Origin: Tetradesmus obliquus
Taxonomy: Eukaryota > Chlorophyta > Chlorophyceae > Sphaeropleales > Scenedesmaceae
Assembly: GCA_030272155.1 (NCBI GenBank)
Contig: CP126202.1
Location: forward strand, 3,183,501-3,247,500
Direction: 5' to 3'
DNA: 64,000 nucleotides
Part shown: in pieces, positions 1-64,000 of the stretch
Position numbering within the stretch: the first letter of the stretch is position 1
Layout of the letters: each line of letters starts with the position of its first letter
The notes under the pieces: generated by a model
Databases searched by the model: none
What the model saw: the letters and a program-made list of their open reading frames with translations, nothing else
What the model was told of the DNA's origin: nothing
Translations under genes and position numbers: made by a program

Positions 1-3000
1 CCTACAGGCATGAGGTGATTGAAAAGATGGAATGACAGGCAGGGCTGCACACAGCTGGATGCCAGGAGCAGGCACTAACACATGCCGGCTCAGCATGCAT
101 GACCAGCAGCGGCCCGGCACGCATGCAGAACGTTGCCGTGCTTTGGATTCATTTGCCGCAACCAGGTATAGGTCCTTTTCCTACAGGCATGAGATGTTTG
201 AAAAGATGGAATGACAGGCAGGGCTGCACACAGCTGGATGTCAGGAGCGGGCGCTAATCACAAGCCGGCTCAGCATGCATAACAATCAGCGGCCCGGCAC
301 GCATGCAGAACGCTGCCGTGCTTCGGATTCATTTGCTGCAACCAGGTATGGTTCTTTTTCCTACAGGCATGACGTGTTTGAAAAGATGGAATGACAGGCA
401 GGGCTGCACACAGCTGGATGCCAGGAGCAGGCACTAACACATGCCGGCTCAGCATGCATGACCAGCAGCGGCCCGGCACGCATGCAGAACGTTGCCGTAC
501 TTTGGATTCATTTGCCGCAACCAGGTATGGGTCCTTTTCCTACAGGCATGAGATGTTTGAAAAGATGGAATGACAGGCAGGGCTGCACACACCTGGATGT
601 CAGGAGCGGGCACTATCACATGCCGGCTCAGCATCATGACCAGCAGCGGCCCGGCACGCATGCAGAACGTTGCCGTGCTTCGGATTCATTTGCTGCAACC
701 AGGTATGGTTCTTTTTCCTACAGGCATGAGGTGATTGAAAAGATGGAATGACAGGCAGGGCTGCACACAGCTGGATGTCAGGAGCGGGCACTATCACACG
801 CCGGCTCAGCATGCATGACCAGCAGCGGCCCGGCACGCATGCAGAACGCTGCCGTGCTTCGGATTCATTTGCTGCAACCAGGTATGGTTCTTTTTCCTAC
901 AGGCATGACGTGTTTGAAAAGATGGAATGACAGGCAGGGCTGCACACAGCTGGATGCCAGGAGCAGGCACTAACACATGCCGGCTCAGCATGCATGACCA
1001 GCAGCGGCCCGGCACGCATGCAGAACGTTGCCGTACTTTGGATTCATTTGCCGCAACCAGGTATGGGTCCTTTTCCTACAGGCATGAGATGTTTGAAAAG
1101 ATGGAATGACAGGCAGGGCTGCACACACCTGGATGTCAGGAGCGGGCGCTAATCACAGGCCGGCTCAGCATGCATACCAATCAGCGGCCCGGCACGCATG
1201 CAGAACGCTGCCGTGCTTCGGATTCATTTGCTGCAACCAGGTATGGTTCTTTTTCCTACAGGCATGACGTGTTTGAAAAGATGGAATGACAGGCAGGGCT
1301 GCACACAGCTGGATGCCAGGAGCAGGCACTAACACATGCCGGCTCAGCATGCATGACCAGCAGCGGCCCGGCACGCATGCAGAACGTTGCCGTACTTTGG
1401 ATTCATTTGCCGCAACCAGGTATGGGTCCTTTTCCTACAGGCATGAGATGTTTGAAAAGATGGAATGACAGGCAGGGCTGCACACACCTGGATGTCAGGA
1501 GCGGGCACTATCACATGCCGGCTCAGCATCATGACCAGCAGCGGCCCGGCACGCATGCAGAACGTTGCCGTGCTTCGGATTCATTTGCTGCAACCAGGTA
1601 TGGTTCTTTTTCCTACAGGCATGAGGTGATTGAAAAGATGGAATGACAGGCAGGGCTGCACACACCTGGATGTCAGGAGCGGGCACTATCACACGCCGGC
1701 TCAGCATGCATGACCAGCAGCGGCCCGGCACGCATGCAGAACGCTGCCGTGCTTCGGATTCATTTGCTGCAACCAGGTATGGGTCTTTTTTCTACAGGCA
1801 TGAGATGTTTGAAAAGATGGAATGACAGGCAGGGCTGCACACGGCTGCATGTCAGGAGCGGGCACTATCACACGCCGGCTCAGCATCATGACCAGCAGTG
1901 GCCCGGCACGCATGCAGAACGTTGCCGTGCTTTTGATTCATTTGCTGCAACCAGTTATGATTCTTTTCCCTACAGGCATGAGGTGATTGAAAAGATGGAA
2001 TGACAGGCAGGGCTGCACACAGCTGGATACCAGGAGCAGGCACTAACACATGCCGGCTCAGCATGCATGACCAGCAGCGGCCCGGCACGCATGCAGAACG
2101 TTGCCGTGCTTCTTATTCATTTGCTGCAACCAGGTATGATTCTTTTCCCTACAGGCATGAGGTGATTGAAAAGATGGAATGACAGGCAGGGCTGCACACA
2201 GCTGGATGCCAGGAGCAGGCACTAACACATGCCGGCTCAGCATGCATGACCAGCAGCGGCCCGGCACGCATGCAGAACGTTGCCGTGCTTCGGATTCATT
2301 TGCTGCAACCAGGTATGGTTCTTTTTCCTACAGGCATGAGATGTTTGAAAAGATGGAATGACAGGCAGGGCTGCACACGGCTGCATGTCAGGAGCGGGCA
2401 CTATCACACGCCGGCTCAGCATGCATGACCAGCAGCGGCCCAGCACGCATGCAGAACGTTGCCGTGCTTTGGATTCATTTGCTGCAACCAGGTATGGTTC
2501 TTTTTCCTACAGGCATGAGATGTTTGAAAAGATGGAATGACAGGCAGGGCTGCACACGGCTGCATGTCAGGAGCGGGCACTATCACACGCCGGCTCAGCA
2601 TCATGACCAGCAGCGGCCCGGCACGCATGCAGAACGCTGCCGTGCTTCGGATTCATTTGCTGCAACCAGGTATGGTTCTTTTTTCTACAGGCATGAGATG
2701 TTTGAAAAGATGGAATGACAGGCAGGGCTGCACACACCTGGATGTCAGGAGCGGGCACTATCACATGCCGGCTCAGCATCATGACCAGCAGCGGCCCGGC
2801 ACGTATGCAGAACGTTGCCGTGCTTTGGATTCATTTGCTGCAACCAGGTATGGTTCTTTTCCTACAGGCATGAGATGTTTGAAAAGATGGAATGACAGGC
2901 AGGGCTGCACACACCTGGATGTCAGGAGCGGGCACTATCACATGCCGGCTCAGCATCATGACCAGCAGCGGCCCGGCACGCATGCAGAACGCTGCCGTGC

Positions 3001-6000
3001 TTCGGATTCATTTGCTGCAACCAGGTATGGTTCTTTTTCCTACAGGCATGAGGTGATTGAAAAGATGGAATGACAGGCAGGGCTGCACACACCTGGATGT
3101 CAGGAGCGGGCACTATCACATGCCGGCTCAGCATCATGACCAGCAGCGGCCCGGCACGCATGCAGAACGTTGCCGTGCTTTGGATTCATTTGCTGCAACC
3201 AGGTAAGGTTCTTTTTCCTACAGGCATGAGGTGATTGAAAAGATGGAATGACAGGCAGGGCTGCACACAGCTGGATGTCAGGAGCGGGCACTATCACACG
3301 CCGGCTCAGCATCATGACCAGCAGCGGCCCAGCACGCATGCAGAACGCTGCCGTGCTTCGGATTCATTTGCTGCAACCAGGTATGGTTCTTTTTTCTACA
3401 GGCATGAGATGTTTGAAAAGATGGAATGACAGGCAGGGCTGCACACGGCTGCATGTCAGGAGCGGGCACTATCACATGCCGGCTCAGCATGCATAACAAG
3501 CAGCGGCCCGGCACGCATGCAGAACGTTGCCGTGCTTTGGATTCATTTGCCGCAACCAGGTATGGGTCTTTTTCCTACAGGCATGACGTGTTTGAAAAGA
3601 TGGAATGACAGGCAGGGCTGCACACAGCTGGATGCCAGGAGCAGGCACTAACACATGCCGGCTCAGCATGCATGACCAGCAGCGGCCCGGCACGCATGCA
3701 GAACGTTGCCGTGCTTCGGATTCATTTGCTGCAACCAGGTATGGTTCTTTTTCCTACAGGCATGACGTGTTTGAAAAGATGGAATGACAGGCAGGGCTGC
3801 ACACAGCTGGATGCCAGGAGCAGGCACTAACACATGCCGGCTCAGCATGCATGACCAGCAGCGGCCCGGCACGCATGCAGAACGTTGCCGTGCTTTGGAT
3901 TCATTTGCCGCAACCAGGTATAGGTCCTTTTCCTACAGGCATGAGATGTTTGAAAAGATGGAATGACAGGCAGGGCTGCACACAGCTGGATGTCAGGAGC
4001 GGGCGCTAATCACAAGCCGGCTCAGCATGCATAACAATCAGCGGCCCGGCACGCATGCAGAACGCTGCCGTGCTTCGGATTCATTTGCTGCAACCAGGTA
4101 TGGGTCTTTTTCCTACAGGCATGACGTGTTTGAAAAGATGGAATGACAGGCAGGGCTGCACACAGCTGGATGCCAGGAGCAGGCACTAACACATGCCGGC
4201 TCAGCATGCATGACCAGCAGCGGCCCGGCACGCATGCAGAACGTTGCCGTACTTTGGATTCATTTGCCGCAACCAGGTATGGGTCCTTTTCCTACAGGCA
4301 TGAGATGTTTGAAAAGATGGAATGACAGGCAGGGCTGCACACAGCTGGATGCCAGGAGCGGGCACTATCACATGCCGGCTCAGCATCATGACCAGCAGCG
4401 GCCCAGCACGCATGCAGAACGTTGCCGTGCTTCGGATTCATTTGCTGCAACCAGGTATGGTTCTTTTTCCTACAGGCATGAGGTGATTGAAAAGATGGAA
4501 TGACAGGCAGGGCTGCACACAGCTGGATGTCAGGAGCGGGCACTATCACACGCCGGCTCAGCATGCATGACCAGCAGCGGCCCGGCACGCATGCAGAACG
4601 CTGCCGTGCTTCGGATTCATTTGCTGCCACCAGGTATGGGTCTTTTTTCTACAGGCATGAGATGTTTGAAAAGATGGAATGACAGGCAGGGCTGCACACG
4701 GCTGCATGTCAGGAGCGGGCACTATCACACGCCGGCTCAGCATCATGACCAGCAGCGGCCCGGCACGCATGCAGAACGTTGCCGTGCTTCGGATTCATTT
4801 GCTGCAACCAGTTATGATTCTTTTCCCTACAGGCATGAGGTGATTGAAAAGATGGAATGACAGGCAGGGCTGCACACAGCTGGATGCCAGGAGCAGGCAC
4901 TAACACATGCCGGCTCAGCATGCATGACCAGCAGCGGCCCGGCACGCATGCAGAACGTTGCCGTGCTTTGGATTCATTTGCCGCAACCAGGTATGGGTCT
5001 TTTTCCTACAGGCATGAGGTGATTGAAAAGATGGAATGACAGGCAGGGCTGCACACAGCTGGATGTCAGGAGCGGGCACTATCACACGCCGGCTCAGCAT
5101 CATGACCAGCAGCGGCCCGGTACGCATGCAGAACGCTGCCGTGCTTCGGATTCATTTGCTGCAACCAGGTATGGTAATTTTTTCTACAGGCATGAGATGT
5201 TTGAAAAGATGGAATGACAGGCAGGGCTGCACACGGCTGCATGTCAGGAGCGGGCACTATCACACGCCGGCTCAGCATGCATAACAAGCAGCGGCCCGGC
5301 ACGCATGCAGAACGCTGCCGTGCTTTGGATTCATTTGCTGCAACCAGGTATGGTAATTTTTTCTACAGGCATGAGATGTTTGAAAAGATGGAATGACAGG
5401 CAGGGCTGCACACAGCTGGATGTCAGGAGCGGGCGCTAATCACAAGCCGGCTCACCATGCATAACAATCAGCGGCCCGGCACGCATGCAGAACGCTGCCG
5501 TGCTTCGGATTCATTTGCTGCAACCAGGTATGGTTCTTTTTCCTACAGGCATGACGTGTTTGAAAAGATGGAATGACAGGCAGGGCTGCACACAGCTGGA
5601 TGCCAGGAGCAGGCACTAACACATGCCGGCTCAGCATGCATGACCAGCAGCGGCCCGGCACGCATGCAGAACGTTGCCGTGCTTTGGATTCATTTGCCGC
5701 AACCAGGTATGGGTCCTTTTCCTACAGGCATGAGATGTTTGAAAAGATGGAATGACAGGCAGGGCTGCACACGGCTGCATGTCAGGAGCGGGCACTATCA
5801 CATGCCGGCTCAGCATGCATAACAAGCAGCGGCCCGGCACGCATGCAGAACGCTGCCGTGCTTTGGATTCATTTGCTGCAACCAGGTATGGTAATTTTTT
5901 CTACAGGCATGAGATGTTTGAAAAGATGGAATGACAGGCAGGGCTGCACACGGCTGCATGTCAGGAGCGGGCACTATCACATGCCGGCTCAGCATGCATA

Positions 6001-9000
6001 ACAAGCAGCGGCCCGGCACGCATGCAGAACGCTGCCGTGCTTTGGATTCATTTGCCGCAACCAGGTATGGGTCTTTTTCCTACAGGCATGACGTGTTTGA
6101 AAAGATGGAATGACAGGCAGGGCTGCACACAGCTGGATGCCAGGAGCAGGCACTAACACATGCCGGCTCAGCATGCATGACCAGCAGCGGCCCGGCACGC
6201 ATGCAGAACGTTGCCGTGCTTCGGATTCATTTGCTGCAACCAGGTATGGTTCTTTTTCCTACAGGCATGACGTGTTTGAAAAGATGGAATGACAGGCAGG
6301 GCTGCACACAGCTGGATGCCAGGAGCAGGCACTAACACATGCCGGCTCAGCATGCATGACCAGCAGCGGCCCGGCACGCATGCAGAACGTTGCCGTGCTT
6401 TGGATTCATTTGCCGCAACCAGGTATAGGTCCTTTTCCTACAGGCATGAGATGTTTGAAAAGATGGAATGACAGGCAGGGCTGCACACAGCTGGATGTCA
6501 GGAGCGGGCGCTAATCACAAGCCGGCTCAGCATGCATAACAATCAGCGGCCCGGCACGCATGCAGAACGCTGCCGTGCTTCGGATTCATTTGCTGCAACC
6601 AGGTATGGTTCTTTTTCCTACAGGCATGACGTGTTTGAAAAGATGGAATGACAGGCAGGGCTGCACACAGCTGGATGCCAGGAGCAGGCACTAACACATG
6701 CCGGCTCAGCATGCATGACCAGCAGCGGCCCGGCACGCATGCAGAACGTTGCCGTACTTTGGATTCATTTGCCGCAACCAGGTATGGGTCCTTTTCCTAC
6801 AGGCATGAGATGTTTGAAAAGATGGAATGACAGGCAGGGCTGCACACACCTGGATGTCAGGAGCGGGCACTATCACATGCCGGCTCAGCATGCATAACAA
6901 TCAGCGGCCCGGCACGCATGCAGAACGCTGCCGTGCTTCGGATTCATTTGCTGCAACCAGGTATGGTTCTTTTTCCTACAGGCATGAGGTGATTGAAAAG
7001 ATGGAATGACAGGCAGGGCTGCACACAGCTGGATGCCAGGAGCAGGCACTAACACATGCCGGCTCAGCATGCATGACCAGCAGCGGCCCGGCACGCATGC
7101 AGAACGTTGCCGTACTTTGGATTCATTTGCCGCAACCAGGTATAGGTCCTTTTCCTACAGGCATGAGATGTTTGAAAAGATGGAATGACAGGCAGGGCTG
7201 CACACAGCTGGATGTCAGGAGCGGGCGCTAATCACAAGCCGGCTCACCATGCATAACAATCAGCGGCCCGGCACGCATGCAGAACGCTGCCGTGCTTCGG
7301 ATTCATTTGCTGCAACCAGGTATGGTTCTTTTTCCTACAGGCATGACGTGTTTGAAAAGATGGAATGACAGGCAGGGCTGCACACAGCTGGATGCCAGGA
7401 GCAGGCACTAACACATGCCGGCTCAGCATGCATGACCAGCAGCGGCCCGGCACGCATGCAGAACGTTGCCGTGCTTTGGATTCATTTGCCGCAACCAGGT
7501 ATGGGTCCTTTTCCTACAGGCATGAGATGTTTGAAAAGATGGAATGACAGGCAGGGCTGCACACACCTGGATGTCAGGAGCGGGCACTATCACATGCCGG
7601 CTCAGCATCATGACCAGCAGCGGCCCGGCACGCATGCAGAACGTTGCCGTGCTTCTTATTCATTTGCTGCAACCAGGTATGGGTCTTTTCCCTACAGGCA
7701 TGAGGTGATTGAAAAGATGGAATGACAGGCAGGGCTGCACACAGCTGGATGTCAGGAGCGGGCACTATCAGACGCCGGCTCAGCATGCATGACCAGCAGC
7801 GGCCCGGCACGCATGCAGAACGCTGCCGTGCTTCGGATTCATTTGCTGCAACCAGGTATGGTAATTTTTTCTACAGGCATGAGATGTTTGAAAAGATGGA
7901 ATGACAGGCAGGGCTGCACACGGCTGCATGTCAGGAGCGGGCACTATCACACGCCGGCTCAGCATGCATGACCAGCAGCGGCCCGGCACGCATGCAGAAC
8001 GCTGCCGTGCTTCGGATTCATTTGCTGCAACCAGGTATGGTTCTTTTTCCTACAGGCATGACGTGTTTGAAAAGATGGAATGACAGGCAGGGCTGCACAC
8101 AGCTGGATGCCAGGAGCAGGCACTAACACATGCCGACTCAGCATGCATGACCAGCAGCGGCCCGGCACGCATGCAGAACGTTGCCGTGCTTTGGATTCAT
8201 TTGCCGCAACCAGGTATGGGTCCTTTTCCTACAGGCATGAGGTGATTGAAAAGATGGAATGACAGGCAGGGCTGCACACACCTGGATGTCAGGAGCCGGC
8301 ACTATCACATGCCGGCTCAGCATCATGACCAGCAGCGGCCCGGCACGCATGCAGAACGTTGCCGTGCTTTGGATTCATTTGCTGCAACCAGGTATGGTTC
8401 TTTTTCCTACAGGCATGACGTGTTTGAAAAGATGGAATGACAGGCAGGGCTGCACACAGCTGGATGCCAGGAGCAGGCACTAACACATGCCGGCTCAGCA
8501 TGCATGACCAGCAGCGGCCCGGCACGCATGCAGAACGTTGCCGTGCTTTGGATTCATTTGCTGCAACCAGGCATGGTTCTTTTTCCTACAGGCATGACGT
8601 GTTTGAAAAGATGGAATGACAGGCAGGGCTGCACACGGCTTCATGTCAGGAGCGGGCACTATCACACGCCGGCTCAGCATGCATGACCAGCAGCGGCCCG
8701 GCACGCATGCAGAACGCTGCCGTGCTTCGGATTCATTTGCTGCAACCAGTTATGATTCTTTTTCCTACAGGCATGACGTGTTTGAAAAGATGGAATGACA
8801 GGCAGGGCTGCACACACCTGGATGTCAGGAGCGGGCACTATCACACGCCGGCTCAGCATCATGACCAGCAGCGGCCCGGCACGCATGCAGAACGTTGCCG
8901 TGCTTCTTATTCATTTGCTGCAACCAGGTATGATTCTTTTCCCTACAGGCATGAGGTGATTGAAAAGATGGAATGACAGGCAGGGCTGCACACACCTGGA

Positions 9001-10730
9001 TGTCAGGAGCGGGCACTATCACATGCCGGCTCAGCATCATGACCAGCAGCGGCCCGGCACGCATGCAGAACGCTGCCGTGCTTCGGATTCATTTGCTGCA
9101 ACCAGTTATGATTCTTTTTCCTACAGGCATGACGTGTTTGAAAAGATGGAATGACAGGCAGGGCTGCACACACCTGGATGTCAGGAGCGGGCACTATCAC
9201 ACGCCGGCTCAGCATCATGACCAGCAGCGGCCCGGCACGCATGCAGAACGCTGCCGTGCTTCGGATTCATTTGCTGCAACCAGGTATGGTTCTTTTTTCT
9301 ACAGGCATGACGTGTTTGAAAAGATGGAATGACAGGCAGGGCTGCACACAGCTGGATGTCAGGAGCGGGCACTAACACATGCCGGCTCAGCATGCATGAC
9401 CAGCAGCGGCCCGGCACGCATGCAGAACGTTGCCGTGCTTCTTATTCATTTGCTGCAACCAGTTATGATTCTTTTCCCTACAGGCATGAGGTGATTGAAA
9501 AGATGGAATGACAGGCAGGGCTGCACACACCTGGATGTCAGGAGCGGGCACTATCACACGCCGGCTCAGCATCATGACCAGCAGCGGCCCGGCACGCATG
9601 CAGAACGCTGCCGTGCTTCGGATTCATTTGCTGCAACCAGGTATGGTTCTTTTTTCTACAGGCATGACGTGTTTGAAAAGATGGAATGACAGGCAGGGCT
9701 GCACACAGCTGGATGTCAGGAGCGGGCACTAACACATGCCGGCTCAGCATGCATGACCAGCAGCGGCCCGGCACGCATGCAGAACGTTGCCGTGCTTCTT
9801 ATTCATTTGCTGCAACCAGTTATGATTCTTTTCCCTACAGGCATGAGGTGATTGAAAAGATGGAATGACAGGCAGGGCTGCACACACCTGGATGTCAGGA
9901 GCGGGCACTATCACACGCCGGCTCAGCATCATGACCAGCAGCGGCCCGGCACGCATGCAGAACGCTGCCGTGCTTCGGATTCATTTGCTGCAACCAGGTA
10001 TGGTTCTTTTTTCTACAGGCATGACGTGTTTGAAAAGATGGAATGACAGGCAGGGCTGCACACAGCTGGATGTCAGGAGCGGGCACTAACACATGCCGGC
10101 TCAGCATGCATGACCAGCAGCGGCCCGGCACGCATGCATAACGTTGCCGTGCTTTGTATTTATTTGCTGCAACCAGGTATGCGTCTTAATCCTACAGGCA
10201 TGAGATGTTTGAAAAGATGGAATGACAGGCAGGGCTGCACACACCTGGATGTCAGGAGCGGGCACTATCACATGCCGGCTCAGCATCTTGACCAGCAGCG
10301 GCCCGGCACGCATGCAGAACGTTGCCGTGCTTCGGATTCATTTGCTGCAACCAGGTATGGTTCTTTTTCCTACAGGCATGAGGTGATTGAAAAGATGGAA
10401 TGACAGGCAGGGCTGCACACATGTGGATGTCAGGAGCGGGCGCTATCACACGCCGGCTCAGCATCATGACCAGCAGCGGCCCGGCACGCATGCAGAACGC
10501 TGCCGTGCTTCGGATTCATTTGCTGCAACCAGGTATGGTTCTTTTTCCTACAGGCATGAGGTGATTGAAAAGATGGAATGACAGGCAGGGCTGCACACAT
10601 GTGGATGTCAGGAGCGGGCGCTAATCACAAGCCGGCTCAGCATGCATAACAATCAGCGGCCCGGAACGCATGCAGAACGTTGCCGTGCTTCTTATTCATT
10701 TGCTGCAACCAGTTATGATTCTTTTCCCTA
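1..10730. repeat. 178-179 bp satellite array, about 60 monomers
   Basis: Head-to-tail monomers follow one another with no other sequence between them. Landmarks such as GGAATGACAGGCAGGGCTGC and the AGCGGCCCGGCACGCATGCAG block recur every 178 or 179 bp. The one-base length difference lies in the CAGCATGCATGACC versus CAGCATCATGACC variant. Monomers also differ in a diagnostic box (GATGTTTGAAAAG, GACGTGTTTGAAAAG or GAGGTGATTGAAAAG) and in CTGGATGCCAGGAGCAGGC versus CTGGATGTCAGGAGCGGGC. Short open frames occur in each unit, but 178/179 is not a multiple of three and they run on both strands, so I do not call genes. The array reaches the left window edge, so its real size is unknown. A centromeric, subtelomeric or interstitial location cannot be decided from the sequence. 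Confidence 0.98.
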
Positions 10731-11345
10731 CAGCTATGAGCAGTTTTGAAAGATGGAATGACAGACAGAGTTGCACAAAGCTGGATGTCAGGAGCGGGCG
10801 CTGAGCACAATCCGGCTCAGCATACATGACAAGCAGCGGCCCGGCACGCATGCAGAACGTAGCCGCGCTTCTAATTCATTTGCTGCAACCAGCTATGGTT
10901 CTCTTCCCTACAGGTATGTGCTGTTTTGAAAGATGGAATGACAGGCAGGGTTGCACACAGCTGGATGTCAGGAGCTGGCGCTTAGCGTAGCGCTTAGCGT
11001 GATTAGCCTAATCACAAGCCGGCTCAGCATGCATGACAAGCAGCGCCCGGCACGCATGCAGAACGTTGCCGCGCTTCCGATTATTCAGAGTTGCTAACAC
11101 ACAACTGCAGGGTGTTTACTGCAACCAGCTATGGTTCTCTTCCCCACATGTATGACCTGTTTTGAAAGATGGAGTGTTACGCAGAGCTGCACACAGCTGG
11201 ATGTCAGGAACGGGCAATACTCACATACCGGCTCAGCATGCATGACAAGCATCGGCCTGCAGGCTTCTAATTCATTTGCTGCAACCAGCTATGGTTCTTT
11301 GTTATGCAGGCGTGAGATGTTTGGAAAGATGGAGTGTTAGGCAGA
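10731..11345. repeat. Decayed right edge of the satellite array
   Basis: Three to four monomers here are clearly related to the array but much more diverged. The TTTGAAAGATGGAATG box and CAGCATGCATGACAAGCAG are still readable. One monomer carries an insertion around 10978-11010, where GCGCTTAGCGT is duplicated, and another an insertion at about 11085-11120. The last recognisable monomer ends near 11345. Diverged monomers at the flank of a homogenised core are typical of satellites kept uniform by unequal exchange or conversion, and they mark a genuine array end. Confidence 0.9.
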
Positions 11346-11567
11346 GCTGCACACTCCCATGCATGCATTGGCAGTGTCGCACGCTTCGCTATGCAACTCC
11401 CCGCCTGTTGACCTGTCCATGTTTGCCGCACTGCAGGTGCATCATGAGTGCGCTGCGCCGGAGCAGAGATCAACCACAGCAGCTCATGTGATGACTGTAA
11501 GGCCCCAAGTGGCACCGCAGGCAGCGACAACCACGTCAGGTGCGTAGCCTACTGCTGCTGGTGCTGC

Positions 11568-11573
11568 TGTCGC

Positions 11574-11641
<68 letters not shown>
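11568..11641. repeat. (CTG)n microsatellite
   Basis: About 24 CTG/GCT triplets with a single TTGTTG interruption. It is the first of many CTG/CAG tracts in the window and lies outside any gene I can support. Confidence 0.95.
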
Positions 11642-12530
11642 AGCAGCCTGCTGCAGCTGCTCTGCACGATGTGCATCACAACATGCTGCAGCAAAACACC
11701 AGCAGTATTGGTAGCAGGTTTGCAACAGTGGGCGTTTCAAACCTGAGGGACAGCAGCAGCAGCGCTGGGGCGCTTCTGCTTATGTAGCAGCTTAAAGGCA
11801 GTGCACGCGAAGCAAAGTGCAGTCAGGCTCCAACGATCGGCAGGTGTCCTACGCTGTTGCAGGCATTGCAGATGCTGTGCATGACGACCACAGTATATGG
11901 CATTCTTCTGCAAGTACAACAGTGTGTGCCTGGCCTGAGCAGTTGTCTGTTATTTTCTGTTGGTTGTGCCGATGTCTGCAGGTGGAGGTATGTGAGCCGT
12001 CAGCGGCAGCCAACTGCTGCATCCCTACACATGCCAACTGGTTCCAGCAAGGCGGTCGTCAGGCTACTAAAACAGAGCAGCCAGGATGGTGCAGCGGCTT
12101 AGGAAGCTTCCCCGGCTCAACTCAAGGGCAGTTGCATGGCAGCCGGTGCAGCAGCGCTAGCGCAGAAGACGTCCAAGCGCCACAGTGCAAGCAATAAGAA
12201 GAATGTGGTGCCAAGCGATTACAGCCTGGGCGTTATGAAGGTGTAGATCACAGCAAGGACGATGAGTTGCCAGCTTAAGCAGCTGCAGCAGCACCAACAG
12301 CAGCAGGGTATGCAGCATGCGGGCATGGGTGCAGATCTGCTCAGCAGCCGGTGCGCCGCAACGCTAGGCCGCTCTTCAGGTCCATGCAGTGGCTGTGGGC
12401 TTGGCTTTATTGGCTGGTGTGGTGTCATAGTCTGCACATGGTTGGGCAGATGCCTTGTGTGGCACTGTGCTGGGACAGCAGGGCCCAGCAGAGCCCAGCA
12501 GGGCCCAGCGGGTGTGCAATCTTTGCAGAT

Positions 12531-12569
12531 ACTATGCACATACTATGCACATACTATGCACATACTATG
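12531..12569. repeat. 11-bp tandem repeat ACTATGCACAT, about 3.5 copies
   Basis: Three exact ACTATGCACAT units are followed by a diverging partial unit. It directly follows a short GGGCCCAGCA/GAGCCCAGCA repeat at 12481-12511. Confidence 0.9.
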
Positions 12570-13065
12570 TGCCATCGGATGGCCAGCAGACCCTGGGGTG
12601 CCCGTGTGTGCCCATTGCATTCTCTATGTTGTGCATGTTGATATGAAGATACTGTTAACGTTTCTTGCATTTACATTGGTGAAGTGCTTGCAGTTGTGCA
12701 ATGGGTTTGCGGTGTACACCGCGGTGCATGCATGTGGGTGCAGCCCCGAGCTCGAAGTTCGCCCTGCAGCTCTGACACTGTGCTCATTGAGCTGGTGCGC
12801 CCTGGTTGATGTTTTCATATATTATATATACTTGAATAAGCGCTTTTGGCGCTGTTCAAGCCTATTCACGAGATCGTCCAGTCGCATCCAGTCACTGCAA
12901 CAGCAGCCCATCCACGGGCTCGCTGGATACGTGCAGTCCCTGGACGGGCGCTGGACGACATCCACGGGCCCAATGGATGGCTGCATGTGGACGCTCACTG
13001 GATGCTGTGTGGATGCGCTTTTGTCACAGTGGCAGCCACTGCACTGAGTGTAAAGGCCCGTTTCT

Positions 13066-13335
13066 GCACCACAACGATTGAGTGTTGTGGAACCTTTCCA
13101 ACACGCTGCGTTGTGGAGCTGTCCACAACGATTGCATTTCTACCAGCGTTGTGGAGCGTTGCGGAAGGCGACTGTCATTTGGCTCGTTCTCCCTTCCACA
13201 ACGCCACAACACCTCCACAGTACCCCCAGAGGTCGCGGGAAACTCCACAACGCTATCACTCTCCACAACGAGGCTCCACAACGCTGCAGAAACGTAATTC
13301 GTTGTGGAAGCGTTGTGGAGCTTTCCACAACCCTC
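13066..13335. repeat. Cluster of CGTTGTGGA / TCCACAACG words in both orientations
   Basis: At least ten copies of the TCCACAAC core or its complement GTTGTGGA lie within 270 bp, often as close inverted pairs, for example around 13108-13128 and 13300-13330. The upstream 180 bp (12880-13020) has a looser clustering of TCCA/TGGA words. Inverted pairs could form hairpins or be protein-binding sites. I cannot assign a function. Confidence 0.75.
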
Positions 13336-13928
13336 TTCAGCTAAGCAGTGCTGTGCCTACAAAACCCCGACCACCAGCTCTCTATCACATCAACCGCTGC
13401 TCCTTCAACAGATAACCTGATGTTTTGAAGGGAAACACTAGCGTGGAGCGGATGTGCATCGTGGCACGGTGTAATCAGTTTTGCCTGCAAGTGACCCGGA
13501 GCCGGTGACAACGCCACACGGTCGTTTATGCTGGCATCCACTAATATTTTTGGTACATAAAGGTTGTGAATGTATCAACTGATAGATCAGGACTGTGACC
13601 AATGTGTTATCTTGTGCTTTCAAACAGGCTCAAACTGATGATGCTCATATCCGGAATTGCTATAGCATCAGCTTATCTTTTATTGTTTACAGAGCATGAA
13701 TCTTTTGTTAAATAAGTTACCTTAGTAATCGTCCGCGAAGAAACTGTTGAACTGGGAGCTTCTCGATCACCTCTTCTGGTTGTGCTTCTCAACCTTGCTA
13801 AATAAACACAAGGACACAACGTGTTTGCCCTATCGTTTGATCTAGAAGCCGAGGTGCTGCGGGCGTGCTGCGCAGCTGCCTGGGCATGGGAGAAGGTCCA
13901 GCAGCAGCCTAGCTAAGCAATTTGATAC

Positions 13929-14471
13929 ATGCAGTCCTGCAGCCTCGGTGGGGCCGATAGCCTTGGCTCTCACGGCCCTCCTCCGCTTGTGCTGGCTTCT
14001 CCCAACACCAAGCACAAGCTGCTGCTTCTTGAGCGCCGCCTGACTGGCTCCTGCCACGCACCAGGCAGCAGCAACCAGGCAGCAGCAACAGCAGCAGACA
14101 CCAAGCCTCCCGCCCAAACCACCACAGGCAGTGATATGATGTTCGCAGAAGCTTTTGCAGGAGCGCAGGCAGCTGCAAAGCCGCCTGTGGAGGTGGTGGT
14201 GATACCTGACACACAAGAGGATGACATGATGAACCCAGACCTGCTAGCTGCTGCTGCAGCAACAGAAGCAGCACAGCCAACAGCAGCAGCAGCAGACAGG
14301 GCAGCCCGCAAGAAGAGCCCCACGCCTCCGATCAGCAGCAGCGGTGAAGTGCCTGCCTCAGCCAGCAAGCGCCGCAAGACAGGCAAGCCACAGCACCGCC
14401 CAGCAGCAGATGCACCAGCAGCCAGCTCAGCAGCAGACAGCAAGGCAGCCAGCAGCAGCCTGCCTGGTCCT

Positions 14472-14511
<40 letters not shown>

Positions 14512-15203
14512 GCAGCGGCGGTAAGGATCTGGTGCAACAGAGGGACAAGGCAGCACGCGGGCGCGCATCGTCGCGTGGTGTGGCATCACCAGCAGCAGAA
14601 GGCAAGTCGGCTGCAGCAGCAGCAGCGGCTGCTGGGGCTGCTGCTGGAGTTGCCGCTGCTGCTGCAGAGCCGGGCAGCAGCAACCCACCCATGTCACCCA
14701 TCGCTGGTGGAGGTGAGCACCTGTAGCAGAAGCGCTGCAGCACCATGTAGGCTTTGCAACAGTATGTGGATCTACGGAGATGCACTGTTGATGTGCTCGT
14801 TGCATATGTGTTGCTGTGATGCCGACCATGGTATGTGAGTTGTTCATCGTGAGCGTGAGCTCACAAAACAGAAGCTGCTGCATCACATGCTCCATACGTA
14901 ACAGGCATGCTGTGATGGAGCAATCCCTGCAGCTGGCACTTGCACCAAATGCCATGCTGAGTCATCCTGCACAATCATGGTGTTGCAACGCCTTTTGCTG
15001 TTTGCTGCAACGCCTTTTGCTGTTTGCTGCAACGCCTTTTGCTGTTTGCAGGTCATGGCGTGCCCAGCCGCACCCCCCGCTCCGGCAGCAAGCAGCAGGG
15101 CCAGCAGCAGCAGCAGGGCCGCGGCCAGACCAACATCAGCCAATTCTTCCCCTCCTTGACAGATGGCAACAGCAGAGACTCCGAGACAGCCTCCCTGCAA
15201 CAC

Positions 15204-15234
<31 letters not shown>

Positions 15235-17533
15235 CTTCGCCCCTGAAGGATACAGCAGGGCAGCAGCAGCAGCGGCCAGCAGCAAGGGGAGCGACACCGC
15301 CCCCTGCAGCAGCAAAGGCAGCAGGAGACGGCAGCATGCAGCAGCAGCAGGGCAAGCGCAGCAGGGGCGCGAGTGGCGCGGCGCAAGGCGGCAGCGGCGG
15401 CAGCGATGCAAGTCAGGCAGCTGGGGGTGCAGCTGCGTGGCAGCAGCAGCTGCCAGCACTGCAGCAGAAGCACCAGCAGGAGCTGGAGCAAGCCAGGCAG
15501 GAGGCCAGGTGCGGCCTGCTCTACTGCACTCAAGCGCAAGCATACTTGCTGCAGCTGAAGGCACTGCAGCGGGATTGCTAACAGCCTACAAGGCAACTGC
15601 GTGGCACATTGTCCCTGTCGTGATAGGATGCACAACACGCAGTGAGCTGCACACACATGCTGAGTGTGGTGCAGTCAAAGGCAGTGCAATCGAACCTGAC
15701 CCTGGCCGAGGGCTTGCAAGCACATTGTGCCAGCAATAGCTGCGCTTCTTTGCCGCCGGTAGCAGTGCTCTTTCATATACGGCACCAGGATCCTGCTGTT
15801 GCTCTTTCACAAACGTTCCCGCTTTCATCCATACTTTACTGTGCAGGCAGCGCGAGGGCCAGCTGTCTGATCAGCTGCTGGCCAGCCAGCGCCAGATTGA
15901 GGCGCTGCAGGGGCTGCTGGGCGCGGCAAGGTAAGCAGGCTGTGAGGATGTTTTACGCCTTCAGCTTTGACGTAAGTAGTGGCGCTGCTTGCGCTGTTGG
16001 GCGCAGGCTGCTGCAGACTGCTGCAGGCTGCTCAGGGGTCTGCACATCTGACTTGTGGCAAGCATGCTTGCACTCCTGCGCAAAAGATGAATTCACTGTG
16101 CACATTGTATACCGCAAGTAGACGTGCATCGGACCTCACAACCGAACCTACGTGCTTTCACACTTGCCAGCAAGCTACTGCTGGGCCTCCTTTATAATAT
16201 CGCACTGCAGTTGCTTCTTTCTTCACCTTACTTCCTGCCGCCATCGCTTGTGAAGTGCAGGTCCAGCAGCCAGGAGCGGGAGGGCGAGGTGCATGCGGCA
16301 GTGTCGCAGCTGGTGGTGCAGCTGGCGGTGGCGCAGGGCAACCTGTCACGGCTGCAGCTGTCGCTGGACGGCAGCAGGCTGGGCTGCCTGGGGCTGGCAC
16401 GCAACGGGGCCCTGGGCTTTGCAGAGGTATGTGTGAATGTATGTGCGTTTCATGATTTCCAAAAGTGTGTTTGTGGTTAAAGCAGTGCAGATATGTGCCG
16501 ATGGTAGCAGGCTGGGCTGCCTGGGGCTGGCACCCAATGGGGCGCTGGGGTTTGCTGAGGTGCGTGTGATTCATGTGGGCTTGCGGCTTCAGAACAGTGT
16601 GTTTGGTTTCCAGCAGCAGTGCATACGTGTGTTGATGGCAGCAGGCTGGGCTGACATGCAACGGGGACCTGGACCTTGCAGAAGTGTGTAGTGTGGCACA
16701 CTTGTGGCTCAACAGCAGCAGTGCCAATACAAGAGTGCGGCAGTCGCATGCAGGGATGCCTGCAGTCCAGTAAAGCGGCAGACAGCTGGTGGCACATGTG
16801 TTGTGCAAGCACAGCCGCAAGTGTGTGCTATTTGACTTCAAGTCTGCCAGCGTACATGACCATGCAATTAACACGCACTGCTGCTGCTGCTGCTGCTGCT
16901 GCTGCAGGTGTGGGAGGATGGCCCTGTGCTGCGCGAGCTGGCGGCGCGCAAGGCGGCGCTGCAGCGCTCACGCGAGGAGGTGGAGGCGGCACGCAAGGTG
17001 GGAGCAGCAGCAGCAGCAGAGCTGCAGCAGGCCTCCATCAGCACAGATAAATGACTTGGAGCAAGGACATTGGTCACCTTCCTTGAAATGTGTTTTATTG
17101 CTCTGCACCCGGTGAGCTGGTGTTAGGGTGGAGGACTGACCGATCGTTGTTCTGCTGCCCATGCAGGCTCTGAAGAAGCGGCTGCCTCCTCCACCAAAGG
17201 CCACCCTGGCGGCAGCAGCAGCGGCAGCAGCAGCAGCAGACGCAGCGGGCGTCGACGCAGCAGCCAGCGGCAGCGGCAGCAGTGCCGGCGCCAGCCAGTA
17301 CATCAGCTCAGCTGAGTATGTCATGCAGGACGAGATCCTCAAGGTGCGCTGAGCTGGACTCATTACAACACAGCGCATTGCAAATGAGTCAAGCGTCATA
17401 ATGCGTGTAACACATCAAAACACAGCTCAACGCATGCTTGATGTCCTTCCGCTGCCGCCACCAGCAGCAGGGAGTGCCTTCATCAGCCTATCACCCCATC
17501 CGTTGGCAATGCCTTGTTTCTTCTGCTTGACTC

Positions 17534-17596
<63 letters not shown>

Positions 17597-19019
17597 CCCA
17601 GGTGCGGCTGTCGGTGCTGCGGCGTGAGGAGGAGCTGCTGTCCAAGGAGGAGGAGCGCCTGGGCATGGACAAGATGCGCCACCTCAGGTGGGTGCAGGGG
17701 TCCAGGGTTCGATGCAGGCAGCTGATTTGTGCGCGTGGCAAGGAGGGCTCTTGCTTCCAGACCCAGCCGCTGCTGCATACCCACTTTGCTGCATACACAT
17801 CTGCGCTGCCTCTCCAGACGCTCATCAGCACATTCTTTGGCATTGGGCAGCTGACGTGGATGCGTGACAAGGATGTGGCCCCCCTCTGAAGCCACCGAAC
17901 AAAACTGAACTCCTGCCACTCCCCTGTTCATGCCCCACTGTCCACTGCTGCTGCAGGCAGCTGAAGCGGCTGCGTGACGAGGAGGGCAGCCGCTTTCAAG
18001 GGCAGCCGCTGCTGAACCGCCGCTACGTGCTGGCGGCGCTGCTGGGGCGGGGCGGCTTCAGCGAGGTGCACAAAGCGTACGACACACAGTCGCTCAAGTT
18101 TGTGGCCGTCAAGGTGGGTGTGGGTGGCTATAAGATGTCACTTATCAATTTGGTCTTGGTGGAGCGCTGCAGGTAGCTTGGTGCGTGTGTTGGCGAGGGC
18201 ATGTGCATTGATTGCTGCAGCGTTTTTTTGCAACTGTTGCGTGCTGCCAGTGAATGCTGAGTGGATGGTCAGCTCCACTGCGGCACTCATCTGTTGTGGT
18301 AGTCACTCGCCTGCCTGCGCCCTTCTCTGCTCACTCGTCTTCGCTGCATCGTGCCGGCCGCGGGGCTGTTGTATGCTATGGCTGCAGATCCACCAGCTGA
18401 ACAGCACCTGGAGCGAGTCGCGCAAGGCCAGCTACGTGCGCCACGCGGTGCGCGAGTACACCATACACAAGGCGCTGGCACACACCAACATCGTGTCACT
18501 CTCCGACATCTTCGAGGTGGGTTTCGTGCAACAGCAGTTTGAATGGGATGCACGTACATGTCGGTTTGTTTGTGCTACATCCACAGGGCGCTGGCGCACG
18601 CCAACATCGTGTCGCTGTCTGACATCTTTGAGGTGCTTGAGTTGTTGGCATGATGATGAATGAGATGCCTGGCGATAGATCTGCGTGCTTCAGCTGGGTC
18701 GACCTCTGTTCTGGCGCAAGCAAACATTGCCTCTCGTCAATTGCTAGCTGCGCAAATTATACCTGTGGAATTGTGGCTGCTCGGCATGCTTTGTTCAAGT
18801 CACAGTCGGTGGCGCGAGCTGTGCCTGCGCCTGTGCTGCTGCTGCTGTACCTCAGGTGGACAACACCACCTTTGCGACAGTGCTGGAGCTGTGTGAGGGA
18901 GGGGACCTGGAGGCACACCTGCAGCAGCACCACGTGAGTGAACTAGACTACACACATACTGTGGCACAACTGTTTCTTTAGGTGGTCAGCTGGCTGTCGC
19001 TTACCAGCTGCAGCGGCAA

Positions 19020-19054
<35 letters not shown>

Positions 19055-20610
19055 CAGGAGGACGCATAGCACAGGCTGCTTGCTCTGGATTTACCGGCAG
19101 CGGGATAAGTGCAGCTGCAGCAACACCATGCAGATCAGCATCACCCTGTTTAAAAGCAGCTGCTTGTGGTTGTGCTGCTGTGATGTGTGAGTTCTGTGCA
19201 CTTGCGCAGTGGTGTCAACAATCTTTGCGCCAAGCAACCTGACTCATCTGGTGCTTGACACTCTGCCGCTGCCTGTGTTACGCTGCACCTGTTCTGTCAT
19301 CAACAGACGCTGCCAGAGCGGGAGGCGCGTGCGCTCATCGCTCAGGTGTTTGCAGGCCTAGCATACCTCAACAGGGCGCCCAACAGCAGCAGTGGCGCTG
19401 GCGGGGAGGCAGGGTTTGGGCCGCGCGTGATCCACTATGACCTGAAACCTGCCAACATACTGTTTGACAGCCTGGGCACGGTCAAGATCACCGACTTTGG
19501 CCTCAGCAAAGTGAGCAGGCCAGCACAGCTGCTTTGTGGAGTCAGCTTATTTTTATTCACAAATGTGTCGTACAGTAACATCCTGCTTGACAGCCTGGGA
19601 ATATAGTCAAGATCGCACAGATCTCGGCCTGAGCAAGGTGAGCAAGCTGGTATCCACGGATTCGCCTTGCATAGAAGTATCTACAGACCTGCTCTGTTTC
19701 TTGGTCCAAATGCTTGGCAACTACGCCGATGTGATGTATACTGATGTGGGGTGTGTACTGTCGGCTCGCTGTATGCTGCTGCTAGGTTGTCGAGGACGGT
19801 CAAACTATGGGCATGGAGTTGACCAGCCAGGGGGCAGGCACCTACTGGTACCTCCCACCAGAGTGCTTCGCAGCAGGCAACAGCAGCAGCAACAACACCA
19901 TAGCAGCCAGCAGAGGAGCAGGCGGCCTCCTGCCACCTGGCATCCTAGGCAGCAGTGCAGCTGCTGGCGCTGCAGCAGGCGGTATGGGCGGTGTTGGAAT
20001 GCCTGCAGGAGCAGGAGCAGGACCCTCAGCAGGGGCCGGGGGTGCGCCCAGGATCAGCAACAAGGTTGATGTGTGGAGTGCTGGCGTAATCCTGTACCAG
20101 ATGCTGTACGGGAAGCGGCCTTTTGGCGAGGGGCTCACACAGGAGCAGATCTACAGGGACGGCGTGATGCTCAACGCGCGGCAGGTGAGGCTGCTGCAGT
20201 AGGTCATGCTTTGCTGTTCAAAGTTTGACCAACTTTGACCATGGTTGACCAAGCTTGACCAGCTGTGTGCTGCCGTCTGGCGCCTGCCCTGCTACTGCCT
20301 TGCACGCTAGAACACGCAAGCTACACCAGCAGTGGTATTAGTCAACAGAGCTGCAAACGCCTGCACGGAGTCACGCCCACACATACACAGACACAGACAC
20401 ACCTGCGCGCACTACTGACTCCAGCCTGTGCGTCTGGTCTGCTGCCTCTCTGCTGCTTCGGCTTCCTGCTCGCAGGTGCAGTTCCCCGCCAAGCCGTCTG
20501 TGTCTGCTGAGGGCCGCGCCTTCCTGTCACGCTGCCTGGCCTACAACCAGGAGGAGCGCTGGGACGTGCTGACAGCAGCAGCAGACCCATACCTGCAGCT
20601 CAAGCGCTAG
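13929..20610 (+). CDS. TSL/TLK: Tousled-like serine/threonine protein kinase, 13 exons
   Basis: Exons: 13929-14712, 15052-15508, 15847-15930, 16261-16426, 16908-16997, 17167-17343, 17602-17687, 17957-18113, 18388-18516, 18856-18933, 19307-19510, 19786-20184, 20476-20610; joined, about 981 aa. The N-terminal third is Ala/Gln/Ser-rich and disordered, with a basic SKRRKTGK stretch. The middle is coiled-coil and includes the Tousled signature SRLGCLGLARNG followed by VWEDGPVLREL. The kinase domain has GRGGFSEV (Gly loop), FVAVK (Lys), the plant-like IHQLNSTWSE, HYDLKPANILF (catalytic loop), ITDFGLSK and GTYWYLPPECF; it ends AADPYLQLKR. An insert of about 55 Gly/Ala/Ser-rich residues follows PPECF. 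In plants and animals this nuclear kinase phosphorylates the histone chaperone ASF1 and supports chromatin assembly in S phase. The first exon start is uncertain: an alternative ATG lies at about 14136. Confidence 0.93.
14985..15051 (+). repeat. 22-bp tandem repeat forming the 3' splice region of kinase intron 1
   Basis: Three units of GCAACGCCTTTTGCTGTTTG plus two bases, starting at 14985, 15007 and 15029. The last unit ends TTTGCAGG and supplies the acceptor of exon 2. The earlier units end TTTGCTG, one change away from a usable AG. Confidence 0.9.
15126..15149 (+). other. PCNA-interacting (PIP-box) motif in the Tousled-like kinase
   Basis: The codons read QTNISQFF, an exact match to the PIP-box consensus Q-x-x-[ILM]-x-x-[FY]-[FY], inside the disordered N-terminal region of exon 2. 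The motif would dock the kinase on PCNA at replication forks, which fits the S-phase role known for the family. That it works here is an inference. Confidence 0.6.
16500..16690 (+). repeat. Two exon-4 echoes in kinase intron 4
   Basis: 16500-16560 repeats the last 60 bp of exon 4 (GACGGCAGCAGGCTGGGC...) and its GAG|GT donor, 133 bp downstream. A third, broken copy lies at 16636-16690. The first echo keeps the reading frame: by hand I count six synonymous changes and one amino-acid change (Arg to Pro). Confidence 0.92.
16878..16904 (+). repeat. (CTG)9 directly before a splice acceptor
   Basis: Nine CTG triplets run into CAG|GTGTGGGAGG, the acceptor of kinase exon 5. The triplet tract replaces the usual polypyrimidine tract. 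Confidence 0.9.
17535..17594 (+). repeat. (CTG)20 directly before a splice acceptor
   Basis: About 20 CTG triplets are followed by CCCCCAG|GTGCGG, the acceptor of kinase exon 7. Confidence 0.9.
17717..17880 (+). repeat. Two decayed exon-8 5'-end echoes in kinase intron 7
   Basis: 17717-17775 (GCAGCTGATTTGTGCGCGTG... to CAGCCGCTGCTG) and 17848-17875 (GGCAGCTGACGTGGATGCGT) resemble the start of exon 8 at 17957. They lie 240 and 109 bp upstream. Both are out of frame or substituted, so this is an older, weaker example of the echo pattern. Confidence 0.65.
18587..18632 (+). repeat. Exon-9 3'-end echo in kinase intron 9
   Basis: This repeats the last 46 bp of exon 9 (coding ALAHTNIVSLSDIFE) 116 bp downstream. 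CCACAG precedes it and GAG|GT follows it. The copy codes ALAHANIVSLSDIFE: five synonymous changes and one replacement by hand count. Confidence 0.93.
19576..19637 (+). repeat. Exon-11 3'-end echo in kinase intron 11
   Basis: This is a copy of the sequence coding NILFDSLGTVKITDFGLSK with its GTGAGC donor, 127 bp downstream of the real one. It now contains a TAG and a frameshift, so it cannot code for the DFG segment. Confidence 0.9.
20224..20261 (+). repeat. Four TTGACC words with about 10-bp spacing in the last kinase intron
   Basis: AAGTTTGACC, AACTTTGACC, ATGGTTGACC and AAGCTTGACC follow one another directly. TTGACC contains the plant W-box core TTGAC. The position inside an intron and the helical spacing are notable, but a regulatory role is unproven. 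Confidence 0.7.
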
Positions 20611-21688
20611 CCGGCAGCAGCCAGCAGCTGTGCTGGCGCATGGCAGTGGGTCTCACGCCAAGGAGTGGCAGTAAGCTGGACACTTGGGAGGATTGTGCTT
20701 GTTTAGCAGCTGCTCCGTTGCTGGCTGCAGCAGCAGCGGTCTGTGCAAGCAGCCGTTGACATCATCAGCCGGAGGTCGAGGTGTATAGGTGTAGATGCAT
20801 GCGTTGGTTGATTTAGTGCTGTGTAGTGTCGAGCAGGTTGTGCCAACGGCGCATGGCGCAAGAGCCAGCTACAGGTGCGGCTCTGCAGCTGCCTTGTGCT
20901 GCTTGGGTTTAAGTTGCAGGTCTGAGGATGCGGCAGCGGCATGGCTAAAGACTGCTGCTGCAGGCCAGCTTAGGTGCATCTTGTGCTTCTGCTGTTACCA
21001 TTCGCCTCACTGAAAGTCCACGTGTGTTCAGCAGTGATACATATGTTTGTGATCCACAGCACGCAGTGTGGGCGCTGTCACTGGTTCAGCTCTTTCTTGG
21101 TTTGGCTGCCATTGTGCGGTCGTCATTGAGTTGCTTGCATGGTTCCTTTCAGTCAGGGGTTACATGCGCGAAGGCTGAAGCCTCATTTAGAAGCTTGTTC
21201 ATCCAGCCTAGCCACCACGTGGGCATCTCTCTTCAGATTGCTGTTGCTGCTGCTGCCTACATGCAGCTGTTTTGCAGAAGTGTGGTTCAGCCGCTTGTGC
21301 AACAGCCTTCATTATCATGTTAGCCATCAAGCCACAGCATCAAGGCCATCGGCCAACTTCTTGTGCAGCGGCCTTGACGTGCGTGCTGTGTGTGGCGGGT
21401 ACTCAGCTGGTAAACAGCATGTAACATTGTTTGTGGTGGGTACTTAACTGATCAACAACTTGTAACATTCACATGTTAGGGTTTTGGCGTTTGTATCTGT
21501 GATACTGCGTCTGCATGTGAGTCATCCCTGCCCTAAGGCGCGCACTCGCAGCAGCTGTCTTGCCACAAATCGTCAGCTTCTCGCTGACAGCTTTTTGCTG
21601 CCAATCACCGTTAGTCTCAAACCATCACTGGCCCTAGGTTGATACCATCGCAGGCAACACCTCGCCCGCGACAGGGCAGGCCGTCCAT
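20611..21688. other. Spacer downstream of the kinase gene
   Basis: No gene recognised. It holds the kinase 3' UTR. Two TGTAAC words, at about 21420 and 21462, resemble the green-algal TGTAA polyadenylation signal but lie 800 bp from the stop codon. A GCGGGTACT(T/C)A(G/A)CTG-like stretch is repeated near 21395 and 21437. Confidence 0.5.
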
Positions 21689-24600
21689 GTGCGATTGATC
21701 TTTCAAACGAGCATCCAAGCGTATTTTGCAAAGCCGAAGACGTTAGATGGAGGTTTCGAGCCAGCTTTGGTCGATGAGGGCATACCCACCTGCAAAGGTG
21801 TGCAACTGCAACAGCAAGGCCACTGCCTGGTTCACAAGGTGCAACCCTTGTTCAGTTTCATTACAGTGATTGTATGTTCTGCTGCAGGCCCGCAAGTACC
21901 TGTTAGAGGCCCCAGGTCGGGTCCTGGACTGGTTCTTGCTGGAACTGCAGCAACACCAAGATGCTGTCCTGCAAGCCATGCACCACCAGCAGCATCAGCA
22001 GGAGCACATCACAACGCTCCCAGTTCCTCAACCTCCCTCCCTGCAGCTGCTGCTGCGCATGGCAGCAGAGGCCAGCTGGGATCAGCTGCAGGAGCTGCTG
22101 CTGCGCCTTCTGCAGATCACAGCAGGACGGCGCAAAGACCCTCGCTACTCATCATCATCAGCAGCAGCAGCACAAAGAGAAGTAGAAGCAGCAGCAAGCA
22201 GCAGCAATGTGGTGGAAGGAGCAGCAGTAGCCATGTGCTACCTGTGTTGGTGTGCTGGACCACATGCGTACAGCTGTGGGCTCATCCTGTGCCAGCCACG
22301 TAGCAGGCAGCTGCTGCAGGATGCTTGCAGGAACAGCAGCAGCAGCTTTGTGGCAGCAGTCGCAGATGATCTGCTGAGCAGGCCTGTGGAGCAGCTGCTG
22401 CAGCCTGCGCTGTATGCCTTCCCACACCAGGTAGGGGCCGCGTACTGTGCTGTTACCCTTTAAATCCTAGTTCGGCTTCGGCTATGCAGGTAACTTTTTT
22501 TGCGGAGCAGATGAGTACAGCTGCAGGGCACATGCATGCTGCGCTGGCTTCGGCAGCAGCATGTCGCAACACTCACGGAATTGCCTGGTTAGCACTGCAC
22601 TTGAGGTTGGTAGCGGCAACCGACACAGCTGACGGTGGCTGCTGTGTCAACATATGCCTGCAAAAGAGCTTTGATTCTGTTGCCCATGCTGCCGTGAGGC
22701 CAAGCTGCTGACACTGCTGCTTTTTTGAATTCTTGCATGCACTGTATGCAGGTACGGCTAGCGATGATCGCAGATCCTGTGAATCTGCTGAAACTGCTGC
22801 TGAACCACCACCACCACCAAGCGCGGCAGCAGCAGCAGCGACGGCAGCAGTCGAGGGACGCAGCAGGTGCGGCAGCATCCCCGCCAAGGCCAGCAGCCTT
22901 GTTATTCTCATCAGCATATACAGCGGTCAGCAGCAAGGTCTGCAGCATCATGAAGGCAGCAACCCCAGCACAGCAGCAGCAGCTGCTTCACCTGCTGCTT
23001 CAGATAGCAGTTGATGCTGCAGCAGCTGGCAGCAGCAGCAGCAGCGAGCCCAGCGTGGCAGAAGCAGCAATGCTGGCAGTCGCAGCCATCAGCAAGATTG
23101 ACCCAGCAAGTTTGCATTAAAGTGTTGTGTTTCGCGTTCTAGCAACGCCCTACTGCCAGTGGATGCTTATGGAAGCACTGGCGAGCAGCAGCAGCAGTGT
23201 TGCGTGCGCCGCAGCAGCCACACTGACTGTCCTTTGGAATGGGATAGAAGTGAGTAGTGCGCTAGTTGCAGGTGTTCCAAGCTACGCAGCAACCCTGGAG
23301 CAGGCAGCAGAAGAGGTGCAACGCAATGGCAGGCTTGCAGCAGCTGCAGCACAACTCTGCTGGACTGCATCCAAGGCTGAATGCAGTGCAGCGCGCGACC
23401 TGCTGCTTCCCCATTCCCCTTCGCTGCTGGAAGCTGCGGCAAGTATCCTGTTCGTCAGTCAGCTGCAGCAGCAGCAGCAGCAGCAGCAGCACTGGACCTG
23501 CACCCCCAGCTTGAGGCCCGCCAGGTGTACAGCCTGGCTGCACTGTGCAACCTGCTGGGTGATGAGCAGCGCCCTGGCGTGCCAGCTGAGCAACTGCTGC
23601 CACCCGGCCAGCAGCTGCTGGAGGTGCTGCCTGGCCTGCTATGGCCTTGGCTAGATGGGGGCAGCCTCAACGAAGAAAACTATGAGATTGCACAGGTTGC
23701 TGCACTGCCGAAGGCTGCGCACTTGCTGCTAGGGCTGCTGCCGATGCTGTGCCTTGGTGCAGACAGCACACTGGCAGCAGCAGCAGCCGACGCACTCAGA
23801 ATTCCTAGCTTGAACGCAAAGGCGATGGTGATGGACCAGCTTGCATTCAATTTGCCTGAGGTGCTTCTATCCAGCAGCAGCGGCAGCAGCAGCGACACTG
23901 AGGCAGGGCCTTCCTGCAAGCAGCCGGCAGCATGCAGCAAGCAGACACAGCTACCCTCGCAGCAGCAGCAGCAGCAGCAGCAGCACATGCTGCTGGTGCA
24001 GCTGCTGTGCGAATGTGCGCCACCTGCATGGCGCCTTGGTTTCAGTAGGTGTGCATCAGATGCCGTGTGGGGTAGCTGGGTGCGAGCTGCGCCGCAGCCA
24101 GTGCTGCAAGCAGTCCTTTCAGAGCTGCTGCTGCGAGTCACCCGCGGCAGCAGCAGCAGACCTGAGCCTGGATCTGCCTCCGGCTATGCCAGCATTGCTG
24201 TCATCGCTCAAGAGAGTCTGAGGCTGTTGAAGTCATTGTGTATTCACTGCTTCTCAGCGCATCCAGCAGCAGCAGCTGTCCTGGCTGAGCCAGCCATCCT
24301 GCAGCAGCTGATGGCAATGCACCAGGGCTCAGACAGCCGGCTGCATAGCACTGCAGACAGCCTGCTTGCAGTATTGTTGCACCATTGGCCGCCAGCACAT
24401 GGATGGCAGCAGCAGCAGCAGCACCAGCACCAGCAGCAGTATGCGTCACAGGCGTTGCTCCAGATCCTTCAAAGCAGCTTGGCTGGTGAGCCGCGCTCCA
24501 TGCGGCTGATCAAGAAACTCACCAGCAGCAGTAATGGCATCAGCTGGCTGCTGCAACATGCTGCGCAGCTGACAGCACCTGCTGCAGCACAGCCTTGGCT

Positions 24601-27600
24601 GCAACCTGAACTGCAGCAGCAGCAGCAGCAGCAGCAGTTTGCTGGGCGTGTGTTTTGGGCTTCCAGCCTACTCTGCAGGCTGGCAAAGCATGACAGGCAG
24701 GCAGTGGCAGCCTGCTGCCAGCAGCTGCCTGGCTTCCTGCAGCGCTGGCTGCTTGGTCCAGCAATAGATGCACCTGCGGAGACTGCGGCGCCTGGTTCAC
24801 CTAGCGTGTTAGCACCAGCAGCAGCAGCAGCAACAGCGGCGGCGGCGGCGGCGGCGGCGGCTGCAGCAGCACCAGTTGATGGACTTGGACTTCAGGACAG
24901 CTGTAGCGTGCAGACCGCATCGAGGGACGACAGCAGCAGTGCAGTGGCGTATCTGCAGCTGCTGCTGTGCAGCGAAGTTGAGCCAGAGCAGGTGGACAGT
25001 CAAGAAGAGCAGCTGCGCAGTGCAGCTGAAGAGGCAGCTGCTGAGCTGCACCAGGCAGCCAAGGTGCAAGTGCTGCAGAGTTTTTACGGTACAGCCCTTG
25101 CAGAAGTGCTGGCAACTGCGCTTGGCTGGCAGCAGCAGCAGCAGCAGCAGCAGCTGGAGGAAGAGGAGTGCAGGACAGCAGCATTACATGCAAACAGCTG
25201 CGCAAACGGCAGCAGAGCACTGTTTGATGAACTGTTGCTTGTAATATGGCACACCCACACCTTCGGGGGTGCTGTTCAATTGTTCTTTACAGCAGCCGCA
25301 ACCGAGTGTGGTGCTGACGATCAGCTGCTCTGCCAGTTGGTAACGGCACCGCTGCAGCTCATCAGTGCTAGCAGCAGCAGCAGCAGTGGCTCCTGCATGG
25401 AGTGCCAGGAGTCAGGCTGCAAGCAGGCTTCCCTGGAAAAGCATGTGCACCTGGCATCAGCAGCGACAGTTGCAGTGAATGCGTTGTGCAGCGAGCTGCT
25501 GCTGCCAGGTGCACCAGCCCATCCAGTGCTGCTGTCTCTGCTCACACAGCAGGGACGCCTGCAGCAGCTGCTGCAGGTGCTGCTGCACTTTTGTACTACA
25601 GAGCAGCATCAGCAGCAGAAGGAGCAGTATGCAGGGGTTCAGCTGTTTTACCTGCTGTGGGAGGTGGAGGAGGTAGCAGCGCAGCCGCAGATAGCAGCAG
25701 CTCTGCAGCAGCTAGTGGCTGCAGCATTAAGGCAGGGGGATGCAGCAACATACACACTTGAGGTAGTGCTGGCAGGTGTTGCAGAAGCGCCAGCAGCCAG
25801 ACAGCAGCTGCTGCAGCACGCTGCTACTGCGCTGGCAGCAGTGCGGCCAGGGGCGCCTACCACGGCAGCAGCTGCAGGTGCAGCCTGGAGGTTGCTTAGC
25901 AGCATGTGTAACTGCTCGTATTCGTCGGACTTTGTGGAGGCCATCCTGCAGCAGGACTGGAGCTTCCTGCTGCAGGTGATGCTGGGAGAGCAGTGTGCGC
26001 CTGGCAGCAGCGCCTTGCTGACAGCAGCTACAAGTGCAGGTGCTCCTGCTGCTCCAACGCACGCAGCAGTGGTTGCAGCAGCAGCAGCAACGGCAGCATC
26101 GGCAGCTCCTGTTGAGCAAGGCTTGGGTGGTGACGCATCTACAGAGCAGCCGGAGGCATATGCTGCATGCTCAGCAGCACGTGTGGTGTCTGCCCTGGCA
26201 CGGCATGAGGCAGGCCGGCAGCAGCTGGCCACAGGACCAAACATCAGGGCGCTGCTGCTGGCAGCACTGCCGCCACACCTCAGACCCATGACAATAGGTG
26301 GCAGCAGCAGCGGCGGCAGTAGCAGGGGCAGCGGCACAGGTGGCGGTGCCAGCGGTGTTGTCTCAGGCAGCTGCAGTGCTGCTCTTGCAGGCAGCACCAG
26401 TGATGGTGACACAGCAGTGGCGGTACAGGGCAGCATGTCACCCGTTGCACCCGAATGTGAGCAGTGTGTGGGGCCTGACAACGGCGGTGCATGGTGCGAG
26501 GGAGTTGCAAGCTTGTCACTCAGAGTAGTTGAAAGCATCATGCAGGACGCGTCTCTGAGTGAGCCCTGCGAGCCTGGCCCTGCTGTCTTTGAGCACATCA
26601 GCCTGCTGCTGGCAGTGATGAGGATTCGGGGTGCATCGCTTGCTGTTTGCGCCGCTTGTGATCTGCTTATCAATGCATGGATAAAAGCACCAGAACAGGT
26701 GCTAGAGCAGGCCTGCTGCAACAGGCAGGTGATCGAGGAGCTGCTGTCGCTGCTGGAGTGGGCTGCCTGTAGAACCAATGACTGGTACTTTGTACGCCCT
26801 GCATACCATGTGGGTGCTGTGCTTATGTTTTGTGCTAGCAAGCCAGCAGGGTGCCAGGTGCTGTCGCAGCAGCACTGCTTTGATGCGCTGATAAGGGTGG
26901 TGCGTGACAGCAGCAGCAGCCAGGACGTTCGTGCGAGAGACTTTGTTGCTGTGTTAGCTGCTGTTGCAGACAAGCAGTGGCCACAAGCAGGTGAAGGGCA
27001 GGCCACTGAGCAGCAGCAGCAGCAGCAGCAGCAGCAGGCCGTGGTAGATGGCGCGCAGCCGCTGGTGCTGCAGCAGTGGCATGTGCAGTCGCTGGCAGAG
27101 GCGGTGCGCATTGCTTTTGTAGGCCATGTATGGCTGTCCATAGATGTGCTGGGGCTGTTGGAGCGCATTGTTTGCAGCAGCGTGGGCAGTGCACTGCTGA
27201 TGGCACCACGCGTACGCGCATTGTGCAAGACAGCGGAGCTGCCTGGCGAGCTGCAGCAGGTTGAGTGGCAGCAGGCACACCCACAGGACAATGGCTCTGT
27301 CTTGGGCAGCATGCAGACCCTGATAGACGCAGGGCCAGCAGTGAGGGGCGTTCTTCGCAGCATTGCTGGCAAGGTGCGGGCAGCCTATGCTGTTGTGCGC
27401 GCAGAGCGGCTGCCAGAGGCATGGTTTGAGCTGCGGGAGGCTGTGGTGCGCTTTGCTGCAGCCCTGTCTCGACTCAGCACTCGCAGGCATGCATTTGCTG
27501 CACACAGTGGTGGTGCCAAGCCGTGGGGTGGCCTGAGGTGTGGTGGTGGGGTGCAGGGCAGCGCTGCCGCAAGGCAGCAGTTGGCAAGTGCGCTTGACGC

Positions 27601-27661
27601 GCTGGCGGCTAGCAGCAGCGCTCACCACGGCTTGCAGCAGCAGTTGATGCGGTGCGAGTGA
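21689..27661 (+). pseudogene. Large Leu/Gln/Ala-rich helical-repeat protein, paralogue A, frame interrupted
   Basis: I do not recognise the family. Coding segments: a first exon at about 21689-21838, 21888-22430, then 22752-27661. The product is rich in Leu, Ala and Gln, has many regularly spaced amphipathic helices and CAG-coded Gln runs, and looks like an armadillo/HEAT-type solenoid of over 1,900 residues. Shared motifs with paralogue B: PPSLQLLLR, AAEASWDQLQELLLRLLQI, ARQVYSLAALCNLLGDEQ, FLQRWLLG. Two lesions are visible against B: codon 23118-23120 is TAA where the colinear B codon is GAA, and the frame shifts within the CAG tract at about 23466-23491. The remaining frame to 27661 is open for about 1,390 codons. 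The first exon has no ATG in frame. It is either a young pseudogene or a gene with sequencing or allelic errors. Confidence 0.65.
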
Positions 27662-28276
27662 ACAAGCACACTTTACGTTTAGGATATGCATGGGCTGCAA
27701 AATGCGCTGCTGCCGAAATATCAGTTCATATTACTGATGACAGCTTCATTTGTGCTGTGTTGTTTGTTAGGGTTGCATATGAGAAGCGGTGATTGGTGCG
27801 TGACCGCTGCCTGTAGGGCGAGTGAAGACGTGCATAACCACACCCGGTTCTGCTTATAATCGCATGGTGTTGATTGGTGCCAGCAGCGTTGTGACCAGGT
27901 GTTGGTGCTGCCGTCTCTGTGTGCAGTCCCATACACTGCTGACATTGACAGTGTGCAAACTTGAGCAGGAGCAGTGCTACATGCGTTGGTGTCACTGCTG
28001 TGGAGTTACGTGTTTCGCCTATCATTGAACGCTGGCTGGGCAATTTCTCGCATTGAGCACTCAGTCATTCTTTCGGTAAAGGGTACAATGTTAGGGTTTC
28101 TGTTTCACCCCGCACTGGCGTTCGACGCCGCGCTTCAGACAAGTTGTCGCAGAATTCTATCGAAACCCCACTAACAGCAGTTGCACAGTCTCATGCCGGT
28201 GGCCCACCTTCTGGCCCGCTAGCTCTGCGTCATCAGCAACTCATCCACGACAGGGCAGCAATTCGTGGGTGATTTA
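27662..28276. other. Spacer between the two paralogues
   Basis: No gene seen. The last 40 bp before 28276 are alignable with sequence just upstream of paralogue A, so the duplication unit included some 5' flanking DNA. Confidence 0.55.
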
Positions 28277-30602
28277 ATGTTGAATCAAAGTCAACAGAAC
28301 TATTTCACAAAGCAGGGAGCCCTAGATGGAGGCTTCAAGCCAACTGGCGTCGATGATAGGCTACCCGCCTTCAGAGGTGGGCAACCACAGCAGCAAATGC
28401 AAGGACGACTGCAGGGCTGGCGTCCTCTGCCGGTGTTGATACTAGCAGTCACTCAACGGTCAAGCTGTTGCTGCAGGCGCTCAAGCAGCTGTTGGAAGCC
28501 CCAGGCCGTGGCCTGGATTGGCTGCTGCTGGAGTCTTGGAGCGCACCTTGCTGTGTTTCAACCAGCCTCGAACAGCCACCAGCAGCAACAGCAGGACCAG
28601 CAGCTGCACAATACGACATCAGCAGATCCTCAGCCTCCCTCCCTGCAGCTGCTGCTGCGCACGGCAGCAGAGGCCAGCTGGGATCAGCTGCAGGAGCTGC
28701 TGCTGCGCCTGCTGCAGATCGCACTACGACATAACAATGTCTCGCTGCGCTCCATTAGAATTTGCTACCTCAGCTACCGCAGCATCAGCAGCAGCAGGAT
28801 CAGCAGCAGCCAAATCGTTTCTGAAGGAGCAGCATTAGCCCTGAGCTGCCTCTTCAAGGCAGCTGGACCCCATTCATACAGCTGCGGGCTCATCATATGC
28901 CAGACAGGCAGCAGGGATCTGCTGGAGGATGCTTGCAAGAAAAGCAGCAGCAGTTTGGTACGAGCAGTCGCAGCTGATTTGCTGCGCAGGCCTGTCCAGC
29001 AGCTTGTGGAGCCGGCCCTACAGGCAGCCCCTGAGCAGGTGAATGCCCTTGAAGCAGAAACAATGAAGATCAAACACATGTAGCTGCACCACGCTGGCAT
29101 TGCCTGCAACCAACGAGCATGATTGGTGGTGTGTTCATGCAGCTTCACTACATATGCCTTGCACAAGCTGCCTATACGCCTGCAATGGTATATACAAACA
29201 CATGATGTGCTGATCCAGGCCAGTTGCAGCAGCTATGCAATCACTAGCATGGCATGTTGACGGCAGAGCAGCAGTGCTCAGCTAAACGCTGGTACCCTTT
29301 CTGCTACAGCAAATCACTTTGTATGTTTCTGATGCGTGTGTGTTCAGGCTTTGCTGGCTCTGCTAGCAGATCCCGCAATGATGCTGCGGCTCATGCTGCA
29401 CCAGCAGCAGAACCGGCGCCAGCACCAGCAGCACAAGCTTGGCAAAGCAGCCAAGAAAGCGTCCCCGCGACTGCCATCAGCAGCAGCGAGCCCAGCAGCA
29501 GCTGCACGTGTTGCTTACAAGGTGTGCAGCATGACAACAGCTGCAACAGCAGCACAGATGCAGCAGCTGCTGCATTTGCTGCTTCAGGTGACAAGAAATT
29601 GTAGCATCTACATCGACAGCAGCAGCGAGCCCAGCATTGCAGCAGCAGCTATGCTTGCAGTCAACCGCATCAGCAAAAAGCAACTCACAACCTGCACCGA
29701 AGATGCGGTGCGGGGTGTGTTGGCACAGCCGCGCTGCCAGTGGCTGCTCTTGGAGGTGCTTGGCGGCAGCAGCCGCCGCCGCCGCCGCAGCAGCAGCAGC
29801 ACCGGCAGTCATGCTGCACAAACAGCAGCGGACACGCTGGCTGTCCTGTGGAAGAACATCGGCTTCAGCTCCAGCGAAGAGGCAGCTGCTTTAGGCCTTG
29901 CAGCAACTCTGCAGCGGGCAGCAGCAGAGGTGCGGCGCAACGGCTGGCTGGCGGCAGCTGCAGCGCAGCTCTGCTGGATTGTGACTAACGGGTGCCCCGC
30001 AGACCGCGATCTGCTGGTGGCGAATGCACCATCGCTGCTGCTAGCTGCCACGTCAATGCCTTCGTTCAACCACCAGCAGCAACAGCAGCAGCAGCAGCAG
30101 CAGCACCTGCACCCGCAGCTCGAGGCACGCCAGGTGTACAGCTTGGCAGCGCTGTGCAACTTGCTAGGTGATGAGCAGCACCCTGGCGTGCCCCTGCAGC
30201 AGCTGCTGCTGCCACCTGGCCCGCAGCAGCAGCAGCTGCTGCCAGGCCTGCTGCAACTGCTGCCGCGAGTGTCGCAGTTAGACATGCAGCAGCAGAACTG
30301 GCAGCAGCAGCTGCAAACACATATGCTGCAGCAGGTGCTGCGACACCAGCAGCAGCAGCTGCTGCCGGATGTACTGCAGCTGTGGCTGGGCGCAGGCAGC
30401 GATGCAGAGCTGAGTGCTGGCGCAGCAGCCGCTGCACTGCCACAGGCTGTGCACCTGCTGTGGGGGCTGCTGCACCTGCTGCACGGTTATGCAGACACCT
30501 CACTGGCAGCAGCAGCAGCGGATGCACTCAAGCGGCCCAGCATGCGCATGAAAGCCGACACCTTGAATATGCTGTCATCCCTTCTACAGCAGCAGCAAGC
30601 AC

Positions 30603-30641
<39 letters not shown>

Positions 30642-30878
30642 GCACTGCGGCAGCTTGTGACTGCGAGCCTCCAGCATCATCAGGCCAGCAGGCACAGCAG
30701 CAGCAGCAGCAGCATGTGTTGCTAGCGCAGCTGCTGTTGGCATGCGCGCCTCGGCCAGGCGCAGAGTACAAACATGTGACGGAGTATGCTCTGCAGTCAC
30801 TTTGGGGTGGCTGGGTGCTGGCCGCACCACAGCCAGTGCTGCGAGCAGTCATGTCGAAGCTGCTGCTGCAAGCCAGCC

Positions 30879-30912
<34 letters not shown>

Positions 30913-31946
30913 CAGCAGCAGCATCACGGCCAACTCAACCCTTGACTGTGCCTGCTGCCGGCCTGGGGTGGCCAGCAGTGCTGTGGTTGCTCATAGCCTG
31001 GGTTTGCTGGATGTGATGATATCACGGCCATTCTCAGCGCCCTCAGCAGTAGCTGCTGCGCTGGCTGACCCCAGCATCCTGCAGCAGCTGATGGCCGCCT
31101 ACCAAATCACAGATACCAAAGACTCGCTTGGAGTTACACTGCCTAGCACTGCACGTGAACTGCTAGCGCTGCTATGGCGGCAGCGGGCAGAGCAAGTTCT
31201 GCAGCCGCAGCAGCAGCAGCATGCATCACTGGCGCTGCTGCAAGTCCTGCAGGACAGCTTGTGTGGAGAAGTGCATGCCATGCAGCTGATTGCAAGTATC
31301 CCCCGCACCAGCAATGGGCGCGATTGGCTGGTGCAGCACGCACCTGAGCTTGCCAGTGCTCTTGCAGCAACGCTGTGGCTGCAGTCAGGACAGCAGCAGG
31401 AGCAGCAGCAGGAGCAGCAGCAGGAGCAGCAGCAGCTGCAACGGTGTGTTGTCATGGCTTCAGACCTTCTGCAGCGTCTGGCACGGCGCAACAGGCAGGC
31501 AGTAGAAGCCTGCTGCTCGCAGCTGCCTGCGTTCCTGCAGCATTGGCTACTTGGAGCAGCATATGCACCAGCACTCAATGCAGAATTTGCTACGGATAGT
31601 GCAGCAGCAGCAGCGGCAGCAGCAGCAGCAGCAGCAGCGGGAGCACCACACGGTGGCTTTTCAGCAGCAGCAGGGTACACTGCTGTCAGCAGCGCTGCTA
31701 GCAAGGTGATGTTCATACGGCTGAGGTACCACATGTGCAACATGAGCAGGCGGTGTGTTGATTGACAGACGCGCAGGCGGTTCACAACACATGCTGGAGG
31801 CTGCTCAGGCTGCTAGTGTGAGGCAGGGCAGTGGTGCTGCACATGAGGCTGTGTGTCGAGTGCCGCACTTGCCGCACGAGTGCCTTTGGCAAAGGCAGCA
31901 GCTGAGTAATGCATTGACGACTGCGGCGGCGAGCAGCAAGCTATAA
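28277..31946 (+). pseudogene. Helical-repeat protein, paralogue B, internally deleted and frameshifted
   Basis: Tandem copy of the preceding gene, same strand, about 600 bp downstream. Coding segments: ATG at 28277; 28477-29040; then about 29348-31705; and possibly 31800-31946. After LDWLLLE the frame needs one base removed at 28531-28535 to match A. The main segment stays open for about 790 codons. B then lacks roughly 580 residues of A. The end (RQQLSNALTTAAASSKL) resembles the extreme C-terminus of A (RQQLASALDALAASSS), joined by a possible 94-nt intron at 31706-31799 or by a deletion. Homology to A also extends upstream of the start (CGACAGGGCA). Function unknown. The split of lesions between A and B suggests relaxed constraint or poor sequence at repeats. 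Confidence 0.62.
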
Positions 31947-32247
31947 ACAGCTCACAGGATGCGCTGAATACTGCTTTCAATGAAATGTGTCTGGTGATGT
32001 TCGATGCTGCGTGCAGTATGCTGCCTTGTCATTGTCACTACTGTTTCGGACGCGTTCTGCTGCCGTATGTACGACGGGCAGCCGTTATGACATTCCACAA
32101 ACACCCGGTGCTTTGATCAGAACGAGTAACACATCGAAGGTAGTTGAAGGGTCGAAGATGCTGTGAAAACACACCAAACCAATCCTCCTGTGACGGAACG
32201 CCAACGAGGAGGTGGTTGGGGGCCCCTTGTACTGGCCAGGTACAAAC
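31947..32247. other. Spacer before the GH10 gene
   Basis: No gene seen. It would contain the 3' UTR of paralogue B and the promoter of the GH10 gene. No clear TATA box. Confidence 0.5.
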
Positions 32248-35200
32248 ATGCACCCAAAGTGCGTTCGGAATAAAAAAATAGCTCAGATGATAGCTATTTT
32301 GATCATGACAGGCTGTCTGGCGGGCGTTGGTGAGTGGCGGTTGAGCTCGGCCCGAGACTTTATCTGCAGGCCATGCAGCTACACAGCGCCTGAATGCTGC
32401 TGTTTCATACTTATTGATTGTTGTTATTTGTCAAATGTGTGAACAGGTGTCGCTGCAGACACAACACAAGCACAAGAACATGCAACCAACCTAAGTACAG
32501 CAGCAGGAGCAGCAACAGCAGCAGAAGCAGAGGAGCCATGGAGTGCCTACGTCGTGCCAGCAGCTGCAAGCATGCAGGGAAGCGCAGGTAAGGTCACTTA
32601 TGCTGCTGTTACTTCCATACATCAGGAAAACAGTTTGCTGTTCATGCTGGCAATCAACCTGACTGCCTGTGTAGTTCCTTTTGTGTTTCAGCCGGAGAAG
32701 CAACCACCTGCCTTTATTGCATCCCCACACATGCAGCTGCATGCATTGTGCATGAACTATGCCAATGCCGAAAGTCCACACATCGCATCAGTCATCACTC
32801 ATGGAGCACCGCTGCCGTTGCTGCAACATGTCGATTCACAGTCCTGCTGCTGCTGCTGCTGCTGCTTCAGGTTCTTTGCAGCACCGTGCACCCAGCATAC
32901 CCGCAGCCAGGCCAGCAGCACTGCCGCAAGGCCCAGTGCTTGTTCAGCCAGGCAGCCTCAGCCTCAGCCACAGGCAGGGCCAGCTGGCAGTGAGGGTGCC
33001 CAAGGGGGCCCGAAACCTCACCCTGCAGCTGAAGCGCCACGCTGACTTTGTGTTTGGGACAGCATACTACCCAGAGAAAGTGGCAGGTAAGCGGCAGGCA
33101 AGAAAGATGCTACGTTTGCTGCGTGTGGATGAACTGCATTGCAGGGGCTGCGCGCACAGTGAATACATCCTGGTACCATGCGCCAGCTCAGCAGCACTGC
33201 ATTTCCCTTATGCCAGAAATGCCACAGCAACCTGCCTTGTGCTGCACGTTTGTGTCTTTTTACGCTAGTTGTCACCTAGGTACGCTTGAGTAGGCATTGC
33301 TGGCCGCGAGTGTCCAGTCACATGCATGTGGCATTGCACATGCTGAGAAGCGAGTATCCTGCATTTGTTGCTGCTGGTGTCGCTTGCAGCTGCTGACCTG
33401 GATTGGTACAAGAGCATGACAGCCAGCATGTTCCAGGGCCTGACCCCTGAAACCCAGTTCAAGTGGTTCTACTACGAGCGCGTGCCAGGGCAGTACCAGC
33501 AGGCAAAAGATGGCCTGGACAGGGACTACATTCAGTTTGCCCAGGATGCAGGCTTCAGCTTGGTTCGTGGTCACACACTGGAGTGGAGCAAAGTGGACTT
33601 TGGGCCGTTCTGGTGAGGCTGCAGCTGTGATGGTTGCGCCTGCCTAGCTGTCTGCAGGGCTGGGCAGCGCTGTGCACCGTGTTTGAACGTGTTCTTCTGG
33701 TTGGACTGGCACCAGCGTCCTATTGGGGTGAGTTGGGAGCAGTGAAGCAGCAGCTGCAGCAACGGCGACATCAGCATTACCTGCTATGCAGGGGAAGCTG
33801 TTGCATTGACGCCGCTTGGAGTACCTTCGCAGGGCTGACTATTGCAACAACACTCAAACACAGATCAAGATTATTCAAGGCCAGAGACACCACAGTTGTC
33901 TGCAATGCTGCAAGCACAAATTTGCAACAGTGTATAGCAACACTACACCAATGCACGTGGTATGGTTTTGTGTGTGCAGGGCTCACCAGCTCAACTGCAG
34001 CGAGTACGTTGCTGCGCTGAAGCACCGCGTGGTGCGGGACGTGACGCTGTTCAAGGGCAAGTTCCAGCAGTACGACGTGTTCAAGTGAGCTGGCACTGCG
34101 TGCAAAACCCAACAGCACAACGTTGTGCAGGTTAACCTGCCTGCAGTGTGTCAACTCACCAAACATGTGCTGCACCTGCTGACACACCCAATGCAATATG
34201 GCATGTCAGGATCTGCAGCATACTGGGCTGATTATGCAATACTGCGTGATAATGCACTGCTGCTTTGTGTGCTGCAGTGAGATCATTGAGGCTCCTGGAC
34301 ACCTGCAACCTGTGGGACACAGAATTCCCTAACATCGGGCTGTGATGAACACGACTTGCTGAAGCAACTACTGCTGTGTGCTGCAGTGAGATCATTGAGG
34401 CCCCAGGGCTGCTGGACACCTGCAACTTGTGGGACACAGCTTTCCCTGACATCTTCAAGCTGGCACATGAGGCAGACCCTGAGGCACAGCTGTGCATCAA
34501 CGACCTGGGCCTGATTGAGGCCGGCAATGCACTCAAGCTGATCCGTATCATCAAGGAGCACCTGTGGGCACATGACGCGCCCATCCACTGCATTGGCATC
34601 CAGGTGCGGCTGTGACGGCTGTGTGCTGTGGTTATGTTTCAGACATTGTGGTTGTTGCTGCAGCTGGTTGGCAAGGGTCGACGTTGATAGGTGAAGTTTT
34701 CTGTTGAACAGTTTACAAACTAGCTGATACGGCAGCAGCGCCAGCTGGCTTGCCACTGCAGCATCTAGCTGCGTGGGATGCAGCTGGACATCACAATATC
34801 CGTCGAGGTCCAGGGTTTGGCTGCAGTACATGACTTTGCTTTGCAGGTTAGGGCCTCGCTTCCACCCCAGCAGCTAGTTTATTGTGTGCATGTCTTACAA
34901 CCACATGAACCAGGCCTTCAATTGACAGGCCTTCAATTACCAAAGCAGCAAGTGCGCCTGGTGTCCCGCACTGCTTGTGGCTGTGGCTGCTTGCAGGCAC
35001 ATTTTGAGTATGCTGGCATCAACATGACGCACCAGCAGCAGCAGCTGGACCTGTTGGCCACCCTGGGCCTGGACATGTTCATCACAGAGTTCACGCTGTT
35101 CACATCTTGGGCAGGGCCGCCGATTCTGCCAGATCACCCTGACGGCTGGCCGGTCAGCTACCTGGATGAGCAGACACAGGCAGACATGACAACGCAGCTG

Positions 35201-35530
35201 CTGAAGTTCTGGTTTAGTCATCCGGCGGTTAAGGGGGTGTTCATGTGGGGCTGGTGGGACAGCAACATCTGGATCCCTGGTGCAGGGATCTACACTGTGG
35301 ACCGGCGGCCAAGGCTTGCGGCTGCGGCTGTGCAGCAGCTGCTGCAGCAGGAGCTGTCGACGAATGTGACTGCAGAGGCACCTGCAGCGGGCTGGATGCA
35401 GTTCAAAGGGTTTTATGGCGAGTACGTGTACAGCTTTGTGAACCAGGCTGGCAAGCAGAAGACAGGGGTGCTGCACTTTGGCAGGGGCGCGGCACGGCGG
35501 CAGTCACTGTTGCAGGCAGACACCAGCTGA
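32248..35530 (+). CDS. Secreted GH10 endo-1,4-beta-xylanase-like glycoside hydrolase, 7 exons
   Basis: Exons: 32248-32329, 32447-32587, 32871-33086, 33390-33612, 33980-34084, 34387-34603, 34997-35530; about 505 aa, phases close. The N-terminus has a basic start and a hydrophobic stretch (MIAILIMTGCLAG), a likely signal peptide. An Ala/Gln-rich linker and a beta-rich segment (LAVRVPKGARNLTLQL) precede the catalytic barrel. GH10 landmarks: LTPETQFKWFYYE, FSLVRGHTLEW, YDVFNEII (acid/base Glu), LCINDLG, IHCIGIQ, LDMFITEF (nucleophile Glu) and GVFMWGWWDSNIW. GH10 enzymes cut beta-1,4-xylan internally. Here it could act on the alga's own wall or on external polysaccharide. A TGTAA signal lies about 70 bp after the stop. 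Confidence 0.9.
32845..32866 (+). repeat. (CTG)7 before the acceptor of GH10 exon 3
   Basis: Seven CTG triplets followed by CTTCAG|GTTC. Confidence 0.85.
34278..34350 (+). repeat. Exon-6 5'-end echo in GH10 intron 5
   Basis: GCTGCAG|TGAGATCATTGAGG and the next 60 bp duplicate the acceptor and start of exon 6, 109 bp upstream of the real exon. The copy has lost eight bases and reaches a stop, so only the downstream exon keeps the GH10 frame. Confidence 0.93.
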
Positions 35531-36028
35531 TAGCTTGGGTGGTTGAAGCAGTCGTTTAGTGCTTTGGCGGTTGCAGCATGGATAGCTGCTGTTGTAGCAT
35601 GTAACTTACGCTGCAACAAGTTTTTGTGTGCTAGCCTGCCCTCTGAAACTTGGCACCTGCCAAGTAGGGGGTCCAGGTTGCTTCCACAGCTCTACGAGCG
35701 TTTACCGTGACGGTAATGCAAAGTTCAACCGTCCCCATCTCAGCATTTGTACGACCCTGGGCAACTGAGACGGGTGTTACACATTTTGTCATCTGACCAA
35801 CGGTCAAAAGCCTAGTCGTGCTGTGAGACCCGCCATACACTACAGGCCACACGACCTGTGGCGCATGCACTTCCAGTAAAAAGCGCTGGTGATGAACATG
35901 AGTTGATGCTGTGAACACCGGCTGCTGACTGCACTTCGCTGTTATCCTCTTTGCTGTGCAGCATGCCTACAATCACTAAACTACTCATCAACTATGCTTA
36001 AAACTAGCATCTGATAGGACGAAGTGCC
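35531..36028. other. Spacer between GH10 and SET genes
   Basis: No gene seen. It holds the GH10 3' UTR and the promoter of the SET gene, without a clear TATA box. Confidence 0.5.
35600..35604 (+). terminator. TGTAA polyadenylation-type signal of the GH10 gene
   Basis: TGTAAC in CATGTAACTTACG, 70 bp after the stop. TGTAA is the usual polyadenylation signal of volvocalean and related green algae. Confidence 0.55.
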
Positions 36029-37207
36029 ATGAGCTTCGACGAAGTAGCAACCATCGACAAGGGCGTTGTAATCAGGCAGTCCAGCATTTCTGGTGCGCAC
36101 CATCCACCACACGCATCTCAAACAAAGATTTGAGTGTCACATAAATCATTTCAGTTTGTGCATCGCTGCTGATTGCGCCCTGCAGGTGCTGGCAATGGGC
36201 TGTTCACAGGCAGACCGTTCTTCAGGAACGACCTGATCACAGAGTACTGTGGGCCTATCATAGACCATCAGAAGGCCCTGAAGCTTCGCAAGAGGGGCAA
36301 GGCTACGCATGTGCGTGTGCTCAACTCTCAGTGGCTGTACATTGATGGTCTGAAGCAGCCAGTCACAGGCCAGGGTGGTGCCTCCTTTGCCAACGATGCA
36401 AGGAAGGCTTCAGCTTACAACGCTGTGTTTGTGCAGAGGTAAGTAGCTGTTTATGATAGCATGACGCCCTCAGCAGCGTTGCAGCCATGCCATTACACAA
36501 CAGCAGTTTCACTGCCACCTAGCAGTGGCAGCACCCAGAATGGCAGCTTACTGCAGGGGAGGTACAGGACGAGGAAGATAATGCTCGTGAACTTTGTACA
36601 GTGATTGGTAGATTTCATGCCACAAAACCTCATGTACACAACTGCGCTGCACATATGCACTTTGTCTGTTGGATGTGAGGCAGATATGAGGGGACTTGCA
36701 TAGCAGCGGTTGAGATAGGTAGGACAGGGGTTTGAAATGAACCTGGCACAGCACACAACAGGACTTAGCTGTACACACGCAATGCTGTATCGCCATCATT
36801 GTTGCCTGCCAAAGCAGCATCGACTGTTGCTGTCACCTGCTCACAAGAAATGCACTGCTCATCTGCTGCATCTTTTTTTCTGCGACCAGGTTTGACCGCA
36901 AACTGGGCAGGGACCGCGTGTTCCTCAAAGCCTCGCGGGACCTCGATGCATATGAGGAGGTGTTTGTGAGCTATGGTGAGCAGCGCAGCAGCAGCAGCGG
37001 CATCACAGCAGCAACCGCATGGTGGGAAGCTGAATGACCAAAGCCCTTATATGGCCCGTGTATGCCATGTTGCGGTTGGCAATTATGAGCTTGCTGCACC
37101 AAAGCTTGAGCACCATCGCAGCATACTCATGGTAAGTTGCAGATTAGTCGATTGCCACAGAATATTGTCATTTCTTAATGGTGGCTGCTGACTTCCCCCC
37201 TGCAAAT

Positions 37208-37238
<31 letters not shown>

Positions 37239-38176
37239 TTGCAGGCAACACGTACTGGCAATCAAGCAAGCAGCGGCCACAGCTAGCAGATGCGCAGGCA
37301 GCATGGGATGGCACAGGCACACAGGAACAGGAGCAGCAGCTGCGGCGCTCACCCAGGCAGCGCGAGCTGCGGCGGCTTTCAGTGCAGCAGGAGGCCACCA
37401 GCTGTGCTTTACAGCAGCAGGACCTCAGACAGCAGCAGCAGCAGGACCTCAGACAGCAGCAGCAGCAGCAGCAGGAGGTGGGGAGTCAACAGAACAGCGG
37501 TGATAGCAGCAATACCATGCAGCAGGCAGCCAGTGCACCTGGAGCGCGCCAGCAGCGGCAGCGCGCGCTCAGCAAGCGTGCTGTGATGCAGCAGACGCGC
37601 CAGGGAAATGACCAGCCGCAGTGCACCAGCTCACAGCAGGTGCGACAGCAGCAGCAGCAGCAAGCGCTGCCTGCGCAGCGGGCGCATGCACAGCAGCAGC
37701 AGCAAGCTGCGCTGGAAGGCAGCCAGGAGTCCACTGACACCCAGGTGGTGTGGCGGCGCTCGTCACGTGTGCGTGGCCGGCTAGAAAGCCAGCAGCAGCA
37801 GCTGGAGGAGCAGCAGCAGGAGTCGCAGCAGCGTGACAGGGCTGCCAACGGCGCCAGCAGGAGCACCGCGGATGTGGCAGGAGCAGACGCGGGTGCTGCG
37901 CAGCCAAGCGTGCTGCGCTGGAGCGAGCAAAAGAAGCGGTCAGCCTGCTCACCAACTGGTCAAGCAGGCAAGCGCAGCAAGCCCAGCAGCAGTAAGGCAG
38001 AGGGCACTGAGCAGCGGCTGCCAGCAGATGCCACTGCAACTTTGGACGGTGCTGATGCAGCGGCGGCGGCAGTAGCTGGCAAGTTCACGGTGGTAGCGCT
38101 GGCACAGCCGCTGCAGCAGGCGTTTGCAACAGCTTGCCAAGCTGCGGCGATGCTCACACGCCGTGGGCGCCATTGA
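36029..38176 (+). CDS. SET-domain protein (putative lysine methyltransferase), 4 exons
   Basis: Exons: 36029-36092, 36186-36438, 36890-36975, 37245-38176; about 444 aa, phases close. The SET domain fills residues ~15-140: GAGNGLFTGRPF, DLITEYCGP, a central THVRVLNSQWLYIDG stretch, SFANDARKASAYNAVFV at the place of the usual N-H-S-C pseudoknot motif, and VFLKASRDLDAYEEVFVSYG followed by NTYW. There is no pre-SET or post-SET cysteine cluster. The rest (~300 residues) is low-complexity, Gln-rich and basic, with RRSPRQREL and SKRAVMQQTR segments. SET proteins transfer methyl groups from S-adenosylmethionine to lysine. The substrate cannot be told here, and non-histone targets are possible. The replacement of the NHSC motif is unusual but occurs in compact algal SET proteins. 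Confidence 0.85.
37207..37236 (+). repeat. (CTG)10 before the acceptor of SET exon 4
   Basis: Ten CTG triplets followed by GCGTTGCAG|GCAACACG. Confidence 0.85.
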
Positions 38177-39481
38177 AGCAGGGTGTCGGTGACAATGCCT
38201 TTTTGGAGGTGGTGAGTTGGGCAGGCATGCTGCTTGCTTGGGCAGGCCTGCTCCACATACGCGCACAGAATGGTCACTGTGCATGCCTGTGTATGCTCTA
38301 ATGCTACTGTTGCTGCGTCTGGCGTGTCTGGATTGTACTGTCTTGCACTGTTTGAACAGCTCGTCGTGATTCTGCTGGATGGGTCGCTTCACGCCAGCCC
38401 TGTGATTTGGAGGTAGCTTGTAGCGGGTGCAGCTCAGCCAGAGCCATTAGGCACTCTGTGATCTTTTGCGGGACGAGTACCAGGATGCTTTACTATGATG
38501 CGGACTGTTGTTGGCAGCGGTGTGCTTTGGCTTCAAGCAAGTTGCGTTGTGCTGAAAGAGCTTTCCAAGTTCCTGCACTGCCCAAGTTATGGGCAAAGCC
38601 GCTCATTTGACTTCAAACCTGGGCTTGCTGACTAGCTTCGGGTATAGCTGGTGCTTTGCCAGAGCAGCAGCCGTCGGTAGCTGCATTCTGGTCGATGTGT
38701 ATGTCAGAGGCCTTGCATGCGGGCTTAGCTGGTGGTATCATGCTGCTGTGTCTGCCTTGCCATGCCCTTTCTTTCAGGTTGGCTTTTTGTTGCAGCAGTA
38801 CTCGCACGGCTGCACACACATCCCGGCAGGCAGTCTGTTGCCTGTTGTAACTACGTGCTTTGCAGCCATTGTCAATTGGTTGCGCGTGGCGTTCCTGTCT
38901 GGTTGAAATGTCTACTGGATGTGCAGTGTGGCCACGCTGTAACGTGCCATGTACAGTGTACGTTGCGTAACCAGCAAGTCCAGTGCCTGCAGTAAGGATC
39001 AAGTACTCCTACCGTAATAAGTGACTTATTGCAATGCTGACTGTCTTCCTACACGTGACTTGTATGTGCTGCAGACCTGCACTTCCAATCCCTTTTGGCA
39101 AAACTGCTGCTGCTAGCAGACACCTCGTGATGTGAGTGCCAGCAAGCTGAGTCAGCCAGCAAACGCAAGACTCAACTGCTAGCTATGGGTATCTAAAACG
39201 CGTTTCCTGTTGCTGTCCACGCCATGTCGCAGCTCCTGCAGTTTCAGAAGCTGGCGCCAAAGAGCTGCACCTCGGCTATGATTAGCTGCAATGTTACTTT
39301 GGGTTGCTCGAGCCGCCCTAGCGGCTTCCCATATAGTCACCTCCTTACCATAGCAACAGCACTTTGAAAACAAACTCTCAGCCTTGCCAGCACTCAATCT
39401 CGAACATCTTTCCCGCCACACAACAAGGAACCGGCCCGCTCACAGCAGTTTTGTACGGAGTGTCTCTCGAGGTATTCTAGG
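38177..39481. other. Spacer between SET and coiled-coil genes
   Basis: No gene recognised; the open frames are short, without domains. It contains the SET 3' UTR and the upstream region of the coiled-coil gene. CTGTAACG at about 38937 could be a polyadenylation signal but is remote. Confidence 0.5.
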
Positions 39482-41148
39482 ATGGTCTATCTGGTTAGCT
39501 GCATTAACAAGGCGTCATATGTTGTCTTTGGCTACGAGACACTGGCAGACACGACGGAGCAAGCGGGAACTGGTAGCATGGACAGCATAGCCGGTGTAGC
39601 GGCTTCTACAGTACAGCAGGAAGCCTCCACGCAGGTAAGAAGACTATCGTCAAGCCGTAAACAGTGCTAGAGCTGCTGCTATGGCAAAGCAGCGCCCATC
39701 ATTGCAGCCTGATGTGCTGCTGTCCTGTCCTCTGGTGTCACTAATCAGATGCAGCAGCTGCAGAGACCAGCGTGCAGATTATTGAGACACCCACTCTGGC
39801 AGTCTGCATGCTCTTGTGTTGCCCACTATGTCGCTGACCTTTACTCCGCACCTGCCCCACTGTCTCCCATCCACCCATCCAGACCGCCAACAGCCCAGCT
39901 CCCAGGTGCCCCAACAAGAGGAGCACTGCCAGGAAATCCTCCTGCAAGGCGTCTGCTGCACCCCAGGGAGCCCTGGTGACTGCCTGCTGGGACGAGTACA
40001 CCAAGCTGCTTGGCCGGCACCTGCAGCTGGAGGACAAGGCAGCGGCACTGCAGCAGGCACTGGATGCTGCAACAACAAGCAGCGCCAGCCAGCAGCAGCA
40101 GCTAGCCGCGGCACTCACTAGCAACGCCAGCCTGCAGCAGCAGCTTGCTGCTTCATGCGCAAGCAATGCCAGCCTGCAGCAGCAGCTGTCCCAGCAGCAG
40201 GCGGCTGGTGCAGCATGGCAGCTTGGCAATGCAGAGCTGACAGCTTCCTGTGCAGCACTGCTGCAGCAGCTCAGCAGTGAACAGCAGCAGCACAACACTT
40301 GCAAAGCAGAGCTGCTGAGCCAGCTGGCAAATGCAGAGGCAGCATACACGGCAAACGCAGCAGCATATGCAGCAAGCCTTGCCAAGCAGCAGGTGCAAAT
40401 TGGTAGCCTGTCTGCTCAACTGTCAGCATCCCAGCTGCGCCTGCACACCTGCCACAGTGACCAGAGCCAGCTGGCAACCCGGCTGAGTGATGTGTCAGCA
40501 CAGGCAGCGCGCCTGCAGCGTGACCTGGCAGCATCTGAAGCCAGCAGGCAGCAGCAGCAGGAAGATGCCAGCAGCCTCAGCAGCGAGCTACTGCTGCAGC
40601 TGAGCCACCTGTCAGAGACCAAGGCAAAGCTGGCCACAGTAGCAGCAGAGGCAGCAGCAGCCAAGAGCCAGTACAGCCTAACAGCTGAGGCCCTGGCAGC
40701 AGCAGCAGCTGACCTGCAGGACAGCGAGGCAAGTGTGGCTGCTCTGCAGCAGCAGCTACAGCAGGCTGATGCAGCGAACTGCAGCCTGGCTGTGCAGCTG
40801 CAGGTTGCGGCTGTTGATGTTGCCAACTGCAGGGCAGAGGCAGCTGCTCTGCGCTGGCAGCTGGGTGCTCAAAAGGCACGCAGTAGCCACCTGGAGTTCC
40901 AGCTGGCACAGCAGCTGGTGCCCAGCAGCAGCAGTGCGGTTGTGGGCCTGCTGCGCACCAGCAGCTGGGGCAGCAGCAGCTTTGAAGGGTCACCACGCAG
41001 TTTCAGCCGCAGCAGCACCAATGGCAGCGGCAGCAGGAGCATCAGCAGCAGTGATGACATGGGCATGCTGTGTGATGTTGATTGCGGCAGCGTGGTGGTT
41101 AAGCTCGTGGGAGTGAGCCAGGCATCTTGCTGCAAGCGCATGGTGTGA
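39482..41148 (+). CDS. Long coiled-coil protein of unknown function, 2 exons
   Basis: Exons 39482-39634 and 39883-41148; about 472 aa, phase 0 junction (GCAG|GTAAGA ... CCAG|ACCGCC). Residues ~90-400 are a continuous coiled coil rich in Ala, Gln, Leu and Ser with imperfect repeats (SNASLQQQLAAS twice, AALQQQLQQADA). A Ser-rich tail follows (SSSSAVVGLLRTSSWG, SPRSFSRSSTNG) and could be phosphorylated. No catalytic motif, signal peptide or membrane segment is clear. The first exon (MVYLVSCINKASYVVFG) is moderately hydrophobic and less certain than the second. A structural or scaffold role is only an inference from the coiled coil. Confidence 0.75.
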
Positions 41149-42870
41149 ATGCTGGGTGGCTGCCGGCTGGGAAAAGCACTGGGTTCAGGTCTGGGTCTCA
41201 AACCTCAAACTTCGGAAGCAGGCCATGGCGCGTTTGTTGAAACACATCACTGCATCATTTTGAACAGCAGCATCACATGTTGAACAGAAGCATTTGTTTG
41301 AGCAGGCTTCAGCACTTTGAACAGGAGCATAAATTTGAACAGGTGCATGGATTTCGAGGTTGCAAATCTGCATAGCCACTGGCAGTGCGCGAGATCTTGC
41401 TCGGTTGGGATGGTTGCCTTTGGTAAGCAAGGGCAACGAGCTGGCATGTCGACATGTGCGATGTGCATATCTTATCCAGGTGTGTGGTGCAGCTGGCAGC
41501 CTGTTGGACTGACACACTGGCTAATGGTTGTTTTGTTTGACTGCATTGTTGGCGGGGCATGACGACGGCCAGTTGCATTGTGTTGTATTAATCTATCAGC
41601 CTGACATGGCGGAAACACCCACGTTTGGTCAGTGTAACAGGCGCAACGATACCCCAGATCTAATGCTCATTTCACAAGCAGAAGTGGTTGCAAGGGATGA
41701 ACATTCCTTTAAGTACTGATTAACGGCGGGGGCTACAGCAGTTGCAATGGACCCGCAGCTTCCAGTAGCAAGGAACAGTGCGCACAGCACAGTTGCAAAG
41801 GAGTGATATAGTATTACACTGTGAGATCACACAACAGCACATGAGCGCACGCAATGCCACTACTAGCCTGTAGGCCCAACCTGAAATGACAGTGGCTTGA
41901 AAAGAGCACAGCAGCTGGCTGCGCACCACAGCCCCAGCTTAACACATGTACACACAGCCCACACCTTTCGCACCACTGTGTTGCTGCACAAACAATCTCC
42001 GTTGCCACTGCAGCAGAGTTGTATGAGTCGGCTTTCACACCACGCTTTGCCCACACTTTGACCATCGCAAGTGCCTCTGCCGCAGTGTGCTGCATGCCCA
42101 TCAAAACCCAGCAACACCGGTGCTTGACATACTAGGTATAAAACAAATGAGCAGAATCTGCTGCAAAGCAGCCACGGTACTGGCGGCATGTGCATGCTCT
42201 CAGCCGGGCTTCTTGGACCAACAGCTGCTGAGTGCACTACTGCTGCTGCACTACTGATGCAGCCCAGCAGGACCACAAAGAAGATAAGGGATCTCCTTGC
42301 CATTCAGCTGCCAGCACGGATTTGACCAGGGATCTGCCACCCTGCATCACGCTGCATATGTGCTTTGCAGTCCGTAAAAAAACACATACTCCCAAATACA
42401 CGGCCACCACCTGCATACTGCACACGTCACCTCAACCTGTGAGGCAGCTGCCACAGCCAAACGCCACACATTGCATGTGACTCCTCAATGATGCACACAA
42501 CTGGCAGCATAGCTGCTGCTGTGTCACTGCTGCTGTGACGATGCCACCATAACTGAACCTCTACTACACACTGCGCCATGGCCACACCCTGCAGCAGAAG
42601 ATGGTGCCGCAGCAACCGCAACTCCGCCTGCTGGCTGCAGCAGGTGCCGCCAAGCAGCCACACACCACACAGCTGCCTGAGCGCTGCTGGCGCAGCCTGG
42701 CGCTGACTCATGCAGCCAGCACAGGCACGACACACAGGGCGGCAGCTACGCCGCACACCGGCACACGGCTGCAGCTAGTAAGGTAGCATGCCCAGCCACA
42801 CCACTCCAAGGATGCAGCCTGCATACAACAAGCAACATGTTCATGACAGTCCGATCCGAAACACTGCCGC
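41149..42870. other. Convergent spacer between coiled-coil gene and CPS gene
   Basis: No gene recognised. The 3' ends of the (+) coiled-coil gene and the (-) CPS gene face each other here. TGTAAC at about 41634 may be a polyadenylation signal of the former. It includes the small TTGAACAG repeat listed separately. Confidence 0.5.
41245..41345. repeat. Short interspersed TTGAACAGNAGCAT repeat
   Basis: Five degenerate copies of TTGAACAG(C/A/G)AGCAT-like words, spaced about 15-45 bp, for example TTTTGAACAGCAGCATCA, TGTTGAACAGAAGCATTT and TTTGAACAGGAGCATAAA. Confidence 0.75.
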
Positions 42871-45800
42871 CTACCGCCGTGCGGGTGCCTCTGCTGCTGC
42901 TGCAGCCGGCTTGGCCATGCCCACCATGAGGTAGTTGCTCTCGTCCTTGTAGTCTGGGAAGTAGTCCTGCAGCGGCACCTGCTGCAGCGGGCCTGCGCGC
43001 ATCGCCTTGAGGGCCAGCGCGGTGGCCTTGGCTCCCGCAATGGTGGTCACGATGGGCACCTGCGGAATACAACAAGTGCATTGTATGTACATCAGTAAAC
43101 AGTCACACAGGGGAATAGGCCTTTCCTACCGGTTGAAGGGTTGCGAAGTCATAACATGACATGCATCGCCGTGCCACAGACGGCTGCGCCAGCGCCAACC
43201 TGCACACCACGCACGTGCTGGTGCATCGCGCGGGGTGGAAACCCTGACTGTCACAGATGCAACACAACAACCCGACACAACCACGAAGCCCGCTTCACTT
43301 GCATGCTTACAAGTCAACTGCAAACTCTCCGTCAATGTCAACCGCACCTGCAGCGTCAGCGCGAGGCGGCGCAGGTCCTTGCCGTCGCGCAGGTCAGGCT
43401 CGTCTCCTCCGCTTGTGATCATCATCATGGTCACCTCGCCGTTCTTGAGGTAGTCCGCGGGGTTGGGGCGGCCCTCACTGATCTTGAAGATGCTCTCACA
43501 CTTGATGCCTGCGCGTGAAGAGTGAGAGTGAGGGAGAGGGGTGAGAAAAGCGGTGAGGTGTGGACGAAGAAGTGTGACGCGGTAGTTTCGCTGGCCTCAA
43601 TGCATTCACAATTGATAAATAAAACATAATATAAAAACGAGTGAGGGAGTATGACAGCATGGAAATAGGAGTGTGAGGATGCCAAAGGATGCCATGGGAC
43701 ACCAGCAGCATCGTGCTAAGGGGGAGTACAAACACATGACACAGGGCTCAGTCAAGCTCGCCGCAACAGATCGAAAAGTCTCCTGTTGAAAGTAACAACA
43801 TCCCGGCAACGCGCCTCACCTGCCGACATAAGTGTGGATGCTGTGCCGCGCGTGGCCACCACCTGGTAGCCCATGTCTATGGTACAACTAGCGCTTTGCC
43901 TTGTGTGGCCTTGCAACACCACTGACAGCTTGCCTCACCTGCCGACATCAGTGTGCTTGCTGTGCCTCGTGTGGCCACCACCTGGTAGCCCATGTCTGTC
44001 AGCTGCTTGGCGATGCCCACTGCATCAGCCTTGTACTTGTCGGCCATGGAGATGAACACCTTGCCTGCAAGCACGAAGGAACAACAGCAGCAGCAGCAGC
44101 AGCAGGTTGGCATGATGAGGGACATCAGCTGTTCACATTTTGAACTTCAATGCAAACACCATGCCTGCGGCTCTCACACAGCCAACTAAAAACACCAGCA
44201 CCAGCACCAGTTCAGCCAGCCCAAACTGTTGCACGCACTTGACATGGGCAGCTTCTGCGTCCTGCGGCGATCTGCGCCTTGGCGTAGCTGCTGCACCCGC
44301 ACATCCATGTGAGAATCACAAAACCAACACCAAACACACGCACCTGACATGGGCAGCTTCTGCCCTGCAGCGATTTGCGCCTTGGCATAGCTGGAGGCGA
44401 GGTCATAATCGATGCCCATGACCTCCCCGGTGCTGCGCATCTCAGGCCCACACAGCAGCCACCAAACAACCACGCACACAAACACAACTACCTACAAACT
44501 CAGCAGCTGCACATCTTTAAGCCACCCAACAAGGCAGCAACTTGCAGCCAAATGCGCTGCCGCGCACAGCAGGCCTGCACACAGCACACCATTTGCACAC
44601 ACCTGACATGGGCAGCTTCTGCCCTGCCGCAATCTGCGCCTTGGCGTAGCTGTTGCATCCGCACATCCATATGCGAATCACAACACCAACACCAAACACA
44701 CGCACCTGACATGGGCAGCTTCTGCCCTGCAGCGATCTGCGCCTTGGCATAGCTGCTCGCAAAGTCGTAGTCGATGCCCATGACCTCCCCGGTGCTGCGC
44801 ATCTCAGGGCCCAGCAGCGTGTCAGCGCCGGGGAACTTGTTGAAGGGCAGCACCACCTCCTTCACCGCCACGTGGCGAGGCTTCGGCTCCTGTGATGTTA
44901 TATGACAAGTTATAACACAGCAGCGCAAGAAAGCGGCTCAATTTGCCGTGTGTGTAATCACACACATTCTTGGTGCGAGCTGGAGAAGCAGAGTGCACAT
45001 AATGTGCCATATGTTACATGACATGTTATGTAACATGTCACAATTGCAGCAGCAGCCCACCTCAGTGAAGCCAATGTCCTTGAGTGTCTTGCCGGCCATG
45101 AGCAGGCTGGCATACTTGGCGATGGGGTGGCCCGCTGCCTTGGCCACGGATGCTTCATGTCACGCTGTGTGTTATCTGACGTGCTATGTAACATGATACA
45201 GCAGCAAGATTATGCAGCGCGGATTGGGTGCCTTACCTCAGTGAAGCCAATGTCCTTGAGTGTCTTGCCGGCCATGAGCAGGCTGGCGTACTTGGCGATG
45301 GGGTGGCCCACTGCCTTGGCCACGAAGGGCACGGTGCGGCTGGCACGAGGGTTGGCCTCAATGATGTAGGGCTGCTCATCCTGTGGAGTGTTACATATGT
45401 TGTTGTTGCGGCAGATGGCGTGCGGAGCAAGCAGCAAATGGACAGCAGTGCGCAAATGTCAGCGCTGACAGCTGCCTGGGAGAGCACAAGCTGCTTGCAT
45501 CATGTGTGTGACTTGTGCAGGCTGCTCCTTTCCACACATGCAGAATCTCCTCGATCATTGTGAATGTGCAAAGCAACATGTTACGCATGGGTGAGGTACA
45601 CGAATACACGATTAGCTCTTGTCTGCACAGCATAATCTTCAAACAGCAACAAACAGTATGCCGGAACAGTATGCGCCGCACCTGGATGGCGTACTGGATG
45701 TTGATGAGCCCCACCACGTTGAGCGCCTTGGCCACCTTGACCGTCCACTCGCGGATGGTGTTGAGCGTGGTGGTGGGGATGGTCTGCGTGGGAAGGCTGC

Positions 45801-48800
45801 ACGCGCTGTCGCCGCTGTGCACGCCAGCCTGTGTTCCAGGAGCAGCAGCAGCAGCAGCAGTAGCAGGGAATGTGAGTTGCGGTCGTTGATGCACTGCTTT
45901 GGCGGCGACAGCAGTGTGCAGTTGAGCTGGCGGACTAGGTGCGGCCAAGGCTCGCTGCCTGGTGCATGCAGGGCGCCAGTTGCACACTAGCAGGCATTGA
46001 CACCATACCAAAGCCGACGGCCAGGGCTGCCTCTGGGATAGCTGTAGCTCCACACCCCGTGAAATACCCACGTGCAATGCCTCTCGCAGGCTACCAGCAA
46101 CATGTGTCCGCATCACATGCATGATGGGACACGCCAGGCAAGAGCACAGCAATCAAGGCAAACCAAGCCCACGGTGCTCCATGATGACGAAAACCACAAT
46201 AGCAGGTGTTCATGAACATGCAGCAGCAGGCAAACCCTTAACAATGCACTGTGATGAGGTGCAGCCCAGTGAAGGTGGTCACCTGCTCGATGTGCTCCAT
46301 GATGCCGCAGACCACAATGTTGCCCTCCTGGTCACACAGCGCGTCCACGTCCAGCTCCACGGCACGGTCCAGGTACTTGTCCACCAGCACGGGGCGCTCA
46401 GGGTCAACCTCCACAGCAGTGGTGATGTAGCTGCAGGCGATGTGTTGTCGCGAGGTTGGTGAGTCAGCGGAGCAGCAACGTGCAGCGTGGCAGGGCAACA
46501 CCAACAGCGAGCGTCAGAAGCATGCCACGCCTGCAAGGGTTCAAGACAAACTGTCACAGCAGTTGTTTCATACTTTGACACCACCCCGCTCAAGCAAATT
46601 GGTTGTGTCACGGCACACTTGCAAGCAATGCTTGAATTGGGTCACATGATCCTACACATAAAACACAGTGGGCTATTGTACTCACGTCTTGAGCTCGTCG
46701 TCACTGTACACGATCTCCATTGCGCGGCCGCCCAGCACGTAGCTGGGTCGCACCATGACGGGGTAGCCCAGCGCGTGCGCCTTGTCAAAGGCCTCGTGCT
46801 CGCTGCGCGCCATGCCGCCTGCGGGCTGCTTGATGTCCAGCCGGGCCAGCAGCGCCATCCACCTGCAGCAAGACGATGCAAAGAAGGTTGAGCGCAGCGC
46901 CAATGATGTGGCACAACACGGATGTGCACAGACGGGGGGTGCGGGCTGCTTGACGATCCATACGCCTCCAACCCTCATCACACATCCTAAGCCGTGACCA
47001 CATGTCCCTGTCCTCGGCCTCGCCACTGGCATCCGGCTGCCCCGCACGCTCACTCAAACCAGCCCACAGGTTCCTAACCCTCACCCCGCATCCCAACACT
47101 GCCTGCCTCACCTGTCCCTGTCCTCTGCCTCATCAATGGCGTCCGGCTGTGTGCCCCACACCTTCACGTTGCCGTTGCCGCTGGCTGTGGGGATGGGGTT
47201 GTCGTCAAGGGCCTGCTGCAGCGCCGTGCTGATCTTGAGCGGCGTCTGGCCGCCAAACTGCACGATGATGCCCTCGGGCCGCTCCACCTCGATCACATTC
47301 AGCACGTCCTCGACTGTTATATTAGCAATATAACAACAAATATAACAGCACCAGAGTAACAGCAGGGTGAGTGGCGCGGCTCTGGGATAGACATGTGGAG
47401 ACAGCAGCGCTTGTCTGCAAGCTGGAAGCTGCATTTTGGCTATGTGCACCGACGCCAAGCACTGACCGCCGCAGAAATTGCTTTTGAGACCACCCCGCTG
47501 TACATCTGCTGTGTCCCCTGGATTCACACGCAGATGGGCTGGTCATCAAAGGCAGCTTGTTCCATCAAACAAAAGGCACAGCAAAGCAGCACAATGCCCT
47601 CACGTGTGATAGGCTCGAAGTAGAGGCGGCTGCTGGTGTCGTAGTCTGTGGAGACTGTCTCGGGGTTGCAGTTCATCATGATCGTCTCAAAGCCCTGGTC
47701 CCTGCAGCACCAACCACAACGCACAGACACACAGCGCACACAAAGCTTCAGCTTTCTGTGGCAAAGTGCGCAGCACCGCGCGTATGCAGCTAGCAAATGC
47801 AAGCTGCGCGCAGCTGCTGAGCAGCAATTCCATGCAGTCCTGCTGCCTGTAACAGTCTCAGCCAGCAGTTGCTAGCTGCAACACCCTCAGGGTCAACCGA
47901 TAAACACCTCACCCTGCTGCTGCTGCTGCAATCCCCAGTTACCCTCCCATCCCACCTGAGCGCGAAGGACGCGTGGCAGCAGCAGTAGTCGAACTCGATG
48001 CCCTGCCCGATCCTGTTGGGCCCGCCACCCAGAATGAGCACCTTGCGGTTGGTGGTTGGCGCTGACTCGCAGGGGCCATCATACGTGGAGTACATGTACG
48101 GGGTGTCGGCCTGCAGTGTCGCGGTTGAGGACGGCAAGAGTAACAGTTGGTTGACAAGGCAGTGGAGCAGGTACACTGTTGCTGACCAGCATGCTGGTGT
48201 GATGCTGTGCTGCTGCGAGGAGTTGTAACAAACAACCACACGCAGCGTGCGCAGCTGCGTTCTGTGGATCAATGAATGCCAGGTGCAGCCGCACCTGGAA
48301 CTCAGCCGCGCAGGTGTCCACGCGCTTGAAGCTGGGCACCACGCCCAGCGCCTTGCGGTGGCTGCGCACCGCCGCCGTGCTGCTGCCCACCAGGCGGCCG
48401 ATCTGTGCGTCGCTGAAGCCGCGGCCCTTCAGCTGGCGCAGCTCCTCGGCTGTCAGCTTGGACAGCTTCTGCTCGAGCAGCCACATCTGCGGATGCACAT
48501 GCAGCAGCGGCCAGCAGCAGTGCTTCAAAGGTAGCAGAAGGCATTGTGCAAGCAGGTATGCGGCAACCAGTGTCGTACTGCTGACATGTTGAGCTTCCAA
48601 GCTTCCAAGCTGCCAACCACAAAACCTTACAACCAGACAGTTGGTTTCTGCGAGCGCATTTCAGTCACGTGCAGCTCCTACACTATGGTGCTGCTGTTGC
48701 TGATGAGGAAAGGTCAAAGTTCCAAGCTGCCAATCATGAATCAATTTAATCTGTGGCGCACCTCGGTCATGTGCAGCTCCTCCAGCTGTGCCAGCCACCA

Positions 48801-49534
48801 GGGGTCGATGGCAGTCAGCTCAAACAGCTCCTCCTTGGTCATGCCGTCCTCAAACGCCTGTCACATAACATGTTATAACAGCGGCAGCAGGAGCAGGGTT
48901 CGGATCAGGCGCCAAACATCACACGGCAGTGAAAGAACCAAATATCAGGGGCAGCAGGTGGCCGTCCTTTATACCGCCCACTACACAAACCCCAAACCCT
49001 GAACCCCAAAGACCTAAAACCGCACCTGCTTCATGATGATCATGCGGTCGGGGTTTGGCACGCGCAGCTTGTACATGAGCTGGTCCTTGGGCAGGCGCTT
49101 GTAGCCCTTGGGCAGGCTCCAGCCGTCAAGCCCGGACTCCATGCCGCGCAGCGCCTTCTGCAGCGACTCCTGCCAGGTGCGGCCGATGGCCATGACCTCA
49201 CCCACGCTCTTCATCTGTGGCAGCAGAAAACCCATTCAGATGCAGTGGTTATGCAACACAGTTGGAAACGGCTACAGCTGCTGGATTCACCAACACAGCA
49301 CAGCACAGCACCGCCGCAGCGCTGCGTCGCAAGCAAGTTTGCATCCACAACCACACAGCACAGCCCCGCACCTGCGTGGTCAGCTCGGCCTTGCTGCCCT
49401 TGAACTTCTCAAAGGCAAACTTGGGGATCTTGGTCACGATGTAATCGATGCTGGGCTCAAAGCTCGCGGGCGTGGCCTGCGTGATGTCATTGGGGATCTG
49501 GTCCAGCGTATAGCCCACCGCAAGCTTTGCGGCC

Positions 49535-49566
<32 letters not shown>

Positions 49567-52500
49567 GGCGAGCGCGGAGGAGCGGGACACGCGCGGGTTC
49601 ATCTCGATGATCATCACCTCGCCTGCATGGAAGACGGTTGCATGTAGCATGTTTAGAGCGAGTAGAGCGGTGTGCAGGGATAGCTGCTGCACTGGCGGCC
49701 TGCCACACCAAGGGTTGCCGCCAGTGCTCGCCAGAAGCCGCGAAGACAGCTGCTTGCACAGGCGCAGCCCAACTTATGCTGGGTGCTGCTGCCCCTGCGG
49801 CAGTTGCTGCTGCTGCTGCTGCTGCACACCATTCTGCTGCCGCTGCTGCTGCGGCATCAGCCCTGCTGCTGCTCACCGTCCTCGGGGTTGACGGCCATTT
49901 GCACGTTGCTGCCGCCGCACTCCACGCCCATCTCACGAATGATGGCCAGGCTGGCATCACGCAGCCGCTGGTACTCCTTGTCAGTCAGCGTCTGCGCAGG
50001 GGCCACTGCAAAGCGCGAGAAAAGCGGCGGCAGCAGCAGCAGCAACAAAGCAGCAAAAACGGTCAGGCATGATAATGGAATTTTGTCTGCAATGCAGCCT
50101 AGTACTCCCTGTCAGTGAGCGTCTGCGCGTCACTGCACAGGGGCACCCATGGCGGCAGCAGCACCACCAGCAGCAGGTACTGGCATGCAAGCGTATGTCG
50201 CACAGGCCCAAGTGTGCATCTTGCCGCACCCTTCAGCGTCCTAACAGCAGCCGCCACAATTGGGCAGCAGGGAAGCTGTGGGTTGCGTGCACAGCTGCAG
50301 AGCCCAGCCCATTCCAGCAACCCCCTGGCACATTTCAGTGTTTGGGCTGAAGGAGCAACGGCTCACCCGTGATGGAGTCTCCCGTGTGCACACCCATGGC
50401 GTCGACGTTCTCGATGGAGCACACAATCATGCAGTTGTCCTTGAGGTCGCGCATCACCTCCAGCTCAAACTCCTTCCAGCCGATGAGGCTCTGCTCCACC
50501 AGCACCTGCAGGCACATGACATTAGATGGCACAACAGATTGTTGTGAGTATGGGTGGTTGAGAGTTACTGAACGGGCATCACCTGCAGCTCAAAATGGGT
50601 GGTTGAGAGTTACTGAACGGGCATCACCTGCAGCTCAAAATGGGTGGTTGAGAGTTACTGAACGGGCATCACCTGCAGCTCGAAATCCTTCTAGCCGATG
50701 AGCGATTGCTCCAACAGCACCTGCAGGATGTACAAACCAATGCAGGCAGTGATGATGTTGTGAAAAAGGCAATGCACAGCGCACAGCTCAAACCTCTTCC
50801 AGCACATGCAGACATCAGCAAGAACAAGCAAGCATGGCAACAATGTTTGCAGTTGTTAATCACGCCGTTCTGTTGCTGGAAGTACAAACCATAGCGCAAA
50901 CTGTCACTTACACCCACCTGGTTTGTCACTGACGCGTCAATGCCAGCCTCCACCTGTGCGATGAACTGCTCCCTGTTGTAGCTGATGCCACCTCCCGTGC
51001 CCCACACACGCCCCCACCAAAAATCACAACATTTGTTACTAACCCATTGTCACTAACGCACCTGGTCTGTCATTGACGCGTCAATGCCTGCCTCCACCTG
51101 CGCAATGAACTGCTCCCTGTTGTAGCTGATGCCACCTCCCGTGCCCCACACACGCCCCCACCAAAAATCACAACATTTGTTACTAACCCATTGTCACTAA
51201 CGCACCTGGTCTGTCATTGACGCGTCAATGCCTGCCTCCACCTGCGCAATGAACTCCTCCCTGTTGTAGCTGGTGCCGCCGGCAGTGCCCCACACACGCC
51301 TTCACCAAATACTACAACATTTTTTACTAACACATTGTCACTGACGCACCTGGTCTGTCATTGACGCATCAATGCCGGCCTCCACCTGTGCGATGAACTC
51401 CTCCCTGTTGTAGCTGATGCCGCCGCCAGTGCCGCCCAGGGTGAAGGCCGGGCGGATGATGAGCGGGTAGCGCCCGATCTCTGCTGCAATGGCCAGCGCC
51501 TCCTCAATGTTGCTGGCGGTGCCGCTGCAGCAATGCAATGAATATGCAGGAAACAGCAGGGCAAAGTAGCAATCGACGAAGTGATGAAAGAGTATTGCCC
51601 GATCTTCGCCTGCAATGGCCAGGGCCTCTTAATGTTGCTGGCGGTGCCGCTGTAGTAATGAAAGCACGGGAAGAGCAGGGCCAGGATCAGGATACATGAT
51701 ATGTGCCAGCACGTTTGCAGCAGCAATCCAACGCCGTCGCCTTCCTGACAGTGCCGCTGCAGGCGAAATCTGTTCAGCTTGGTGCAGCCAGCTGCCTTGC
51801 CTTGCACGCTGCTGCAGAACCAAAACTTATGTTCGTTGCCAGACGCAGTGTGGGCAACGCCAAAGCAGCAGCAAGAACGCAGTTTTGCTGCCTCACACCT
51901 TAGGGGCGTTTTGAGCCCGATGCGCTTCATGGCCTGCTTGAACAGCTGCCGGCCTTGCCTCAACGGCTGCTATATAACAAATGCATTGCACAACACGACT
52001 CAAAGCAGCAGCAGCAGGAGCAGCAGCAACACCAGCCTCACCTGGGCGGCGTCTTGAGCCCGATGCGCTTCATGGCCTGCTTGAACAGCTCGCGGTCCTC
52101 CGCCCTGTCGATGCTGGGCAGCTTGGCCCCGATCAGCTCCACGCCGTACTTGTCCAGCATGCCGCTCTCAGCCATGTTCTTGGCCAGGTTGAGCCCTGTC
52201 TGGCCACCCATGGTGGGCAGGATGGCGTCAGGACGCTCCTGCGCAAGTGGACAGCAAAAGACGAGCAACAACGAGACAAGCATGTCAGCACTGTTTTATC
52301 TGCTTGCTTCCGCCTGTTGCGGCATACCACACATACTACTGAATGCATTGCTGCGGGGAAAGCAAGACAACAAGCCACCCGGTCAAGGCTGCCAGACCAC
52401 AGCACCAGTCCAACGGCTGGCAGCTGTTCAAAAAACGTGCACAACAACAGCAGTGTGCTCACCAAGCAACGGCTGCTAGGTGTGAAAGGCGCACTTCTCG

Positions 52501-54082
52501 TGCACACCTCACTGCGCAGGGTATGCGGCATAACTGTGGCACAGCTCTGCACCTCAACCTGATGTCTTCATTCAAGGTAGTGTATGCACCCCTCACCTTG
52601 TCTAGGATCTGCTCCACCAGCTCTGACAGCAGGAGCAGCATATCCATATTCTTCCTGCAGCAATTTACCATATCATTTGACACATATGACACAGCACAGA
52701 TGCAGTATAGCGTATGCCGCCCCACCTTGTCCAGGATCTGCTCCACCAGCTCTGGCAGCAGGAGCAGCACATCTTACTGGTTCTTTCCAGCCACCCTACC
52801 ATACATGCATGCGAAACAGCACATATGAAATGCAGTGCATGCCGCCCCACCTTGTCCAAGATCTGCTCCACCAGCTCTGGTGTCATGGGGCCCACATAGG
52901 TGGCGTCAGCCATGCCAGGGTCAGTCATGATGGTGGCCTGCAGCAGCACGCAGGAACAGCACGTGCACAGCAATGAATGACTGTCAGCGCTAAGCATCTG
53001 CCATGCCACGGTCCGTCATGAAGGTGCACAAAAAGGGCAAGTGCAGCAGTGCCTCAAATGAGTGACAAGCAGCAAGCTTATGTAAAAGGCGGTGACACCA
53101 GTGACATTGAGCTGTGCGAGGGCAAAAGAACCAACAGAGCAGAGACAGAGGCAGCACAGGAGCACAGGCTCCAGGGCAGCATGTGTAGCATCTGTCATGA
53201 CTGCAGCACCTGGCGCAGCTAGTAAAGCAACTGTGGCAGAACCTCTGCTGTCAAGGCATTGCTGAATGGCCCCCTGCTGCGGCATGGCTGCAACGTGAAC
53301 ACATGTCTTGACACCCTGTAGACGGTCACACACAGCAAGCATGCGACAGTCTGCCTGCTTCTTCTGTTTGAATGGTGCTCTGGCATCTGCTGCATGCGTC
53401 ATGCTGGTAACTGCTGCCGCGGCTGTTTCTGCTGGTGTCACTCCTCGCACTGCTGCTCACCGGGTTGGAGTTCAGCAGAATCACCCTGTAGCCCTCCTGC
53501 CTGCACAGCAAAAGCACATGTGTATAGTATACACGAACGTTCAAGCTTAGCACTGCACTGCATTCTGAAAGCAGGGTGGGGAAGCACAGGCGAGCCATTA
53601 CTGCTGAACCGCCTGCTGCTGCAGCGCACCTCAGAGACTTGCATGCCTGGGTGCCAGAGTAGTCGAACTCGCAAGCCTGCAGGCAAACCAACGTTACCCG
53701 TGAGTCATTTGAACAGCGTGGCACTCGCCTGACCCGTTCAGCCATGCCCGCTCGATGCTGTTGCTTCCCCCAGCTGGGTACACACCTGTCCGATGACAAT
53801 GGGCCCGGCACCGATGATCATGATGCTCTTGAGGTCCTTGCGCTTCTTCACCTCATCCATTGCTGCCTGCCATGGCAACAGGCTAGTGCCGTTGCCGCTG
53901 CTAGCGCACACCGACAGCGGAGTGCGGGGTGCCCTCCTCTGCTGGCCGGCCACGTGCTGAGCAGGCAGCTGTGTGCGGAAGATCACCCTGCGACCAGCAT
54001 TTTGTGGCCTTGCGGTTGCGGAGGAGCGACGCATGGGAGCCTGCGCCCCGCAAAAGTGCTGGGCCAGCAGGCCACTCGACAT
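42871..54082 (-). CDS. CARB: Carbamoyl-phosphate synthase large subunit, plastid-targeted, 23 exons
   Basis: Exons in coding order: 54082-53786, 53676-53630, 53500-53461, 52937-52851, 52238-52042, 51524-51350, 50505-50367, 50005-49877, 49622-49372, 49214-49026, 48857-48762, 48486-48295, 48110-47956, 47701-47604, 47313-47112, 46862-46686, 46430-46283, 45828-45682, 45380-45237, 44889-44706, 44064-43939, 43508-43348, 43059-42871. All phases close; 1,189 aa, as long as plant CARB. An Arg/Ser/Ala-rich transit peptide of ~75 residues is followed by [22 protein letters not shown] and [14 protein letters not shown]-grasp 1 with [13 protein letters not shown] and [18 protein letters not shown]; a linker; ATP-grasp 2 with [48 protein letters not shown] and [16 protein letters not shown]; and an MGS-like allosteric end ([14 protein letters not shown]). 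With the small subunit it makes carbamoyl phosphate from glutamine, bicarbonate and two ATP, for arginine and pyrimidines. At least ten introns hold exon echoes. Confidence 0.96.
43820..43885 (-). repeat. CPS exon-21 3'-end echo
   Basis: This duplicates the last ~60 bp of exon 21 and its donor, 119 bp further along the gene. Every codon difference I can count is synonymous, including AGC to TCC for serine. Confidence 0.93.
44083..44105 (-). repeat. (CTG)7 before the acceptor of CPS exon 21
   Basis: On the coding strand seven CTG triplets precede TTCCTTCGTGCTTGCAG|GCAAGG. Confidence 0.8.
44239..44453 (-). repeat. CPS exon-20 echoes, second pair
   Basis: 44344-44453 repeats the last ~110 bp of exon 20 with its donor, and 44239-44300 repeats the last ~60 bp. 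Together they lie 362-364 bp from the true exon end (44706) and its first echo (44603). The long echo codes [18 protein letters not shown] against [18 protein letters not shown] in the exon: five synonymous codon changes, one replacement. Confidence 0.94.
44603..44665 (-). repeat. CPS exon-20 echo, first copy
   Basis: A copy of the last ~60 bp of exon 20 and its donor, 103 bp beyond the true junction. It is flanked by the same CCGCACATCCAT(A/G)TG sequence as the 44239 copy. Confidence 0.93.
45061..45150 (-). repeat. CPS exon-19 3'-end echo
   Basis: About 90 bp of exon 19 with donor are repeated 176 bp downstream in the gene. It is nearly identical to the exon (few differences), so this is one of the youngest echoes. 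Confidence 0.95.
45842..45862 (-). repeat. (CTG)n before the acceptor of CPS exon 18
   Basis: On the coding strand about six CTG triplets precede CTCCTGGAACACAG|GCTGGCG. Confidence 0.75.
47004..47050 (-). repeat. CPS exon-15 3'-end echo
   Basis: TGTCCCTGTCCTCGGCCTC and following bases repeat the exon end at 47112, 109 bp away. Both synonymous and replacement changes are present. Confidence 0.85.
50098..50138 (-). repeat. CPS exon-8 5'-end echo
   Basis: A copy of the first ~38 bp of exon 8 (coding [10 protein letters not shown]) lies upstream of the exon in the intron. It ends in TAG instead of CAG, so it is not usable in frame. Confidence 0.85.
50551..50685 (-). repeat. 45-bp tandem repeat, three copies, in CPS intron 6
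   Basis: Units start at 50551, 50596 and 50641 (TGGGTGGTTGAGAGTTACTG...). Each ends in CACCTGCAGCTC, which on the coding strand reads GAGCTGCAG|GTGATG. This is derived from the exon-7 echo next to it. Confidence 0.95.
50672..50724 (-). repeat. CPS exon-7 5'-end echo
   Basis: On the coding strand CTGCAG|GTGCTGTTGGAGCAATCGCT copies the acceptor and start of exon 7, but the Trp codon of IGWK is now TAG. Serine has changed from AGC to TCG. Confidence 0.92.
50918..51349 (-). repeat. 144-bp exon-intron unit, three tandem echoes of CPS exon 6
   Basis: Copies of the last ~85 bp of exon 6, its donor and ~60 bp of intron begin at 51206, 51062 and 50918, spaced exactly 144 bp from each other and from the true junction at 51350. 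The 51062 copy still reads [19 protein letters not shown]: seven synonymous changes to one replacement (Glu to Gln) compared with the exon. Confidence 0.96.
51900..51957 (-). repeat. CPS exon-5 3'-end echo
   Basis: TTGAGCCCGATGCGCTTCAT and flanks repeat the end of exon 5 (52042) about 143 bp away, including the donor position. Confidence 0.93.
52597..52758 (-). repeat. Two CPS exon-4 3'-end echoes
   Basis: Copies of CTTGTCCAAGATCTGCTCCA (coding ELVEQILDK) begin at 52726 and 52597, 125 and 254 bp from the true junction at 52851. Changes are mostly synonymous (TTG to CTG or CTA for Leu). Confidence 0.93.
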
Positions 54083-55745
54083 CGCTGCAAACAACCCTTG
54101 CTGTGCAGAGCCACCCAGGCCTTGCTTGCGGCTGAGAAACAGACGTGTATGGAGCTGCAGCTGCCCTTCTAAGTGCACATAAGCTCCGACAACCCATGTG
54201 CTTGGCACTGCCGTCTTGGCACGTGGGTGGGGTGTTATGCAGGGTTCTGACTTCTTCACGCTTTACCTCGGCCCTTTGGGCAGGTGATCAGCCATGATCT
54301 GGGCCTTACTTGCTTTAATGGCTGGTTGAGCACACTGCTTGCACAGAAACGGCCCTCATTATGTGTCGCCGACCTCTAGCCCTGGGCTGTGCTTCGAGCT
54401 GCACGCATTGAAGTCAATCTTGTTGTTGTTTGACATCGGTTCTATTCATTTGCCTGCCATGGGCAAGGCGAGCGAATGTGCCTGGTGCAGCTGGCAGGCT
54501 GGGCAACAGTCACTGCACTCAGCGTACACCTAGTATCTTTTAGCGTCAGGTATGAGGCTGCACATGAATTCTGTGCATATGCACTACTTTACTATGCAGC
54601 TATGCCACGCCACCAGCATTCAGTGCAGCAGACAAGTTGGAGCTTGCATGCTGCTGCATTGGGGTTGGAAAACAAATTCTCTTCAAAGCCAGTACAGCTA
54701 TGCTTTATCTGCCTGTCATGCTGCAACAACGGTGTGGGAAGGAAGGACGCGGCAAGGTCACCATCTCACCAAGCCCGGCATTGCACATGTCATTTTGATC
54801 CTTCCTGGTCACCAGCACATGGTCTGTTCCACAGCTGTGGGTACATTGGCTTTTGTGCGATATCATTGTATGTATGCATGAATAACCATTTGACTCGTTT
54901 ACATCAGCTTGGTATTTCTCTGGACCGCACTTGCAAGTCAAGAATCCTTGCTTTTACTGGCTGCTGGCTGCTGACTGGAGTGCAGTGCACTCAGCGACCG
55001 GCGTGATGCAAAAACTCCCTGAGGTGCCATGCCAATGCAATGTGGATGCTGTATTACTGTGAGATATGGTCTTCCCTGAGTGTGCATGCTTTTTGCAGCA
55101 GACGTATGTGTGTACATGTGGTGCTGCAGCTTCAACCTAGCGCAGCAGCGCACACAGGGACATGCTGCGATCTGTTTGTCACTGGTTCGGTGCGGCTGTG
55201 CAGGATGCTTGCACGTGCCTTCTTTGCATGCAAAGGGATGGGCATGCCAGGGGTTGACGCCTGTTACATGTGGCATCCATCCCAGCAATCAGGCCAAAGC
55301 ATCATCAAACTTGAGACGTAGTGCTAGGCACCGACGTCGCATACAAACAGACTGCAGAAAATGGTTTAAATTGAGTCACTTCTGCCGTCTGTGGCGCTCT
55401 CAGCCAACAACATGCGATGATGGCATATCCGCCTTCAACAGGTCACGCTGCTGCCCAGCTGGTGCCAGGGCTCAAAGCAGCATGGCCTAACAGCCGAGGC
55501 ACGTTCATGAAATCAACACAGACGTGCACCGAGAATTTTTCCTCTCGTCGATGCCGAATCTGCTGCTCTGGGCAACCGGTTCACCTGTCACACTCTGCAC
55601 AACCCTTGTTCAAGGTTGTCATTGGTGTTTCGATTTTCCTAGTGCTGACGGAAAGCATGCCGTGCACATTCGTAGGATTGTAGGTGCTACAGACGGTGAA
55701 CACCAAACATAGACGCTTACCGCCTGTCACCTTGCAGCAACCAAC
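54083..55745. other. Divergent intergenic region between CPS and DPH1
   Basis: No gene recognised on either strand. The 1.66 kb must contain the promoters of the (-) CPS gene and the (+) DPH1 gene. No TATA box is obvious. Open frames here lack domains and codon bias. Confidence 0.55.
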
Positions 55746-58652
55746 ATGGCGGGCGACGAGCAGCCTGTGCGGTTCTCTGGCAAAGGCAAAGCAAACCATG
55801 ATGGTGTGTGACGACCATATACTTCAAAGAACTGTGTGTTACCGGTTTATCTCATAAGCCATGCACGAGCAGTGGTGGCAGTGGCAGCAGCAGCAGCAGC
55901 AGTGCCTGGCATGGGTAAAGTTGTTGCATGACATCTGTTATGGCTACGCCTCATACTCATCAGTATCCCAACCTTACAGTGCCACTGCTACTGCTGCAGG
56001 GAGCAGCAGCAGCACAGCAGCAGCAGGCGCACTGGTACCCCACCCCAACACCGCCCTGCAGCAGCCAGCTGGCGCACCCCTAACACAGCAGCAGCAGCGG
56101 CCTGCCATGCGGCAGCAGGTGCCAGACAGCATCCTCAACAATGCTGCACTGATAGCAGCCATGTCGGTGCTTCCTGCAAACTACAACTTTGAGATCCACA
56201 AGACAGTGTGGCGCATCCAGCAGGCGGGGGCCAGCCAGGTGGCACTGCAGTTCCCTGAGGGGCTGCTGATGTACGCGTGTGCCATTGCAGACATCTTGCA
56301 GGAATTTGCAGGTGAGCTTGCGTGCAGCAGCAGCAGCAGCAGCAGCAGCAGCTTGTGTTTGCATTGCTTGTATGTGCCATTGCAGCCATCCTGCAGGCGT
56401 TCGCGGGTGAGCTGCCTGCAGCAGCAGCAACAGCTTGCCGCCTGCACGATTGCTGCCTGCGCTGCTTGCGCGTGTACAGCACGTGCCATTGTAGGCATCC
56501 TGCATGAGTTGGACGGGGAGTTGCTTGGCTTGTGCCTGCACAGCAGCAGCAGCAGCAGCACTCCCACCACTTCATCACCAGCATCCCATAATACACCCCT
56601 GCCCTCGCCACCACACCCCTGTGCATGCACATGTACGCCAATTGCTTTTCCGCAGGCGTGGAGCACTGCTACGTGATGGGTGACGTCACATACGGCGCAT
56701 GCTGCATTGATGACTTCTCAGCGGCGGCGCTGGGTGCGCAGCTGCTGGTGCACTACGGCCACAGCTGCCTGGTGCCAGTGGACGTGACATGCATCCCCTG
56801 CCTTTACGTGTTTGTGGACATACAGGTGTGCGAATGAGGCTTCACCAGTGTCAAAAGAAGCGCAGCAGCCGCAGCAGCTGCAATGTGCTTGCTGAGACAT
56901 ATAGACACACCTCAGGGCTACGTGCACAACTATTGCTGCATGTGTGCTATCTTCACATGTGATTTAAGCCCCACGCATGACGAACAGCAAGAGTCAACAG
57001 CAGCGGCGGCGCATGCTTGTACTCTGTAATTGTTGTTTCAAGGCAGCTGCATGCATTGGGTAGCAAGTAGATCGAGGTGAAGGGCAGCGGCTGCACACAA
57101 TAGCTGTGGCCGCTGGGCTTATCTGCCAGCATATCCAGATCCTTTTCAGGACTACTGTCACCGCAATAACTCCCTTTGGCGTCTGATGTGTGCTGCTCTC
57201 TGTGTGTGCGCTGCCGCAGGTTGACGTCGACCACTTGGTCGACACCATCCAGCTGAACTTCCCACCACTGCCTGCAGGCGCAGCAGCAGGTGCACAGCAG
57301 CAGCAGCAGCAGCAGCAAGAGCCAGCAGCAGAGCAGCAGCAGCTGCAGTCGTTGCGCTTATCCACTGCAGCCGATGACAGCAGCCAGCAGCAAGAACCGC
57401 AACAGCAGCAGCAGCAGGCCTCATCACAGCAGCAGCAGCAGCAGGCCTCATCACAGCAGCAGCAGCATCAGCAGCAGCAGCAGACGCGGCCGCAGCAGCT
57501 GGTGCTAGCAGGCACCATCCAGTTCAGCTCAGCGCTACAAGTCACAAAGCAGCGGCTAGCCAGCGAGTACCCCAACTTATCCATCCCAAAAGTGCGGCCA
57601 CTGTCCCCAGGGGAGGTGCTGGGCTGCACTGCTCCAGTGCTGGCGCAGCAGGGGCTGGGTGATGCGGATGCGCTTGTGTTTGTGGCTGACGGTCGTTTCC
57701 ATTTGGAGGCGATCATGATTGCAAACCCGCAGCTGCCTGCATACAGGTGAGGGTGAACTGGATGTATCACGGCCTGCAGCTCATACCCTAGAGCGATGGT
57801 GTGTGCACTCAACGTTTCAAGCTGCGCTGCATTTGCAGCTGCCAACATGAAGGTGCATGCTTTGTGGGCGGCAAACTGGAAGTTGCTTCGTGTGCCAATA
57901 CTCTTCTTGCAAACCGGTTTACCTGTCTTGTCTGGCGTCACGTAGGTATGATCCGTACAACCGCAAGCTGGCTATTGAGACCTCATGGTACCTCTGCCAA
58001 TTTCCATGACCTGTGTTGAGGCATGCTGAGCTCTGCTTGTGTTATGCCCTCACGCAGGTATGACCCCTACAACCGCAAGCTGACCATTGAAACCTACGAC
58101 CACGCCGGCATGCGCGCAGTGCGCCGCCGCATGATCGAGGCAGCCGCCACAGCACAGCACTGGGGCGTGGTTCTGGGCACGCTCGGCCGCCAAGGCAACC
58201 CACGCATCGTGACAAACCTGCAGCAGCACCTCGCGGCGCGCGGCTGCAGCATCACCACGGTACTGCTGTCCGAGGTTTCTCCGCCGAAGCTGGCAGCGAT
58301 CGGGCATGTGGACGCGTGGGTGCAGGTGGCGTGCCCGCGGCTGTCAATAGATTGGGGCGAGGGTTTTGTTAAGCCCACGCTGACGCCGTATGAGGCGATG
58401 ATTGCACTGGGGCTGGTGCCAGGCTGGTGGCAAGCTGCTGCTGCTGTGGATAGCAGCTGCAGCGGCAGTGCTGCTGCTGCCGCCGCTGGTAGTGTCAGTG
58501 CACCTGGGATGGAGCTGTACCCTATGGATTACTATGCCAAGGATGGCGGTGTATGGAACAGTTCATACCACAAGGGGCAGCCAGGTGGCAGCGGCAGTGC
58601 CAGCAGGGGCCCGAGGGCGGCACGGCGGGCAGCAACGGTAGCAGTACAGTGA
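55746..58652 (+). CDS. DPH1: Diphthamide biosynthesis protein 1 (DPH1), 5 exons
   Basis: Exons: 55746-55803, 56000-56311, 56656-56825, 57220-57746, 58058-58652; about 553 aa, phases close. Together with DPH2 this iron-sulphur enzyme transfers the 3-amino-3-carboxypropyl group of S-adenosylmethionine to a histidine of elongation factor 2, the first step of diphthamide. Family landmarks: [96 protein letters not shown] and LTPYEA. The three expected cluster cysteines are in YGACC, LGCTAP and VACPRLS. A Gln-rich insert of ~60 residues, coded by CAG runs, separates VDTIQLNF from LAGTIQFSS. The short first exon ([20 protein letters not shown]) is assigned from its ATG, donor and matching phase. Confidence 0.94.
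56360..56520 (+). repeat. Two DPH1 exon-2 3'-end echoes
   Basis: Copies of TGCCATTGCAGACATCTTGC with the following donor lie at about 56360-56407 and 56480-56514, 95 and ~205 bp beyond the real junction (56311). They are also flanked by CAG runs. Confidence 0.88.
57946..57995 (+). repeat. DPH1 exon-5 5'-end echo
   Basis: CACGTAG|GTATGATCCGTACAACCGCA copies the acceptor and first ~35 bp of exon 5, 112 bp upstream. It codes [12 protein letters not shown] against [12 protein letters not shown], then diverges. Confidence 0.92.
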
Positions 58653-59959
58653 GCTTTGCTTTTTTATGCTAGACTGTCCATCTTTGCAGTGAGCGTTGAG
58701 ATCTTTGAGTACAAGTCTAGGTAGCGGGCAGGGCACACAGGGTCACATCGTTGCTCATTACGCAGCTGCAGTGTGAGCAGAGGCAATCTGATTGTTGGTC
58801 GCATGAAAGACACATTGGGGATGTGCACTACATGACCTACGATTTGACGTCTGCAGTTGTGTTGCCAGGCTGCAAAATGTCTGCGAGTCAAGCAGTGCAT
58901 GACGCATGCAAGGTGCTGACAGCCCCTCAGGGCCTGTTTGAACAGCGACAGCCAGCTTTTTGCATGAACGGTTGTCGGCCTTCGGACTTTGGGCATTGTT
59001 CACCTGCGGTGCTTTGAAACTTGCTGCTGTGCAGTTTGTCATGCACATCGAGGGCCGGCCGTTGCTGACGTGTACAACATGTGCTGGTGGGCTGCTGTTC
59101 AGCCATTGTGACAAGTGTGCGGCGCAACCTGTGCACACCATGTGCTATGCAACAGTGATGAACATTACATTGGCAGTTGTGAAGCTGCAGGTGATAGATG
59201 CCCCTTGTGCTGTAGTGCGAGTGCTGCCTGTGGTACCATGTCACTTGGCCAGCTTCAAGCTGACAGCTTGTCATGCTTTCAGCTGAGCTGGAACTCAGTG
59301 GTGTCGCGTTATGTGCCGTGCCATGGTAAAACCTCACGTTCAGTGTTAATCAAGCCATTTTGATGCCTACACGGACCTGGGAGTTTGCAGAAACAGCACT
59401 GAGCGGCAGTTCGAAAGTTCGAAACACACGCACGTACGGCTTCCTACGCTGCTCTCCACGTGGTTGACAAAAGGTGTACTGTCATTCAGCCGGATACGCT
59501 ACTGTTGAAGGGGGGTGCCCGGCTGAGCTTGCATCCAGCTGTCCAGCGTTGCTGCCAGCAAGAGCACAGCCGTGCTGCTGAACATTCTTCTCTCATCCCA
59601 AACATGCCTTGCCTAGGCCTGGGCTGCTTCGGGTTAGGAGTAAGAGGTCTCAGGCGCGCTGCACCTGCAAGCACGTAAGCACCCTTTGCTGAACAATTTG
59701 GTAAAGGTACCGTGCAGCTGCACTGCTCAGTGCACGCAGTGACCGCAGGTGTAGCGTGCTGACAGCCTCTAGCACACGCAACTCGACAGCATAGCAGAGG
59801 ATCACAGTACCTTCAGACGTATCTCTCAATCCTGTGTTCTGCAGGTCTCACAATGTGCAGCATACACAGGCAGTTGCAAAGGCACAGGTTCAGCATGTGG
59901 CAGCTTCACTGCAAGTCGGACGTGGAAGAAGCACACACACGCCACTGGTGAGGGAAGCA

Positions 59960-60005
<46 letters not shown>

Positions 60006-60235
60006 TGTGCCGTGGCTAGCAATGTTCGACTGTGTGTCCAGTGGGGTATCTTGTAGTGTGTCCAGCTAACCTCCTCAATGTCCAGTGCCACCTGGACATG
60101 CCACATGCAGTCGGCCACTGGATACGCAGCTTGCCCCAACCAGATGACGACCAGAATGGCTAGCAGGTCCTTGCACAAACTGGATGCAGCAGCTGCAGCA
60201 AGAAGCAACACACGCAACGCCGGCTTTTTGCATGT
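58653..60235. other. Spacer between DPH1 and the PhyH-like gene
   Basis: No gene recognised. A GCA-rich run at 59950-60003 would code poly-Ala in one frame. A 5' exon of the PhyH-like gene may exist here (an open frame starts at 59834), but I cannot connect it. Confidence 0.45.
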
Positions 60236-61232
60236 ATGCGAGCCAGCAGCAGCGCTGTTGCATTGCAACCAGGCAGACACGCTGACTGCCCTGCTGCTCG
60301 TGTATGCTGCATGCAGAGCGCAAGCAAGGCCGCCGAAACCGCCAGCACACAGCAGCCCACCTCACCTCTCTTAACCTCCCTAGACAGCAGCCTCTCTAGT
60401 GCTGTAGCAGCAGCAGCGGAGCACCTGGCTGAACATGGCTGGGCAGTGGTGCTGGGAGTGTTGAGTAAGGAGGAGTGCCAGCAGTATGAGCAAGGCGTGT
60501 GGGGCTGGCTGGGCCGGCTGAGTGGCGGCAGCATTAGGTGCGCTGCCTGTGCGAGCATGCTGTGTACATACACACATGTGCAGGTGTCTTGCCAGCTTTG
60601 GAAGTGTACACCCAGTCACCATACATTCACAGCAGCTGCAGTGTCTCCCGAGCTTCTGGAGCGATCAACGCTGCATGCGTGCTGTGCACGCATTGCACAT
60701 ATTGACGCTTAGCCGCGATGCCGCGTGCGTATTTCTTTGTAACCCGCCTTATTCCTGTTCAATTCTGTGCAACACACACACATCGTATTTGAACCACAAG
60801 TCAATGAAGTCTCTCTCTCCTTTCATGCAGGCGCGATGAGCCCTCCACCTGGACAGAAGCGTGCGGCTGGCCGCCCGCCTACAAGGGCATCGTCAACACC
60901 CTGGAGGTGGCACACCAGGACTTTGTGTGGCGCGTGCGCAAGCACCCGCGCCTGCTGCAGGTGAGGTTTTGTTCACTCTACGAGTAGAGATTTTGACCAC
61001 ACTGCATCATCAACACGCTTGAGTTGGCGCGACGAGGCTTTGTGTGGCGCGGGTGCGTGCGCTCGCTGCAGGTGTGATAGTCATGTGGCGCTCCTGCAAT
61101 GCCCGGACACGAGGCTGCTTGGGCATGTTAACTTCACGCGGCATCACATTGTGTTCTCTTCTGTCCTTGTAGCATGGTCATGTGTTGCTGAGCTGTACGC
61201 TGATGAAGTTCACGATTCCATTCCTGCACAAT

Positions 61233-61316
<84 letters not shown>

Positions 61317-61668
61317 AGGTGTTTGCTGAGCTGTACGGCACCAGTGAGTTGCTGAGTTCGTTCGACTCCATCAACCTCATGCCCCCAGGCACTGACGCCT
61401 CTGGCGGCTGGCTGCATGTTGACCATGCGCCGCTCAAGAAAGGCTGCCAGTGCATCCAGGGCCTGGTCAACATGGTGGATGTGGGGCCTGAGTCAACAGG
61501 CGAGTTTACCTGTTCATAGTTTTTGCATAAGGACCGGGCCCCGCAGTGCTTACAGGGCCTAGTAAACTTGTGAACATGCACCTAGAGTCAACAGGCATGT
61601 GTGGAGTGTTTGCTGTTACGTGCTGTGGTTGTCACTTATGCAGCTGCATCCATCAACGGCTGCAGCTG

Positions 61669-61718
<50 letters not shown>

Positions 61719-62945
61719 CACGCTGCTGGTCAAGGACAAAAGCCATTGGGTGCTGGAGGAGTTCTACGAGCGCCACACACTGCTGACAGCCCAGCAGAAG
61801 GCAGAGACTGGTGACTGGTGCGTGCTGCAGTCAGATACCTGCCGTGCTGGTGATGCATCAAGGAAGCCATTTGCAGCTTCTGCAGACAGGCTGGGCAGCC
61901 CAACATCCCAGATATGCTGTGGCACACACTACAATACTCCTGCAATAGGCCTCATTCATTTAGCGAGTCATCACATGCATTTTGACTCTGCTGCGCAGGT
62001 ATGTGTTCCAGGAGGCCGAGCTGCCTCACTGGCAGCAGCTGCCCAGCCTGGGGCTGAGCGGTGCTGCTGGTGACCTGTTCTTGTGGGACAGCCGCACAGC
62101 GCACCAGAACATCGGACCAGCAGCAACAACAGCCTGGAGGCATGTGGTGTACGCCTGCTACCAGCCAAGGTGAGCATGAACGCTTGTGCGTCACAGAGTG
62201 CAGGACTCTCAGTGCATGGTGCTTCATTATGACGATCCGCATGCGTGCTCCAAGCTAGTGTCCGCTTTCATGTCTGTGGTGAAAGGTGCTGCAATGACAG
62301 CTGCGGCGTCAACAGATGTTGTTGACGCGGTATGAGAAGCATCTGGTTTGCAGACACTTCAAATCATGCAAGAGCCATGCAGCTGGTCTGCCAGGACCAA
62401 TTAATGGTGCCAACATGCTTGCTTTGTCTGCTGCTGTGTCACTGTACTCGCAAAACAGGTGCCTGGCCACTGAGAAAGACCTGCAGTTGAAGCAGCAGGC
62501 CTGGGACGACTTCCTGCTCACAACGCACTGGCCGTCACACAACGTCAGAGCCTTCCCAGGCCTTGGCAAGTCCGCAACGTACTATGCCTCAGCTGGCGCT
62601 GACGAGCAGCAAGGCAGTGCAGAGCCGCTGGAGCCAGTTGCAGCAGCCGCCACAGCTGCAGGTTCAGCATCTAGTGCAGCTGCAGGCACGGCTGCTTCAG
62701 AAGAAGCTGGTGCCGCAGCAGAGCAGCAGCAGCAGAGTTACTGGAAAGCGCGTGCAGCAGATGGCAGCGCACAGGCGCTGCTGGCATCCATACGCACGAG
62801 GCACCTTGCGGAGGATGCTGCACTGAGGAAGCTGGCTGGGGTGCAGCTGTATGAAGCAGCAGAGGTGTGGAGCAAGCAGCCGCTGCTAGAGTGGTATGAC
62901 CACAATCCAGGGCACAGCTGCACTCAGCCTCAGGCCGCACGGTAG
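60236..62945 (+). CDS. Phytanoyl-CoA dioxygenase (PhyH)-like Fe(II)/2-oxoglutarate oxygenase, 6 exons
   Basis: Exons: 60236-60537, 60831-60960, 61319-61499, 61718-61817, 61999-62169, 62459-62945; about 456 aa, or 431 if translation starts at the ATG at 60311. The fold opens with EHLAEHGWAVVLGVLSKEEC. The metal ligands are probably HVDH (residues GGWLHVDHAP) and the His of WDSRTAHQN, with the 2-oxoglutarate Arg in WRHVVYACYQPR. Other family features are DSINLMPPG, LVKDKSHW and GDWYVFQEAE. The C-terminal part has CLATEKDLQLKQQAWD, then Ala/Gln-rich sequence. The intron after 61499 seems to start with GC, not GT (CAG|GCGAGT). PhyH family members hydroxylate diverse small molecules; the substrate is unknown. 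TGTAA lies ~115 bp after the stop. Confidence 0.88.
61004..61071 (+). repeat. PhyH-like exon-2 3'-end echo
   Basis: ATCATCAACACGCTTGAGTT through TCGCTGCAG|GTGTGA copies the end of exon 2 with donor, 111 bp downstream. Several replacement changes are present, so this is an older copy. Confidence 0.9.
61238..61315 (+). repeat. (CTG)26 directly before a splice acceptor
   Basis: About 26 uninterrupted CTG triplets run into CAG|GTGTTTGCTG, the acceptor of PhyH-like exon 3. It is the longest triplet tract in the window. Confidence 0.95.
61540..61594 (+). repeat. PhyH-like exon-3 3'-end echo
   Basis: CAGGGCCTAGTAAACTTGTG... to GAGTCAACAG|GCATGT copies the end of exon 3. The unusual GC after the AG is shared with the true junction (GAGTCAACAG|GCGAGT). 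The spacing is 95 bp. Confidence 0.88.
61672..61713 (+). repeat. (CTG)14 before the acceptor of PhyH-like exon 4
   Basis: About 14 CTG triplets followed by CCAG|GCACGCTGC. Confidence 0.92.
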
Positions 62946-62984
62946 TGTGGGTGGTGAAGCCCAGTGCACCCAGCTAGCATCAGC

Positions 62985-63730
62985 CCTGCAAGCGGCACTG
63001 TCTTCTGCAGCAACGGCTACTAATCCCTCTTACACCTGCCATGCATGTATCAGTATGACCCTGTAACCGCGGATGCAGACATCTACTAATTCACAGCAGC
63101 AGGTTCTGGGCGTCAGCATCTGTGGTGCTCAGGAAAGGCGTGCATGTTATGCTGCGTGTCTGGTTAGCAGCGTGCATTGCAGCTACATACCTTCACATGT
63201 GCTGTGAACTTATGATGAATTATGCACTTTACATTAAGTGGAATGGAAGCAAGTCCGCAGTATACGCAGGAAAGCTGATGTGACCTGGCATGCCTGGTGC
63301 AGCAGTACATGTACAGCAGTGCAATTACCGTCACAGCATTGCAGCAGGCGCCTTAGGTCGAAGCACTGTCTCCTGCAGCACCTGTTGCGCAATCCCTCTT
63401 ACTAAAGGAAATGCACAGAGCATTATAACCTGTAGCCACGGCTGTAGCATCCCACTGTTTCACAGCAGCAGGTTCTGGGCGTTATCATCTGCGCTGCTCT
63501 GGACAGGCATGCATGTGCTGCTGTGTCTCTGCTTAGCAATGTGCATTGAAGCTACATGCCTCTGACTGTGCTGGAACAAATATAATACATGACACTATAA
63601 CATCAAGTTGTTTAAAATACATAGGAACGAAAGATTTACGAAAGCTGGTGTGACCTGGCATGCCTGGTGCAGCATGATGGTGCAGCAGTACATGTACTGC
63701 AGTGCAAGCACCATCACAGCAGTACCACAC
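62985..63730. repeat. Tandem duplication of a ~365-bp non-coding unit
   Basis: Blocks at about 62990-63205 and 63355-63570 share TTCACAGCAGCAGGTTCTGG, AATCCCTCTTAC and GTGCATTG(C/A)AGCTACAT. Blocks at 63272-63335 and 63643-63730 share TGTGACCTGGCATGCCTGGT and GCAGCAGTACATGTAC. The order is the same in both, so a unit of 360-370 bp was duplicated and has diverged. The TGTAA signal of the PhyH-like gene (63062-63066) lies in the first copy. Confidence 0.88.
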
Positions 63731-63867
63731 CAGCCGCAGTACGTTTACACGTCTGTAAAGCTTTTGAATTAATCCGCATTAAAAAACTGAGATGTTCTCG
63801 CGCAGCTACTGCCTCAGCTACAGCTTGTCATGTGACAAGTGACACAGTCGAGTGCATCGAGCTGCAC

Positions 63868-63875
63868 TATATAAG
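63868..63875 (+). promoter_or_regulatory. TATA box of the gene beginning at 63975
   Basis: TATATAAG, 107 bp before the first ATG. Downstream lies a purine/CA-rich leader with (AAAC)n repeats (about 63950-63967), which looks like a 5' UTR. Confidence 0.7.
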
Positions 63876-63974
63876 CTGCTGCCGACTTGTGACTCATTGC
63901 CGCTTCACGACAGACAACAAGCAACCTTGCTACAAACAAAAGCCTACAACAAACAAACAAACAAACAATCAACA

Positions 63975-64000
63975 ATGTTTGGCCCACTCTCTTATTCGGC
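63975..64000 (+). CDS. Start of a further gene, cut by the window end
   Basis: ATG in ATCAACAATGTTTGG gives MFGPLSYS and continues off the window. The context (TATA box ~107 bp upstream, A at -3, CAAACAAAC leader) is that of a strongly expressed algal gene. No product can be named from eight codons. Confidence 0.5.

Follow-up and report, generated by a model that had tools for sequence, protein, structure and literature searches.

Coding-like divergence of intronic exon-edge copies in the green alga Tetradesmus obliquus

The window analysed here, a stretch of 64,000 nucleotides of Tetradesmus obliquus (contig CP126202.1, positions 3,183,501 to 3,247,500), harbours two genes whose models have complete open frames and introns of the GT-AG type, with Pfam matches to Pkinase and CPSase_L_D1/D2: a kinase gene, which we take to be Tousled-like (TLK), and the CPSase large chain gene. 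Introns of both genes carry copies of the donor-side or acceptor-side edge of a neighbouring exon, designated echoes (Table 1). At the TLK exon 4 echo starting at 16500, a longer alignment extends into the intron as far as 16653.

Table 1. Genes, host exons and echoes in the window, with changed codons of each echo relative to its exon (synonymous:replacement).
Feature	Position	Strand	Syn:repl	Remarks
TLK gene	13929-20610	+		13 exons, gene model
TLK-like exon 4	16261..16426	+		gene model
Exon 4 donor-side echo	16500..16559	+	6:1	60 nt of exon end + GTGCGT
Exon 4 second donor-side echo	16648..16689	+	1:5	decayed
TLK-like exon 9	18388..18516	+		gene model
Exon 9 donor-side echo	18578..18635	+	6:2	
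TLK-like exon 11	19307..19510	+		gene model
Exon 11 donor-side echo	19577..19647	+	6:3	4 alignment gap positions
CPSase large chain gene	54082-42871	-		23 exons, gene model
CPSase exon 21	43939..44064	-		gene model
Exon 21 donor-side echo	43813..43878	-	4:0	serine AGC>TCC
CPSase exon 20	44706..44889	-		gene model
Exon 20 nearest donor-side echo	44596..44652	-	3:0	
Exon 20 longer donor-side echo	44337..44459	-	6:1	alignment 44229-44459; serine AGC>TCC
Exon 20 third donor-side echo	44232..44292	-	2:0	2 gap positions
CPSase exon 19	45237..45380	-		gene model
Exon 19 donor-side echo	45059..45148	-	1:1	identity 97.8%; other donor context follows
CPSase exon 15	47112..47313	-		gene model
Exon 15 donor-side echo	46970..47039	-	2:2	decayed
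CPSase exon 7	50367..50505	-		gene model
Exon 7 acceptor-side echo	50663..50727	-	3:5	contains stop; serine AGC>TCG
CPSase exon 6	51350..51524	-		gene model
Exon 6 donor-side echo 1	51192..51289	-	4:2	
Exon 6 donor-side echo 2	51048..51145	-	7:1	51062 in the preliminary description; mosaic
Exon 6 donor-side echo 3	50902..51001	-	5:3	
Exon 6 acceptor-side echo	51582..51663	-	2:4	decayed
CPSase exon 5	52042..52238	-		gene model
Exon 5 donor-side echo	51896..51947	-	2:1	
CPSase exon 4	52851..52937	-		gene model
Exon 4 donor-side echo 1	52708..52755	-	1:0	within 178-nt repeat unit 52578-52755
Exon 4 donor-side echo 2	52579..52625	-	1:0	

A preliminary description had found five of these echoes to differ from their exons mainly at synonymous sites. 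The recount returned identical figures for the echoes at 16500 (6:1), 43820 (4:0) and 51062 (7:1); for those at 18587 and 44344, both given as 5:1, the synonymous excess stood and the exact counts did not (6:2 and 6:1), the sum being 29:5 instead of about 27:4. The serine AGC switch also held, towards TCC in 43813-43878 and 44229-44459 and towards TCG in the acceptor-side 50663-50727. The five echoes were a favourable pick among the 23 exon-intron copy pairs listed for the window genes, others including 17713 (3:7), 17846 (0:4) and those starting at 16648, 46970, 50663 and 51582 (Table 1). Taking only the nearest echo of each of 12 exon sides, the window gives 40:21 (66% synonymous; ten donor-side echoes 35:12, two acceptor-side echoes 5:9), which is still well above the 35-39% obtained when neutral decay beside a constrained exon is simulated.

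Mainly synonymous divergence is not local to the window. Echoes occur genome-wide, with 72 exon sides carrying them in 200 kb of another contig, and the survey sample of 142 exon sides joined this stretch with several chaperonin genes and the window genes. HSPs shorter than 35 nt or below 50 bits, low-complexity HSPs, exon overlaps below 24 nt and hosts below 45 nt were dropped, as were copies overlapping a longer predicted exon, exon-interior copies and copies in an unexpected direction; the main counts exclude five duplicate echoes (3 exon sides) from the overlapping loci L032/L033 and L030/L036. For exons other than those of TLK and CPSase we relied on a home-made finder, for which these two genes served as the training set. 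Its predicted host exons in the chaperonin regions include at least three that are echoes in their own right (L038 4775-4866; L039 3675-3768 and 6774-6837), so that some chaperonin pairs compare echo with echo.

Nearest echoes in this sample showed 401:252 synonymous to replacement codons, that is 61% synonymous against the simulated 35-39%, bearing out the earlier argument that plain neutral decay is incompatible with the excess and that most divergence was gathered under coding-like constraint. The ratio of divergence at codon positions 1+2 to that at four-fold sites was 0.210 (bootstrap 95% 0.18-0.25), compared with 0.53-0.57 in simulated neutral decay, and 31 gaps were seen in the copied exon parts where about 121 were expected. 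Replacement, indel and splice-site changes did not proceed at the neutral rate of an intronic pseudo-exon. Higher mutability of third positions was rejected as the cause, since neutral context rates were equal across codon positions (0.117-0.118 each).

The splice sites of the echoes are likewise preserved. Among 62 curated donor-side echoes, exon and echo share the base at donor positions +1 to +4 in 62, 61, 55 and 36 cases and at +5 to +8 in 54, 29, 21 and 21 cases, consensus bases being retained while degenerate donor bases drift; GT is present in 59 of the 62, and AG in 45 of 48 acceptor-side echoes. The median echo splice score was 6.3 (58 curated pairs), with medians for the real sites of 7.3 (donors) and 6.6 (acceptors); these scores, like the unit sizes and intron-part alignments given below, cover L038-L041, the window genes and C1. 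Coding-like constraint is stronger towards the splice site, the ratio being 0.12 in the part adjoining it and 0.25-0.30 in the outer three fifths. Far-to-near divergence was 1.58 (1.23-2.06) at positions 1+2 and 1.02 (0.78-1.35) at four-fold sites (P 0.010). Within the first 30 nt, positions 1+2 diverged at 116/2440 where the homology was below 60 nt versus 51/1862 where it was longer (p 0.0008), third positions showing no difference.

The copies are directly oriented, usually in units of 100-150 nt, and the intron parts are alignable as tandem homologues in 68 of 127 pairs. Single exon sides carry up to six echoes, with graded divergence among the copies of an array. The array of CPSase exon 6 has a block mosaic structure, in which sites on the left join the exon with echo 1 and sites on the right join it with echo 3. 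Of the 18 arrays with at least three echoes, 9 were testable, and 5 of these contained incompatible sites, as did 17 of 44 pairs, a pattern showing that some copies recombine. Changes that set the exon apart from every one of its echoes fall almost exclusively at third positions (positions 1:2:3 = 6:4:48 and 5:3:26; the 29 curated arrays have 10 such changes at positions 1+2 and 48 at third positions), whereas those confined to a single echo come much nearer to neutral. In the same 29 arrays, third-position change amounted to 48 on the exon branch versus 15 on the nearest echo, and part of the synonymous excess is located on the exon side.

The preliminary description had proposed, besides constraint, two sources for it that found no support here: current use as alternative exons and derivation from a paralogue. 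At their inner ends, donor-side echoes showed no excess of acceptor-like signals (15/74, control 102/370) and acceptor-side echoes none of donor-like signals (2/68, control 7/340). Unit-skipping AG/GT pairs were not in excess either (29/142, role-exchanged control 31/142), and splice sites flanking a copy on both sides, as in cassette or mutually exclusive exons, were not found above control level. With signals at control level, cassette and unit-skipping use were rejected; read-through from exon into echo was rejected because unit lengths show no excess of multiples of 3 (21/75; mod 3 = 21:23:31). There seems to be no ordinary splicing route able to bring echoes into protein, and therefore something unusual kept them intact. 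As for a paralogue, searches of the alga's own genome with a TLK stretch revealed no second TLK locus, other matches being to the simple repeat end of the stretch, and a CPSase exon 6 stretch matched only itself and its adjoining echo; this source was rejected for these two stretches. No relative for polarising the changes emerged from a protein scan of viral contigs that used a 100-residue piece of TLK. Descent from diverged alleles, also suggested in that description, is possible.

The explanation that we favour, tentatively, is that an exon edge and its echoes may form one recombining pool, in which echoes once served as the functional edge or could take on that role again. Echoes would originate when an exon edge is duplicated locally in tandem, the unit comprising the last or first 40-100 nt of the exon, the splice site and some intron; if the outer splice site is still used in splicing, the copy ends up inside the intron. 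Exchange among exon edge, echoes and other haplotypes would then let copies enter and leave the functional slot, a prediction of such exchange of exon alleles being excess third-position change on the exon branch. Recombination between exon edge and echo would delete the intervening unit, the outer part of the echo with its own splice site becoming the new edge. Much of the divergence might thus have arisen while both copies were functional edges on different haplotypes; in addition, a broken echo could be a hazard that selection acts against, because collapse or conversion involving it would disrupt the gene. Collapse predicts the observed gradient because the stretch adjoining the splice site is nearly always retained. 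The stronger reading, that thousands of non-coding exon-edge copies are held coding-like by selection for safe collapse, since an echo recombining with its exon must stay fit as an exon edge at any time, is rather unlikely. Both versions would need high diversity, the pool requiring a very diverse population. Gene conversion from the adjacent exon alone cannot, by reasoning, yield a ratio of 0.21, because silent differences would be erased at least as fast as replacement ones.

The most serious competitor, although unlikely, is a direct role in RNA, whereby an unrecognised splicing step, such as stepwise or nested intron removal or exon-edge exchange in RNA, would make use of the echo splice sites together with their exon context. 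Unusual population diversity would then be unnecessary, and the retention of consensus next to drifting intron bases and the near-authentic splice scores would be accounted for. However, inner ends, unit-skipping pairs and frame offer no ordinary route, a pure splicing role would not favour positions 1 and 2 over 3, and echo-private changes in arrays are near neutral. Like stwintrons and nested introns, echoes have splice sites within a larger intron, but the inner site does not seem to break up any splice element, and that model does not include coding constraint.

Somewhat less probable is an origin of the tandem copies between haplotypes that had diverged strongly, followed by neutral evolution, the echoes being unselected. 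The few replacements, the preserved splice consensus and the length of the exon branch are consistent with this origin alone, as is the rarity of near-identical intron and intergenic duplicates (4 of 54 below 2% divergence, 27 of 54 at 6-14%). Yet it requires silent diversity of around 0.1-0.2 and leaves the gradient towards the splice site unpredicted. If the changes at positions 1+2 were later neutral decay, the roughly 121 exonic gaps would be expected, of which about a quarter were seen. An assembly artefact, in which the merging of at least two diverged haplotypes would have strung the exon edges of one into the introns of the other, is improbable: the exon-echo divergence does resemble that of two functional gene copies, but arrays of up to six echoes, their graded divergence and the tandem homology of intron parts speak against it.

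In tandemly duplicated mutually exclusive exons, two similar coding stretches lie near each other, both under coding constraint. Exon and echo share these features, and the echoes are open, frame-conserved and equipped with a splice site, several having been called as exons by the home-made finder. Use as alternative or mutually exclusive exons is nevertheless very unlikely, as echoes are partial exons that have a single splice site and stand in no frame relation to the host exon, and inclusion would repeat 15-50 residues in conserved enzymes and chaperonins. Plain neutral decay, with constraint on the exon only, fits some echoes (16648, 17713, 50663) and the D12/D3 of 0.49 in nearest echoes with less than 45 nt of homology, but the synonymous excess, the low ratio and the missing gaps exclude it for the set, and as a general account it is hardly credible.

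Local tandem duplication is reported to create a new intron or exon in ATP2A1 and potato RdRp (PMC4974935) and in Drosophila cases (PMC2891723). Echoes resemble these cases in that the duplication covers coding sequence or an exon-intron boundary, the copies bear splice signals and one ends within an intron; they differ in that the outer splice site stays used with no new intron, and the intronic copy retains its conservation as coding sequence. No published account of such exon-edge echoes appeared among the matches listed in searches of PubMed Central, the only source used, which does not prove absence.

If 200 kb is typical, the 72 exon sides found there extrapolate to about 38,000 in 104.7 Mb. 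Coding-like substitutions together with good splice sites do not here mark used exons, which breaks a rule of thumb, and gene finders and protein-domain searches will mistake echoes for exons. If the safe-collapse reading were true, selection would act on DNA neither translated nor required in RNA. Echoes make it testable whether recombination with a neighbouring copy can put untranslated DNA under coding selection, and likewise the rate at which duplication and collapse replace exon edges.

The echoes first described, which are partial intronic copies of the end of a neighbouring exon together with its splice site, all fall in the TLK and CPSase genes, where aligning the sequence locally with itself, in the established reading frame, recovered 23 exon-intron copy pairs. 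For five echoes the preliminary description had stated about 27 synonymous to 4 replacement codon changes relative to the exon (27:4); the recount gave 29:5 (6:1, 6:2, 4:0, 6:1 and 7:1), and the claimed serine codon switches proved genuine. These five are the most favourable cases among the copies in the two genes, which elsewhere contain decayed ones (1:5, 3:5 with a stop, 3:7 and 2:4). Taking the nearest echo on each of 12 exon sides, the ratio was 40:21, to which ten donor-side echoes (copies of exon 3' ends) contributed 35:12 and two acceptor-side echoes (copies of exon 5' starts) 5:9.

Main features of the window and of other Tetradesmus obliquus loci (unlabelled positions are window coordinates)
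Feature	Location	Strand	Description
Window	G000:C12:3183501-3247500		genome G000: 104,662,953 bases, 17 contigs, G+C 56.6%
Tousled-like kinase gene (TLK)	13929-20610	+	13 exons; hand-built model, complete open frame, Pfam support
CPSase large chain gene	54082-42871	-	23 exons; hand-built model, complete open frame, Pfam support
Chaperonin-set locus L040	L040, 4707-4938		extreme case; four donor-side echoes against the exon, 10:1, 9:0, 7:0, 6:0
Satellite array	77-10,800 (about)		unit 178-180 nt, about 60 copies in family listing; several sub-types in alternation, 62-100% identity
Dense CCACAACG / CGTTGTGG words	12905-13340		both orientations; by eye resembles a small inverted-repeat element
45-nt unit	50448-50727		near-exact repeats at 50550-50686, in the interval separating CPSase exon 7 from its acceptor-side echo; includes AC of acceptor region
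Local tandem duplication	62995-63721		369 nt, 73% identity, outside TLK and CPSase
Cpn60_TCP1 Pfam matches	G000 C16:4172823-4173294		three successive; profile ranges 42-69, 38-71, 40-101
DEAD-box matches	G000 C2:8541825-8541992, C2:8545417-8545584		equal scores, separated by 3.6 kb; a recent gene duplication is probable

Echoes are a genome-wide phenomenon. On contig C1, a run of twenty contiguous 10-kb stretches was analysed with a gene finder trained on TLK and CPSase; at least one echo was present on 72 exon sides, with 36 each of the donor-side and acceptor-side kinds, and many more occurred in four chaperonin (TCP1/Cpn60) regions and eight additional chaperonin loci. The overlapping profile ranges on C16 indicate that the Pfam family search itself picks up acceptor-side echoes. 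After removal of five double-counted echoes, the final set comprised 142 exon sides and 221 echoes, divided into a curated subset (chaperonins, TLK and CPSase; 70 sides, 110 echoes) and the C1 subset (72 sides, 111 echoes).

Nearest echoes of the whole set gave 401:252 (curated 224:112, C1 177:140), a synonymous share of 61% against 35-39% (sd near 0.016) in a neutral simulation where the echo drifted freely and the exon took synonymous changes only. Divergence was 0.0444 at codon positions 1+2 and 0.2119 at four-fold sites, a ratio of 0.210 (0.18-0.25, bootstrap over exon sides) versus 0.53-0.57 simulated. Both measures reject neutral decay as an account of the set, as the preliminary description had argued for its five echoes. 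Unequal mutability is ruled out because the context-based expected divergence, from intron and intergenic duplicates, is equal at the three codon positions. Moreover, the copied exonic parts held 31 gaps in 13,166 nt, where about 121 were expected given the ratio of gaps to substitutions in introns and the position 1+2 changes of the echoes themselves in the same alignments. Echoes varied among themselves by more than chance would produce (chi-square of 193 over 140 echoes, with 139 under the null and sd 14): they are a mixture, some dead and some very well kept.

The further suggestion that echoes serve as alternative exons was not supported. Acceptors at the start of tail (donor-side) echoes (15/74 vs 102/370 in controls) and donors at the end of head (acceptor-side) echoes (2/68 vs 7/340) were not enriched, and splice pairs joining the upstream-copy donor to an acceptor at the downstream homologous place, which would allow exactly one unit to be spliced out, numbered 29/142, versus 31/142 with roles exchanged. 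Unit lengths of gapless nearest pairs left remainders 0, 1 and 2 (mod 3) in 21:23:31 cases, and inspection of boundary sequences by eye found no common motif. Echoes are not exons in the usual sense.

Changes could be assigned to branches in arrays with at least two echoes (29 curated, 23 C1). Those separating the exon from all echoes fell at positions 1:2:3 as 6:4:48 (curated) and 5:3:26 (C1), compared with 4:9:15 and 11:7:21 for changes private to the nearest echo and 27:18:39 and 17:18:27 for the farthest. The exon branch is thus long and almost purely synonymous, and the branches leading to single echoes come much nearer to neutrality. This pattern argues against echoes being under strong selection today and in favour of the functional exon edge having been exchanged.

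Constraint weakened with distance from the splice site, the positions 1+2 to four-fold ratio by fifths outward being 0.12, 0.14, 0.26, 0.25 and 0.30; the increase from near to far was 1.58-fold (1.23-2.06) for positions 1+2 and 1.02-fold (0.78-1.35) for four-fold sites (P 0.010). In nearest echoes of the full set, stronger constraint accompanied longer homology, with divergence at positions 1+2 relative to position 3 of 0.49 below 45 nt, 0.33 at 45-60, 0.22 at 60-80 and 0.20 above 80; the curated genes alone were non-monotonic over these classes (0.24, 0.33, 0.20, 0.22). Within the first 30 nt alone, echoes with homology under 60 nt diverged more than those with longer homology at positions 1+2 (116/2440 vs 51/1862, p 0.0008) but did not differ significantly at third positions (191/1219 vs 160/931, p 0.35). 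No trend linked inter-copy distance to constraint. The CPSase exon 6 array is a clean mosaic: at four left-hand sites the exon groups with echo 1, and echoes 2 and 3 group together, whereas at two right-hand sites the exon groups with echo 3, and echoes 1 and 2 together. Among the 18 arrays that had three or more echoes, nine had a testable site pair and five of these contained incompatible pairs (17/44 overall), part of which could stem from recurrent mutation.

The best account on offer, to which we give slightly less than an even chance, is that exon edge and echoes form a single recombining pool. Two versions share this idea. In one, divergence would have arisen on functional edges in different haplotypes that were brought together afterwards, as favoured by the long exon branch; in the other, selection would remove echoes whose collapse would break the gene, as favoured by the gradient, by the shortage of gaps and by the effect of homology length. 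From the 0.21 ratio and an assumed exon ratio of 0.05, we estimate an echo nonsynonymous rate of about 0.37 of neutral, which would imply selection of only about 1-3 in 2Ns units. The chief weakness of the recombining pool is the diversity required: if collapse is how echoes are lost, their average age would by our estimate imply silent diversity near 0.1 or more, far higher than the approximately 0.0021 per base reported for C. reinhardtii (PMC3405113).

None of the papers listed by our literature searches described intronic exon-edge copies that retain splice sites, show coding constraint and affect a large proportion of exon sides. Intron origin through tandem duplication is already known, and in the cases described (PMC2891723, PMC4974935) the duplicate itself becomes a new intron or exon. 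Unlike these, the copy in T. obliquus remains intronic, keeping working-looking splice sites and coding constraint.
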